DNA of 42,392 nt from a virus: the IMG/VR virus record IMGVR_UViG_3300013005_003820, positions 1-42,392 of that record; one strand, given 5' to 3'. Positions within the stretch are counted from its first letter, which is position 1. Each line of letters opens with the position of its first letter. Below are positions 1 through 42,392 of this stretch, piece after piece. The notes beneath the pieces were generated by a model. That model worked only from the letters and a program-made list of their open reading frames with translations, was not told where the DNA came from and ran no database searches. A program made the position numbers and the translations under genes.

Positions 1-53
1 CGAGAAACGAAATTTTTACTATCTTCGTCGGGCTTTTTTTCGGGAATTGGCAT
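1..53 (-). CDS. N-terminus of a gene running off the left edge (partial)
   Basis: An ATG at 53 on the minus strand follows a clear Shine-Dalgarno (AGGAG at about 62-66) and opens a frame to the window edge. It encodes MPIPEKKPDEDSKNFVS and then a partial codon. This Pro/Lys/Glu-rich opening followed by F-[VI]-S recalls the N-terminus shared by several phage head-maturation or structural proteins, but only 17 residues are visible, so the function stays open. It lies 22 bases downstream of the GT4 gene, in the same direction. Confidence 0.6.
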   Translation of the reverse strand, partial: MPIPEKKPDEDSKNFVS

Positions 54-75
54 ATAGAGTATCTCCTATAATTAT

Positions 76-1158
76 TTATACACAATTTAGGATTTTGTTA
101 GCTGAATTGATCCAAGACAGCGATTGAGCAGTTTTCAATCCTGCTGGATTAGATTTTACATTGTTTTTATAGGCGTAGCGTAAATGATCTACTATTTGAT
201 CAATTTGTTTAGCGCCAATTTTAGCCCAATTCCCCTGTCCTTTAAAATATTTGCCGTCGTATGCCGGTTCTGTTTCTTCGATATCTATAAGATAAGAGTT
301 GTCCGTTGTGCAGAATTCGGTATGGGCCGAGTAGTTGCTCGCTATAACGGGCTTATTCATAGCCATAGTTTCTAAAAGTTCTAGATTCCATCCTTCTGCT
401 CGTGAGATATACACTCCGCAATCTATATAAGATAGTAACTTAGCTACATCATTATGTGTTTGCAATTGTGGAAATACTTTAATTTTGTCTTTCAAAGGAT
501 TATTTTTATACATTGTCTCCCATTGTAATCTTTCTTCGGGAGTAATATATCCATTATCAGAAGAAGCATTAATCCATAATTCAAAATTTTCATTATTTGG
601 AAAAGCTTTCTGGAAAATACTTAATAATATATCATGACATTTTCTTATTTCCCATTTACCAATTACTGAAAAAATATAAGCATCAGGCTTATTTTGAACT
701 TTATCATTTAGGTTGTGATCAAAAATATTTGTATCAACACCTAGAGGTACAACCGTAATTGGCGTTTTAATATTGTATTTACTTATAACGTCTTTTGCCC
801 ACTGACTAGAAACAAATATCTTATCGCAACATTTAAAATTGTGTTGTTCAATTTCATTTAATGTGTCTAGTTCAAAAAATGGAAATACATAATAATCTCC
901 AGAACCTACCCTAGAAGCTAAATCCCAAGCGTGCCACATCTTTATAGATGGTGCTTTGTGATTATAGGATAATCTATTCTTTAGAGATTTTTCAATCAAG
1001 CCAGATTTTTCAGGATTAATGGCTAGTGGTTGTCCTATTGGAAACAACGATACGTCAGTATTGTTTTCCATCATAGATACAAGGAGATTGTAGCCAGCGA
1101 CCCCATATCCTGTATATGTTATAGGAGACTGGAAATTAATTTGTTTAATTTTACTCAT
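76..1158 (-). CDS. Glycosyltransferase family 4-like (GT-B) protein
   Basis: This 360-residue protein has the layout of a GT-B retaining glycosyltransferase. The N-terminal half has a glycine-rich loop (TGYGVAGYN, residues 16-24), and the C-terminal Rossmann domain carries the EX7E motif of family GT4 (E255 and E263 within SRAEGWNLELLETMAM), followed by a P-V-I-A-S donor-binding segment. Such enzymes move a sugar from a nucleotide sugar to a glycan or lipid acceptor, normally in the cytoplasm. Donor and acceptor cannot be read from the sequence. Its ATG overlaps the last codons of the GMP reductase gene by 8 bases (ATGAGTAA), which suggests translational coupling. No Shine-Dalgarno is evident. 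The family call is secure and the substrate is unknown. Confidence 0.88.
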   Translation of the reverse strand: MSKIKQINFQSPITYTGYGVAGYNLLVSMMENNTDVSLFPIGQPLAINPEKSGLIEKSLKNRLSYNHKAPSIKMWHAWDLASRVGSGDYYVFPFFELDTLNEIEQHNFKCCDKIFVSSQWAKDVISKYNIKTPITVVPLGVDTNIFDHNLNDKVQNKPDAYIFSVIGKWEIRKCHDILLSIFQKAFPNNENFELWINASSDNGYITPEERLQWETMYKNNPLKDKIKVFPQLQTHNDVAKLLSYIDCGVYISRAEGWNLELLETMAMNKPVIASNYSAHTEFCTTDNSYLIDIEETEPAYDGKYFKGQGNWAKIGAKQIDQIVDHLRYAYKNNVKSNPAGLKTAQSLSWINSANKILNCV

Positions 1159-2197
1159 AAATTTTATTATGTGTGTTATTTACCTGTATGAATGTTGTTT
1201 TCTTTCCAAAGTCTTTAATTGTAGAAGCACCAATATATGTACATGCGCTTCTTAGACCACCAAAGATATCTTTGATAATATCATCTGCTCTACCTTTATA
1301 TTTTACCTTTACGCATTTTCCTTCACTGGTTCTATAATCTGCAACGCCATTATGATACTTTTCCATAGCGTTTTGACTACTCATGCCATAGAATTTTAAA
1401 TATGTTTTTCCAGAACCATTATATTCCCATTCTCCTTCACACTCATCACAACCAGCAAACATACTTCCGAGCATCACAAAATCTGTATTTCCTCCAAAAG
1501 CTTTGCATATATCTCCAACAATTTTACAGCCTCCATCGGAGCATATGTGGCCTTTCAAGCCATGAGCAGCATCAGCACACTCCATTACAGCAGATAGTTG
1601 CGGGTATCCTATTCCGGTCTTAAGTCTAGTAGTACATACAGATCCAGAACCTATACCTACTTTCACTATATCGACCCTTCCGTGCAAGATAAGTTCTTCC
1701 ACCATCTCTGGAGTAACAACATTACCAGCCATAATAATAATTTCTGGATATTTTTCTCTAAATGATCTTACAACCTTAACAAATCGTTCACTATACCCAT
1801 TCGCAACGTCAACACAAATATTTGGTAATTGTACGCCAATATTTCTTAATTTGCTAAAAACCGCATCCATTTTCTCTATATCTAGATGACCAATGCCCGT
1901 TGAATAAAAGGACAACGAATCTCCATATTTAAAGTGATCTACAAGAGTTTCTATGTTATAGTGTTTATGCAAACAGGTGATGCTTTTGTTTGTATCTGTT
2001 ACCCTGCTCATGGCTATGGTGCCTGTTGTATCCATATTAGCTACCATGATTGGAACACAAGATAGAGTTCTTGTAGAACTAGAAAACTTAAATTCTCTTT
2101 GAAGAGAAACGTCAGATCTGCTACCTAGTGCTGATCTTTTTGGCTTGATGAGAACATCGTCGAAATCTAACTTGATTTCATTTATTATTTTTTGCAT
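1151..2197 (-). CDS. guaC: GMP reductase
   Basis: At 348 residues it is almost the length of E. coli GuaC. The catalytic loop GIGSGSVCTTR places the nucleophilic cysteine at C188 and the following threonine at T190. The downstream segments GYPQLSAVMECADAAHG, SDGGC and KAFGGNTDFVMLGSM are typical of GMP reductase and distinguish it from IMP dehydrogenase, as does the lack of a CBS insert. The enzyme reductively deaminates GMP to IMP with NADPH and would act in the cytoplasm to shift guanine nucleotides toward the adenine branch. It starts 3 bases after the deoxyribosyltransferase-like gene and overlaps the GT4 gene, so it sits in one operon with them. Both a purine enzyme and its neighbour point to nucleotide scavenging or rebalancing during infection. 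Confidence 0.95.
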   Translation of the reverse strand: MQKIINEIKLDFDDVLIKPKRSALGSRSDVSLQREFKFSSSTRTLSCVPIMVANMDTTGTIAMSRVTDTNKSITCLHKHYNIETLVDHFKYGDSLSFYSTGIGHLDIEKMDAVFSKLRNIGVQLPNICVDVANGYSERFVKVVRSFREKYPEIIIMAGNVVTPEMVEELILHGRVDIVKVGIGSGSVCTTRLKTGIGYPQLSAVMECADAAHGLKGHICSDGGCKIVGDICKAFGGNTDFVMLGSMFAGCDECEGEWEYNGSGKTYLKFYGMSSQNAMEKYHNGVADYRTSEGKCVKVKYKGRADDIIKDIFGGLRSACTYIGASTIKDFGKKTTFIQVNNTHNKIYE

Positions 2198-2200
2198 ATC

Positions 2201-2731
2201 TTAAACGGAAAAAAAGTACCATCTCCTATAAGTATCAATATTTTCTGCACCATCTATATGAACCAGATAGTCTTTAATTTCTTCCCATGTAGAGAATATC
2301 ATTTGATGGGGTATGGTTCCAAAAAGCCAGTCAGGTGTTTGCTGCTTGCCTTGAACCATATGTACGATAATAGGTTTTTTCTGCCTATTTGCCCAAAAGA
2401 TTTCTTCTAATGTTCCACATGGATGAGTGTTAATATCTAGATTTACAATCAAAAAATCACTTATATCTACCAACCTTAAGTCAACAGATCTTATGATTTT
2501 CATCATTGATGCCAGTTCATCATATCTCTGTTTTTCTTTTAGTTTGGTTTTGATAAGATGACTATCTTGATCTTCCAATCCTATGTCTGTTGGTTTACTA
2601 ACAGGATTAAAAACCCTTATACCCATTTCTTCCAAAAATGGAGTAATATTATCTCTCCATGTTGTACCTCTGTCTGGAACTCTATCCATAGCACCAGCCA
2701 GATATACTCTTTGATTTCTGAGTCTATTCAT
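2201..2731 (-). CDS. Nucleoside 2-deoxyribosyltransferase-like protein
   Basis: This 176-residue protein opens with R-V-Y-L-A-G-A-M (residues 8-15), the first strand and loop of the nucleoside 2-deoxyribosyltransferase fold. It continues with DISDFLIVNLD (residues 89-99) and GTLEEIFWA (residues 106-114), where a family catalytic glutamate would be E109 or E110. The family cleaves or exchanges the N-glycosidic bond of deoxynucleosides or nucleotides, and some relatives are nucleotide hydrolases. Exact activity cannot be assigned. It stands directly upstream of guaC (3-base gap), consistent with a small nucleotide-metabolism unit. No Shine-Dalgarno precedes the ATG. A gap of 54 AT-rich bases separates it from the GT2-like gene upstream. 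Confidence 0.75.
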   Translation of the reverse strand: MNRLRNQRVYLAGAMDRVPDRGTTWRDNITPFLEEMGIRVFNPVSKPTDIGLEDQDSHLIKTKLKEKQRYDELASMMKIIRSVDLRLVDISDFLIVNLDINTHPCGTLEEIFWANRQKKPIIVHMVQGKQQTPDWLFGTIPHQMIFSTWEEIKDYLVHIDGAENIDTYRRWYFFSV

Positions 2732-2785
2732 AGAAACACATTAATAAAAAAAGCGCTAATAAAAACAATAACATTTTTCCTCCAA

Positions 2786-3454
2786 CTATAGATTAGACCA
2801 ATCTCCATTTAATTTTGACCATTTGATGTTCATTAAATTTTCTGAAACACTAAAATAGTAGGGATTAATCAGTCCTCTTAGTTTACTACTTTTGATTGTA
2901 CTTGAAGCTCCGCTATGATGCTTACATAGTATACCAGGAGTTTTTGAGATTGTCCAGCCATTTTTTCTAACTCTACGCATATAATCTATATCTAGATGAT
3001 AAAAGGGGAAGCAAAGCCAGTCCCAATCACCAACATCTAGCAACATTTCTGTTTTATATGCGCAAAATAAATCTTCGTTTTCATTAGCGTCTTGATGAAT
3101 CCAACCAATTTTATTATTGTTATCACTAAATGAAGATATTGCTTGATCTATTAGCATCTTATCTCCATCGGTTGTTATAACCTCACAATCATTGTGCATA
3201 AATGTGATGAAGTCTGTCTGTTGGTCTATGGCTATAAACTTCATCCAGTTATATGTCTGAGCAGTAGTTAGTGGTACAGGAGGTCTAATAACCGTGAATC
3301 CGAACTCTAGTTGAGATCCTATGTACGGTGCCAGAGAGCCATCATCACTATTATCTATAAGAATAGTATTTTCCCATAGATTTGGAACACTTTTGATAGC
3401 CAGAAGTGTTAGGTCTGGCCTATTAACGTGTGGTATAAAATGCAAAAATTTCAT
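2786..3454 (-). CDS. GT2-like glycosyltransferase (GT-A fold)
   Basis: The 222-residue protein begins with a GT-A type strand (FLHFIPHVNRPDLTLLAI) and a donor-binding strand ending in LIDNSDDGS. The acidic metal-binding motif appears as HNDCEV near residue 92. Downstream lies an aromatic stretch with DWDW and FYHLDIDYMRR, which can serve as the acceptor/catalytic region of family GT2 proteins. It probably transfers a hexose, but donor and acceptor are unknown. Its ATG overlaps the stop of the macro-domain gene (ATGA), so it should be translationally coupled to it. The protein is short for a GT2 enzyme and lacks membrane segments. Confidence 0.7.
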   Translation of the reverse strand: MKFLHFIPHVNRPDLTLLAIKSVPNLWENTILIDNSDDGSLAPYIGSQLEFGFTVIRPPVPLTTAQTYNWMKFIAIDQQTDFITFMHNDCEVITTDGDKMLIDQAISSFSDNNNKIGWIHQDANENEDLFCAYKTEMLLDVGDWDWLCFPFYHLDIDYMRRVRKNGWTISKTPGILCKHHSGASSTIKSSKLRGLINPYYFSVSENLMNIKWSKLNGDWSNL

Positions 3455-4029
3455 GAGTTATTCTGTTTGTTATATCCGTATACAAAAACGTCGTGTCTTG
3501 ACCAAATATCCTCTATGAGATCCGAAATAAAATTCCAGTTTCCTCCAGCAATACCAGAACCAAATTTAGGACAATGAATTTCAAAATTGATTGCTTCAGG
3601 ATTTTTGTTTCTATCTCCATACTGTTTAATAAATGAAGACACAGAAATCATGCTTCTAACAAGAGCAGCATAATTTAAACATCTTTTTTTATTACGATCA
3701 GGTAATCCATTTTGAGCTATCATATTAGCAAATACTAACTTATGACCATATTTATTTTTTACTGGAATATCTATAAATTGAACGTGTCCAAAATTGTTCT
3801 TTAAGAATGTTTTACCCAGTAAGTGGTAATTCTCTTTCACTGCGGGATAATGTTTGGCCACAGCAGCAGCAAAACCTCCGCCGAATACATCTATATTATT
3901 ACATACATGAGGTACTATAACAGAACTACCTAGTTTTTCTGAAGAAAGTCTTTTTAGAATTCTTTCAAAAATATCGTCATTACTAATATTGTAGCTAGGA
4001 ATGTTTTGGTTATGATATTTTGTTTGCAT
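3451..4029 (-). CDS. Macro-domain (ADP-ribose-binding) protein
   Basis: The 192-residue protein matches the macro-domain pattern. Strand 1 reads IVPHVCNNIDVFGGGFAAAV, with N and a GGG ligand loop. The second conserved loop, PKFGSGIAGGNW, holds the diphosphate-binding G-S-G-I-A-G-G. The spacing and the N/GGG pairing resemble Poa1p or phage ADP-ribose-1''-phosphatase types. Macro domains bind ADP-ribose and may remove it from proteins, nucleic acids or tRNA-splicing products. In a phage this could counter ADP-ribosylation-based defence or recycle NAD products; that role is inferred. A GGGAG Shine-Dalgarno lies 4 bases before the ATG. A possible promoter sits 21-48 bases upstream, so the gene may head a transcription unit. 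Confidence 0.85.
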   Translation of the reverse strand: MQTKYHNQNIPSYNISNDDIFERILKRLSSEKLGSSVIVPHVCNNIDVFGGGFAAAVAKHYPAVKENYHLLGKTFLKNNFGHVQFIDIPVKNKYGHKLVFANMIAQNGLPDRNKKRCLNYAALVRSMISVSSFIKQYGDRNKNPEAINFEIHCPKFGSGIAGGNWNFISDLIEDIWSRHDVFVYGYNKQNNS

Positions 4030-4049
4030 GGTTTCTCCCTTATTACAGT

Positions 4050-4077
4050 ATAATACCGTTGTTCAATGTAGTAGCAA
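4050..4077 (-). promoter_or_regulatory. Possible sigma-70-like promoter upstream of the macro gene
   Basis: On the minus strand a TTGCTA hexamer (4072-4077) is followed, after 16 bases, by TATTAT (4050-4055), with a further TATACT just downstream. It lies in the 61-base gap between the exostosin-like and macro-domain genes. The -35 match is partial, so the call is tentative. Confidence 0.35.
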
Positions 4078-4090
4078 CCGACCGTATTTT

Positions 4091-5089
4091 TCAAAAGCAC
4101 GTTTTATTTCTAAAATACCTGTAGGCGTTAATGCAGTTTTCTTGCATTTCTTTTATTTTTTGCTGAGGAATTTCTTCAAGTATATCAAGAAGATTTTTTG
4201 TTTTTGTTATTGGTATAACTATAGAGATATCGTTCCAATCATATTCGTTTATTTCTGGTGGTATCCAATCATTTTCAAAAAGTACTGGAATAGATCCAAC
4301 ACTCATCGACTCCCATAATCTCAGTGTGTTTGGTCCTGTCCCTTCAGGACAGAGAGAGAAAACCGAATCACTTAATAGTTCATTATATTTTTTTGTATGT
4401 GTAATATAATTATTTTTTGCTATTATTGAAATGGTTTTATTTTTTATTTGGTGTTCATATACAACATCGTGGTAAAACCAATCATCGTATAAATGATAAT
4501 ATATATTATTTTTGGATGTTGATTCTAAAACTTTTTTAATTTCTAATCTAATATTAGACCTATAATAGTTATTATATGCTCCTATGAAAGAGCACAAATA
4601 TTTTTTATCTTGGATATTTTTTGTATATAGTCCTGTATTCCTATCAGGAATTTCTGTATTGGTTGCAATCAATGTCCACGAATGTATATCTATATTTGTA
4701 GTTTTTATAGAAGTATTAGAATTATGAGAAATCCAAATATTTTTAATACCAAGATACTGCCAATATCCTAATAGTTTGTACCAATGAATATGTTGACAAA
4801 CTGTATGACTATTAAGATTATCTAAAATAAATAGTTGGTTTTTATCTATGATAGAATTTAGATAAGTTCTGGATTTTTCACAATTGTTCCAAAAATCATC
4901 GGTAACACAAGAAACTATATGATTCTCTATATAATCAATAATAGACGCCCATGCACAGCCAATATAGATATTATTATCCAATCTATAGTTTCTATTTTCA
5001 TGATTTAAAAATGCTTGTTTTTCCGTTAATGAAGGATATTGCCACCTTATTTGATCGCCCAAGAATATGGTATCGAACAATGAATCCAT
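4091..5089 (-). CDS. Exostosin-like (GT47-type) glycosyltransferase
   Basis: This 332-residue protein carries a C-terminal segment characteristic of exostosin-family GT-B enzymes: FSLCPEGTGPNTLRLWESMS followed by GSIPVLF and then an acidic region leading to WIPPEINEYDW. The C-P-x-G and R-x-x-E elements bind the nucleotide sugar in this family. Exostosins extend glycosaminoglycan or plant cell-wall chains in eukaryotes, and bacterial and viral homologues occur in surface-glycan clusters. The N-terminal 150 residues are poorly conserved and aromatic-rich. The gene is divergent from the FkbM gene at 5190, with 100 bases between. The substrate is unknown. Confidence 0.78.
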   Translation of the reverse strand: MDSLFDTIFLGDQIRWQYPSLTEKQAFLNHENRNYRLDNNIYIGCAWASIIDYIENHIVSCVTDDFWNNCEKSRTYLNSIIDKNQLFILDNLNSHTVCQHIHWYKLLGYWQYLGIKNIWISHNSNTSIKTTNIDIHSWTLIATNTEIPDRNTGLYTKNIQDKKYLCSFIGAYNNYYRSNIRLEIKKVLESTSKNNIYYHLYDDWFYHDVVYEHQIKNKTISIIAKNNYITHTKKYNELLSDSVFSLCPEGTGPNTLRLWESMSVGSIPVLFENDWIPPEINEYDWNDISIVIPITKTKNLLDILEEIPQQKIKEMQENCINAYRYFRNKTCF

Positions 5090-5189
5090 TTTAGTGTCTT
5101 ATTTAAAAGATATTTTGTGCATCAATCCTAGTTTGATAGTATAATTATATGGAGTTCCCGCAATTTACTTCATCTTACAAAAATTATTT
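5090..5189. promoter_or_regulatory. Divergent intergenic region with possible promoter
   Basis: This 100-base AT-rich gap separates the leftward exostosin-like gene from the rightward FkbM gene. A TATAAT hexamer at 5140-5145 on the plus strand fits a -10 element for the FkbM gene, but no good -35 is seen at 16-18 bases. No convincing promoter was found for the leftward direction. Confidence 0.3.
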
Positions 5190-6044
5190 ATGGCTAATAT
5201 AAAATTTTGTGTTCTTAAACATGATAATATGCATTTATTTGCAAATGCAGACGATAACTTTATCAAAACCCTGCCTATAGGTAATAGAAATCTCTCTGTG
5301 TACGATCAGGATTTCGAAGTAAAAAATATACAGCATTGTCATCTTAATTTTTTAAGTAATATTATAGCCGATCTATATGATAATGATTGTACTATTATAG
5401 ATGTTGGTGCTTATGTTGGTACGGTTTCGTTATTATTGGATCTACATATGTTAAAGAATGATATAAAGTTAGACTATCATTTATTTGAAGCAAATGAGAA
5501 GCATGTGCAATGTTTAACAAAATCTATAGCATTTAATAATTTACAAGATTCTGTTCATCTATATCCATATGCTGTTTCTAGTTCGTGTGGAGTTGCTAAA
5601 TTTAGCTGTGTAGAAAATAAAGATATTTCGGGTCGTATAGACTATAGGGGCGATATAGAAATACCAACAGTAACTATAGATAGTAAAATAAATAGTATTG
5701 ATAAAAACTATATCATTAAAATAGATACAGAGGGTCATGAACCTCATGTTATAAGTGGAGCAATGAATTTATTAAATACAAATAATTGTATACTAATACT
5801 AGAAATTCATCCGTATGTACTAGATACAAAAGTAAACGATAACGAAACCATGTTCGAATATTTAATCTCTAACTATACCATGTTTAATATACAAAATATT
5901 GGTTGGCCAAGTGACTTTACAAAAATTCATAATAAAGAAGAGTTGATACAGGTTTGTAAAAGAGACGGTTTTAGTTTGACAGATATTATATGTTTTAACA
6001 AATCTGTTTCAATAGATTCCAATGCTCTTAAAAATATGTTATAG
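5190..6044 (+). CDS. FkbM-family methyltransferase
   Basis: The 284-residue protein has the FkbM/Methyltransf_21 layout. The SAM-binding motif I is TIIDVGAYVGTVSLLLD, the acidic end of strand 2 is YHLFEAN, and the hallmark downstream motif is IIKIDTEGHEPHVISGA. FkbM proteins O-methylate hydroxyls of sugars or polyketides, and in glycan clusters they usually methylate sugars. It is the only rightward gene between 1 and 22 kb, and its last 17 bases overlap the end of the opposing SGNH-like gene. This orientation suggests separate expression or separate acquisition. Two further FkbM genes lie at 6818 and 27503. Confidence 0.85.
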   Translation: MANIKFCVLKHDNMHLFANADDNFIKTLPIGNRNLSVYDQDFEVKNIQHCHLNFLSNIIADLYDNDCTIIDVGAYVGTVSLLLDLHMLKNDIKLDYHLFEANEKHVQCLTKSIAFNNLQDSVHLYPYAVSSSCGVAKFSCVENKDISGRIDYRGDIEIPTVTIDSKINSIDKNYIIKIDTEGHEPHVISGAMNLLNTNNCILILEIHPYVLDTKVNDNETMFEYLISNYTMFNIQNIGWPSDFTKIHNKEELIQVCKRDGFSLTDIICFNKSVSIDSNALKNML

Positions 6045-6825
6045 TGGCATGTATGAAAACCGGCTCACTAAATCTAATAAATCCATGGTGAGGCTTTATA
6101 AAATTATTATACAGTGTTCTGTCTATATATGGGATTCTGGTTGGATTGGATGATAGTAGTCTGTACGGAGTTAGTTGTTTTACCAGTTTCTCATTATTAA
6201 ATATATCCAATAAGGCATTATTGTGTTCGTGAATAATAGTAAATCTTTTACAATTATTGATTTCTAATCTGTCTGTGGTTCTTTCTATTTTTTCTATCTT
6301 AGGATTAATTAATTTAGGTTTTTGATTAATAAGGAATTCTAAAATTTTATTATTAAAAATTTCTTTTCCTTCTGTATTGAAATGAATATTGTCAAATATA
6401 TGTTCTTTATTTATTCTTAGATCAAGGTATGGTATATTATGTTGTTCAGCGAATTTTTGTTTATATTCATTTATTAATCTGTGATCGTAAATTGAATCTG
6501 TAGTTTTTTCATATGGTCCAGTTAAGCATAATACAAGAGATGAGTCGTATAAGCTTGTATTAAACCAGCTTAAAATATCATTGAGGGTTTCTCCATTATT
6601 CCAACCCCATTTATCATGTATTGATCCACCCAGTAAAAAAATGCCAGGATCAAAACATTTTTTATATTTTAGGATAGTCAGAAATGTTTCTGTGCTTCCA
6701 GAACCTATCGACAAATTTTGAATATTTGCACTAGTATTTTTTTGTAAAAATTCTTTTAGAGCATAAGAAAAATAACATTCTCCACAAAAATATATATTAT
6801 TATAATGTAATTTATATTTATTCAT
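6028..6825 (-). CDS. SGNH/GDSL-hydrolase-like protein
   Basis: The 265-residue protein shows parts of the SGNH-hydrolase pattern. A short strand leads to GEC (residues 15-17), at the position of the GDS block. Segment LVLCLTGPYE would match the middle blocks, and DNIHFNTEGKEIF (residues 145-157) supplies the D-x-x-H block with the catalytic D145 and H148. The usual nucleophilic serine is not in the expected G-D-S triplet, so catalysis is uncertain. In glycan loci such proteins add or remove O-acyl groups. It overlaps the upstream FkbM gene by 8 bases and converges on the rightward FkbM gene. The C-terminal 100 residues match no family I recognise. Confidence 0.5.
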   Translation of the reverse strand: MNKYKLHYNNIYFCGECYFSYALKEFLQKNTSANIQNLSIGSGSTETFLTILKYKKCFDPGIFLLGGSIHDKWGWNNGETLNDILSWFNTSLYDSSLVLCLTGPYEKTTDSIYDHRLINEYKQKFAEQHNIPYLDLRINKEHIFDNIHFNTEGKEIFNNKILEFLINQKPKLINPKIEKIERTTDRLEINNCKRFTIIHEHNNALLDIFNNEKLVKQLTPYRLLSSNPTRIPYIDRTLYNNFIKPHHGFIRFSEPVFIHATITYF

Positions 6826-7432
6826 GTTTATATATTAGATCAGCTCCTAATTTATGAACAAGTTTAAATGAGTTTTGTTCTAATAAATTATTTAATTCAG
6901 CTTGTTGACTTTTACATTCAATAGTCATAACGTCAATATATGTTTTATTAAAATCTATACTTTTTAAAGCTTCTAATTCTGCGCCTTCTATATCTAGAGA
7001 AAAATAATCTATGCGATCAATATTATGTTTATTAAAGACTGTTTGTAACTTTACGCCTTCAACCCATATTGTGGGTATTTCTGGTTTTTTTGTTGCGTAC
7101 CATGACTCTATTTCCTTGATTTGGTTCATCGGCATAAATCTTAATAGTCCTCCCAAATATTGAGCATTTAAAAATAAAAGAGGTTGTTCTACAGAACTTA
7201 TAGCCACATTCTCTACTATAGCTTTGCGATTTTTGACACATCTTTCATAATAAATAGGATTACATTCTATTAAAATTCCTGACCAATTTAAATATTTTTC
7301 AAAGAATAAAGTATTAGAAATATCTAGTCCATTAACAGCACCAGCCTCAAAGAAAAACCCTGGTTCTGTTTTGTTTTTAAAAAATTCTTCATAAACAAAA
7401 ATATCTTGCTTGTTTTGTGAATGTGATATCAT
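6818..7432 (-). CDS. FkbM-family methyltransferase
   Basis: This 204-residue protein is a compact FkbM-type SAM-dependent methyltransferase. FFFEAGAVNGLDISNTLFFE corresponds to the SAM-binding glycine motif, SGILIECNP is the acidic strand 2, and DYFSLDIEGAELEALKSIDF is the family signature D-x-E-G-x-E. The protein begins with SHSQNKQDIFVYE, the typical N-terminus of the short bacterial and viral FkbM group. It probably methylates a sugar hydroxyl. It overlaps both neighbours by 4-8 bases, so the three genes are translationally coupled. Confidence 0.85.
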   Translation of the reverse strand: MISHSQNKQDIFVYEEFFKNKTEPGFFFEAGAVNGLDISNTLFFEKYLNWSGILIECNPIYYERCVKNRKAIVENVAISSVEQPLLFLNAQYLGGLLRFMPMNQIKEIESWYATKKPEIPTIWVEGVKLQTVFNKHNIDRIDYFSLDIEGAELEALKSIDFNKTYIDVMTIECKSQQAELNNLLEQNSFKLVHKLGADLIYKHE

Positions 7433-8034
7433 TTGATCATTTCATTTTTAATATTACTTATATTTTTCATTTTTGAATAAAGATTATCATAAATTATAGA
7501 TATTTTATCGTTATTTTTTTGTGATGTCCTAGGTCTATATCTAAACGAACTAAAATCTATTTTTTTTTCTAGAAAAGTTTCTATCATAAGTGTGTTATTT
7601 AATATTGTAGTAAAATCCAAAAACAAAATAGGAAATGATGTTTTAGTGGTTGACCAATTGTCAAACTGCCATTCTATACCGATCATATCTTTATTCTCTT
7701 TATACGCAATTTCAATATAAGTATCATAATCAATTAATGCCTTTTTTTCTAGGTTATATGGATTGCCTAGAGCATATGCCCAACCCATTCTGAAATGAGA
7801 CATTATTGAAAGATGTGGATCTCCAAATATATAGATACACTTGTCAATGCTAGTTTTTATTTTATTTGGACTAGATATGTGTTTTAGTTTATCTGTATTT
7901 ATAATACAATTGGTAATTAATGGATTATATTTTATATAGATTAATCTATCTTTATATTCTAGATGTAACAACCCATTTATGAATTGCATAAAATAAGATT
8001 GTCCGGATCCTCCTGGTCCAACTACTAAAATCAT
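7429..8034 (-). CDS. P-loop protein, possible sulfotransferase-like enzyme
   Basis: The 201-residue protein opens with VVGPGGSGQSYFMQF (residues 4-18), a P-loop that could bind a nucleotide phosphate or the 5'-phosphosulfate of PAPS. There is no K-[ST] pair as in classic Walker A loops, which favours a sulfotransferase-like or divergent kinase-like fold. FLDFTTIL and FRYRPRTS lie toward the C-terminus. It sits among glycan-decoration genes, and a clear carbohydrate sulfotransferase lies at 13643, so a sulfate-transfer role is plausible but unproven. It overlaps the downstream FkbM start by 4 bases. Confidence 0.45.
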   Translation of the reverse strand: MILVVGPGGSGQSYFMQFINGLLHLEYKDRLIYIKYNPLITNCIINTDKLKHISSPNKIKTSIDKCIYIFGDPHLSIMSHFRMGWAYALGNPYNLEKKALIDYDTYIEIAYKENKDMIGIEWQFDNWSTTKTSFPILFLDFTTILNNTLMIETFLEKKIDFSSFRYRPRTSQKNNDKISIIYDNLYSKMKNISNIKNEMIK

Positions 8035-8037
8035 TTT

Positions 8038-9021
8038 TTATAATCCATATTTTTCTATAAATTTAATTATATTATTGTTATTATTTATTTTGTCTAATAA
8101 AGTTAAATAAGAATTATTATTTTTTTGATATATACCTAAAATATTAGATAGCCAAATTAATATCAAAGAATTAGCGAAATCAGAATAATGATCTTGATCA
8201 TAACCAAAAATATCTTGAGGCATAACTAATCCGTCTAGCATCATATCAGCAAAAAAATCAACTACGGACAATAAGGTAATGTTGGAGTTTTGAATTTGTT
8301 GGAAATTTTTAAGGTGTATCTTGTAAAATTTGTCGTGTTTTAGAGTCGTAATATCTTCTTGAGTAAATATTTTTTTACGAGTATTAAAAATAGGACCATT
8401 AATTAAAACATAAAACTGATTATTGGTTTTATATTTTGAATATATCTCATAAAATTTTTCTATAGCATCTATTTCTTTTCTTAATAAAAAATTATTTAAT
8501 TTAAATAGATATGGAGAAGAATGTAAAAAAGTATGAGGGTGTAATAATTTAAAAATATTTTTGTAGTTACTATTTGCATAGCCACAAATGTTTTCATTAA
8601 TATTTGTATAGCAATCTGTTAGTAGGAATGGTGTATGACTATTGCCTATAAAAATTTCAAATACATCATCTAAATGATAACACCTATTAGATAGTCCTTT
8701 AGCCAAACAAGATCCAATGAAAGCTATAGGGAATTTATTTATGATATCATTCAATACAAATATTTTTGATTCTGTGTCTGAAATCCTATAAGATCCTTCT
8801 CTCGTACCCATGTATTTAAATATCATGGTTCTAGAAATTTTAATTGGTTTAGTATAATGATGACCATCATTAATATTAGATAAATCAATAATTTGATTTG
8901 TAGCATATTTAATACTATAGTCTATCGTAGAGTCATATGGAGAGATAATTGATAGATCAAAATTATTTTCATAATAACCTGATTCATGACTACATATTGG
9001 AGTAGCGGACTGCTGTATCAT
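8038..9021 (-). CDS. Two-domain protein: chitobiase-C-like beta module plus SGNH-like domain
   Basis: The first about 90 residues read like the beta-sandwich module found at the end of chitobiases and beginning of CotH proteins: ESGYYENNFDLSI, then a Y-S-I-K strand, then YTKPIKISRTMIFKYMG, closing with GSYRISD. The rest of the 327 residues opens with AFIGSCLAKGL, where G-S-C fits an SGNH block I, continues with FIGNSHTPFLLT, and ends with YDQDHYSDFAN, which offers a D-x-x-H pair followed by a serine. A carbohydrate-related acyl hydrolase or transferase with a glycan-contact module is the simplest reading. No signal peptide is seen. Neither domain is certain. Confidence 0.45.
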   Translation of the reverse strand: MIQQSATPICSHESGYYENNFDLSIISPYDSTIDYSIKYATNQIIDLSNINDGHHYTKPIKISRTMIFKYMGTREGSYRISDTESKIFVLNDIINKFPIAFIGSCLAKGLSNRCYHLDDVFEIFIGNSHTPFLLTDCYTNINENICGYANSNYKNIFKLLHPHTFLHSSPYLFKLNNFLLRKEIDAIEKFYEIYSKYKTNNQFYVLINGPIFNTRKKIFTQEDITTLKHDKFYKIHLKNFQQIQNSNITLLSVVDFFADMMLDGLVMPQDIFGYDQDHYSDFANSLILIWLSNILGIYQKNNNSYLTLLDKINNNNNIIKFIEKYGL

Positions 9022-9038
9022 AATTTTTAGTACCTGTG

Positions 9039-9806
9039 TTAGATTTTTATTTCTTCAAAAGTTTTGTAGCAAAATTCATCTGGGACAGTAATTTTTTTTG
9101 TATTAAACAAATGAATAAATGAAGATGATTTAGAAATTGTAGTATCACTGTAATATATAGCATCCATTGTTTTTATAGTTGTTTCGGTATCTTTGCCTAT
9201 AAAAGTATCTATAATTCTGATATTATCAGAAAAAGATAATTGTTTAATTTGATTGTGATAAGAACTATTTTGAGCAGTGTCCGAGCATATGGTGATGTCT
9301 GTTTTTTCTTGAAATAGGTTGTTGATAAAATTATTAATTTTTAAAGGATTAATCATAGGTCTTATTAATTTATTAGCAGAAACAAGGTCTGTCTCTCTTA
9401 AGTGAAGAGTAACTTTATTAAAAGATTCAGATTCTAAAAAGGGATTGTTTGTAGGCTTGTATGTGAATAAAGATTGGGTGGGTGTAATATCTAATCTTCC
9501 GAATTTTGAAAACGAAGAGAAGTCTTGATTATCTATTGTTAGAGCTATAAGTTTATGATCTGTAATTGTTTTTTGATTTAATAAATCTCTAAAAGATATG
9601 TTAATTATATTTTGTGGCTCAAAATCTACATAGTCTCCATTAAAAAATAGATTTATAAAATCCAAGTTTTTGCAATGATAGTTTGAGTACTTTAATTGAT
9701 TACAAACAACATATTTATATTCTGATCCCAAAATAGCTGATAGTACCCGTGTTGTACCAACATAGTCTCCAAAACCAGAATTTCTTAATACTGTGAATAA
9801 TTTCAT
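9039..9806 (-). CDS. Fucosyltransferase-like (GT-B) protein
   Basis: The 255-residue protein begins with FTVLRNSGFGDYVGTTRVLS, a glycine-rich first loop. It has LHLRETDLV in the middle, at the position of the H-x-R-x-G-D donor motif of GT11/GT23/GT65-type fucosyltransferases, and ends with YYSDTTISKSSSFIHLFNT, matching the S-x-S-S-F segment of the same clan. The variant E-T-D replaces the usual R-G-D, so activity is uncertain. Its start overlaps the end of the neighbouring three-domain gene by 4 bases. I take it as a member of the fucosyltransferase-like superfamily without assigning a donor sugar. Confidence 0.5.
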   Translation of the reverse strand: MKLFTVLRNSGFGDYVGTTRVLSAILGSEYKYVVCNQLKYSNYHCKNLDFINLFFNGDYVDFEPQNIINISFRDLLNQKTITDHKLIALTIDNQDFSSFSKFGRLDITPTQSLFTYKPTNNPFLESESFNKVTLHLRETDLVSANKLIRPMINPLKINNFINNLFQEKTDITICSDTAQNSSYHNQIKQLSFSDNIRIIDTFIGKDTETTIKTMDAIYYSDTTISKSSSFIHLFNTKKITVPDEFCYKTFEEIKI

Positions 9807-12800
9807 AATAGATTTTTAATTTTATAATTTGACAGTATTTCTTTGGTAGATTTTCTTAGTATTTCTCTGGTTTCTGAATATAGATTTGGATTGTATGTAG
9901 CGTATTTTTTAACGTCTTCTAATGTTATTATTTTATTTGTAATAAATTCTTCTATTGAAATTCTCGGCAGCTGCATTGTTTCACACAATTCTTGGGTTCT
10001 GGAATCATGATATATCCAAACAGTAGGACAACCAGACTGAAAGCTTACCATATTGCCGTGAAGCCTCAAGCCAAAACTAAAATCGCATCTAGCAGCGTCT
10101 TCAAGCCATTGAGTAATATTTATATAGGTTTTGAATCTACTATGAATAAAATTATTGATCCATATTTCATCGTTAAGATATTTTTGTGGCAGTAGGGACT
10201 TCATTATATTTGATGTTTTAAGTTCTGATTTTTGATGGTATGTATTATTATATCTAACCAAATCAATTAAAGGGTCTATGGATTGAATAATGTATGGTCC
10301 ATTTTTATCTATAATTAAAGACACAATCTTTTTTTCTGCAATAGATTTGGTATTATCTCCTGACCATATGACGCCAGAATTACACATAATAGAATCTATA
10401 TTATTATTCCATTTTTTTTCTATAGTTTCTATTGGATTATTAGGATTAATAAAATTACTAGGACAACCAATTACAACTGTGTTTTCCACGCCATATAGTT
10501 TTAAAAATTCTTTTGTATATTCTCCCCTAACCCCAACAATATTATCTGGATTTTTAAAAAGTTCTATTATGTCTAATACACTTTGATGAAGATTGAGCTT
10601 GTTTATCTCATAATTCTTTGCTTGTACTCCAACCCCAAGAAAAATTAACGGAACCTTGATATTTTTTAAGAAATTAGCCCAATTAGTATAATCAACATTT
10701 TCAGATATAAAACTTGAAGATGGAACAACAACATATTTACATCTACTATTTATTTCTGTTGGTGTCATATTATTAATATAAATTTTTTCTTCATTAATAA
10801 AATTCCATATCGCATATTGAAATACTAAATTTCCAGAGTTATTTCCAATCTTATTTAAAAAGGTTTTACTGTCTAATAAATAGGCATTATCCAGAGTTCC
10901 ATTTTGAGATGTTATTCCTATAATTTTTGAATTTCTGTTTTTAGATTTATTAATATGTCGATTTTGAGATATAATAACATTATTGTCATGGGAAATATTA
11001 ATATCAGAGCATTTATAATTTTCAAATCTTTTAGAATTAGCGTGTGGAGTATGGAATATTGCTGCACAATTATGGTTTAGATATAATCTTCTGCATCCTG
11101 ACTCCTCTAATCGACTATAAAGATCGCTATCATCATATCCATATCCTTCAAAATTTTCATTGTATCCTTCTATATCTAATAAATCGCTTTTATAAGCATA
11201 TATAAAACCATTGAGATATTCAAAAAATCCAATATTATGATCTAAATATTTATCTGACCATGAACCAGTTAAAAATTCGCCCCTATTAATACGATATATA
11301 TTAAAAAAATTATAGTATGGGTTTAGGATATAGTCAGTATCCATTTTCAAAATTATTCTATTTTTACAAGAACGAATTGCAATATTGTATGCTTTGGACA
11401 GATGAAAATATTTTTCTCCAGGAACCTTTATAATTTTAATTCTAGGATCAATATTTGCTATATCATCAATAGATTCATCGGAAGACCAATCAACAATAAT
11501 AATTTCCTCAATTTCTTTAAATAAAATCCAAGATCTAATAGCAAATAAAAGTTGTTCTTTTCTATTTTTTACCGCACAGATCAGTGACACCTTGATATTA
11601 TCCGAGATTTGTTTTTCATGGTCTTGTCTATGATTGAGCGCAATTTTAAGAGGAATATGTCTAAACTTAGAAGAAATGTAGGAAAAACTACTCCAATTTG
11701 ATCCAATAATATATTTTGTTTCTGACAAAGCCATCATATCTATTACGGCATCTTTTTGGTTATCTTTGGGCTTTGTGTGATCGACACTATCAAAAAAAAT
11801 CTTTGTATTGTTTACAATGATTTGAGGAAATAAGGAACAGAACTTTTCCTGTGTTTTAATACAGTCTGTTGCCAGAAAAAACTTGACATCTGGATTTAAA
11901 CGTATCTCATTATTTATTGCTTCTATAAAGGTATTGTCATCAGATACTTTAAAATTTTTATCCCATGGTGAATTCATAGCATCCCCTCGTCTGATATGAA
12001 TACCAATGGTTTTCTCGTTAAATTGAGAAGTTGTATTTTCAATAGTTTCTGAAATACTAGCTTTAGGTTTTAGGAGTTTATATATTGTTGACTCTTCTCT
12101 AAAAGAATAAGTAAACATATATTCCAAACAAGAATCTCCAAAATAGCTAAATTCTTCATTTTCTATTTTATTTAAAATATCTTGAGACGGTATATTAATT
12201 ATATAATAATCTGGATTATCATCAGTTTTGTATATGTGTTTATCTAAGTTAAATATATTTTTAGTTTTATTATTATATTCTTCATTTGATATGAATGTTA
12301 TAAAATCAATATCTTCAAATAAGTCATGAAACTTTTCATTAGACCAACCTGGACCATTCTCCCAACAAACATATAATTTTCTATTATGCTTAGTTGCATA
12401 ACTAAAAAATGAATTCAGTGTTCTAATCCTGTTGGCTAGTCCATTAACAACTTTTATATAAATATTTTTTGTTGTTATATTTTTCTTTTGACTGCTTAAA
12501 AAATGGTGATATATTTTTTTTTCTTTAGCTATCAGAGATCCTGTTTTAAATAAATGCTGATTTGACTCAGGGTATATATTTTCATATTCTTCAGCATTAA
12601 AATATTTTGGAACTATAAAATTAACTCCAAGTAGATCATTTTCCATTTCTTTTAAATTTTTATATGCATGATTTTTTTCTCCATAAATCTTATAATGATA
12701 ATAAAGTCTATATTTATTATTTATATTATTATTTTGACAGAATGGTTGATAAAAATCTTGTGTCTCTGGATATTGCTTAATATAGAACACATCATCAAAA

Positions 12801-12853
12801 TCAGGATCAATTATGTTTGTTAAATAAAATTGAGTAATATCTATATTTGACAT
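9803..12853 (-). CDS. Trifunctional glycan enzyme: fucosyltransferase-like, GT2 and polysaccharide pyruvyltransferase domains
   Basis: This 1016-residue protein is a fusion. Residues 1-125 hold two copies of a YPE/HY module (YPE at about 28 and 94). Residues 130-400 are GT11/GT23-like, with NGLANRIRTL (137-146) and GIHIRRGD (284-291). Residues 420-620 form a GT2 domain starting KVSLICAVKNR, with KMDTDY (D505, D507) as the DxD and GYGYDDSDLYSRL at the acceptor side. Residues 660-1016 are pyruvyltransferase-like, with NSGNLVFQYA, FLGVGVQA and GLRLHGNMVSF (928-938). One polypeptide could therefore add two sugars and a ketal-linked pyruvate. It overlaps its neighbours by 4 and 13 bases. The domain assignments are strong and the substrates are unknown. 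Confidence 0.85.
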   Translation of the reverse strand: MSNIDITQFYLTNIIDPDFDDVFYIKQYPETQDFYQPFCQNNNINNKYRLYYHYKIYGEKNHAYKNLKEMENDLLGVNFIVPKYFNAEEYENIYPESNQHLFKTGSLIAKEKKIYHHFLSSQKKNITTKNIYIKVVNGLANRIRTLNSFFSYATKHNRKLYVCWENGPGWSNEKFHDLFEDIDFITFISNEEYNNKTKNIFNLDKHIYKTDDNPDYYIINIPSQDILNKIENEEFSYFGDSCLEYMFTYSFREESTIYKLLKPKASISETIENTTSQFNEKTIGIHIRRGDAMNSPWDKNFKVSDDNTFIEAINNEIRLNPDVKFFLATDCIKTQEKFCSLFPQIIVNNTKIFFDSVDHTKPKDNQKDAVIDMMALSETKYIIGSNWSSFSYISSKFRHIPLKIALNHRQDHEKQISDNIKVSLICAVKNRKEQLLFAIRSWILFKEIEEIIIVDWSSDESIDDIANIDPRIKIIKVPGEKYFHLSKAYNIAIRSCKNRIILKMDTDYILNPYYNFFNIYRINRGEFLTGSWSDKYLDHNIGFFEYLNGFIYAYKSDLLDIEGYNENFEGYGYDDSDLYSRLEESGCRRLYLNHNCAAIFHTPHANSKRFENYKCSDINISHDNNVIISQNRHINKSKNRNSKIIGITSQNGTLDNAYLLDSKTFLNKIGNNSGNLVFQYAIWNFINEEKIYINNMTPTEINSRCKYVVVPSSSFISENVDYTNWANFLKNIKVPLIFLGVGVQAKNYEINKLNLHQSVLDIIELFKNPDNIVGVRGEYTKEFLKLYGVENTVVIGCPSNFINPNNPIETIEKKWNNNIDSIMCNSGVIWSGDNTKSIAEKKIVSLIIDKNGPYIIQSIDPLIDLVRYNNTYHQKSELKTSNIMKSLLPQKYLNDEIWINNFIHSRFKTYINITQWLEDAARCDFSFGLRLHGNMVSFQSGCPTVWIYHDSRTQELCETMQLPRISIEEFITNKIITLEDVKKYATYNPNLYSETREILRKSTKEILSNYKIKNLL

Positions 12854-13626
12854 AAATGATTTAGTTCTTTGTTATATAGCATATCATATTCAGTTATCAT
12901 ATTATTAGTTAGATATAAGCTATTATACTTGTTTAATATTGTTCCATAAATGTCTTTTGTTTGATGCGAGCATTCTTGCTTATGTACTAATAGATTATTT
13001 GGAGCATATAATATGCTAATTTTATTAAGTGCGCAAAAAACGAAAAAAGCTCTTTCATGAACATATGCTCCTAGAGGATGATGTCTAAAAATTTTTGTCA
13101 TTGGTTCAAACCAATCTATAAAAGACATTAGTATTTCTATTGGCATAGTTACATTAGTAGTTGTTGGCCAAAATGGGTATAAGTCTTTATATAATAAGAC
13201 AAAATATCTGAGGTCTATACCATGAATTTTTTTAAGAGATATCTCCAACCACGGTGTGCTTTTGTAAAACACATAATGGTTTGTTAAAGTTTTACTATAA
13301 GAAATTATATAGTTGTGATTGGTTTGTTTTTTACAGACCTCTAGATTGTATAAACTAAACTGTTCGTCTGTTTCAATGTCATATTCTAATAAAGACACAT
13401 TTTTAGAGGATGATAGGAGGTTATTTGCTAGGGCATACCATGCTGTGTAAGAACATAGGTATGGATAATTTTCTATATTATTTGGTAAATTTTTACATAT
13501 AATATATTGAGAATTTTTTATGTCTGTATTTTGCCCAACTAAAAGTTTAGTATTAGAAAATATATAATTAGTTTTTAATATTTTATGTGTAATTATAAAA
13601 TAATCTATACTAATATCAGATAACAT
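12841..13626 (-). CDS. Uncharacterised protein of the glycan cluster, possible glycosyltransferase
   Basis: I do not recognise this 261-residue protein with confidence. It contains NVSLLEYDIETDEQF (residues about 76-90), where an acidic D-I-E pair after a hydrophobic strand could be a DxD-like metal site of a GT-A fold. Later it has GAYVHERAFFVFCALN and LVHKQECSHQ, which resemble the terminal H-E-R and H-x-Q segments of some bacterial GT-A-like proteins. There are no membrane segments. It overlaps the three-domain gene by 13 bases, which places it firmly in the same transcript. Confidence 0.45.
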   Translation of the reverse strand: MLSDISIDYFIITHKILKTNYIFSNTKLLVGQNTDIKNSQYIICKNLPNNIENYPYLCSYTAWYALANNLLSSSKNVSLLEYDIETDEQFSLYNLEVCKKQTNHNYIISYSKTLTNHYVFYKSTPWLEISLKKIHGIDLRYFVLLYKDLYPFWPTTTNVTMPIEILMSFIDWFEPMTKIFRHHPLGAYVHERAFFVFCALNKISILYAPNNLLVHKQECSHQTKDIYGTILNKYNSLYLTNNMITEYDMLYNKELNHLCQI

Positions 13627-13642
13627 AAATTTTAAAATTAGT

Positions 13643-14623
13643 TTATTTAATTATTTGTTTATAATATATTTTATACAATTCATTATCATAAAAATTTTTA
13701 TTGTTTAATAATACTTGTTCTTTTTTAGACAATAATTTAACTTTTGAAATTTTATTCTCATTTAATTTTTGATTATCATTACGATAGATCCAATTATATT
13801 TTTCACAAACAAAATTTGTAAATAAATTTAAATTTTCTAGAATTCCTATATGTGTAAATGAATCAAGAATATTTTTACATAAATTTAAATATTCTTTTGA
13901 TACTGCTTGTGTATCTGGTATTCCCATAAGATTTCTGATAATAAAATTATCTGTTATTTTATCTAAGGCAAGATACTCATACAAAGATGTATCTTTATCT
14001 ATACAAGATGCCGAAGATTCCCAAATTCCAAAATCTTTTAAGTAATAAAATTCTGATTTAGAGCGATCATTAGGGTTTCTAAGTACGGTATACAGTTCGG
14101 GATATTTGCGTGTGTGTTGTGTAATTAAATCTATATATGTATTACTATTTTTTAGACCATAAGACTTTATACAAACAGCTAGAATATCAAAATTTTTACA
14201 TAAATAATCAATATTATTCGTGCTATATGATATATTTGTATTAAAATATCTATTATTAGATACATCTATACTAACAAATAATTCTTGTTTAATGACGCTG
14301 TTGTATGGATAACATATCAATTGAATTATTGTTTCGTTTTTTTCTGCTACATTTATTAGATATAGGCCGTTAGACTGTATTATTGTATTATATTGACGAT
14401 CAATATTTTCCAAAAATAAATTATACATTATGCTGGTTCCACCACATTTAGGTATATGATAAAAAATTGGTAAAGATTTATGATTACCAGCATATCCTAA
14501 TGTTTTTCCAAATTTTATATAATGGTCATATAGTCTATAGTGTTTATTTGATATATTTGGACTATAATCTTTAACTTCAGGATATAATTGTTCATATTTG
14601 TCTGAATTAAAAAATGTTATCAT
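13643..14623 (-). CDS. Carbohydrate sulfotransferase (Sulfotransfer_2-like) with N-terminal YPEV/HY module
   Basis: Residues 1-45 are a single YPEV...HY..G module shared with other proteins of the island. The rest is a PAPS-dependent sulfotransferase. IPKCGGTSI (57-65) is the 5'-phosphosulfate-binding loop, with the catalytic lysine at K59, and YTVLRNPNDRSKSEFYY (178-194) is the 3'-phosphate-binding motif, with R182 and serines at 188 and 190. This combination is typical of the heparan/chondroitin sulfotransferase branch. The enzyme would sulfate a sugar of the phage-encoded or host glycan. PAPS must come from the host, since no synthesis gene is seen here. It is separated from the neighbouring genes by 16 and 23 bases. 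Confidence 0.85.
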   Translation of the reverse strand: MITFFNSDKYEQLYPEVKDYSPNISNKHYRLYDHYIKFGKTLGYAGNHKSLPIFYHIPKCGGTSIMYNLFLENIDRQYNTIIQSNGLYLINVAEKNETIIQLICYPYNSVIKQELFVSIDVSNNRYFNTNISYSTNNIDYLCKNFDILAVCIKSYGLKNSNTYIDLITQHTRKYPELYTVLRNPNDRSKSEFYYLKDFGIWESSASCIDKDTSLYEYLALDKITDNFIIRNLMGIPDTQAVSKEYLNLCKNILDSFTHIGILENLNLFTNFVCEKYNWIYRNDNQKLNENKISKVKLLSKKEQVLLNNKNFYDNELYKIYYKQIIK

Positions 14624-14646
14624 GTAAATTTTTAATTGTTTCTAAT

Positions 14647-15489
14647 TTAATTGTGATGGATATATGTATATGACAATAATTTTTCTACTAACTCTAACGA
14701 TATATTTGTTTCTAATTTTGATGGTTTGTATTTATAAGAAGCATCTTCTAGAAAATTATTTGTAAACACAGGAAATTTAAAAGTAAAATTATACATATCT
14801 ATATCAAGTTCTAATATGGGAGTATAGTGATCTTCAAGAAAAATAGGATCAATAACTTTTGATAGATAAGAAATATCTATACTGTCGCCTAATTGTTTAA
14901 TGATATGTATAAAAGATGCCAAACTTAAAATTTTTGTAGGATGATTATGGGTAGCAAATAATCTAGTATTAAACAAATGATCTTCTATAAATTCCCATAT
15001 AAATTTTTGATTTTTTCCAATCAGAGAATCTTTGAGCCTATTTTTGGATTGATTAAATTCTTCTATTTTTCCATCCAAAGTTTTTATATTATAAGTATTA
15101 TGTAAATCGTGTGCAAACATACTTAATTGTAAATTTGTTATTCTTATTTCTTGAGCTTGAGTATCGAAGACTTCAAAAAAATTATTGGGAATTCTTCTAT
15201 CTGTATTTAGAATGTCATAATTTTTTACTGTTTCTGTAACTATAAGGTCTGTGTCCTTGAGGATTGAATGTATTCTTTTGTGATCTAGTGTAGACCTATC
15301 AGACCAATATGGTATATATATATTGTATATATTCCAGTCAGGATATAATTCATGCCAATAATACATTAAAGGACTCATTCTACAAGATCCTATAAATAAA
15401 ATATTTTTATTATTGTTATTTATTGACTCATATAATAAAAAATGATTAGTTTTATTACGATCTGCTATGTCTACAGTATTGAAAATCAT
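14647..15489 (-). CDS. WcbI-like polysaccharide biosynthesis protein
   Basis: The 280-residue protein has ILFIGSCRMSPLMYYW (residues 30-45), a G-S-C-R block like the G-S-C-Q start of WcbI proteins. It also has FATHNHPTKILSLA, the N-H-P-T segment near the C-terminal half that marks the same family. WcbI of Burkholderia is a CoA-binding capsule-modification protein, thought to be an acetyltransferase with an SGNH-related fold. An O-acylation role on the island's glycan follows by analogy. The gene overlaps its upstream neighbour by 4 bases. Several alpha-helical stretches follow the second motif, with no membrane segments. Confidence 0.6.
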   Translation of the reverse strand: MIFNTVDIADRNKTNHFLLYESINNNNKNILFIGSCRMSPLMYYWHELYPDWNIYNIYIPYWSDRSTLDHKRIHSILKDTDLIVTETVKNYDILNTDRRIPNNFFEVFDTQAQEIRITNLQLSMFAHDLHNTYNIKTLDGKIEEFNQSKNRLKDSLIGKNQKFIWEFIEDHLFNTRLFATHNHPTKILSLASFIHIIKQLGDSIDISYLSKVIDPIFLEDHYTPILELDIDMYNFTFKFPVFTNNFLEDASYKYKPSKLETNISLELVEKLLSYTYIHHN

Positions 15490-16154
15490 TCCTTAATCCT
15501 TGATAAAATATTGTTCATAGCATCTAATTTAGACATATGATGTGATGCACAGTGGGACTGTGAGCAGTGTACGAGTGGGCTTATTGTTGGATAATCCGTA
15601 ACATAACGTATTTTATTCAGGTTGTTGGCAAAATTTTGTTTTGATAAAATAATCATATCAGATATATGTTTTTCTTCACGACTATTATCTAAAAATTTTT
15701 CAATCTCTATTTCGGTAAATTTTTTACATATTGATAAATATTGATCTTGTGTTCCATTCACTACGCATGGAACGTGTCCTTGATATATAGTTATTTTATC
15801 TGTATGATTAAATATCTTGAGTGAGTTTTCAGGAGTTAAATCATAATTTACAACATCATAATCAATCATAAGTCCACCACCAACCTGAGCCATTGCAAGC
15901 CATCTTATATAACAATGATAGTCATATTGGCCCGGATTAACCGATGGAAATGTTTTTACAATAGAGTTATATTCTTCGTAAAACGGGTGGTTTTTTGCAT
16001 CTTGATGGGATAAGATAATAAAATCCCATCCGTGCAATACCCAGGATTGTTTACAGATACTAATTAAATTATTTTGTTTATATGCTCTACTTTTACAATT
16101 ATCAATTTCGTCAACGTATTCATAATAAGTATATACTTTTGTATTTGTGTTCAT
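15486..16154 (-). CDS. DXD-motif glycosyltransferase (GT32-like)
   Basis: The 222-residue protein carries the classic Gly_transf_sug pattern: YIRWLAMAQVGGGLMIDYDV, with a D-x-D metal site at D98 and D100, after a W-x-x-x-x-W-D-F first half. Bacterial and phage relatives transfer mannose- or galactose-type sugars. The C-terminus has histidine/cysteine-rich text (VHCSQSHCASHHM) that could be part of the active site or bind metal. It overlaps both neighbouring genes by 4 bases, which indicates coupled translation. The donor is not predictable. Confidence 0.75.
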   Translation of the reverse strand: MNTNTKVYTYYEYVDEIDNCKSRAYKQNNLISICKQSWVLHGWDFIILSHQDAKNHPFYEEYNSIVKTFPSVNPGQYDYHCYIRWLAMAQVGGGLMIDYDVVNYDLTPENSLKIFNHTDKITIYQGHVPCVVNGTQDQYLSICKKFTEIEIEKFLDNSREEKHISDMIILSKQNFANNLNKIRYVTDYPTISPLVHCSQSHCASHHMSKLDAMNNILSRIKE

Positions 16155-16927
16155 TGAAAATTTATGATTTGGGGTTTATTATTAATTTTTGAGGCCATGC
16201 CGGAAAAAGAGCTTATCATACCTATTATTGTATTGCATTTAGATAGTAGAATCAAATTTGTAAACCCATCTATAACTCCGGGTATGGTGTTTCTGTTATA
16301 AATACACGGATCGAGTTTTAAAAATTTATGTTTTCCATACTCGTCAATAAATAATTGTTCATCTTCATAATTTTCACAAGATAAATAAAAAATTTGATCT
16401 TTATTTAAAGATAAATAAAAATCTATATATGGCAAAAATCTTTTTGGTTCAATATATTCTCTTATGTCTGCTGGATCTACATTTAGTTTTTCTTTAATAT
16501 CTCCTGCTCTAACATGTATTGCTATACAATTGTTAGGTATTATTATACTATTAATACGATCAACTATTTCTGGTCTAATAGGTATTGAGCAGAAAGCTTC
16601 TTGCCAATCTATTTCATATGGACTGTCTTCATATCTGGCTACAAAAGGAGATATCCAAAATATTTTTTGAGACAAATTTTCTTGTTTAACTATATCGTTA
16701 CTATTAAATATGATTCTGTTGCGTGTATCATCGTCTGACACCGTTGTAATGAATGGGGCATCAAAAATATCTTGAAATGTACAATTACTATCAAAATCAT
16801 TAGCCCAATAATATTTTAATGGTAATCCATATCTAATAGTAAGATAATGTGAAGAATATAAAGTATGTAATCTATTGCCAAGACCACCAGCCAAAGCAAC
16901 GACGATATCTATATCTTGTGTGTTCAT
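16151..16927 (-). CDS. Fucosyltransferase-like (GT11-type) protein
   Basis: The protein contains VALAGGLGNRLHTLYSS near the N-terminus (the G-G-L-G-N-x-x motif of GT11) and CIAIHVRAGDIKE at the middle, matching the H-x-R-x-G-D nucleotide-sugar motif. A typical GT-B C-terminal segment follows with ILLSKCNTIIGMISSFSGMAS. It probably transfers fucose or a related 6-deoxy sugar. I chose the ATG at 16927 because it overlaps the preceding stop as ATGA and follows GGATGGA at a proper distance. An ATG at 16936, three codons earlier, has no Shine-Dalgarno. Confidence 0.7.
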   Translation of the reverse strand: MNTQDIDIVVALAGGLGNRLHTLYSSHYLTIRYGLPLKYYWANDFDSNCTFQDIFDAPFITTVSDDDTRNRIIFNSNDIVKQENLSQKIFWISPFVARYEDSPYEIDWQEAFCSIPIRPEIVDRINSIIIPNNCIAIHVRAGDIKEKLNVDPADIREYIEPKRFLPYIDFYLSLNKDQIFYLSCENYEDEQLFIDEYGKHKFLKLDPCIYNRNTIPGVIDGFTNLILLSKCNTIIGMISSFSGMASKINNKPQIINFQ

Positions 16928-17712
16928 AAAATCCATCCATAATTTTCATTGGCTTCATTTGTAAAATGTTGTATAATACCATCTGGACTACCCCTATATA
17001 GACTTGCCCAATATCCACAATTACCAGAGTGAGTAACTAAATATTTGCATCGTGCAACTATGTTTACCGCTGCTAAAAGATCTATAGCATGATTAAGTCT
17101 CTGGTTTTCTGGTAGTGAACCTGATACAGACATGGATTTATTATGTATAGTAGGAAGTTCTCTAAAATAAATCGAATCTTTAAAAGTACTAGTAAACTGA
17201 TTAAGAAAATCTGTATCGTCTGTTTGAACTAGAAATTTGATAGATTTTTTATAGTTTTTAATTGTTTGAGCTTTTTCTATAAACATTTCTGGAGTAGCTA
17301 ATTTACATTCTAGTCTTTTATCGTTTCCTCTGTAAAATATGGAGCATGTATCAAAAAAATCTATATCATAGTCTACAATAAATTTATTTAATCTATTTTT
17401 TACTATATCACTAATACTAAAATATTTACCTATAATAGGGTTTAATAATGAAAAATCTAATTTTGAATAATCTGTGAATTGATCTGTAAAATGTATAGGT
17501 TTTGTAAAAGATATTTTATTATCCAAGTTTTGAATTAGTGTTTCAGTTATATCCACACTTTTATCTGTTTTATACATTAAAAATTGTTCCGAACTATCCA
17601 CTATATCTGGAAAAACTTTGTTTTCATTTGCATATTTTATGATAGCAGACAGTCTTTGACTAAAACAAGAGAATAAGCCAGAGTTATGAGTTACTTTTAT
17701 TTTATGTATCAT
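16924..17712 (-). CDS. Fucosyltransferase-clan glycosyltransferase-like protein
   Basis: This 262-residue protein looks like a divergent relative of the GT11/GT23 clan. FSQRLSAIIKYANEN near the start replaces the usual G-N-R segment, SIFYRGNDKRLE occupies the place of H-x-R-x-G-D, and FLVQTDDTDFL is the acidic strand that follows. The C-terminal segment VTHSGNCGYWASLYRG matches the S-x-x-S region where these enzymes contact the donor. It overlaps the next gene by 4 bases and starts 1 base after the stop of the upstream gene. Donor and acceptor are unknown. Confidence 0.55.
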   Translation of the reverse strand: MIHKIKVTHNSGLFSCFSQRLSAIIKYANENKVFPDIVDSSEQFLMYKTDKSVDITETLIQNLDNKISFTKPIHFTDQFTDYSKLDFSLLNPIIGKYFSISDIVKNRLNKFIVDYDIDFFDTCSIFYRGNDKRLECKLATPEMFIEKAQTIKNYKKSIKFLVQTDDTDFLNQFTSTFKDSIYFRELPTIHNKSMSVSGSLPENQRLNHAIDLLAAVNIVARCKYLVTHSGNCGYWASLYRGSPDGIIQHFTNEANENYGWIL

Positions 17713-17713
17713 G

Positions 17714-18967
17714 CTATTCCTTTATATGCAGAATTGAATAATTGTATTTTTTGATAAGATTATTAATATTGGTTTGAGAATTGTTGTCAGTACTACAATT
17801 TATAATCAGTTTGCATGGTAAGTAATTACGATTAATAAATTGCCAGACTTCTCTTTCTGGTTGATTATTATAGCTATTATTTATTTTTTGATCTATTAAA
17901 AGTTTTAATGCATAATCATATGCTAATCCAGGCATACTATGAATAATTTGTTGTTCTAAAAATTTAGATAGTATTTTTATTGTTTTTTGTAGAATAGTAT
18001 TATTTGTTGCATATAGTGCTGTTCCACCGTTGATGTGATTCATCATTGCTGATCCAGCTTTGGTAAATACTGTTCCGTCATATATAGCACCAGATACTAA
18101 AAATCCATTTGCGTATTTCGTATAATAATATAGGTTATTTAACCAATTTTCTCCAAGTATACAATCTGTTTCTAATAGTAATGTTGTATTATATTGATGG
18201 TGTTGATTCATTGCATGGAAAAACATATGATTTGGACCAGACTTTAGGCCATACTTTGGTAATTTTTCTATTGTTTGTATTTTATTTGTATATATATCTT
18301 CTTTTTTAGACAGGTCCAAACTAATAATATCTATATTCTTGAATATATTTTTTAATTTTGTCAAAACTATAGATTGATTTTTATTTTTTCTGTTAAATAT
18401 AATTTTAAAATCTATATTTTTACTAATATCAGTAGATTTTGTTTGGTTGATCAAGTGTAGTATAAATTTTTTAAATTTACCGTTTTTGAATTCTTTTTCA
18501 GTAGTTAATAAACAAACACATTCTAAATTATTTTGAGGACATATAAGATCATTAGACTGTATTAATTCAAGAATAGATTCGTCTATATTGATTAAAGATT
18601 TGTCTTGTTCTATTTTATTTTTAAATCTACCCTCTTTTTTACCGAAATGTATATAATGATGAAATAGTTTTTCATATTGAGATATGTTTTGGGTGTGCTT
18701 GTAGTATTCTGCAACATCTGGGTATTCTGATATATAAAAAGCTGCATCAAAATCAAGATCTATATTACCATGAATAATTGATTGTTTTTTATATGTTCTG
18801 TTTTCATGAATACCAAATAGAAGATAGTGTTTTTTCGCTAGGTCTTCTGTACTGATGCCTTTTTGTTGAAGATCCGGATTAAGTTTTAAATATGTAGAAT
18901 AGTCAAAATCTGAAGGAATTTGATGTTCTTTTCTATCTATAATGAGATATGGTTGTGAATTTATCAT
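17714..18967 (-). CDS. GT-A glycosyltransferase with two N-terminal YPDV/HY modules
   Basis: From the ATG at 18967 the protein has 417 residues. Two N-terminal modules fit the pattern FY/TYL..NPDL or YPDV, then HY..FG...EGR (around residues 22-55 and 73-114). They are followed by a GT-A domain whose metal motif lies in LLLETDCILGENWL (E266, D268), and then by GGTALYAT and YDYALKLLI. The acceptor and donor are unknown. A start at 19024 is possible but would overlap the dehydratase gene by 50 bases and adds a tail unlike the module. The module is best known from large bacterial surface-glycan proteins. Confidence 0.7.
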   Translation of the reverse strand: MINSQPYLIIDRKEHQIPSDFDYSTYLKLNPDLQQKGISTEDLAKKHYLLFGIHENRTYKKQSIIHGNIDLDFDAAFYISEYPDVAEYYKHTQNISQYEKLFHHYIHFGKKEGRFKNKIEQDKSLINIDESILELIQSNDLICPQNNLECVCLLTTEKEFKNGKFKKFILHLINQTKSTDISKNIDFKIIFNRKNKNQSIVLTKLKNIFKNIDIISLDLSKKEDIYTNKIQTIEKLPKYGLKSGPNHMFFHAMNQHHQYNTTLLLETDCILGENWLNNLYYYTKYANGFLVSGAIYDGTVFTKAGSAMMNHINGGTALYATNNTILQKTIKILSKFLEQQIIHSMPGLAYDYALKLLIDQKINNSYNNQPEREVWQFINRNYLPCKLIINCSTDNNSQTNINNLIKKYNYSILHIKE

Positions 18968-18974
18968 TAATGTT

Positions 18975-19997
18975 TTATGTTCTTTTAAGTGTCCATTGTA
19001 TGGTTTTCTGTAATGACATATCAAAATCCATTGGTGGTGTCCAACCCATATCTTTTAATTTTGATCCATCCAAAGCATATCTTCTATCGTGTCCTGGTCT
19101 TGTTTTATGAAAATCAACATATTCTAAAATAGGTTTTTTATTCATTATATCTCCTATTTTTTTTACAATTTCATCATTTTTGAAACAATCTTTACCTACT
19201 ACATTGTAATGTTCTCCGGGTGTTCCATGTTTAAAGAGAAACAGGGTGGCATTTGATGCGTTTCTAGCGTGTAACCAATGTCTCTCTCCTACATATTCAA
19301 CATTTCCATTATCATCTATTTTTGAGTGTATTGGAATAGGTAAATTGTTTTTAATGTTATAAATAGATTTAGCTATTAATTTTTCTTTATTTTGTCTTTC
19401 GCCAAACATATTCATTGTATATGTATTGATAATTGGTAAACTATATGTAACATGATAGCATATTCCTGCCGCTCCTTGTCCGCATTTACTTCCGCTATAT
19501 GGATTTGAAGGTCTCCATCGATCATCTTCTTTAAAATTATAGTTATTTGGTGCTGGTCCAAATACTTCGTCTGTTAAATAGTTTATGAATATTGCAGATG
19601 GGTTGTTGAGCCTATACCACTCTAGTAGATTGATAGTTCCTATAACATTATCTTCAAAAAATTGTTTCGGGTGGGTGATGCTACGATCTACATGACTATT
19701 TGCAGCTAGATGAGCGACATAATCGACATACCCTATATTATCTATTGTGTATGATGGTATGTCAAATTTGAGATCATGATAGATAAATTTTATTCTATGT
19801 TTATTGTTTTGTACATGGTTGCTATCCATCAATCTATCCATATCCCCTATGCTTGATAGTCTACATAAAGCAACCACATTCCATGATGTATTTACTAAAA
19901 TCTCTTCGACCATGTGCGAGCCAAAAAATCCTGCTGCACCGGTAACTAGTATGGTTTTGTTTTCTGAAAAAACATTATTGTGTTTTTGAACCACCAT
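18975..19997 (-). CDS. NAD-dependent nucleotide-sugar epimerase/dehydratase (RmlB-like)
   Basis: This 340-residue extended short-chain dehydrogenase has the NAD loop TGAAGFFG (19-26), the TDEVFG motif (142-147) typical of nucleotide-sugar 4,6-dehydratases, and the catalytic Y167-x-x-x-K171 in YSGSK. T-D-E in this position is the dTDP-glucose 4,6-dehydratase (RmlB) signature. GDP-mannose dehydratase remains an alternative. It would make a 4-keto-6-deoxy sugar nucleotide, the precursor for rhamnose, fucose or related sugars used by the island's transferases. The ATG follows AGAGGA at 11 bases and overlaps the upstream methyltransferase gene by 52 bases. No reductase or epimerase partner is seen, so the host may complete the pathway. 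Confidence 0.88.
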   Translation of the reverse strand: MVVQKHNNVFSENKTILVTGAAGFFGSHMVEEILVNTSWNVVALCRLSSIGDMDRLMDSNHVQNNKHRIKFIYHDLKFDIPSYTIDNIGYVDYVAHLAANSHVDRSITHPKQFFEDNVIGTINLLEWYRLNNPSAIFINYLTDEVFGPAPNNYNFKEDDRWRPSNPYSGSKCGQGAAGICYHVTYSLPIINTYTMNMFGERQNKEKLIAKSIYNIKNNLPIPIHSKIDDNGNVEYVGERHWLHARNASNATLFLFKHGTPGEHYNVVGKDCFKNDEIVKKIGDIMNKKPILEYVDFHKTRPGHDRRYALDGSKLKDMGWTPPMDFDMSLQKTIQWTLKRT

Positions 19998-20533
19998 AAA
20001 GACGAATGTCCTCTCAACGTTTGTGTCATTGTTTCATTAAAATAAAAATTGTATTTTTCTATACGATCAATAATATAATCGTTTGTTTTGCAATTAACAT
20101 GACCGTCTCCAGGTTGTCCTGGAACAGCCCAACTTATAATAATAAGATTATGACTATGGTTTACAATATTGTTAATAAAGTTATTTTCATATATTTGTGG
20201 TATATGTTCTCCGACCTCAAGACTAAGAACACAATCATATGTTTTTTTTAGTGATATTGGTTTTGATAAATCTATTGTATCACATAAGTTGTTTGTTAAT
20301 AAATTGGTATCGGGATGTCCATCATAACAATTACAGACTATATTATTATCAATAAATGCTTTGGAGTATTTACCAATACCACAACCTAGATCAAGAACAT
20401 TTTTTATATTGTTTTGTTTGAAAATATTGATCAATGATTGACATAAATTATTATCGTGATAGTGTTTGTTTACGATATCTCCGTCCCAAGCCCCACTGGT
20501 TTTATCTATATTGAATCGATGTTTAGTATTCAC
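19946..20533 (-). CDS. Class I SAM-dependent methyltransferase
   Basis: The 195-residue protein has motif I at VLDLGCGIGKYSKAF (residues 46-60), strand-2 acidic CYDGHPD, and motif IV-like DCVLSLEVGEHIP with the E-x-G-E-H-I pattern of Methyltransf_11/23 proteins. The C-terminal strand pair ends in IMFFQKTKPY. The substrate is likely a sugar or a lipid-linked glycan, given the setting, but that is inferred. It overlaps the upstream GT2 gene by 4 bases and the downstream dehydratase gene by 52 bases. Confidence 0.8.
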   Translation of the reverse strand: MNTKHRFNIDKTSGAWDGDIVNKHYHDNNLCQSLINIFKQNNIKNVLDLGCGIGKYSKAFIDNNIVCNCYDGHPDTNLLTNNLCDTIDLSKPISLKKTYDCVLSLEVGEHIPQIYENNFINNIVNHSHNLIIISWAVPGQPGDGHVNCKTNDYIIDRIEKYNFYFNETMTQTLRGHSSLWWFKNTIMFFQKTKPY

Positions 20534-21174
20534 ATATTACCTTTAGCTATTAATTCATTTATTCTGTTGCTCTCAAATTTATTTTTTATTTTATAGTTCT
20601 CTACTCTTAAATCATCTCCATGAGGATTATGATATATTAAGTATGGTATATTTCTAATAATATTTTTTTTGCGAATTTTAGATAATCTATTGTATAGATC
20701 TTGATCATCATATCCCCAGCCGTTTAATCTTTCGTTGTATTTACCTGCTTCATAAAAAGCTGACTTATCAAAAAAACAAATGCCCCAGTGTTCTACAGTA
20801 ACGTGTTCGCAACAGTAAAAGTCTGTATTGAGTTTTGGAATAATGCTTTCAAGTAAAGTTGGTAGTTTTGGAGACGATAATATATGGTCTATATCTAATT
20901 TAAGAATATTATTATTTATGGTATTACCTATTGCCAAATTGTATGATTTTGGCAAACTGAAGAATTCTTGATTTTCCACTCTAATTATATTGATATGTGG
21001 GTGTTTAGAAAGAAAAGATTTTATATTAGAATTATCAAGTATATTTTCTTTAGAAGACCAGTCAACCAAAACAATATTATTGATAACTGGAAAATTAACC
21101 CAAGAAGATAAACAGCTAATAATTCTGTCACTCCTATTCATGACAGAAATGACTACGGATATATTATTGCTCAT
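20530..21174 (-). CDS. GT2 glycosyltransferase, paralogue of the middle domain of the 1016-residue protein
   Basis: The 214-residue protein is a GT2/GT-A enzyme: ISVVISVMNRSDRI as strand 1, VLVDWSSKEN, then ILKLDIDHIL holding the DxD (D-I-D), and GWGYDDQDLYNRL at the acceptor side. The last motif and the D-W-S-S text match the GT2 domain of the protein encoded at 9803-12853 almost position by position, so the two are paralogues. The G-[WY]-G-x-D-D-x-D pattern is shared with galactosyltransferase C-terminal domains. It overlaps its upstream neighbour by 11 bases. Confidence 0.85.
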   Translation of the reverse strand: MSNNISVVISVMNRSDRIISCLSSWVNFPVINNIVLVDWSSKENILDNSNIKSFLSKHPHINIIRVENQEFFSLPKSYNLAIGNTINNNILKLDIDHILSSPKLPTLLESIIPKLNTDFYCCEHVTVEHWGICFFDKSAFYEAGKYNERLNGWGYDDQDLYNRLSKIRKKNIIRNIPYLIYHNPHGDDLRVENYKIKNKFESNRINELIAKGNM

Positions 21175-21421
21175 ACTTATTCCATTTGCCGATAGGACAT
21201 TCTTGATCAGCCCATGCTAATTTATTCATAAATTGTTTCTTATTAGATAAATTGCAGCCACAAACACCGCATTGGTTATTCACCCTATCGAACTGATCGC
21301 AATATATACATATTTGCCACCTTTTGTCTATTTCTTCTTGAGGGCTTTTTGGAAATCCCGCCCAAACATGGAAAAATAGAGACTTAAGAAATATTCTTAT
21401 TTTTAATAAGAGTTTCGACAT
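21164..21421 (-). CDS. Small zinc-ribbon-like protein
   Basis: This 85-residue protein has two cysteine knots, CIYCDQF and CGVCGCN, followed by CPIGKW, a spacing that would bind zinc. The N-terminal 20 residues are basic and hydrophobic (LLLKIRIFLKSLFFHVW) and may form a membrane-associated helix. Small proteins with the CGVCGC...CPxGKW signature occur in many large phages without a known role. It overlaps neighbours on both sides. The function is unknown. Confidence 0.75.
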   Translation of the reverse strand: MSKLLLKIRIFLKSLFFHVWAGFPKSPQEEIDKRWQICIYCDQFDRVNNQCGVCGCNLSNKKQFMNKLAWADQECPIGKWNKYEQ

Positions 21422-21641
21422 TTGTTTCGCTTTTGATTGGATAAAAATTATTGTCTTTATCTATAGAGTAAAGACTAGCTTCAGAAACTATAGTATTGCC
21501 TTTCAGCCACATGGAACAGCCCGTTTTTATATTAACGCAGTTCCTTTCTCCATTTTTTTTAAAGTCTGATGTTACTAGGTACAGACTACCTTGGTGCTCG
21601 AAACAATCGGCATGTTTCAATTCTTCTATGTATTTTTCCAT
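21384..21641 (-). CDS. Small uncharacterised protein
   Basis: The 85-residue protein has no recognisable family. It is predicted mostly beta, with strands at SLYLVTSDF and CVNIKTGCSMWL and a charged C-terminus. It lies tightly between two other small genes (1-base gap upstream, 38-base overlap downstream), which supports it as a real gene within the leader part of the leftward transcript. Confidence 0.55.
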   Translation of the reverse strand: MEKYIEELKHADCFEHQGSLYLVTSDFKKNGERNCVNIKTGCSMWLKGNTIVSEASLYSIDKDNNFYPIKSETNVETLIKNKNIS

Positions 21642-21642
21642 A

Positions 21643-21855
21643 TTATCTATACTTATCTAGTTGTTCTTCCCAATCTTCCCATAGCTCTTCTTCTTCCATA
21701 TCTCTTCTTCTAGATTTTAATTCATACTTAATCTTATTTTTGATCTTGTGTTCATCCACTTCATCTTTTTTATGTTCAAAATTCCTTTTCTTTGAAAAAT
21801 TAGCTCTTCTAACAGACTTCCTATCTTCATTATCTTTATTGTTTTGCGTTGACAT
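21643..21855 (-). CDS. Small highly charged protein, first gene of the leftward operon
   Basis: From the ATG at 21855 the product has 70 residues, almost all polar, with alternating Lys/Arg and Asp/Glu (for example KSRRRDMEEEELWEDWEEQL), suggesting a helical, possibly nucleic-acid-binding or disordered protein. AAAGGAGG lies about 16 bases before this ATG, farther than usual. A TTG at 21903 in the same frame would add 16 residues but has no Shine-Dalgarno and would start within 14 bases of the -10 element. It stands just downstream of the strong leftward promoter. Confidence 0.55.
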   Translation of the reverse strand: MSTQNNKDNEDRKSVRRANFSKKRNFEHKKDEVDEHKIKNKIKYELKSRRRDMEEEELWEDWEEQLDKYR

Positions 21856-21916
21856 TTTAATCTGCCAGAACCCTCCTTTATATGTGTTATAAAAAATTAC
21901 CAACCATACATCAGTA

Positions 21917-21944
21917 ATAATACACTATTCGACCATATTGTCAA
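21917..21944 (-). promoter_or_regulatory. Sigma-70-like promoter for the leftward glycan operon
   Basis: On the minus strand TTGACA (21939-21944) is followed by a 16-base spacer and TATTAT (21917-21922). The -35 is a perfect consensus and the -10 differs at one base. It points at the small charged gene and, through the overlapping genes, probably the glycan island to about 6 kb or further. It shares a 209-base intergenic region with a rightward promoter. Confidence 0.7.
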
Positions 21945-21972
21945 TATCGTGACTATTTAGAATTTTTATTTC

Positions 21973-22004
21973 TTGACAAACGCCAGATTGATCTTATGTA
22001 TTAT
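21973..22004 (+). promoter_or_regulatory. Putative promoter for the rightward glycan operon
   Basis: On the plus strand TTGACA (21973-21978) and TATTAT (21999-22004) are separated by 20 bases, longer than ideal. A shifted -10 (TATGTA, 16-base spacer) is weaker. Placement is appropriate: 60 bases before the ATG at 22065, in a divergent region with no coding frame. Confidence 0.5.
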
Positions 22005-22064
22005 GCAGGTCCGGTGTGATAACTATTAGGTACTAACTACACTAACTATAAGAATATACTCTCT

Positions 22065-23723
22065 ATGCATAATACTACCCTAGTCACTGGTATATGGGAT
22101 CTAGGAAGATCAGGACTAGAAGAAGGATGGTCAAGGAAATTTGATCATTATGTCGATCACTTTAAAAGACTTTTAGAGGCTACTAGAGACACGAATATGT
22201 GTGTCTTTATAGACCAAGAAAACGAAAATATTGTATGGGATATTAGAGATAAGAGCAATACCGCTGTCATTCATCAGCCTGCAAAATCTTTTAATAGTAG
22301 TTTTTTTCCATTTTTTGATAAAGTGCAGTCTATAAGAACTAATCCAAGTTGGTACGATCAAGTTGGATGGCTTAAAGAAAGTACACAAGCTAAGATGGAA
22401 TGGTATAATCCGATGGTTATGAGCAAAATGTTCATGCTGCATAACGCTAAGTGTTACAATATATTCGATACAGACTATTATTTCTGGATAGATGGAGGTA
22501 TTACAAATACAATTCATCCAGGGTATTTTTATCACGACAAGATCATAGAAAAAATTGAAAAGTTAGTTTCAAAATTTTTATTTGTATGTTTTCCCTATGA
22601 GACAAATAGCGAAATACATGGTTTTGATATCAATGCTATGCGTAAATTCGCCCAAAGCGAGACAGTAGACAGAGTTGCTAGAGGAGGATTCTTTGGAGGA
22701 CACAAAGAGTTTATATCTTATGCGAATGATATGTATTATGGTTTGTTAAGAGATTCTCTTAATGAAGGATTTATGGGTACTGAGGAGAGTATTTTTACTC
22801 TGATGAGCTATTTAGATCCAGAAGTTTTCCAAGTAGAAATGATAGAAGGTAATGGTTTACTTGGCACGTTCTTTGAAAATGTAAAAAATGATAAGACACA
22901 ATTAGCACAATCAACTACAGTTAAACAAGTTTCTCATACAAATAATGATATAGTTATATATATAAATGCATTTAATTCTCCAGAACAATTGCAGATGGTT
23001 TGTGATTCATTTGAACAATATGATAAATCATTTTTAGACAATACTAAAGTATATTTAATAAATAACACTAATAGAGAAGAACTATTTCCTCTATATGATA
23101 TTATATCTAAAAAATATGGTTTTACAGAAATTAGAAAAGGTAATATAGGTGTTTGTGGTGGTCGCCAATTAGCCGCCGAACATTTTGCAGAATTAGGCTC
23201 AAAATACATGTTATTTTTTGAAGATGATATGCTTGTTGATACTGATCCAAACAGAACTTGTAAATTTGGTTTCAGGAAATATGTTCCAAATCTGTTAAAA
23301 ACAGCTATATCTATTATGGACATAGAAAATTATGATTTCTTAAAGTTAACATTTAGTGAATTTTATGGAAATAATTCAGAACAATGGGCGTGGCATAATG
23401 TTCCAGGTGAACGAAAAATAGAATACTTTGGAAACATCAAGAAAAGACCACAAACAAAATTTTCCTGCATTAAATCATTTAATGGTACTCCATATGCAGA
23501 GGGTGAGATTTACTATTCTAACTGGCCTCATATTATATCTCAGGACGGTAATAAAAAGATGTTCTTAGACACAACGTGGGCACACCCTTTTGAACAAACA
23601 TGGATGAGCCACATTTATACATTGACCAGAGAGAACAAAGTTAAGCCTGCCATTTTACTAGCTAGTCCAATTACACATAATAGGGTTCATTTTTATGAAG
23701 CGTCAGAAAGAAAAGAAAACTGA
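22065..23723 (+). CDS. Two-domain glycosyltransferase: HtrL/YibB-like plus GT2-like
   Basis: This 552-residue protein opens with TTLVTGIWDLGR, then a long aromatic region with WIDGG (141-145), which together match the HtrL/YibB family. The second half (from about 295) restarts with IVIYINAFNSPEQLQ and has GVCGGRQLA and FFEDDML (E386-D388), typical of a GT-A DxD region. It may make two successive transfers, or one domain may be regulatory. Its last 29 bases overlap the GT60 gene. It opens the rightward operon 60 bases downstream of a putative promoter. No Shine-Dalgarno is obvious before the ATG. Confidence 0.75.
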   Translation: MHNTTLVTGIWDLGRSGLEEGWSRKFDHYVDHFKRLLEATRDTNMCVFIDQENENIVWDIRDKSNTAVIHQPAKSFNSSFFPFFDKVQSIRTNPSWYDQVGWLKESTQAKMEWYNPMVMSKMFMLHNAKCYNIFDTDYYFWIDGGITNTIHPGYFYHDKIIEKIEKLVSKFLFVCFPYETNSEIHGFDINAMRKFAQSETVDRVARGGFFGGHKEFISYANDMYYGLLRDSLNEGFMGTEESIFTLMSYLDPEVFQVEMIEGNGLLGTFFENVKNDKTQLAQSTTVKQVSHTNNDIVIYINAFNSPEQLQMVCDSFEQYDKSFLDNTKVYLINNTNREELFPLYDIISKKYGFTEIRKGNIGVCGGRQLAAEHFAELGSKYMLFFEDDMLVDTDPNRTCKFGFRKYVPNLLKTAISIMDIENYDFLKLTFSEFYGNNSEQWAWHNVPGERKIEYFGNIKKRPQTKFSCIKSFNGTPYAEGEIYYSNWPHIISQDGNKKMFLDTTWAHPFEQTWMSHIYTLTRENKVKPAILLASPITHNRVHFYEASERKEN

Positions 23724-24972
23724 AAATTTAATTTTTATACAAATAGCATCATATAGAGATCCAGAGTTACTTAAAACTCTTAAGGATATGATAGATAATG
23801 CCACATATCCAGAGAATCTTAGGGTTGGTATAGCTTGGCAGCATAGTGACGCTGATAGCTGGGATAAGTTAGACGAATACAAAAATGATCCAAGATTCAG
23901 AATACTTGATATCAATTACAAAGACTCAAAGGGGGTGTGTTGGGCAAGAAATGCTGTTCAACAATTATATAACGGCGAAAAATATACTCTTCAACTAGAT
24001 TCACACCACAGATTTGCAAAAGATTGGGATAAAACACTTATAGATATGCTTACAGGATTACAAGAAGAAGGTTTTAAGAAACCTCTCATTACAGCATATA
24101 TTCCTAGTTTTGATCCAGAACACGATCCAGAAAAAAGGGTGCAAGAACCTTGGAAAATGAATTTCGATAGATTCATTCCAGAGGGAGCCATCTTCTTCCT
24201 TCCTGCATCATTTGATTCTTTTAATGACAGAAATCGTCCAGTTAGAGGAAGATTCTATTCTGCTCATTTCGCATTCACTGTAGGAGAATTCTGTAAAGAA
24301 GTTCCTCATGATCCTAACTATTATTTCCACGGAGAAGAAATCAGTATAGCAGTTAGGGCGTATACTCATGGGTATGATATTTTTCATCCACACAAAGTTG
24401 TTTGTTGGCATGAATATACAAGAAAAGGAAGATCAAAACAATGGGACGATGATCCTGTATGGCCACAAAGAAATAATGACTCTCATCTAAGAAATAGAAA
24501 ATTATTCGAAATGGATGGCCTTACAAATGATATAGATTTTGGTCCATTTGGATTTGGAAAGAAAAGAACCGTTGCAGACTATGAGAAATATGCTGGTATC
24601 TCTTTCAAGAAAAGAGCTGTACAAAGATATACTCTTGATCATAAGGAGCCTCCAAATCCTGCTTTCTCAACTGAAGAAGAATATCAAAATTCTTTCTTAA
24701 ATATATTTAAACATTGTATTGATATAGGGTACTCGCAAGTTCCTGAGACAGACTATGATTTCTGGTGCGTTGCTTTTAAAGATGATAACGGAAATGATCT
24801 CTATAGACAGGATGCCGATGAAGCTGAAATAGCTCGTATGAAAAATGATCCTGACGGATACTGCAAAGTTTGGAGAGAATTTTCTACAGAAGTTAAGCCA
24901 AAGAGTTGGGTTGTTTGGCCTCATAGTAGATCTAAAGGTTGGTGTGAGATTATTCAAGGAAATCTTCCGTGA
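23695..24972 (+). CDS. GlcNAc-transferase-like glycosyltransferase (GT60-type)
   Basis: The 425-residue protein closely follows the GT60 pattern known from Skp1-hydroxyproline GlcNAc-transferases: FIQIASYRDPELLKTLKDM at the start, GVCWARNAVQQLYNGE, then LQLDSHHRF (D102-x-H104 metal motif), and ITAYIPSF. The distal part HGEEISIAVRAYTHGYDIF resembles the acceptor-binding half. The enzyme would add GlcNAc or a related sugar to a hydroxyl acceptor. About 100 further residues (from roughly 320) have an acidic and aromatic make-up and no match that I recognise. Coding is less AT-rich than in the leftward island. It overlaps neighbours at both ends. Confidence 0.85.
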   Translation: MKRQKEKKTENLIFIQIASYRDPELLKTLKDMIDNATYPENLRVGIAWQHSDADSWDKLDEYKNDPRFRILDINYKDSKGVCWARNAVQQLYNGEKYTLQLDSHHRFAKDWDKTLIDMLTGLQEEGFKKPLITAYIPSFDPEHDPEKRVQEPWKMNFDRFIPEGAIFFLPASFDSFNDRNRPVRGRFYSAHFAFTVGEFCKEVPHDPNYYFHGEEISIAVRAYTHGYDIFHPHKVVCWHEYTRKGRSKQWDDDPVWPQRNNDSHLRNRKLFEMDGLTNDIDFGPFGFGKKRTVADYEKYAGISFKKRAVQRYTLDHKEPPNPAFSTEEEYQNSFLNIFKHCIDIGYSQVPETDYDFWCVAFKDDNGNDLYRQDADEAEIARMKNDPDGYCKVWREFSTEVKPKSWVVWPHSRSKGWCEIIQGNLP

Positions 24973-25970
24973 CCACAATAAAATTCCATCGTATAGATAA
25001 TAAGGTCTGGGGAAGATATCATGCTATTTGGTTTAGAAAATTTGCCAAGTATCTTGAGCAATATTTTAATGTTGAATGGAAAGATTATTTTGATCCAGAT
25101 AATCAAGTAGCATCATCTAGATTAGAATTACTCAGTGATATCAGAGGGTTTGATCACAATCCTCCATTAAGTGATGTTGATTGTGTTATTGAAAATTTAG
25201 ATACTAAAAAATTTGTAGTACTGACATTCACAGAATATTTTAATTCTTATGTTGTTCACTACTTAAAGTCAGAAAATTGTCAAAAACTATTATCTGCACA
25301 CTTTAATTATCATAATATTTATTATTGGCTTAAAAGAGATAATCTTGTCCATAGACTACCAGATGTTAGGCCATGGTTTTTTGGTTCAATAGATGAATGG
25401 GATATTAATAAATATAGAGATATAAGAGATAATACTGCTTTAGAAGATAGGTCAAAATCTTTATTCTGGAAAGGTTCAGGAATAGGATCTTACAGAAAAG
25501 TAATAGAGATATTACGAGACAAAAATGTCATAGATACACAAACTTTACCGTTTGATCTATATATGCAAACACTAGCCAAACAGAAAATTGCTTTAGCATA
25601 TTATATGGATTTAGACAGATATTCAAATCCCTATGATTACCCCGGAGAATTCTGTTATAGAGATATGGAGTATTGTGCCTTGGGAGTCCCGTTTATAAGA
25701 GTAGAATACAAGGACTGTGTGCATAATGGACTAATACCTAATTATCACTATATAAGTATACCAAGAGAAACGGCTTATACAACATATAAAGAAAAGGGCA
25801 ATGATGGTGTAGCTTCTCTTATAGAAGAAAAATACAATGAAGTCATAGATGAAGAAGATTTACTTAAATATATATCCGATAATCAGAGACAGTGGTTTGA
25901 TGAGTATGGTATATGGCCAAATAGCGCTAAGTTAGCGATGAACCTATCCGGAATAGACAAATGGATCTAA
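24969..25970 (+). CDS. Glycosyltransferase-like protein of unknown family
   Basis: The protein starts with GTG at 24969, which overlaps the preceding TGA. It has 333 residues. SKSLFWKGSGIGSYRKVIE and FCYRDMEYCALGVPFIRVE resemble the GT-B-like signature of CAP10/GT90-type and related transferases, in which an F-x-G loop and an acidic pocket contact the nucleotide sugar. The resemblance is weak, and I would call it only glycosyltransferase-like. It is translated in the middle of the operon and overlaps the next gene by 10 bases. No membrane segments or signal peptide are seen. Confidence 0.45.
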   Translation: MTTIKFHRIDNKVWGRYHAIWFRKFAKYLEQYFNVEWKDYFDPDNQVASSRLELLSDIRGFDHNPPLSDVDCVIENLDTKKFVVLTFTEYFNSYVVHYLKSENCQKLLSAHFNYHNIYYWLKRDNLVHRLPDVRPWFFGSIDEWDINKYRDIRDNTALEDRSKSLFWKGSGIGSYRKVIEILRDKNVIDTQTLPFDLYMQTLAKQKIALAYYMDLDRYSNPYDYPGEFCYRDMEYCALGVPFIRVEYKDCVHNGLIPNYHYISIPRETAYTTYKEKGNDGVASLIEEKYNEVIDEEDLLKYISDNQRQWFDEYGIWPNSAKLAMNLSGIDKWI

Positions 25971-26851
25971 AAAACCTAACAATAACTACATGCTTGTACT
26001 ATGATCTTTGTGGAACAGAATTTGGAGGAAGAGTACATCCAAGAAATAAATATTTCTATGGCCTAATATCCATGCTCAAAATGGATTGTTCTATTGTTTT
26101 ATATTGCTGGGAAAAAAATGTAGAAGAACTTAAAACCTTTGTAGTTGCAGAATATGGCGAAAAAATATTGGATAAGATTAAATTTGTACCATTTGATCTA
26201 TATAAAAGCCCACTATACGATGTTATTCGTACAATAAAAGATCCAGAAGAACAGAAAAAATCTGACAGAACATATGATTTGATGCAAGCAAAATTTTTAA
26301 TGGTTAAAAATACTGTAGAAAAGAATTTTTTCAACACAGATAATTTTTATTATATGGACGTTGGACTATCAAGCTCTGCATTATTTCCTTTCAAATATTT
26401 GCCTATGCAAAATGACCCAATGAAAAAATGGTCAGATTGTTCATTATTTAATAACACGCTGGTTGATGGTCTTATAAATCTAATAGACCCTAAAACCGTA
26501 GTCATGTGGAGAATAAGTGACTGGCTTCACTGGATAGATCCTATACATCTTAGGACAACAGACAGAGAATCTATTATTGGAGGTATATTCGGTGGTAAGA
26601 AAGAGCCTATTATAAAATATTGCAATGATATAACAGATAGATTCATAGATATGGTACTAAATAAAAAAACATTATATCTAGATGAAGTAATTATGACAAT
26701 AGAACATAATTTTAATCCAGATAAATATAAAAAGGTTAATTTTGATGTTTGGTATCATGAAGATAGTGGAGATTGGTGTCAAGCCGCTATAGTCGGCAAA
26801 AAGAGTTTTTATAGAACATTCGAGGAGCTTAATAATATTTATGCAAACTGA
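25961..26851 (+). CDS. HtrL/YibB-like glycosyltransferase
   Basis: The 296-residue protein follows the HtrL pattern in LTITTCLYYDLCG, the W-E-K-N segment, and NFYYMDVGLSSS, which occupies the same place as WIDGG in the first gene of the operon. It also shares G-G-I-F-G-G-K-K with the G-G-F-F-G-G-H-K segment of that protein, so the two are homologous across the first 250 residues. The function of HtrL is unclear, but it sits in LPS-biosynthesis clusters in E. coli. The gene overlaps its neighbours by 10-11 bases. Confidence 0.65.
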   Translation: MDLKNLTITTCLYYDLCGTEFGGRVHPRNKYFYGLISMLKMDCSIVLYCWEKNVEELKTFVVAEYGEKILDKIKFVPFDLYKSPLYDVIRTIKDPEEQKKSDRTYDLMQAKFLMVKNTVEKNFFNTDNFYYMDVGLSSSALFPFKYLPMQNDPMKKWSDCSLFNNTLVDGLINLIDPKTVVMWRISDWLHWIDPIHLRTTDRESIIGGIFGGKKEPIIKYCNDITDRFIDMVLNKKTLYLDEVIMTIEHNFNPDKYKKVNFDVWYHEDSGDWCQAAIVGKKSFYRTFEELNNIYAN

Positions 26852-27506
26852 TCATGTGGGAAGAATACTTAATCCAGAAGGTGGATATTTAGATATAAAT
26901 GGTAACCCAATAACTGGATGCTGTGCATTCTTAGGCATCACAGCTATGCAACATGAGGGTGCCTTTGATGTTTTTAAGAGACTTTTACAAGAGACCAAGC
27001 CTGCCAGAGTTCTTGAAATAGGTACGGCAGCAGGGGGTCTGTGTCTTTATTTGAGACGTACTTTAAATGATCTTGGTATGTCAGACGTCCCGATTAAAAC
27101 ATTTGATATCTACGACACTCCTACGCACAGGGTTCTGGAACAAGAAAATAATTTAGAAGTAATCTATGACAATATTTTTACTCAAGATTATTTAAGTTTA
27201 CAAAATCCTGGTCTTGTTTTAGATTTCATACAATCTCCAGGCTTAACACTAGTTTTGTGTGATGGTGGCAATAAGATTAATGAATTTAAATTAATATCTT
27301 CAATGTTAAAATCTGGAGATATTATTATGGCTCATGATTATTCTCCAAATTTAGAATATTTTAAAGAACATATAATGAACAAGGTTTGGTGCTGGATGGA
27401 GATTCAAGATTCTGATGTTCAACAAGCTTGCCTAGACAATAAACTAGAACCTTTCATGGCTACAGAATTTGCCAATGTTGTTTGGCTCTGCCGCAGAAAA
27501 TCATGA
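26841..27506 (+). CDS. Class I SAM methyltransferase (CmcI-like)
   Basis: The 221-residue protein has RVLEIGTAAGGLCLYLRR as the SAM-binding motif I, a strand-2 acidic IKTFDIYD, and LVLCDGGNKINEF followed by SGDIIMAHDYS, the pattern of cephalosporin hydroxylase/CmcI and O-methyltransferase-like proteins. The D-G-G-N-K and A-H-D-Y segments are typical of metal-assisted members. Within this operon it probably O-methylates a sugar. It overlaps the next gene by 4 bases (ATGA). The substrate is unknown. Confidence 0.75.
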   Translation: MQTDHVGRILNPEGGYLDINGNPITGCCAFLGITAMQHEGAFDVFKRLLQETKPARVLEIGTAAGGLCLYLRRTLNDLGMSDVPIKTFDIYDTPTHRVLEQENNLEVIYDNIFTQDYLSLQNPGLVLDFIQSPGLTLVLCDGGNKINEFKLISSMLKSGDIIMAHDYSPNLEYFKEHIMNKVWCWMEIQDSDVQQACLDNKLEPFMATEFANVVWLCRRKS

Positions 27507-28114
27507 ATAGAACATTAATTACAGAAGAACAGTTTGCCGAATACTGTGAAAGTATTCCTGATGTATTTTTTATACAAATAGGAGCAAATGATGGAATCTC
27601 GTTTGATCCTATACATCATTTAATTATGAAACATAATTGGAAAGGTGTTCTTATAGAGCCAGGCAAAGTAGCATTCGATCAGTTGCGTGAAACATATAAA
27701 GATAGAAAAAATGATCTAGTATTTTTAAATTATGCTGTTTCTAATTATGATGGTGAAATAAGTCTTTATTGTGGATCGACAACTCCACACTTTACTGTTG
27801 ATTTTCTCAAAGCTAAACATATGTTTGATGTTGAACCAAAAGAATTCTCAGTTCCTTGCATATCAATGAGTACTCTTGTTCAACAATACGTTAAGGTCAA
27901 ACTTGATGTATTACAAATAGATGCTGAAGGACATGATCATATCATTTTAGAAAATTTTGATTTTAATGCTTTTACGCCAAAAATTATACGATTTGAACAC
28001 GTTTCTATAGAAGAACTGGCTCTTAAAAAATGCTTGACTACTATGTTGGATTTTGGTTATAATATCATGTACAGTACCGATGGTGCTGATATTATAGCTA
28101 TAAAAGAGAAATAA
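27503..28114 (+). CDS. FkbM-family methyltransferase
   Basis: From the ATG at 27503 (which overlaps the previous stop) the protein has 203 residues. It contains FFIQIGANDGISFDPIHHLI as motif I, GVLIEPG as strand 2, and LQIDAEGHDHIILENFDF as the FkbM D-x-E-G-H-D segment. A TTG seven codons earlier is in frame but unneeded. This is the third FkbM protein of the window and resembles the short form at 6818 in the spacing of motifs. It probably methylates a sugar hydroxyl. Confidence 0.85.
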   Translation: MNRTLITEEQFAEYCESIPDVFFIQIGANDGISFDPIHHLIMKHNWKGVLIEPGKVAFDQLRETYKDRKNDLVFLNYAVSNYDGEISLYCGSTTPHFTVDFLKAKHMFDVEPKEFSVPCISMSTLVQQYVKVKLDVLQIDAEGHDHIILENFDFNAFTPKIIRFEHVSIEELALKKCLTTMLDFGYNIMYSTDGADIIAIKEK

Positions 28115-28115
28115 A

Positions 28116-28505
28116 ATGAAACACATATTCTGTTGGATAATTATATGCTTATATTGTATACCTATACCATTATTACAAGCTGCCGAACATGTTAATATTT
28201 TTGCTGGTATGCCTTTTGATGGTTATACAACAACCGCACCCGCAGCATATAATAATAGTGCATCATCTGTTATAGCCGCTCAGGGTGGTTACGCTATAGA
28301 TATGTCTTTTGCAAACATGAATAATCAAACTGCATATAGCATGTCATTAGATAATCACTTAAAAAGAATCAATACTTTCTTTCAAGGCAGAATTGATAAT
28401 GGATACTATAGAGATATGGAAGAGTGGAGAAAGAAAGAAAAAACTAGATTAAAAGCAATGGGCGCATACGATGGCGATGCTATTAGAAGAATATATGGAA
28501 AATAA
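28116..28505 (+). CDS. Small exported protein of unknown function
   Basis: The 129-residue protein begins with a typical signal peptide: a basic start (MKHIF), a hydrophobic core (CWIIICLYCIPIPLL) and an A-A cleavage-like QAAEH near residue 22. The mature part is small, polar and Ala/Asn/Tyr-rich, with the helical, basic C-terminus EWRKKEKTRLKAMGAYDGDA. I recognise no family. It is the last gene of the rightward operon and stops 2 bases from the convergent subtilase gene. Export suggests a role outside the cytoplasm. Confidence 0.65.
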   Translation: MKHIFCWIIICLYCIPIPLLQAAEHVNIFAGMPFDGYTTTAPAAYNNSASSVIAAQGGYAIDMSFANMNNQTAYSMSLDNHLKRINTFFQGRIDNGYYRDMEEWRKKEKTRLKAMGAYDGDAIRRIYGK

Positions 28506-28507
28506 TG

Positions 28508-29413
28508 CTAAGGAACGGGCTGTATAATTCCGTATCCTTCATATTTTCTTATACCTTTATATTTACTATTTTTTAACGGGAGTGTTTTGTCTTTATATAT
28601 TTCTATATAATCATTTTTAGTTAATACCCTATTCTTAAAATAAGATTTCGTTAGGGCAGCACATCCTACAGCGAATGGATTACTCATACTAGTACCGCTC
28701 ATTTTGGCATAGGCATTACCAGGATAACAACTCAATATATCGTGACCCGGAGCTAAAAAATCTAATTCTTCTCCGCTGCATGTAAAATTAGTTCTATTAA
28801 AATTTTGATCAATAGCACCTATACTTATAGGATAATCATATTTTGCTGGATATAAAATCTCTGATTCTTCTCCAGAGTTTCCAGCAGCACAAAATACTAC
28901 AACGTTTTTTTGTCTTGCATACTCTATTGCTTCTTCTAGTTTTTTACTTGGGACTGGCGAACCAAGAGACATAGTAATAAAATCTACACCTCTATCTACA
29001 GACCAATAAATACCTTGAATTATATCTTGATTATTACCTCTACCGCTATCGTCTAAAGCTTTAATTGGCATTATTTTTGCTTTTGGTGCCACACCAACCA
29101 TTCCCAATCCATTATTTTCAGCAGCAATAGTACCGGCAACATGAGTCCCATGACCACACTTATCAATTGGATCTTTATTTTTTTCGACTAAATTAATACC
29201 TTCTACTAAATTATTTTTTAGATCATCATGATATATATCACATCCAGTATCAATAACAGCCACTACTATACCTTCACCTTGAGAAAATTGCCAATGTTTT
29301 TTTATATTGAATTTTTCTATTTCCCATCCATAAAATTGTGCATCTTGTGGAGATAACCCATATACAGGCTCAATTTCATATGGCAATAGAGAATAATTAT
29401 TTCTTTGCTTCAT
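28508..29413 (-). CDS. Subtilisin-family serine protease (S8)
   Basis: From the ATG at 29413 this protein has about 301 residues. The catalytic triad is complete: D55 in VVAVIDTG, H88 in GHGTHVAG, and S242 in GTSMSNPFA. The oxyanion N179 lies in CAAGNSG. There is no signal peptide and little propeptide (about 40 residues before the domain), so it may act inside the cell or be released on lysis. A TTG at 29419 is also in frame, but the ATG follows AAAGGA and overlaps the trypsin-like gene by 17 bases. The pairing with a secreted trypsin-like protease is unusual. Confidence 0.95.
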   Translation of the reverse strand: MKQRNNYSLLPYEIEPVYGLSPQDAQFYGWEIEKFNIKKHWQFSQGEGIVVAVIDTGCDIYHDDLKNNLVEGINLVEKNKDPIDKCGHGTHVAGTIAAENNGLGMVGVAPKAKIMPIKALDDSGRGNNQDIIQGIYWSVDRGVDFITMSLGSPVPSKKLEEAIEYARQKNVVVFCAAGNSGEESEILYPAKYDYPISIGAIDQNFNRTNFTCSGEELDFLAPGHDILSCYPGNAYAKMSGTSMSNPFAVGCAALTKSYFKNRVLTKNDYIEIYKDKTLPLKNSKYKGIRKYEGYGIIQPVP

Positions 29414-30152
29414 GTTCAATAGTATCCTTTACCCATTGACTATATAAACTAACTCTAGTGTGACAGCTTTCATCTCCATAAGTTGAATTTGATTTACCGT
29501 CGTACCCAACTACAGATGAATTAATTCCAGCTAATTTATTTCCTATAAATAAACCTCCTCCGCTATCACCACTACATATTAAAAATTCTAGTTGGGTTGT
29601 TTTTTCATCTTGCTTAGAAGGAGAACAAATCAAAACGTGTCTCTCTGTTTTATCAATAAAATTAGATCCCGCCCTTCTTTTTCCATCATGACTTTTTGTA
29701 CCAGTATGGAATGTCCCTGTGAATCCCCAGCCCGCTATAGAACATACTTTACCAACCTCATCTTCCTGCTCATATAATTCTGGATAAAAATCTAATTCAA
29801 TAGGATTTTCAGAATATCCCAGAGCTATATCTGCAAAACCAAATACTTCTGATTTATATTCTTTATGAGGTATCATCTTTGTAAGATTATACTTATGTTC
29901 TCCTATATTAACAGTCCAACTATGACAATTCTCTACTACATGCGCTGCTGTTATTACCCAATTTGGATGGATAACTACTGCTGATCCACAAGATAGTCCT
30001 TTGCCATCAAAACAACATAATTTAACTACACTTACAAACTTATCTCCATATTCTACATATTTAGAATCAGGAGTATTAGGATCTATTGTGCCACAAATTC
30101 CTGCCGAATACATAAAAAACCAGATCAATACACTATATATTTTAGATTTCAT
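29397..30152 (-). CDS. Trypsin-like serine protease with signal peptide (S1)
   Basis: The 251-residue precursor has a signal peptide at residues 1-20 (MKSKIYSVLIWFFMYSAG, then IC). The trypsin-fold triad is H71 in VITAAHVVE, D108 in FADIALGY and S197 in CSGDSGGGLF. It also keeps the GWGFTG loop before the active serine and cysteines placed to form disulfides. Substrate specificity is not trypsin-like with confidence, because the S1 pocket aspartate is not obvious. The protein would be exported and fold outside the cytoplasm. It is coupled to the downstream subtilase by an overlap, and a conserved intergenic element lies upstream. Confidence 0.93.
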   Translation of the reverse strand: MKSKIYSVLIWFFMYSAGICGTIDPNTPDSKYVEYGDKFVSVVKLCCFDGKGLSCGSAVVIHPNWVITAAHVVENCHSWTVNIGEHKYNLTKMIPHKEYKSEVFGFADIALGYSENPIELDFYPELYEQEDEVGKVCSIAGWGFTGTFHTGTKSHDGKRRAGSNFIDKTERHVLICSPSKQDEKTTQLEFLICSGDSGGGLFIGNKLAGINSSVVGYDGKSNSTYGDESCHTRVSLYSQWVKDTIEHEAKK

Positions 30153-30201
30153 GTGGCGATCCTTTATTTAGAACCATAACTATTAATACACTATAAAATC
30201 G

Positions 30202-30229
30202 TCAAGGGGTCCCGAACTTTTGCTGACTA
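30202..30229 (-). repeat. Intergenic repeat, copy A
   Basis: On the minus strand the HNH stop codon starts the sequence TAGTCAGC and, after ten variable bases, comes GACCCCTTGA. A second copy of the same length (28 bases) follows the RuvB-like gene. Both are directly upstream of the next gene's leader. The trailing TTGACG could be a -35, but no good -10 follows at the proper distance. Confidence 0.6.
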
Positions 30230-30544
30230 TGATTTGTAGGGTCTTTTATGTATTTTTTGGAGCATAGTGTCACAATCCTCAACAACATTAGCATTCCAAC
30301 TTTTAAAATCCATTAAATGCCCGAACATTATATGGCATTGCTCTGAACATAGAGTAATTAGATTTGATGGGTCAAGCTCCCCTTCTGGATTTATATGTAC
30401 TGGAACTATGTGATGTACTTCCAAATCTTTATTTTTTCCACATGCTCTACATTTTGATTCTTTTTTTAAATGCTCTTTTCTTACAGACTGCCATTTTGGT
30501 GACCTGACAGCAAATCTGATTTTTTTACAAAATAAATTGAACAT
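30227..30544 (-). CDS. HNH endonuclease-like protein
   Basis: The 105-residue protein has the HNH pattern: CRACG (a C-x-x-C zinc knuckle half), then LEVHHIVPVH with the catalytic H-H, an N-L-I-T-L-C strand and a final C-x-x-x-F zinc-bound H (QCHIMFGH). HNH proteins nick or cleave DNA and in phages often are homing endonucleases or packaging nucleases, so both remain possible. It lies 4 bases downstream of the actin-like gene. The N-terminus is basic and may bind DNA. Confidence 0.85.
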   Translation of the reverse strand: MFNLFCKKIRFAVRSPKWQSVRKEHLKKESKCRACGKNKDLEVHHIVPVHINPEGELDPSNLITLCSEQCHIMFGHLMDFKSWNANVVEDCDTMLQKIHKRPYKS

Positions 30545-30548
30545 ACTT

Positions 30549-31550
30549 TTACAATACTTTTGCTGCTATCATACATCCTTTAGCAACAGCGTGTAAAGGA
30601 TCTGATGCGTGTCTGATTTCTTTGATCGCTATTGGAAATCCATTTTCTTCCATTTTTTTCTTGAAATTTTCAATATAACCTTTAGCTTGTGATGTTCCAC
30701 CAGCCACAACTATAGTAAGTGGATTCTTAAATTTAGGCAATGATTTATGATTAGATAATGCGGCAGCTAAATTTTTAGTTGTATAATCGATTAATCTTTC
30801 ATAGTATGCAGATACAGCCGCTAGCACAGGGTTATCAACTGGTTCACCTATTGTAAAACCGCCGCCTTCTTTTTCTACTTGTACAACACTGTCTGGTTCA
30901 CCAGTAGCAACCGAACTCATTCTATCAATCCAGTCTCCAGATTTAGTAGTAGAAAATAGTACTGTTGGCTCACCATTTAACATAACGCATACATTCGTCA
31001 TTCCAGCACCACAACTAACACCAATACCAGTATAATCTTCAGCCTCTAGTTCTGCATAACATAGTGCTTCTGCTTCATTAACTGATCTAGCACTATATCC
31101 ACACTCAGATAAAATAGTTTTTACAACGTCTTCATGGTATCCTACATCAAAATCATCGTCCTCTTGATCGACAGGTTGTGCAGGAATACAGAATACGATC
31201 TTTTCATTTGGCTCAGAAGCCTGTCCAGTGACCTCTTTTAAAATATATGCCAGTATACGCTTGGCATCTTTTTCTTTTGCTGAGACTACGCCACGAAACA
31301 TTGGTCTTTTTGCGGTATCATTTCTTTCTATAGCTTTTTCTATAGCATCTTTACCTAATAAAATAAAAGATCCATCATTATCTTTGATAAAAACCTTTCC
31401 AGCAAGACCCTTTTCTATCATTTTTGTTGCAACTGGTGTGGTTGGCTTGATAATATAAAATGCATCTCTAAAATCTTTGTATTGAATTTTGTCGCCAGTT
31501 TCTGAAGATAAAACAATATAAGATGTGCCTACGTCTAAACCTTTTGCCAT
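30549..31550 (-). CDS. Actin-like ATPase
   Basis: This 333-residue protein has the actin/Hsp70/MreB nucleotide-binding pattern. Phosphate 1 is GLDVGTS (4-10), phosphate 2 is GVSCGAGMTNV (177-187), and the adenosine motif is VVAGGTSQAKG (281-291). A connecting E-A-x-A-L (residues 159-163) fits the connect-1 helix. The family forms filaments that segregate plasmids or position phage DNA. The specific subfamily (ParM, MreB-like or phage type) cannot be settled by eye. It stands next to a single-pass membrane protein, 6 bases upstream, which could act as anchor or partner. An AGG-containing Shine-Dalgarno precedes the ATG. Confidence 0.85.
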   Translation of the reverse strand: MAKGLDVGTSYIVLSSETGDKIQYKDFRDAFYIIKPTTPVATKMIEKGLAGKVFIKDNDGSFILLGKDAIEKAIERNDTAKRPMFRGVVSAKEKDAKRILAYILKEVTGQASEPNEKIVFCIPAQPVDQEDDDFDVGYHEDVVKTILSECGYSARSVNEAEALCYAELEAEDYTGIGVSCGAGMTNVCVMLNGEPTVLFSTTKSGDWIDRMSSVATGEPDSVVQVEKEGGGFTIGEPVDNPVLAAVSAYYERLIDYTTKNLAAALSNHKSLPKFKNPLTIVVAGGTSQAKGYIENFKKKMEENGFPIAIKEIRHASDPLHAVAKGCMIAAKVL

Positions 31551-31556
31551 AAAAAC

Positions 31557-31868
31557 CTAACCTTTCATATTTTTAAGTTTGTTTACAGATGAAGCTATTG
31601 TTTCCTGGCTTTGCTTTATCTCTCCTAGTTGCTCATATTTTTTTTCTAATCCATCTGTTTTTATATCTACCACAAATTTACTAGTGTCAATTGATATTGG
31701 TTGTCCTGTGTTTTTATTTACTATTGACGATATTGTTTTAGTAATTGGTTCATTTTTATATACACCATTAAATGACAATAATCTCCCTACCAGTATACCT
31801 AGTAGGAAGATTATTATATAGGATATCAGGAACAATACTATTATTAGTAATGGAAAAATATCATTCAT
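31557..31868 (-). CDS. Single-pass membrane protein linked to the actin-like gene
   Basis: This 103-residue protein has one long N-terminal membrane helix (LLIIVLFLISYIIIFLLGIL, residues 7-26) followed by a soluble, helical tail ending EIKQSQETIASSVNKLKNMK, with coiled-coil-like heptads. It precedes the actin-like gene by 6 bases, so the two are probably cotranslated. A short leader, ATG-AAA-TGA, follows AAGGA just upstream and may serve to load ribosomes. The function is unknown; an anchor for the filament is an inference from context. Confidence 0.6.
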   Translation of the reverse strand: MNDIFPLLIIVLFLISYIIIFLLGILVGRLLSFNGVYKNEPITKTISSIVNKNTGQPISIDTSKFVVDIKTDGLEKKYEQLGEIKQSQETIASSVNKLKNMKG

Positions 31869-31908
31869 TGAGTATCATTTCATTGTTCCTTATTAAGAGT
31901 TTTATCCT

Positions 31909-31936
31909 TCAAGGGGTCTAGAAAACTGCCTGACTA
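31909..31936 (-). repeat. Intergenic repeat, copy B
   Basis: On the minus strand, immediately after the RuvB-like stop, lies TAGTCAGGC, nine variable bases and GACCCCTTGA. It is the second copy of the 28-base element at 30202-30229. The position, between a stop codon and the next gene, suggests regulation or RNA processing. Confidence 0.6.
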
Positions 31937-32833
31937 CTACTTATAGTCACCAATAACTCTACCCTTTTGCGTCCTTATAACATACCCCATACGAATTAAA
32001 AATGGCTCAATGCTATTCTCTATAGTCTCCATTGCAATTCCAGTTAATGAAGATATACTTTTAAGACCAAGAGGATTCATTCTATTCTTCTTCAGAACTT
32101 CTAAATACATTCTATCATAGATATCTAATCCACGATTATCTATGCCTTGGTTCATAAAAACTTCATCAACATCCGTTTTCTTGTCCTTATGAAAACTTGT
32201 ATAGCTTTTATACCACATCAAACGAGCATTTAGAATACGAGGAGTACCTTTACTCCTTTTAGCAATTTGCAGAAGCTCATCATCAGTCAGACTAATATCA
32301 AGCTTATCAGCATTTGACTTTGCTAGTTTAGCTAGTTCATCATCAGAATAAAAAGAAAGATGTTCCTTGATCTGAAATCTATCATAGAATGGCTGACTTA
32401 ATCTGCCTCCACAGGTTGTAGCACCAACAAGAGTAAATTGAGGAAGATCAATAAGTTCTGGTTTATTCTCTAGAACTAAACTAAGAACAAAGTCTTCCAT
32501 TACTGGATATAAAAATTCTTCTACTACTTTTGGTAGACGATGAATTTCATCAATAAATAATACCGACCTTGGTGCAATACCCATAAGATACGGAAGAATA
32601 TTTTTAATGCTTCTGACATTCGCTCCGTTGACAACATACAAATTCTCACCAAGTTCTGAGGCGATAGCACTCGCTACAGTTGTCTTACCAAGGCCAGGAG
32701 GCCCATCTATTAAAACATGAGGCATCGTGGAGCCTGAACTTTTACAACCGGCCACAATGATTCTCAAGCGATCCACAACCTCGTTCTGCCCAATAATATC
32801 TTCAAACTTAGACGGACGAACAATATTAGCCAT
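31937..32833 (-). CDS. ruvB: RuvB-like Holliday junction branch-migration ATPase
   Basis: From the ATG at 32833 the protein has 298 residues. It shows a Walker A G-P-P-G-L-G-K-T-T (44-52), a Walker B FIDEIHRL (residues 93-100), a sensor region LVGATTCGGRLSQPF with the RuvB G-A-T-T pattern, and the C-terminal winged helix LGLKSISSLTG...FLIRMGYVIRTQKGRVI typical of RuvB. It is shorter than bacterial RuvB (about 335). I chose this ATG because GGAGG precedes it by 5 bases and it overlaps the previous stop. The upstream neighbour carries a RuvA-III-like end, which would fit a helicase partner. No ruvC is seen. Confidence 0.88.
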   Translation of the reverse strand: MANIVRPSKFEDIIGQNEVVDRLRIIVAGCKSSGSTMPHVLIDGPPGLGKTTVASAIASELGENLYVVNGANVRSIKNILPYLMGIAPRSVLFIDEIHRLPKVVEEFLYPVMEDFVLSLVLENKPELIDLPQFTLVGATTCGGRLSQPFYDRFQIKEHLSFYSDDELAKLAKSNADKLDISLTDDELLQIAKRSKGTPRILNARLMWYKSYTSFHKDKKTDVDEVFMNQGIDNRGLDIYDRMYLEVLKKNRMNPLGLKSISSLTGIAMETIENSIEPFLIRMGYVIRTQKGRVIGDYK

Positions 32834-33233
32834 TAGTGCCTCCAATATTAGCCAAAATATCTTTGATTATAATCAACGCATCGTTAACAGAATTTTTCTT
32901 ATAAGACTCTTCTACCAGAGTTTTAGACTCTTTGGCAGAAAATCCATAACTGACCAGTATTTTAACACAGTTTTCCAACAGGACAACGGGCATAGACTGA
33001 TCTATTTTTTCGGGCTTCGCCTTAGTTGTTTTATTTGTTTTGTATAAAATACGTATAGTTTTTATTGGTTTGACTTTTAGTTTTGTTTTGCAGTCACATA
33101 CGATCATGTAACCTGTTGTTTTTGCTTCGTCTAAAGATATCCAGTGTTCTATCTGACATTCTGGACATTTATACTTTAGATGCAAGTTTATTTCAGTCGG
33201 TTTCAGGTTTTTGATTTTCTTTTTGATTTTCAT
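32826..33233 (-). CDS. Zinc-ribbon protein with a RuvA domain III-like C-terminus
   Basis: The 135-residue protein has an N-terminal knuckle with C23-P-E-C26 and C46-D-C48, a likely zinc site. Its last 45 residues (VKILVSYGFSAKESKTLVEE and then NDALIIIKDIL) fit the three-helix RuvA domain III (A-L-x-x-L-G-[YF]-x-x-x-E-A-x-x-A-V), which in bacteria binds RuvB. It ends inside the start of the RuvB-like gene. The central junction-binding domains of RuvA are absent, so this may be a simplified adaptor that delivers RuvB to DNA. This reading is by eye and should be treated as a hypothesis. Confidence 0.6.
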   Translation of the reverse strand: MKIKKKIKNLKPTEINLHLKYKCPECQIEHWISLDEAKTTGYMIVCDCKTKLKVKPIKTIRILYKTNKTTKAKPEKIDQSMPVVLLENCVKILVSYGFSAKESKTLVEESYKKNSVNDALIIIKDILANIGGTNG

Positions 33234-33627
33234 CGTCTTTCACCCAAAAAACAAAGTCGTTAAGATTTTCATCATAAGCACTATCCAAAATATCCTTTTT
33301 AACCAAACTACTCAGTATATTACTAACCATTCTACTATTAAAAGACTCTATCATCTCCATAAATTTTTGATCGCTTAATAGATATCTGATTTCGTCTGTG
33401 TTCTTATTTTTTTGAACCTTAACAATATCTTTTGCGATAATCATACATTCTTGTTGACTTAATACAGAATTCATTTCATTGATTTCTTCTTTCGATAGAT
33501 CTGACATCAAAATACTAAATTCATCTTTATCATCTTTTGTAGTATTGAAATTATCATATACTAATACTCTTGTGCTTTCTACTAATTTATTTAGATCTTC
33601 GACAATAAACCATTCTTTTTTTGACAT
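33193..33627 (-). CDS. Uncharacterised acidic protein upstream of the RuvA-III-like gene
   Basis: The 144-residue protein is helical and acidic with a highly polar end (DDENQKENQKPETD). No family is recognised. It overlaps the next gene by 41 bases and no Shine-Dalgarno precedes its start. The overlap makes it likely that it belongs to the same transcript and possibly the same machinery as the RuvB-like pair, but this is only context. Confidence 0.55.
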   Translation of the reverse strand: MSKKEWFIVEDLNKLVESTRVLVYDNFNTTKDDKDEFSILMSDLSKEEINEMNSVLSQQECMIIAKDIVKVQKNKNTDEIRYLLSDQKFMEMIESFNSRMVSNILSSLVKKDILDSAYDENLNDFVFWVKDDENQKENQKPETD

Positions 33628-33642
33628 AATAATTTATTGATA

Positions 33643-34080
33643 TTAGTTTAGAATATCAAATAGTCCTTTATAGTAATGAGGTTGATGTAAAAAGTGTATG
33701 CTGTGTGCCTGTATGTGTTGCCTATATTCTATGTCAATAGGATTGAAAACAAAGTACTTCTTTTTCCAAATCTGAGAGCCTTGATAGTTATTCCCCAAAT
33801 ACTGGAAGGCATAACCATTACCAGTATTGGAGAAGTAACTATTCACAGGAAACGACATATCTTTATTTGAACCAAAAAACCCAGTCTTTGGTGAAATATA
33901 CCATACATTTGAGGGATATTCAACTATATCATTTAAAGCATCATACAACATTTTACCCCAAGCATCCCACGCCTCTGGATCAAATTTAAAGTACTTTTTA
34001 TACTGACTCTCTGGATCATCCTGACTATCTCCATAGTCATACTCATCATCTTCATAGTTTTCATCATAATCTTCATGCAT
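33643..34080 (-). CDS. Uncharacterised protein with an acidic N-terminal tail
   Basis: The first 25 residues of this 145-residue protein are nearly all Asp, Glu and Tyr (EDYDENYEDDEYDYGDSQDD). The rest is aromatic, with YISPKTGFFGSNKDMSF and YKGLFDILN. The aromatic composition is like that of structural or DNA-mimic proteins, but I recognise no family. It lies 12 bases from the next small gene. Confidence 0.55.
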   Translation of the reverse strand: MHEDYDENYEDDEYDYGDSQDDPESQYKKYFKFDPEAWDAWGKMLYDALNDIVEYPSNVWYISPKTGFFGSNKDMSFPVNSYFSNTGNGYAFQYLGNNYQGSQIWKKKYFVFNPIDIEYRQHIQAHSIHFLHQPHYYKGLFDILN

Positions 34081-34092
34081 GATATAGTTTGC

Positions 34093-34278
34093 TCATTGGT
34101 TGTATAATTTTTCCTGACACTCATTATATAGGGCAGAATATTTTGATATTTGACTATGAAGAAAAATAATTTGTTTCTCATACTCATCACTAATATATTC
34201 TAATTGTAGTTTAAGTCTTAAATTTTGCTCTTCTGTGCTTAGTGTTTTAATCGACTCTAAAAAAATATTATCTATCAT
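34093..34278 (-). CDS. Small coiled-coil protein
   Basis: The 61-residue protein is a single long helix with heptad-like spacing (LRLKLQLEYISDEYEKQIIF and so on) and no clear domain. It fits the tight gene row between the neighbouring genes (9- and 12-base gaps). It has a weak start context. The function is unknown. Confidence 0.5.
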   Translation of the reverse strand: MIDNIFLESIKTLSTEEQNLRLKLQLEYISDEYEKQIIFLHSQISKYSALYNECQEKLYNQ

Positions 34279-34287
34279 TTGATAATC

Positions 34288-34545
34288 TTATCTAAAACTG
34301 TATCTATTTTGATTTGTAGTGTGTTTACGATTGCGTCCTCTACGGCCTTTAAATCCTAATCTCCTTATGATATTATTAATCGTTTGGCGACTAAGATAAT
34401 ACTTATTACCATAAAACGTATTATTTTCAAAATGATAGTAAAGATCTTTTGCAGATCCCGACTCACCCATTAATTCAATAAATTTTTTCTTGGCTTCTTC
34501 ATCATTTAATAAAAGCTGTAACAGAGGATTTGTGTGTCTACCCAT
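34288..34545 (-). CDS. Small DNA-binding-like (helix-turn-helix) protein
   Basis: The 85-residue protein contains YYLSRQTINNIIRRLGFKGR (residues 53-72), which looks like a helix-turn-helix with an arginine-rich end (GRRGRNRKH) for backbone contacts. The N-terminal half is helical (LLQLLLNDEEAKKKFIELMG). It has a good Shine-Dalgarno (TAAGGAG, 7 bases before ATG). It may regulate nearby genes or act in replication, but no target is visible. Confidence 0.6.
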   Translation of the reverse strand: MGRHTNPLLQLLLNDEEAKKKFIELMGESGSAKDLYYHFENNTFYGNKYYLSRQTINNIIRRLGFKGRRGRNRKHTTNQNRYSFR

Positions 34546-34568
34546 TTTATTTTCTCCTTATCTTATAG

Positions 34569-34617
34569 GGGTTGTGTCAAAGGGTATAGAACATCCTATA
34601 CCCCTGACACTGAACCC
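34569..34617 (-). other. Long imperfect hairpin downstream of the primase gene
   Basis: Immediately after the primase stop codon a stem forms from GGGTT (34569-34573), GTGTCA (34574-34579) and GGGTATAG (34582-34589) with CTATACCC (34596-34603), TGACAC (34605-34610) and AACCC (34613-34617), separated by short bulges and closed by a 6-base loop. That is 19 paired bases. There is no U-tract on the minus strand, so it is not a standard intrinsic terminator and may stabilise or process the mRNA. Confidence 0.7.
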
Positions 34618-35763
34618 TCATCCGATACAAAACTTATCACTGATTTGAGATGCAAGGTCTTTAGCAGCACTAGAAAGGAATCTATTGTTACTAAAGTAGA
34701 GGGGCGTTGAGACTTGATTAAGGAACTCCACGACCGTCTTTAAAAGCTTGGTCTGCTGACCGTCGAGGTTCATATCCTCGTCAGACAGAGCATCCTGTGC
34801 ATCCTCAGAGGCATCTGCATCGTCCAGTAACGTATCGTCAACAGGATGCACAGGCATTGGATCACCATAAGCCCTAAAACACTCAGCATTAATAGCAGTT
34901 GTATACTGCTTTTTATTGCTGTTCATAAATGACGCATTACAAGTATTCTGAAGGTTATTCAAAATTTGTTTGGCAACATCCATAGGTACAGGAACTCCAT
35001 TTTCATCAGACTGCTTATAAGCCTGAGCATATCCCTTATACCATTCGTCGCTGCACTTCTCAGGAATAATCTGCAAAGTAGCCGGTTGACCAGTAAGAGC
35101 TGATTTTAGATCAGCAACATTAATTGGTTGACCAGTGCTACCGGGAAGAATACTGCTAAAATAAGGAGCCTTCTTCTCCCATTCCTTACGCCACCATGTA
35201 TAAGGTACGCGATAAATCTGATTAGCCTTGATCGCTCTCGGATCTCCATCAAAATAATTAACAAGCTTTTTCTGCAAGCCATTCCAGAAAGTTTTGTTGT
35301 GACCAACAATTTTTCTGCTAGCATTATCAAAAATCCAGTAGCATTGATACCCATTACGAGTATCGATTACCCAACTTGGCTTAACTGGAAACTCATTGAT
35401 TTTCTTGAGAAACTGTTTCTTTTTGTTCATAACTACACTAGGCTTAAAATACTTTCCTTCGCTATCACGACCAGCATCCATATCACAAAAACAACAAGTA
35501 AATTGCTTGATCGCATACAGTTTCCTACCACCGTTTACATAAAAATAAACATCTGAATGATTGTCGATATTTGCTTTAATCGCTTCATCAAGAACATTAG
35601 TGTGATTCATACTACTAATCTTCTTACGAGGATTACCATTATAGACGAAAATGTTGCTTTGATTAAAAGAACCAAGAAATGCAGACCTCTCATGCGCATA
35701 CTTATTTGTATAGACATTATTGTTCTTATCAAACGGGTTGAAACCAAGATTATCGTTAAACAT
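34618..35763 (-). CDS. AEP/PrimPol-like primase (RepB-primase type)
   Basis: From the ATG at 35763 (AAAGGA 6 bases upstream) the protein has 381 residues. The archaeo-eukaryotic primase core appears as CDMDAG (D94, D96), then SWVIDTRNGYQCYWIFD, then FDGDPRAIKANQIYRVPYTW, where R185 lies in R-V-P. In many family members the second motif has G-x-H-x-x-W; here the histidine position is Q140, as in several plasmid RepB-type primases. It would make primers for DNA replication. The C-terminal 130 residues are acidic and unassigned. A hairpin follows its stop codon directly. A helicase was not found in this window. Confidence 0.7.
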   Translation of the reverse strand: MFNDNLGFNPFDKNNNVYTNKYAHERSAFLGSFNQSNIFVYNGNPRKKISSMNHTNVLDEAIKANIDNHSDVYFYVNGGRKLYAIKQFTCCFCDMDAGRDSEGKYFKPSVVMNKKKQFLKKINEFPVKPSWVIDTRNGYQCYWIFDNASRKIVGHNKTFWNGLQKKLVNYFDGDPRAIKANQIYRVPYTWWRKEWEKKAPYFSSILPGSTGQPINVADLKSALTGQPATLQIIPEKCSDEWYKGYAQAYKQSDENGVPVPMDVAKQILNNLQNTCNASFMNSNKKQYTTAINAECFRAYGDPMPVHPVDDTLLDDADASEDAQDALSDEDMNLDGQQTKLLKTVVEFLNQVSTPLYFSNNRFLSSAAKDLASQISDKFCIG

Positions 35764-35843
35764 ATTTTTTCCTTTTCCCACTACTTACTACCTACACAAA
35801 TGATATTGGGACAGTAAACACTACCATCAAAAGCAATATCTAA

Positions 35844-35899
35844 AAGATGGTGTTGGAATCGAACCAACCTATAACTAGTATCCGCCCAGCGGCCCACCT
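35844..35899 (-). tRNA. tRNA-like element lacking a D arm
   Basis: On the minus strand a T arm of GTTGG, loop TTCGATT and CCAAC (35852-35868) is perfect and carries the universal T-T-C-R-A pattern. The acceptor strands AGGTGGG (35893-35899) and ACCATCT (35845-35851) pair at 6 of 7 positions, counting one G-U. Only 24 bases separate them from the T arm, too few for both D and anticodon arms. A 17-base arm, GCTGG/CTAGT with loop GCGGATA, can form but has no T at position 33. The element is either a decayed tRNA gene or a tRNA-like RNA. Confidence 0.4.
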
Positions 35900-35907
35900 T
35901 CATCCTA

Positions 35908-35925
35908 GTGCCTATTGCTAGGCAC
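35908..35925 (-). other. Small perfect hairpin after rIIB
   Basis: GTGCCTA (35908-35914) and TAGGCAC (35919-35925) are perfectly complementary around a TTGC loop. The hairpin starts 11 bases after the rIIB stop and precedes the tRNA-like element by 8 bases. No U-tract follows on the minus strand. It could protect the rIIB message or assist tRNA processing. Confidence 0.6.
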
Positions 35926-35936
35926 CAAATCCTCAA

Positions 35937-36794
35937 TCAATAATCTTGATCTGGATCGTATTCTTCATCTTCCTCATCTTCATCTTCATATTGATCCCAG
36001 TAAGCATCATCATACTCATCATAAAGATCTTCTTCCTCATCATAGTATTCATCTTCATTGAATTCACTCTTATAAAGAGGCTTAAGCAATTCTCCTTGAT
36101 ATTCACCAACTACCTCATACTTACAGGTACGAAGTTTTTCATGGTTACAATCGCTGGGAACACTAACAACATCTTTTGGATGAATCTTAACAATCACAAT
36201 ACGATCACCAGCATCAGCATTGCCATAACCAGCAACGTAGTTCAATGCACCAGCATGAAGTCCTTGTGAACAACCGACCGAACGATTGTCATCAACTTTT
36301 GCCCTTTGCATTTCGCAAATCTTGCCAACATGATTGTCAAACTTACCAGCATACTTATCCATATAGTCTGACCTAACAGCCTTATACGCAAGGAAACAAC
36401 CATCCTCAGTAATCGGAAGCAGTTCATGCTCCAAGAAATCATACAGTTCCTTTTGACTCTGCATACTTGGATTTTCCATAAGATTATTCAGGAAATTAAC
36501 AAGAGGTTGAAACGGCAGTCCCTTGCTCATAAACTCCAGAATACGCTTACTGATACTACCATGAACTTCTTCATTTTGATAATAAACCTTACCATTCTTA
36601 ACCTCTACCAGACCATCACTAAAATTAGAAACAGCCTTCTCAATATCAACCAGTTCTGCCAATTCATCATTTGTGGCAGTTGGAAGAGCCTCAAGAATCA
36701 GTCTGTAATTAATATGATCTGGAAGAACCTGATGCGCCTTATTATTAATAATCAGCGTCAAGTTACCATCAACCCACATAAAAGGAACACTCAT
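35937..36794 (-). CDS. rIIB: rIIB-like protein
   Basis: This 285-residue protein matches the T4 rIIB pattern. The core has EHELLPITEDGCFLAYKAVR, then CSQGLHAGALNYVAGYG and IVIVKIHPKDVVSVPSDCN, ending with CKYEVVGEY. T4 rIIB protects against lambda-encoded RexAB exclusion; a more general role in membrane or host interaction is not settled. Its C-terminus has about 40 nearly all-acidic residues (DEDEEDEEYDPDQDY at the end). AGGAGA lies 6 bases before the ATG. It follows rIIA by 25 bases, so the pair is cotranscribed. Confidence 0.88.
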   Translation of the reverse strand: MSVPFMWVDGNLTLIINNKAHQVLPDHINYRLILEALPTATNDELAELVDIEKAVSNFSDGLVEVKNGKVYYQNEEVHGSISKRILEFMSKGLPFQPLVNFLNNLMENPSMQSQKELYDFLEHELLPITEDGCFLAYKAVRSDYMDKYAGKFDNHVGKICEMQRAKVDDNRSVGCSQGLHAGALNYVAGYGNADAGDRIVIVKIHPKDVVSVPSDCNHEKLRTCKYEVVGEYQGELLKPLYKSEFNEDEYYDEEEDLYDEYDDAYWDQYEDEDEEDEEYDPDQDY

Positions 36795-36819
36795 TTTAAA
36801 TCTCCTATATCCTGTGAAA

Positions 36820-39489
36820 TTAAATCAAATTACCCAAAGTTTGTCTAAACGTAACCACACCTGTCTCACCACCCAAATTTGTATACCAATCACCCTTACT
36901 TCGATAAGAATCATCAAAAGTCTTCAAAGGATTACTACTAGAGATTCTTCTGATGTTCCCGTCGTTTGCGTTGCTACCAACAATATACTTGAGTATCGGA
37001 CTCTTGTCAACCTCGACTTTAAGAGTTTTTCTGATATCGGACATTTTTGGCAAATTGTCTACGACAGAACCTGCTGTACTAGTCTTATTAAGACTTTCGG
37101 TAATTGGATTAGTATTCTGTTCATCATCATAAAGATTATTTAGCGTTGAGTTCATAGAATTTAGAGAAATATGACTTTCTCTAATCTTGTCTGGATCGAT
37201 ACCATTAAGATTATATCTCGCAAGAATAGTCGCTATTTTTGCAAAATACTCGTCTTTATTCAGTCTTGGAATATCAAAAGTTACTCTATGAATTGTTACG
37301 GCAAAAAACTCAATGAGTAGCCATTGATCTATTGTTTCACACATAACCTTATTAGAGATATACTTATCGTAATCCAAGCCGAACAAATTAATAATATGAT
37401 ACATAATCTGACTATCTGATGATGCTGGACTGTAGTAGTAGTTGTCCGACCTACCTTCCTTACTACCATATTGTGTACCACAGTACTCTATAATATTCTT
37501 ATAGATAGATACTTGATCATTAAGCTTATTTAGCATTTTTGTAGCACACTTTTGAAACCAGTCATTGAAAGATACCAGATTGACCCCATCCTTTTTGAGT
37601 TTTTCAACAGCATTTTGCTTGATTGCAAAAATCTTTTGATCATTAAAAAGTTTAGTTCCAAGAACCGTCTTATCATTTTGAGCCAATGAAACAATTTTAT
37701 TAATCTTAGGATATCCTGCAACAGAGCCGTATCTAAGAATCGGGACATAAATGATTTCATTCTCTTCGTCTTCAATATAGGACATTAGATCGTCTGACAA
37801 CTCATTAAGCAAATAGGAGTCATTGATATCATTACCACCAAGTGCTTTGCACTCTTTGTCGGCACCAAGATTCTTAATGGCAAAGATTTCATCCTTACTA
37901 ATGGTTCCAGAAGAACCCCTACTCTTACGAGTACCAGTAGAGAGCAGACTACGATAGGTAGAAACATTAACTACGTTAGTTTCTCCACCAATATGCTTGA
38001 TAAGATTTTCAAAACCTTCAGTAGAATCCTCTGGAGTATCGCTATCAATCATTAGATATGCAAAACAATCATTTTGATTGCAATACTTTGTGACAATCTT
38101 TTTTGCTGTTTCTGCACCCTTAACATCAGATCTGAAAAATACCATTTTACCGGACTTCTTTTCTGAAGACCAATAATATGCTGGTTTACCCTGTAGTGTT
38201 TCATGATGAATCTTATCGGTAAGATAAATCATTCTGCGAGAACGATATCCTGCGGTTCTCCAGTTAAAGACATACAACTGCTTATTTTTCTTGAACTTAT
38301 ATTCAAGATCCTTACCACTACTCAATTCATGGACAATACCATCTGGATCGGTCCACGATGCACCGGCAGTCCATCCTCCAGCAAGATCACTCAGATTATA
38401 ATATGTGGTATATGCATCAACAAGATTTGTGCAAGACTCAAGTTTCTTACTCATGTCTTCCTTAAGAGAAAGATAAATATGCTGAGTTTTTTCCTTGAGA
38501 GTCTTTATGACTTGCTTAGTATATTGCAAACCTTCTCTTGAAACATCCATTTCCAATTCACCAATACCGAAATGAATTTCAAGATACAGGCCGGACCCCA
38601 AAATCTCTCTGACTAGATGCTTCCAGTTATCAACATCGGCTTTCTTAAATGCACGATTCCATCTCTGGATATTATCATTATCGATATCTTTTTCTTCTCC
38701 AACAATCTTATTAGCATCGATGGGATATGCAATATTACCCATGATAGCCACAAGTCCGCTACCGGGGCCATTATAAGCACTTGGGTACTGATTATTATTA
38801 CTAGATACTCTACCAATACGCCAACCCTCACCATCAATAACAACATTGGTATGAGAGTAGGAGTGATCAGAAAGACTATCGTCAGTACCACCATCAATAA
38901 TCGGCTTCATCTTAAAATAGTGGAAAATGCGCTTACTCTTGATGGTAAACTCATGAAAATCATGTTGCTTAACAGCGAAACTAATCTCCAAACCGTTTGG
39001 TTCAGACGTATCGGTAATACCAAACAGATTCAGACTAGGAACACCACTTTCATCCATAGCAGCAATATAAGAATACTTTTTGCCATTATGATACGATGTC
39101 GTACTAAAACTCTTTGTATAAGCAAATGGACTCTTGCTTCCCAAGCCCAAACACCCGACAAAATCATTGCTATCATTTTTATTGGATGCACCATACGTTG
39201 TATACAGTTCTTCCATATCTTTTTGGCTAAGACCGGTGCCATAATCACGCACAGTAAAAGACGGGGAAGCCTGAGTAGGCAGACTAATCTTAAAAGGATT
39301 TTTGTTACCGGCAGCGATATGAGCATCATAAGCATTAGTAGAAAGCTCACGAATAACTGCCATTACCTTATCAGAGTACAAAGAATCTGAAAGGATCTTA
39401 AACATTTTGCTTGTTTGAGCAATAGTAAACTGATTTGTGCTATCCAAACCGCGACTGTGAATCTCAACCGTTCTATCTGCCAACTTCAT
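36820..39489 (-). CDS. rIIA: rIIA-like GHKL ATPase-fold protein
   Basis: The 889-residue protein opens with the GHKL fold: the N-box RELSTNAYDAH (E48, N52, D55), G1 as RDYGTG (81-86), and G2 as GLGSKSP (115-121). This is the arrangement known in T4 rIIA, in the same family as gyrase B and MutL. At 889 residues it is longer than T4 rIIA (725), with the additional sequence mostly in the middle and C-terminal parts. The remaining regions are not recognised. A perfect-consensus promoter lies 44 bases upstream, and GGAG precedes the ATG by 8 bases. Confidence 0.9.
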   Translation of the reverse strand: MKLADRTVEIHSRGLDSTNQFTIAQTSKMFKILSDSLYSDKVMAVIRELSTNAYDAHIAAGNKNPFKISLPTQASPSFTVRDYGTGLSQKDMEELYTTYGASNKNDSNDFVGCLGLGSKSPFAYTKSFSTTSYHNGKKYSYIAAMDESGVPSLNLFGITDTSEPNGLEISFAVKQHDFHEFTIKSKRIFHYFKMKPIIDGGTDDSLSDHSYSHTNVVIDGEGWRIGRVSSNNNQYPSAYNGPGSGLVAIMGNIAYPIDANKIVGEEKDIDNDNIQRWNRAFKKADVDNWKHLVREILGSGLYLEIHFGIGELEMDVSREGLQYTKQVIKTLKEKTQHIYLSLKEDMSKKLESCTNLVDAYTTYYNLSDLAGGWTAGASWTDPDGIVHELSSGKDLEYKFKKNKQLYVFNWRTAGYRSRRMIYLTDKIHHETLQGKPAYYWSSEKKSGKMVFFRSDVKGAETAKKIVTKYCNQNDCFAYLMIDSDTPEDSTEGFENLIKHIGGETNVVNVSTYRSLLSTGTRKSRGSSGTISKDEIFAIKNLGADKECKALGGNDINDSYLLNELSDDLMSYIEDEENEIIYVPILRYGSVAGYPKINKIVSLAQNDKTVLGTKLFNDQKIFAIKQNAVEKLKKDGVNLVSFNDWFQKCATKMLNKLNDQVSIYKNIIEYCGTQYGSKEGRSDNYYYSPASSDSQIMYHIINLFGLDYDKYISNKVMCETIDQWLLIEFFAVTIHRVTFDIPRLNKDEYFAKIATILARYNLNGIDPDKIRESHISLNSMNSTLNNLYDDEQNTNPITESLNKTSTAGSVVDNLPKMSDIRKTLKVEVDKSPILKYIVGSNANDGNIRRISSSNPLKTFDDSYRSKGDWYTNLGGETGVVTFRQTLGNLI

Positions 39490-39532
39490 TATTCTTCTCC
39501 AAAAGTGTCGTTATCGAACCTGTGATGTTCGT

Positions 39533-39561
39533 ATTATAACATCGGCAATCAGTGCTGTCAA
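39533..39561 (-). promoter_or_regulatory. Perfect-consensus sigma-70 promoter for rIIA-rIIB
   Basis: On the minus strand TTGACA (39556-39561) and TATAAT (39533-39538) are separated by 17 bases, the ideal spacing for a vegetative sigma-70 promoter. It sits 44 bases before the rIIA ATG, in the 79-base gap after the membrane protein gene. A promoter of this strength suggests early transcription by the host RNA polymerase. Confidence 0.88.
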
Positions 39562-39568
39562 GCCTTAA

Positions 39569-39802
39569 TTATTTTTTCTCAACTGTCGTTATGGCAACAT
39601 AGCCACAATAGATGGGTATTAATCCTATATACCATACCGGAATTCCTATTGAACAAAACCAGATACCCGAAATAAAAGATATAGTAGATAATATATAAAC
39701 TATAATTTTTGGAAATTTTATTTTTGCTAGTATAATTGTTATCGGACCAATCAAAATAATAAATATCAGAATGATAGATACTAATAAAGCTAAACTAGCC
39801 AT
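39569..39802 (-). CDS. Small membrane protein (two to three helices)
   Basis: The 77-residue protein is hydrophobic: a first helix LLVSIILIFIILIGPITIIL (residues 6-25), a second region near IIVYILSTISFISG, and a third around WYIGLIPIYCGYVAI, ending in KK. It may be a holin or an inner-membrane regulator, but nothing specific points to either. Its ATG overlaps the stop of the upstream gene by one base. Immediately after it come the rIIA promoter and rIIA. Confidence 0.6.
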   Translation of the reverse strand: MASLALLVSIILIFIILIGPITIILAKIKFPKIIVYILSTISFISGIWFCSIGIPVWYIGLIPIYCGYVAITTVEKK

Positions 39803-40101
39803 TATTCATCATCCGAGTCATAATTATCATATTCTTCCGGCTCGTAATCTTCGTCGTAAGGACTCCATTCTGTATTATATTTTTCTTGTTCTTCATCCTG
39901 ATATTCTTCTAGTATTTCGGCAGCATCCATGATAACTTCTAGTTGTTGAATCTTTTCTATCAATAGACTCATTTTAGCGTCTAAACTTTTTATTGCTCTT
40001 TTGATATCTCCAATATCTTTTGATAGATGACTGTCTACTCTATGAATTTCTTGATTGGATTTTGCGATTTGCTTTAGAATATTATCAAAATCTTTTGACA
40101 T
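39802..40101 (-). CDS. Small coiled-coil protein with an acidic tail
   Basis: The 99-residue protein is a helix of repeated hydrophobic positions (IKRAIKSLDAKMSLLIEKIQ) followed by an almost purely acidic end (EDYEPEEYDNYDSDDE). Coiled-coil oligomerisation is likely. The acidic tail resembles the tails of rIIB and of the protein at 33643. The role is unknown. Confidence 0.6.
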   Translation of the reverse strand: MSKDFDNILKQIAKSNQEIHRVDSHLSKDIGDIKRAIKSLDAKMSLLIEKIQQLEVIMDAAEILEEYQDEEQEKYNTEWSPYDEDYEPEEYDNYDSDDE

Positions 40102-40113
40102 CCATTGTACCCA

Positions 40114-40458
40114 TTATAATTTTTTGTATTCTTTGATATCTCCATTTTCAACAATCTTTTTATCTTCATAGCTTGATGCTACTCTACGATAAAATTCTTG
40201 CTTTATATTCTCTAATACACCAGTAATCATAGCAATTTTAGAGTATGAAACATCTCCCATAACACCCGAAATAATGCGTGAAAAAGCATAATTTATGTCT
40301 CCAACTATACTCAAAAATTCTTCATTTGTCAATTTTTCTTTATATGGATTAGAATGGGGATTATCTGTATTAGGACTAACATTACCTCTTAGACATTCCA
40401 TCATGTGTTCTATACAGCCGTCTAAATCTGACCTATTTTCTTCTTTAATATATGGCAT
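40114..40458 (-). CDS. Conserved phage/bacterial protein (DUF6899-like)
   Basis: I start this protein at the ATG at 40458, because GAGGAA precedes it by 7 bases and a later start fits the conserved MPYIKEE opening. The product has 114 residues. The segments MPYIKEENR, INYAFSRI, SYSKIAMITGVLENIKQEFY, RRV, YED and ENGDI follow the pattern of a small conserved family of unknown role found in phages and bacteria. An alternative start at 40536 would extend into the kinase-like gene by 74 bases. Confidence 0.7.
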   Translation of the reverse strand: MPYIKEENRSDLDGCIEHMMECLRGNVSPNTDNPHSNPYKEKLTNEEFLSIVGDINYAFSRIISGVMGDVSYSKIAMITGVLENIKQEFYRRVASSYEDKKIVENGDIKEYKKL

Positions 40459-40462
40459 AAAT

Positions 40463-40990
40463 TTATTCCTCACATTTACATTCGTAGGTATTACAATATG
40501 AACATTTTGGACCGGGGTCAGGATTGCCCCACGCATTACTATAACCGTTAAAACTTTCTTTGCCAGTGTCTATACATACCAATTTTTTATGTCTGCCTCT
40601 TCTAACAAAGCCAATATTATACCAGTGGCAATCCCAAAACTTTAACTTAGTCTTTGTTGCTATATTCTCTACTAAATCCTGTAGTAGTATCATAGTTTTT
40701 TTGGTATGATTAACTGGTAAAGCTTTTTCTGTAATAAATCCCCATGAGCTTTTTTCGTTGGTGAAAGATAACCACGAAACCGGAGAATAATCTAATTTAC
40801 AAATTTCCCCATATACATTTGGAGCAAAGTCATATTGAGCTAATATTTTTTGGTATTCTAATGCTTCTTTGGCTTTCTTTTTTGAGCAGAATTGCTTGAA
40901 TACTATGTTGTCATAGCCAACTAGATTAGCTACATTACAATATCCTCCCTCATGGTAGTCTTTAGATATGTCTATTAACAGATTATCCAT
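40463..40990 (-). CDS. Degenerate protein-kinase-like fold protein
   Basis: This 175-residue protein shows a minimal kinase/aminoglycoside-phosphotransferase pattern. A lysine in a beta-strand (K32 in VFKQF) is followed by a helix with glutamate E45, a hinge-like GFITEKAL, a catalytic loop WDCHWYNIGF (D120, N125), and an activation-site strand CIDTGKESF (D141). The domain is much shorter than a full kinase. The C-terminus has a cysteine cluster (CSYCNTYECKCEE) that may bind zinc. It might phosphorylate a small molecule or protein. The assignment rests on pattern only. Confidence 0.45.
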   Translation of the reverse strand: MDNLLIDISKDYHEGGYCNVANLVGYDNIVFKQFCSKKKAKEALEYQKILAQYDFAPNVYGEICKLDYSPVSWLSFTNEKSSWGFITEKALPVNHTKKTMILLQDLVENIATKTKLKFWDCHWYNIGFVRRGRHKKLVCIDTGKESFNGYSNAWGNPDPGPKCSYCNTYECKCEE

Positions 40991-40992
40991 GA

Positions 40993-41310
40993 TTAATATG
41001 ATATTATTTGAGGAATTTCCCCAGTAATGTTATACAAAAATTCTTTGGCTTTATCTAAGGAATAGAACTCTCCTAAAAAGATAGGCGAATACCTATCATC
41101 ATATTCATACCTTTTGCCATATATTTGATAGAATGGCTCATCAAGAGCCTCTTCTTCTGTATTTAAGAATTGTTCAGCGGTTTTAATTTGATCTATAAAT
41201 GTACCGCCTTCATAGTCTGGAAATTCTCTTACTGTTACTAATTCAAAATATTCTATAGGAGATTTAGGGTTATTATTTTTTACTAGTCCATTACAAAGAG
41301 TATTAGTCAT
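40993..41310 (-). CDS. Small uncharacterised protein
   Basis: I start at the ATG at 41310, which overlaps the upstream gene by 8 bases and follows AGGA; an earlier in-frame start would duplicate coding of the upstream gene. The 105-residue product is acidic and aromatic (SPIEYFELVTVREFPDYEGG). No family is recognised. Confidence 0.5.
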   Translation of the reverse strand: MTNTLCNGLVKNNNPKSPIEYFELVTVREFPDYEGGTFIDQIKTAEQFLNTEEEALDEPFYQIYGKRYEYDDRYSPIFLGEFYSLDKAKEFLYNITGEIPQIISY

Positions 41311-41506
41311 TTTTAATCCTAAATAGAGGAACAACTTTATTTTGATCACCATAGGGATTATTCTGCAACCTAAGATCGTATAAGTCTCCCCGATCATTAA
41401 TTTTAGCCCAAGCAACAGGTTCTCCTAAAGACTGTTCGTAACTCTTAATTTTCTGTTTTAGAGCGTCTATTTGATTCTGTATTAGGTTTCTTTCATACTC
41501 TGTCAT
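41303..41506 (-). CDS. Small uncharacterised protein, partly helical
   Basis: The 67-residue protein has a helical, glutamine-rich N-terminus (NLIQNQIDALKQKIKSYEQS) and a short beta segment (AWAKINDRGDLYDLRLQ) after it. A GAGG Shine-Dalgarno lies 6 bases before the ATG. It overlaps the next gene by 8 bases. The function is unknown. Confidence 0.5.
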   Translation of the reverse strand: MTEYERNLIQNQIDALKQKIKSYEQSLGEPVAWAKINDRGDLYDLRLQNNPYGDQNKVVPLFRIKND

Positions 41507-41711
41507 TTAGCACCTCTTTTGCTTTTACAACTTCTTCACGAAGTTTTTTAAGTTCATCTTTGGCATTATTAACCCAAACCATATCTGCACCAGCCGCCCA
41601 AGCAAAATCAATTATAGTTTCAATCGGATCAGAATTTTTATCCATATGACTTGCTAATTCTATAAAAGTTCTTCTTATACAATCTTCCCAGTTTTCATAC
41701 TCTTCGGTCAT
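41493..41711 (-). CDS. Small helical protein
   Basis: Started at the ATG at 41711, the protein has 72 residues: an acidic first helix (EEYENWEDCIRRTFIELASH) and a second helix with regular leucines (AKDELKKLREEVVKAKEVL). No family is recognised. A weak start context (TTGAAA) precedes it, and overlap with the upstream gene supports coupled translation. Confidence 0.5.
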   Translation of the reverse strand: MTEEYENWEDCIRRTFIELASHMDKNSDPIETIIDFAWAAGADMVWVNNAKDELKKLREEVVKAKEVLNDRV

Positions 41712-41928
41712 TTTCAAGTTTTGCTATTTTTTCTTCTAGAATTTTAACTCTCTCATAAATATCTCTACTTGCTAATGGTAGCAAGTCTTTAGCTGGAGTT
41801 TTACCGTCTCCAATTCTAGTATCCCATATTTGTTGTACGGGATCTTTTTCGTATAGAAATACTTCGCCCGGTCTAGGAATATATTCAGAACCTTGTTTAG
41901 CTTTTCCAATACCAAAATACTCATTCAT
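41695..41928 (-). CDS. Small protein with a phage-fibre-type GDG motif and coiled coil
   Basis: The ATG at 41928 follows AGGA by 10 bases and encodes 77 residues. YIPRPGEVFLYEKD and RIGDGKTPAKDLLPL resemble the beta-motif (G-E-x-x-x and I-G-D-G-x-T-P) of phage tail-fibre and receptor-binding N-termini. A final coiled coil (VKILEEKIAKLEND) fits trimerisation. At only 77 residues it may be a small fibre-associated piece or a remnant. This is an interpretation from motifs. Confidence 0.5.
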   Translation of the reverse strand: MNEYFGIGKAKQGSEYIPRPGEVFLYEKDPVQQIWDTRIGDGKTPAKDLLPLASRDIYERVKILEEKIAKLENDRRV

Positions 41929-41929
41929 A

Positions 41930-42145
41930 TTAAGCAAATCCTATTCGGGTCTTTTCGCTAAGAGTAACCTCAATCTCGTTTTCGTGAAACCACTTACTAT
42001 CATGGGAACGACTATTCCACCAACTACATTCATAGGTGACATGATTATTCCCTCTAATACAGATAGCGGTAATTGTTCCATAAACATCCTCTGCGAGTTT
42101 TACCTTGCTTCCAATCTTAAAGGCTTCCAGAGCATTTTTTGTCAT
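41930..42145 (-). CDS. Small SH3/KOW-like protein
   Basis: The 71-residue protein has a strand pattern VKLAEDVYGTITAICIRGNN and VTYECSWW, typical of small beta-barrels of the KOW/SH3 type found in phages. A Shine-Dalgarno AAAGGAT precedes the ATG. No catalytic residues are visible. The role is unknown. Confidence 0.55.
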   Translation of the reverse strand: MTKNALEAFKIGSKVKLAEDVYGTITAICIRGNNHVTYECSWWNSRSHDSKWFHENEIEVTLSEKTRIGFA

Positions 42146-42159
42146 AACATCCTTTCTGT

Positions 42160-42357
42160 TTAAAAATCAGATCTATCTGAACCATCATAGTAACCAGAAT
42201 CATACCCTTCTTCATGACCCATAGCATAAGCAGCCAAAAGCCATTTTATTATATCATCAGTTCGCTCTTGTTCAACAGCAACTTTTACATCGTCTAACAT
42301 TCTGTCTATTCTTGGTCCGAAACCATTATCTTCATGTAACCATTCATCAAATGTCAT
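42160..42357 (-). CDS. Small uncharacterised acidic protein
   Basis: The 65-residue protein has an acidic helical N-terminus (FDEWLHEDNGFGPRIDRMLD) and a glycine- and tyrosine-rich tail (MGHEEGYDSGYYDGSDRSDF). No family is recognised. It has a weak start context; the upstream stretch to the window edge (42358-42392) contains no other frame that I can support. Confidence 0.45.
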   Translation of the reverse strand: MTFDEWLHEDNGFGPRIDRMLDDVKVAVEQERTDDIIKWLLAAYAMGHEEGYDSGYYDGSDRSDF

Positions 42358-42392
42358 AAGAGTAAACTCATTATTAAAGGATTAAGTAGGAG

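What the first reader, a model, noticed from the sequence alone, without database searches (positions are those of the whole stretch)
5190..28114. A glycan-assembly and decoration island of unusual size in a phage
About two dozen genes in two divergent operons combine sugar-nucleotide dehydration, several glycosyltransferase families (GT2, GT11/23-like, GT32, GT60-like, HtrL-like; GT4 and exostosin genes lie just left of it), three FkbM methyltransferases, sulfotransferase, pyruvyltransferase and WcbI/SGNH-like proteins. No typical glycan-export or polymerase genes (Wzx, Wzy or ABC transporters) are seen. A virion glycosylation system or a surface modification that excludes other phages would explain this.
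Basis: partly seen in the sequence, partly recalled or inferred. Interest (0 to 1): 0.8.

Follow-up and report, generated by a model that had tools for sequence, protein, structure and literature searches.

The report
Phage island for mucin-like virion glycosylation
A large bacterial virus carries a swappable cluster of about two dozen sugar-attaching and sugar-modifying genes, built around an enzyme of the kind that makes mucins; it probably coats threonine/proline-rich stalks on the virus's own tail proteins with variable sugars, which would give these phages a changeable glycan coat.

Summary
The island is real. It is two insertions (about 24 kb) into a conserved jumbo-phage locus that in related phages is either almost empty (0.45-0.8 kb) or loaded with other glycan genes. 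Loaded loci share a fixed pair: g26 (GT60, PF11397, E 5e-75) and g25 (HtrL_YibB plus a second GT domain); the other genes turn over fast. The g26 model matches polypeptide GalNAc-transferases, the enzymes that start mucin-type O-glycosylation. The g25 model matches collagen and O-mannose protein glycosyltransferases. No island enzyme has a membrane helix.

The new observation is the likely acceptor. Records with g26 encode mucin-like TPTxTPT proteins (33 of 36, including XacN1, RAS14 and CM1); records without it do not (1 of 19, and that one is cut inside the locus). The TP-rich proteins I could place lie in structural gene blocks, one carrying a tail-fibre domain. XacN1 virions are reported to contain glycoproteins.

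Best reading: a cytoplasmic, phage-encoded mucin-type O-glycosylation system that coats virion adhesin stalks with variable glycans. Not shown: enzyme activity, the linked sugar, and acceptors in this genome (the contig lacks its structural module).

The parts
22065..23723 (+). g25: invariant core 1. N-terminal HtrL_YibB-like domain plus a C-terminal GT-A domain (EDDM motif)
   Evidence: PF09612 2e-11; model pLDDT 91, fold matches LH3, COLGALT1, POMGNT1/2; same operon as g26 in 69 of 80 loci and in the only three GenBank phages that carry g26
23695..24972 (+). g26: invariant core 2. GT60 polypeptide HexNAc-transferase-like enzyme with invariant D102 and H104 (D-S-H)
   Evidence: PF11397 5e-75; model pLDDT 93, best 25 PDB matches all polypeptide GalNAc-transferases; 65-73% identical in loaded relatives
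24969..25970 (+). g27: variable cargo, family unassigned
   Evidence: 86% in nearest relative G035, mostly 22-31% elsewhere in the same position
25961..26851 (+). g28: variable cargo, remote glycosyltransferase-like
   Evidence: 89% in G035, mostly 21-35% relatives at the same place; no Pfam hit
26841..27506 (+). g29: SAM methyltransferase (Methyltransf_23-like)
   Evidence: PF13489 1e-4, below cut-off
27482..28114 (+). g30: FkbM methyltransferase
   Evidence: PF05050 6e-17
28116..28505 (+). g31: small protein with signal-like N-terminus; relatives seen only at loaded loci
   Evidence: hydropathy 2.19 at N-terminus; relatives in 7 loaded loci
20530..21174 (-). g23: GT2/GT7C glycosyltransferase
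   Evidence: PF10111 5e-9; 36% relative at the same place in G006
19946..20533 (-). g22: SAM methyltransferase
   Evidence: PF13489 3e-6
18975..19997 (-). g21: NDP-sugar 4,6-dehydratase; the best conserved left-operon gene
   Evidence: PF16363 1e-46; TIGR01181 3e-66; 78% in G035
17714..19024 (-). g20: unassigned, probable glycosyltransferase
   Evidence: no profile above noise; 38-53% relatives in G035-G037
16924..17712 (-). g19: unassigned
   Evidence: no Pfam match above noise
16151..16936 (-). g18: fucosyltransferase-like by motif only (GGLGNR, HVRAGD)
   Evidence: sequence inspection; no Pfam match
15486..16154 (-). g17: GT32-like by motif only
   Evidence: sequence inspection; no Pfam match above noise; 46% relative in G035
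14647..15489 (-). g16: WcbI-like by motif only
   Evidence: PF18588 E 0.15, below cut-off; 42% relative in G035
13643..14623 (-). g15: sulfotransferase-like by motif only (IPKCGGTS)
   Evidence: sequence inspection; no Pfam match
12841..13626 (-). g14: unassigned
   Evidence: no match
9803..12853 (-). g13: 1016-aa fusion of O-FucT-like, GT2/GT7C and pyruvyltransferase domains
   Evidence: PF10250 3e-4, PF00535 1e-6, PF02709 3e-9, PF04230 3e-19
9039..9806 (-). g12: unassigned
   Evidence: no match above noise
8038..9021 (-). g11: WcbI-like by motif only (GSCLAKG)
   Evidence: sequence inspection; no Pfam match above noise
7429..8034 (-). g10: P-loop sulfotransferase-like by motif only
   Evidence: sequence inspection; no Pfam match
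6818..7432 (-). g09: FkbM methyltransferase
   Evidence: PF05050 1e-14
6028..6825 (-). g08: SGNH-like by motif only
   Evidence: PF13472 E 0.24, below cut-off
5190..6044 (+). g07: FkbM methyltransferase, lone plus-strand gene on the left side
   Evidence: PF05050 1e-13
4091..5089 (-). g06: exostosin (GT47)-like; belongs to the island although outside the given coordinates
   Evidence: PF03016 1.5e-18; relatives only in loaded G036/G037
2786..3454 (-). g04: GT2-like (by motif) gene between g05 and g03; second small insertion
   Evidence: 82% in G035; no such gene at empty loci, where the g05-g03 gap is 69-165 b
21164..21641 (-). two small conserved backbone ORFs between the two insertions
   Evidence: found in loaded and empty genomes alike, 28 and 29 of the compared records

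Best explanation
The island encodes a cytoplasmic, phage-encoded mucin-type protein O-glycosylation system. g26 (GT60) would put the first HexNAc, probably alpha-GlcNAc, on threonine or serine in TP-rich stalks of newly made virion adhesins and tail proteins. g25 would extend it. The variable genes (GTs, dehydratase, methyl-, pyruvyl- and probably sulfotransferases) then build and cap a phage-specific glycan before or during virion assembly. The outcome would be a glycosylated fibre and baseplate surface whose chemistry changes by swapping cargo genes at one locus. Shown: the locus, its empty and loaded states, the invariant pair, the enzyme families and folds, the link with TP-rich proteins, and the place of those proteins in structural gene blocks where checked. 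Inferred: acceptor identity, first sugar, order of steps and benefit (protection of stalks, evasion of host receptors or decoys, adhesion).
For: 1) g26 is PF11397 at 5e-75, and its model's 25 best PDB matches are polypeptide GalNAc-transferases, several solved with mucin peptides. [quoted passage not shown] cruzi, and a soluble cytosolic relative acts on Skp1 (PMC8724618, PMC3188802). 2) The g25 model matches collagen glycosyltransferases LH3/COLGALT1 and O-mannose GlcNAc-transferases. g25 lies in the same operon as g26 in 69 of 80 loci, and both occur in the same 3 of 50,697 GenBank phages. 3) TPTxTPT codons occur in 33 of 36 records with g26 and in 1 of 19 without it, with the reversed pattern at 0-1 (Fisher p 1.6e-10). 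Separate contrasts: XacN1, RAS14 and CM1 positive against RaK2-like phages 0 of 6; loaded G007 against empty G009. 4) In G035 the nine TP-rich ORFs lie in the block after terminase and portal; one ends in a tail-fibre domain. A non-carrier (G030) has that fibre domain without TP repeats. 5) In XacN1 and RAS14 a giant TP-rich ORF next to a baseplate gene (annotated in XacN1) sits a few kb from g25. 6) XacN1 virions contain at least two glycoproteins (PMC5852040). 7) No membrane helices in the island enzymes.
Against: The window contig lacks its structural module, so acceptors in this genome are not seen. Three carriers lack TP repeats (G033 and G044 are 72-77 kb fragments, G047 122 kb). The association is partly phylogenetic. 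No biochemistry exists for this clade, and the XacN1 glycoproteins have not been tied to ORFs in the text I could read. g26 finds no PDB relative by sequence, only by fold, with whole-length TM scores near 0.5. Many cargo genes are unassigned.
Confidence: 0.7

Rival explanations
1. The island modifies the infected cell's surface glycan (capsule or O-antigen), blocking superinfection or hiding the cell.
For: Jumbo-phage and cyanophage glycosyltransferase clusters are read this way in a comparative review (PMC7824862). The cargo families (GT2, GT25, FkbM, pyruvyltransferase) also occur in capsule loci (own knowledge).
Against: No membrane helix, lipid-linked initiating transferase, flippase, polymerase or ABC exporter among the island proteins. 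The invariant core is polypeptide-GT-like, and the island tracks TP-rich proteins.
Confidence: 0.12
2. No enzyme-substrate link: GT60 and TP-rich proteins are both carried by phages of the same hosts or habitats.
For: Carriers are partly related to each other, and G065 has TP repeats with no g26 found.
Against: Within one phage clade loaded and empty relatives differ in both features. The XacN1/RAS14/CM1 against RaK2-like contrast repeats it. G065 is cut inside the locus, so its state is unknown.
Confidence: 0.1
3. The glycosyltransferases hypermodify phage DNA.
For: Phage GTs can decorate modified bases (own knowledge). IMPDH and nucleoside-deoxyribosyltransferase-like genes lie next door.
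Against: Those nucleotide genes are backbone and also flank empty sites. The island has no recognised base-modifying enzyme, and the core folds match protein glycosyltransferases.
Confidence: 0.03
4. The island makes a soluble oligosaccharide or secondary metabolite released on lysis.
For: The variable tailoring genes resemble natural-product decoration.
Against: No scaffold synthase recognised in the island; the core is polypeptide-GT-like and tracks TP-rich proteins.
Confidence: 0.03

Closest known systems
GT60 mucin-type O-glycosylation of Dictyostelium and Trypanosoma cruzi (polypeptide alpha-GlcNAc-transferase)
   Same: Same family for the first enzyme; acceptors rich in threonine and proline; glycans extended by further GTs.
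   Different: Here it is in phages, apparently cytosolic and soluble, with a second fixed GT (g25) and a rapidly changing set of decorating genes; activity untested.
Xanthomonas phage XacN1 and Stenotrophomonas phages RAS14/CM1
   Same: Carry the g26 and g25 homologues and TP-rich proteins; XacN1 virions contain glycoproteins (PMC5852040).
   Different: Shorter operon (g26, carbamoyltransferase, one or two genes, g25); different host and backbone; the XacN1 authors, in the passages read here, did not link the enzymes to mucin-like acceptors.
Mycobacteriophage virion glycosylation (Freeman 2023, as cited in PMC12619734)
   Same: Glycans on virion proteins of phages.
   Different: Reported glycans sit at C-termini of capsid and tail-tube subunits; no GT60 core, mucin-like stalk or large variable island that I know of (the paper itself was not held).
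Cyanophage and jumbo-phage sugar clusters (PMC7824862)
   Same: Polymorphic clusters of GTs and sugar-modifying enzymes in large phages.
   Different: Interpreted there as host capsule/O-antigen modification; no invariant GT60 plus HtrL-GT pair or acceptor link in the passages read.
Chlorella virus PBCV-1 capsid glycosylation
   Same: Virus-encoded glycosylation of its own virion protein, independent of ER and Golgi.
   Different: Eukaryotic virus, N-linked capsid glycan, different enzymes (own knowledge).

Membership tests
GT60 / PF11397 polypeptide HexNAc-transferase | Match to the family profile above cut-off | tested here: met
   PF11397, 253.6 bits against cut-off 21
GT60 / PF11397 polypeptide HexNAc-transferase | GT-A fold of the polypeptide GalNAc/GlcNAc-transferase type with metal-binding D-S-H | tested here: met
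   Best 25 PDB fold matches are polypeptide GalNAc-transferases; D102 and H104 invariant in 45 sequences including bacterial ones. That DSH binds the metal in GT27 is own knowledge
GT60 / PF11397 polypeptide HexNAc-transferase | Transfers HexNAc to a polypeptide | not testable with these tools
   needs an enzyme assay
Mucin-type O-glycosylation system | Dense Ser/Thr/Pro acceptor domains encoded with the initiating enzyme | tested here: inconclusive
   Met in 33 of 36 records with g26; the window contig holds no structural module and shows none
Mucin-type O-glycosylation system | Secretory-pathway (Golgi) location in the eukaryotic systems | tested here: not met
   No membrane anchor in g25/g26, as expected for a bacterial cytoplasm; so 'works like', not strict membership
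Phage virion glycosylation | Glycan on virion proteins | not testable with these tools
   Only indirect: XacN1 glycoproteins by proteomics (PMC5852040)
Wzx/Wzy or ABC polysaccharide export locus | Flippase/polymerase or ABC exporter and lipid-linked initiating transferase | tested here: not met
   No membrane helix in any island enzyme; no such Pfam family
2OG prolyl-hydroxylase-dependent (hydroxyproline, Skp1-type) glycosylation | Prolyl hydroxylase accompanying the GT60 enzyme | tested here: not met
   PF13640 in only 2 of 22 carriers searched and in 2 of 8 non-carriers

The most novel reading that the evidence does not exclude
Jumbo phages make true mucins. A GT60-initiated, cytoplasmic mucin-type O-glycosylation pathway coats TP-rich adhesin stalks, and a hotspot of exchangeable decorating genes gives each phage its own glycan serotype. 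It occurs in at least two unrelated phage lineages and several hundred environmental contig stretches.
Probability: 0.6. Interest if true: 0.88.

Novelty: new variant of a known kind. Interest (0 to 1): 0.8.

Why it matters
It gives phage glycosyltransferase islands, often read as host-surface tools, a concrete and testable virion target. If right, mucin-type O-glycosylation is widespread in bacterial viruses, phage particles carry variable glycan coats that could affect adsorption, receptor decoys, protozoan grazing and immune recognition, and XacN1 is a cultured model in which the claim can be tested directly.

Tried and rejected
- Hydroxyproline/Skp1-type acceptor with prolyl hydroxylase: PF13640 is in only 4 of 30 records, without relation to g26; rejected as a general route.
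- Collagen-like GXY acceptors: only short runs, and only in non-carriers; rejected.
- Related phage by DNA similarity: no megablast hit in 50,697 phages.
- Relatives of the g13 fusion: none by pattern scan.
- PHROGs for unassigned island genes: nothing above noise.
- Sequence-level PDB relatives of g25/g26: none (only a weak, spurious hit).
- GT4, IMPDH and NDT as island members: rejected, they flank empty sites too.
- DNA modification as function: rejected for lack of any recognised base-modifying enzyme in the island.
- Promoter scan of the divergent intergenic region: 9 sites against 7.0 +/- 2.4 in shuffles, no clear excess.
- My first parsimony run scored G021 as empty, but its contig ends inside the operon; it was dropped and the result was unchanged at 6 changes.
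Full report
WHAT WAS CHECKED. The window is a 42,392-base virus record from IMG/VR. Its right part, 28.5-41.4 kb, is phage backbone: subtilase, trypsin-like protease, HNH-like gene, an actin-like protein (Pfam Volactin), a RuvB/clamp-loader-like ATPase, rIIB and rIIA. Its left end carries GT4, IMPDH, a nucleoside deoxyribosyltransferase-like gene and a 192-aa gene (g05) that I call macro-like from its sequence only; no profile match supports that name. Between them lie about 24 genes; the left operon is at 23-30% GC, below the right backbone at 32-36%.

THE OBSERVATION. Two divergent gene blocks meet near 21.2-22.0 kb. Profiles confirm the sugar-nucleotide dehydratase, GT2/GT7C, pyruvyltransferase, three FkbM methyltransferases, GT60, HtrL_YibB and, just outside the given coordinates, exostosin. 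The sulfotransferase, GT32, GT11, WcbI and SGNH calls rest on motifs alone. The GT4 gene does not belong to the island.

THE LOCUS IN RELATIVES. A rIIB scan gave 80 related loci, and I laid out the rIIB-to-IMPDH region for 25 records. Two states exist. In empty genomes the subtilase is followed by two small ORFs, g05, g03 and, in most, IMPDH and GT4, with gaps of 0.45-0.8 kb (g32-g05) and 0.07-0.17 kb (g05-g03; 1.1 kb in G025, which lacks the subtilase there). In loaded genomes a divergent operon sits between subtilase and the small ORFs, and a second operon sits before or after g05; the g32-g05 gap is 5.9-8.3 kb in most, 24.5 kb here, and of similar size only in the window's nearest relatives G035, G036 and G037. 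A tree of three backbone proteins needs at least six gains or losses, so this is not one recent transfer. In G035 (g26 92% identical) the right operon is 60-92% identical, but in the left operon only the dehydratase (78%) stays close while other matched genes fall to 38-46% or are replaced. Cargo in other loaded genomes is again glycan tailoring: GT2, GT25, GT10, GT61, GT47, FkbM and other methyltransferases, epimerases and an aminotransferase.

THE INVARIANT CORE. Loaded loci keep g25 and g26. At least 500 IMG/VR stretches encode g26 relatives; in 69 of the best 80 loci g25 lies close by on the same strand, either directly before g26 or at the far end with cargo between. Among 50,697 GenBank phages only XacN1, CM1 and RAS14 have g26, and the same three have g25. 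AlphaFold models (pLDDT 93 and 91) were compared with the PDB. The best 25 matches of g26 are polypeptide GalNAc-transferases. g25 matches LH3, COLGALT1, O-mannose GlcNAc-transferases and chondroitin/heparosan polymerases. By sequence neither finds a PDB relative (one search gave only a weak, spurious phosphatase match). [quoted passage not shown] cruzi, with a cytosolic form for Skp1 (PMC8724618, PMC3188802).

THE ACCEPTOR. In four large records, loaded G002 and G007 encode 4 and 7 proteins with long TPTPTVTPT (and in G007 PPSPPS) tracts, while empty G009 and G030 have one short tract and none. I then counted the DNA pattern for TPTxTPT in 46 records of at least 70 kb and scored g26 in the same records, with eight further jumbo phages and CM1 added later (for those eight, absence of g26 rests on the tblastn). 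With g26: 33 of 36 positive, up to 120 sites. Without: 1 of 19 (Fisher p 1.6e-10; within IMG/VR records alone 30 of 33 against 1 of 11, p 1e-6). The reversed pattern gives 0-1 everywhere. The one exception, G065, has its sites in the last 200 bases of a contig that ends inside the locus. Related records are not independent, so the p-values overstate the case, but the contrast repeats in separate places: XacN1 and RAS14/CM1 against RaK2-like phages, and G007 against G009.

WHERE THE TP PROTEINS ARE. In G035 all nine lie at 55-130 kb, after terminase and portal and before or among the large tail/baseplate-like genes shared with relatives; one ends in a tail-fibre domain that a non-carrier (G030) has without TP repeats; others carry RCC1 propellers or a P-domain. 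In G002 one TP-rich ORF lies near the island itself, next to the actin-like gene. In XacN1, TP-rich ORF350 lies among head genes and giant TP-rich ORF325 next to the baseplate wedge and about 3 kb from the g25 homologue; RAS14 has the matching giant ORF. XacN1 virions were reported to contain at least two glycoproteins, though the text does not say which.

MECHANISM. No island enzyme has a membrane helix, so the work is probably done in the cytoplasm on newly made virion proteins: g26 starts, g25 extends, cargo builds and caps. Shown are the genes, the locus dynamics, the folds and the association. Inferred are the acceptor, the first sugar, the order of steps and the benefit.

LIMITS. The window's own structural genes are not on the contig. 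No biochemistry exists for this clade. The membrane test is a simple hydropathy scan. Cargo genes are often unassigned. Supplementary data of the XacN1 paper could not be read here. A targeted search of the paper library found no paper combining bacteriophage, GT60 and glycosyltransferase, which is weak evidence of novelty.

Noticed in passing
window 35937-40101: rIIA, rIIB and g44 are 99% identical to those of G002/G003, while neighbours on both sides are 66-82%: a recent recombination patch in the rII region.
   Followed up: no
window 30549-31550: Actin-like protein matching Pfam Volactin (8e-62), conserved at 63-94% in loaded and empty relatives; possible phage cytoskeleton or segregation filament.
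   Followed up: no
window 28508-30152: Adjacent subtilase and trypsin-like protease (the latter with a signal-like N-terminus) at the island border, kept in most relatives.
   Followed up: no
L406/L407 (G065), contig 100.9-116.9 kb: A related phage has about 20 different, mostly plus-strand genes at the same site without g25/g26 before the contig ends; a 2OG-Fe(II) oxygenase lies nearby.
   Followed up: partly
G007 contig 89313-92462 and 94008-96803: Extensin-like PPSPPS and poly-proline tracts in phage proteins, the second fused to a long cysteine-rich repeat domain.
   Followed up: no
L241 (RFNS01000277.1), L242, L243: Small contigs in bacterial MAGs encode g26 at 61-71% identity; probably phage contigs binned with bacteria.
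   Followed up: no
L253-L274 (mostly Burkholderia/Paraburkholderia), L284-L288 (cyanobacteria): GT60 relatives at about 36-46% identity in bacterial genomes; function and acceptors there unknown.
   Followed up: no
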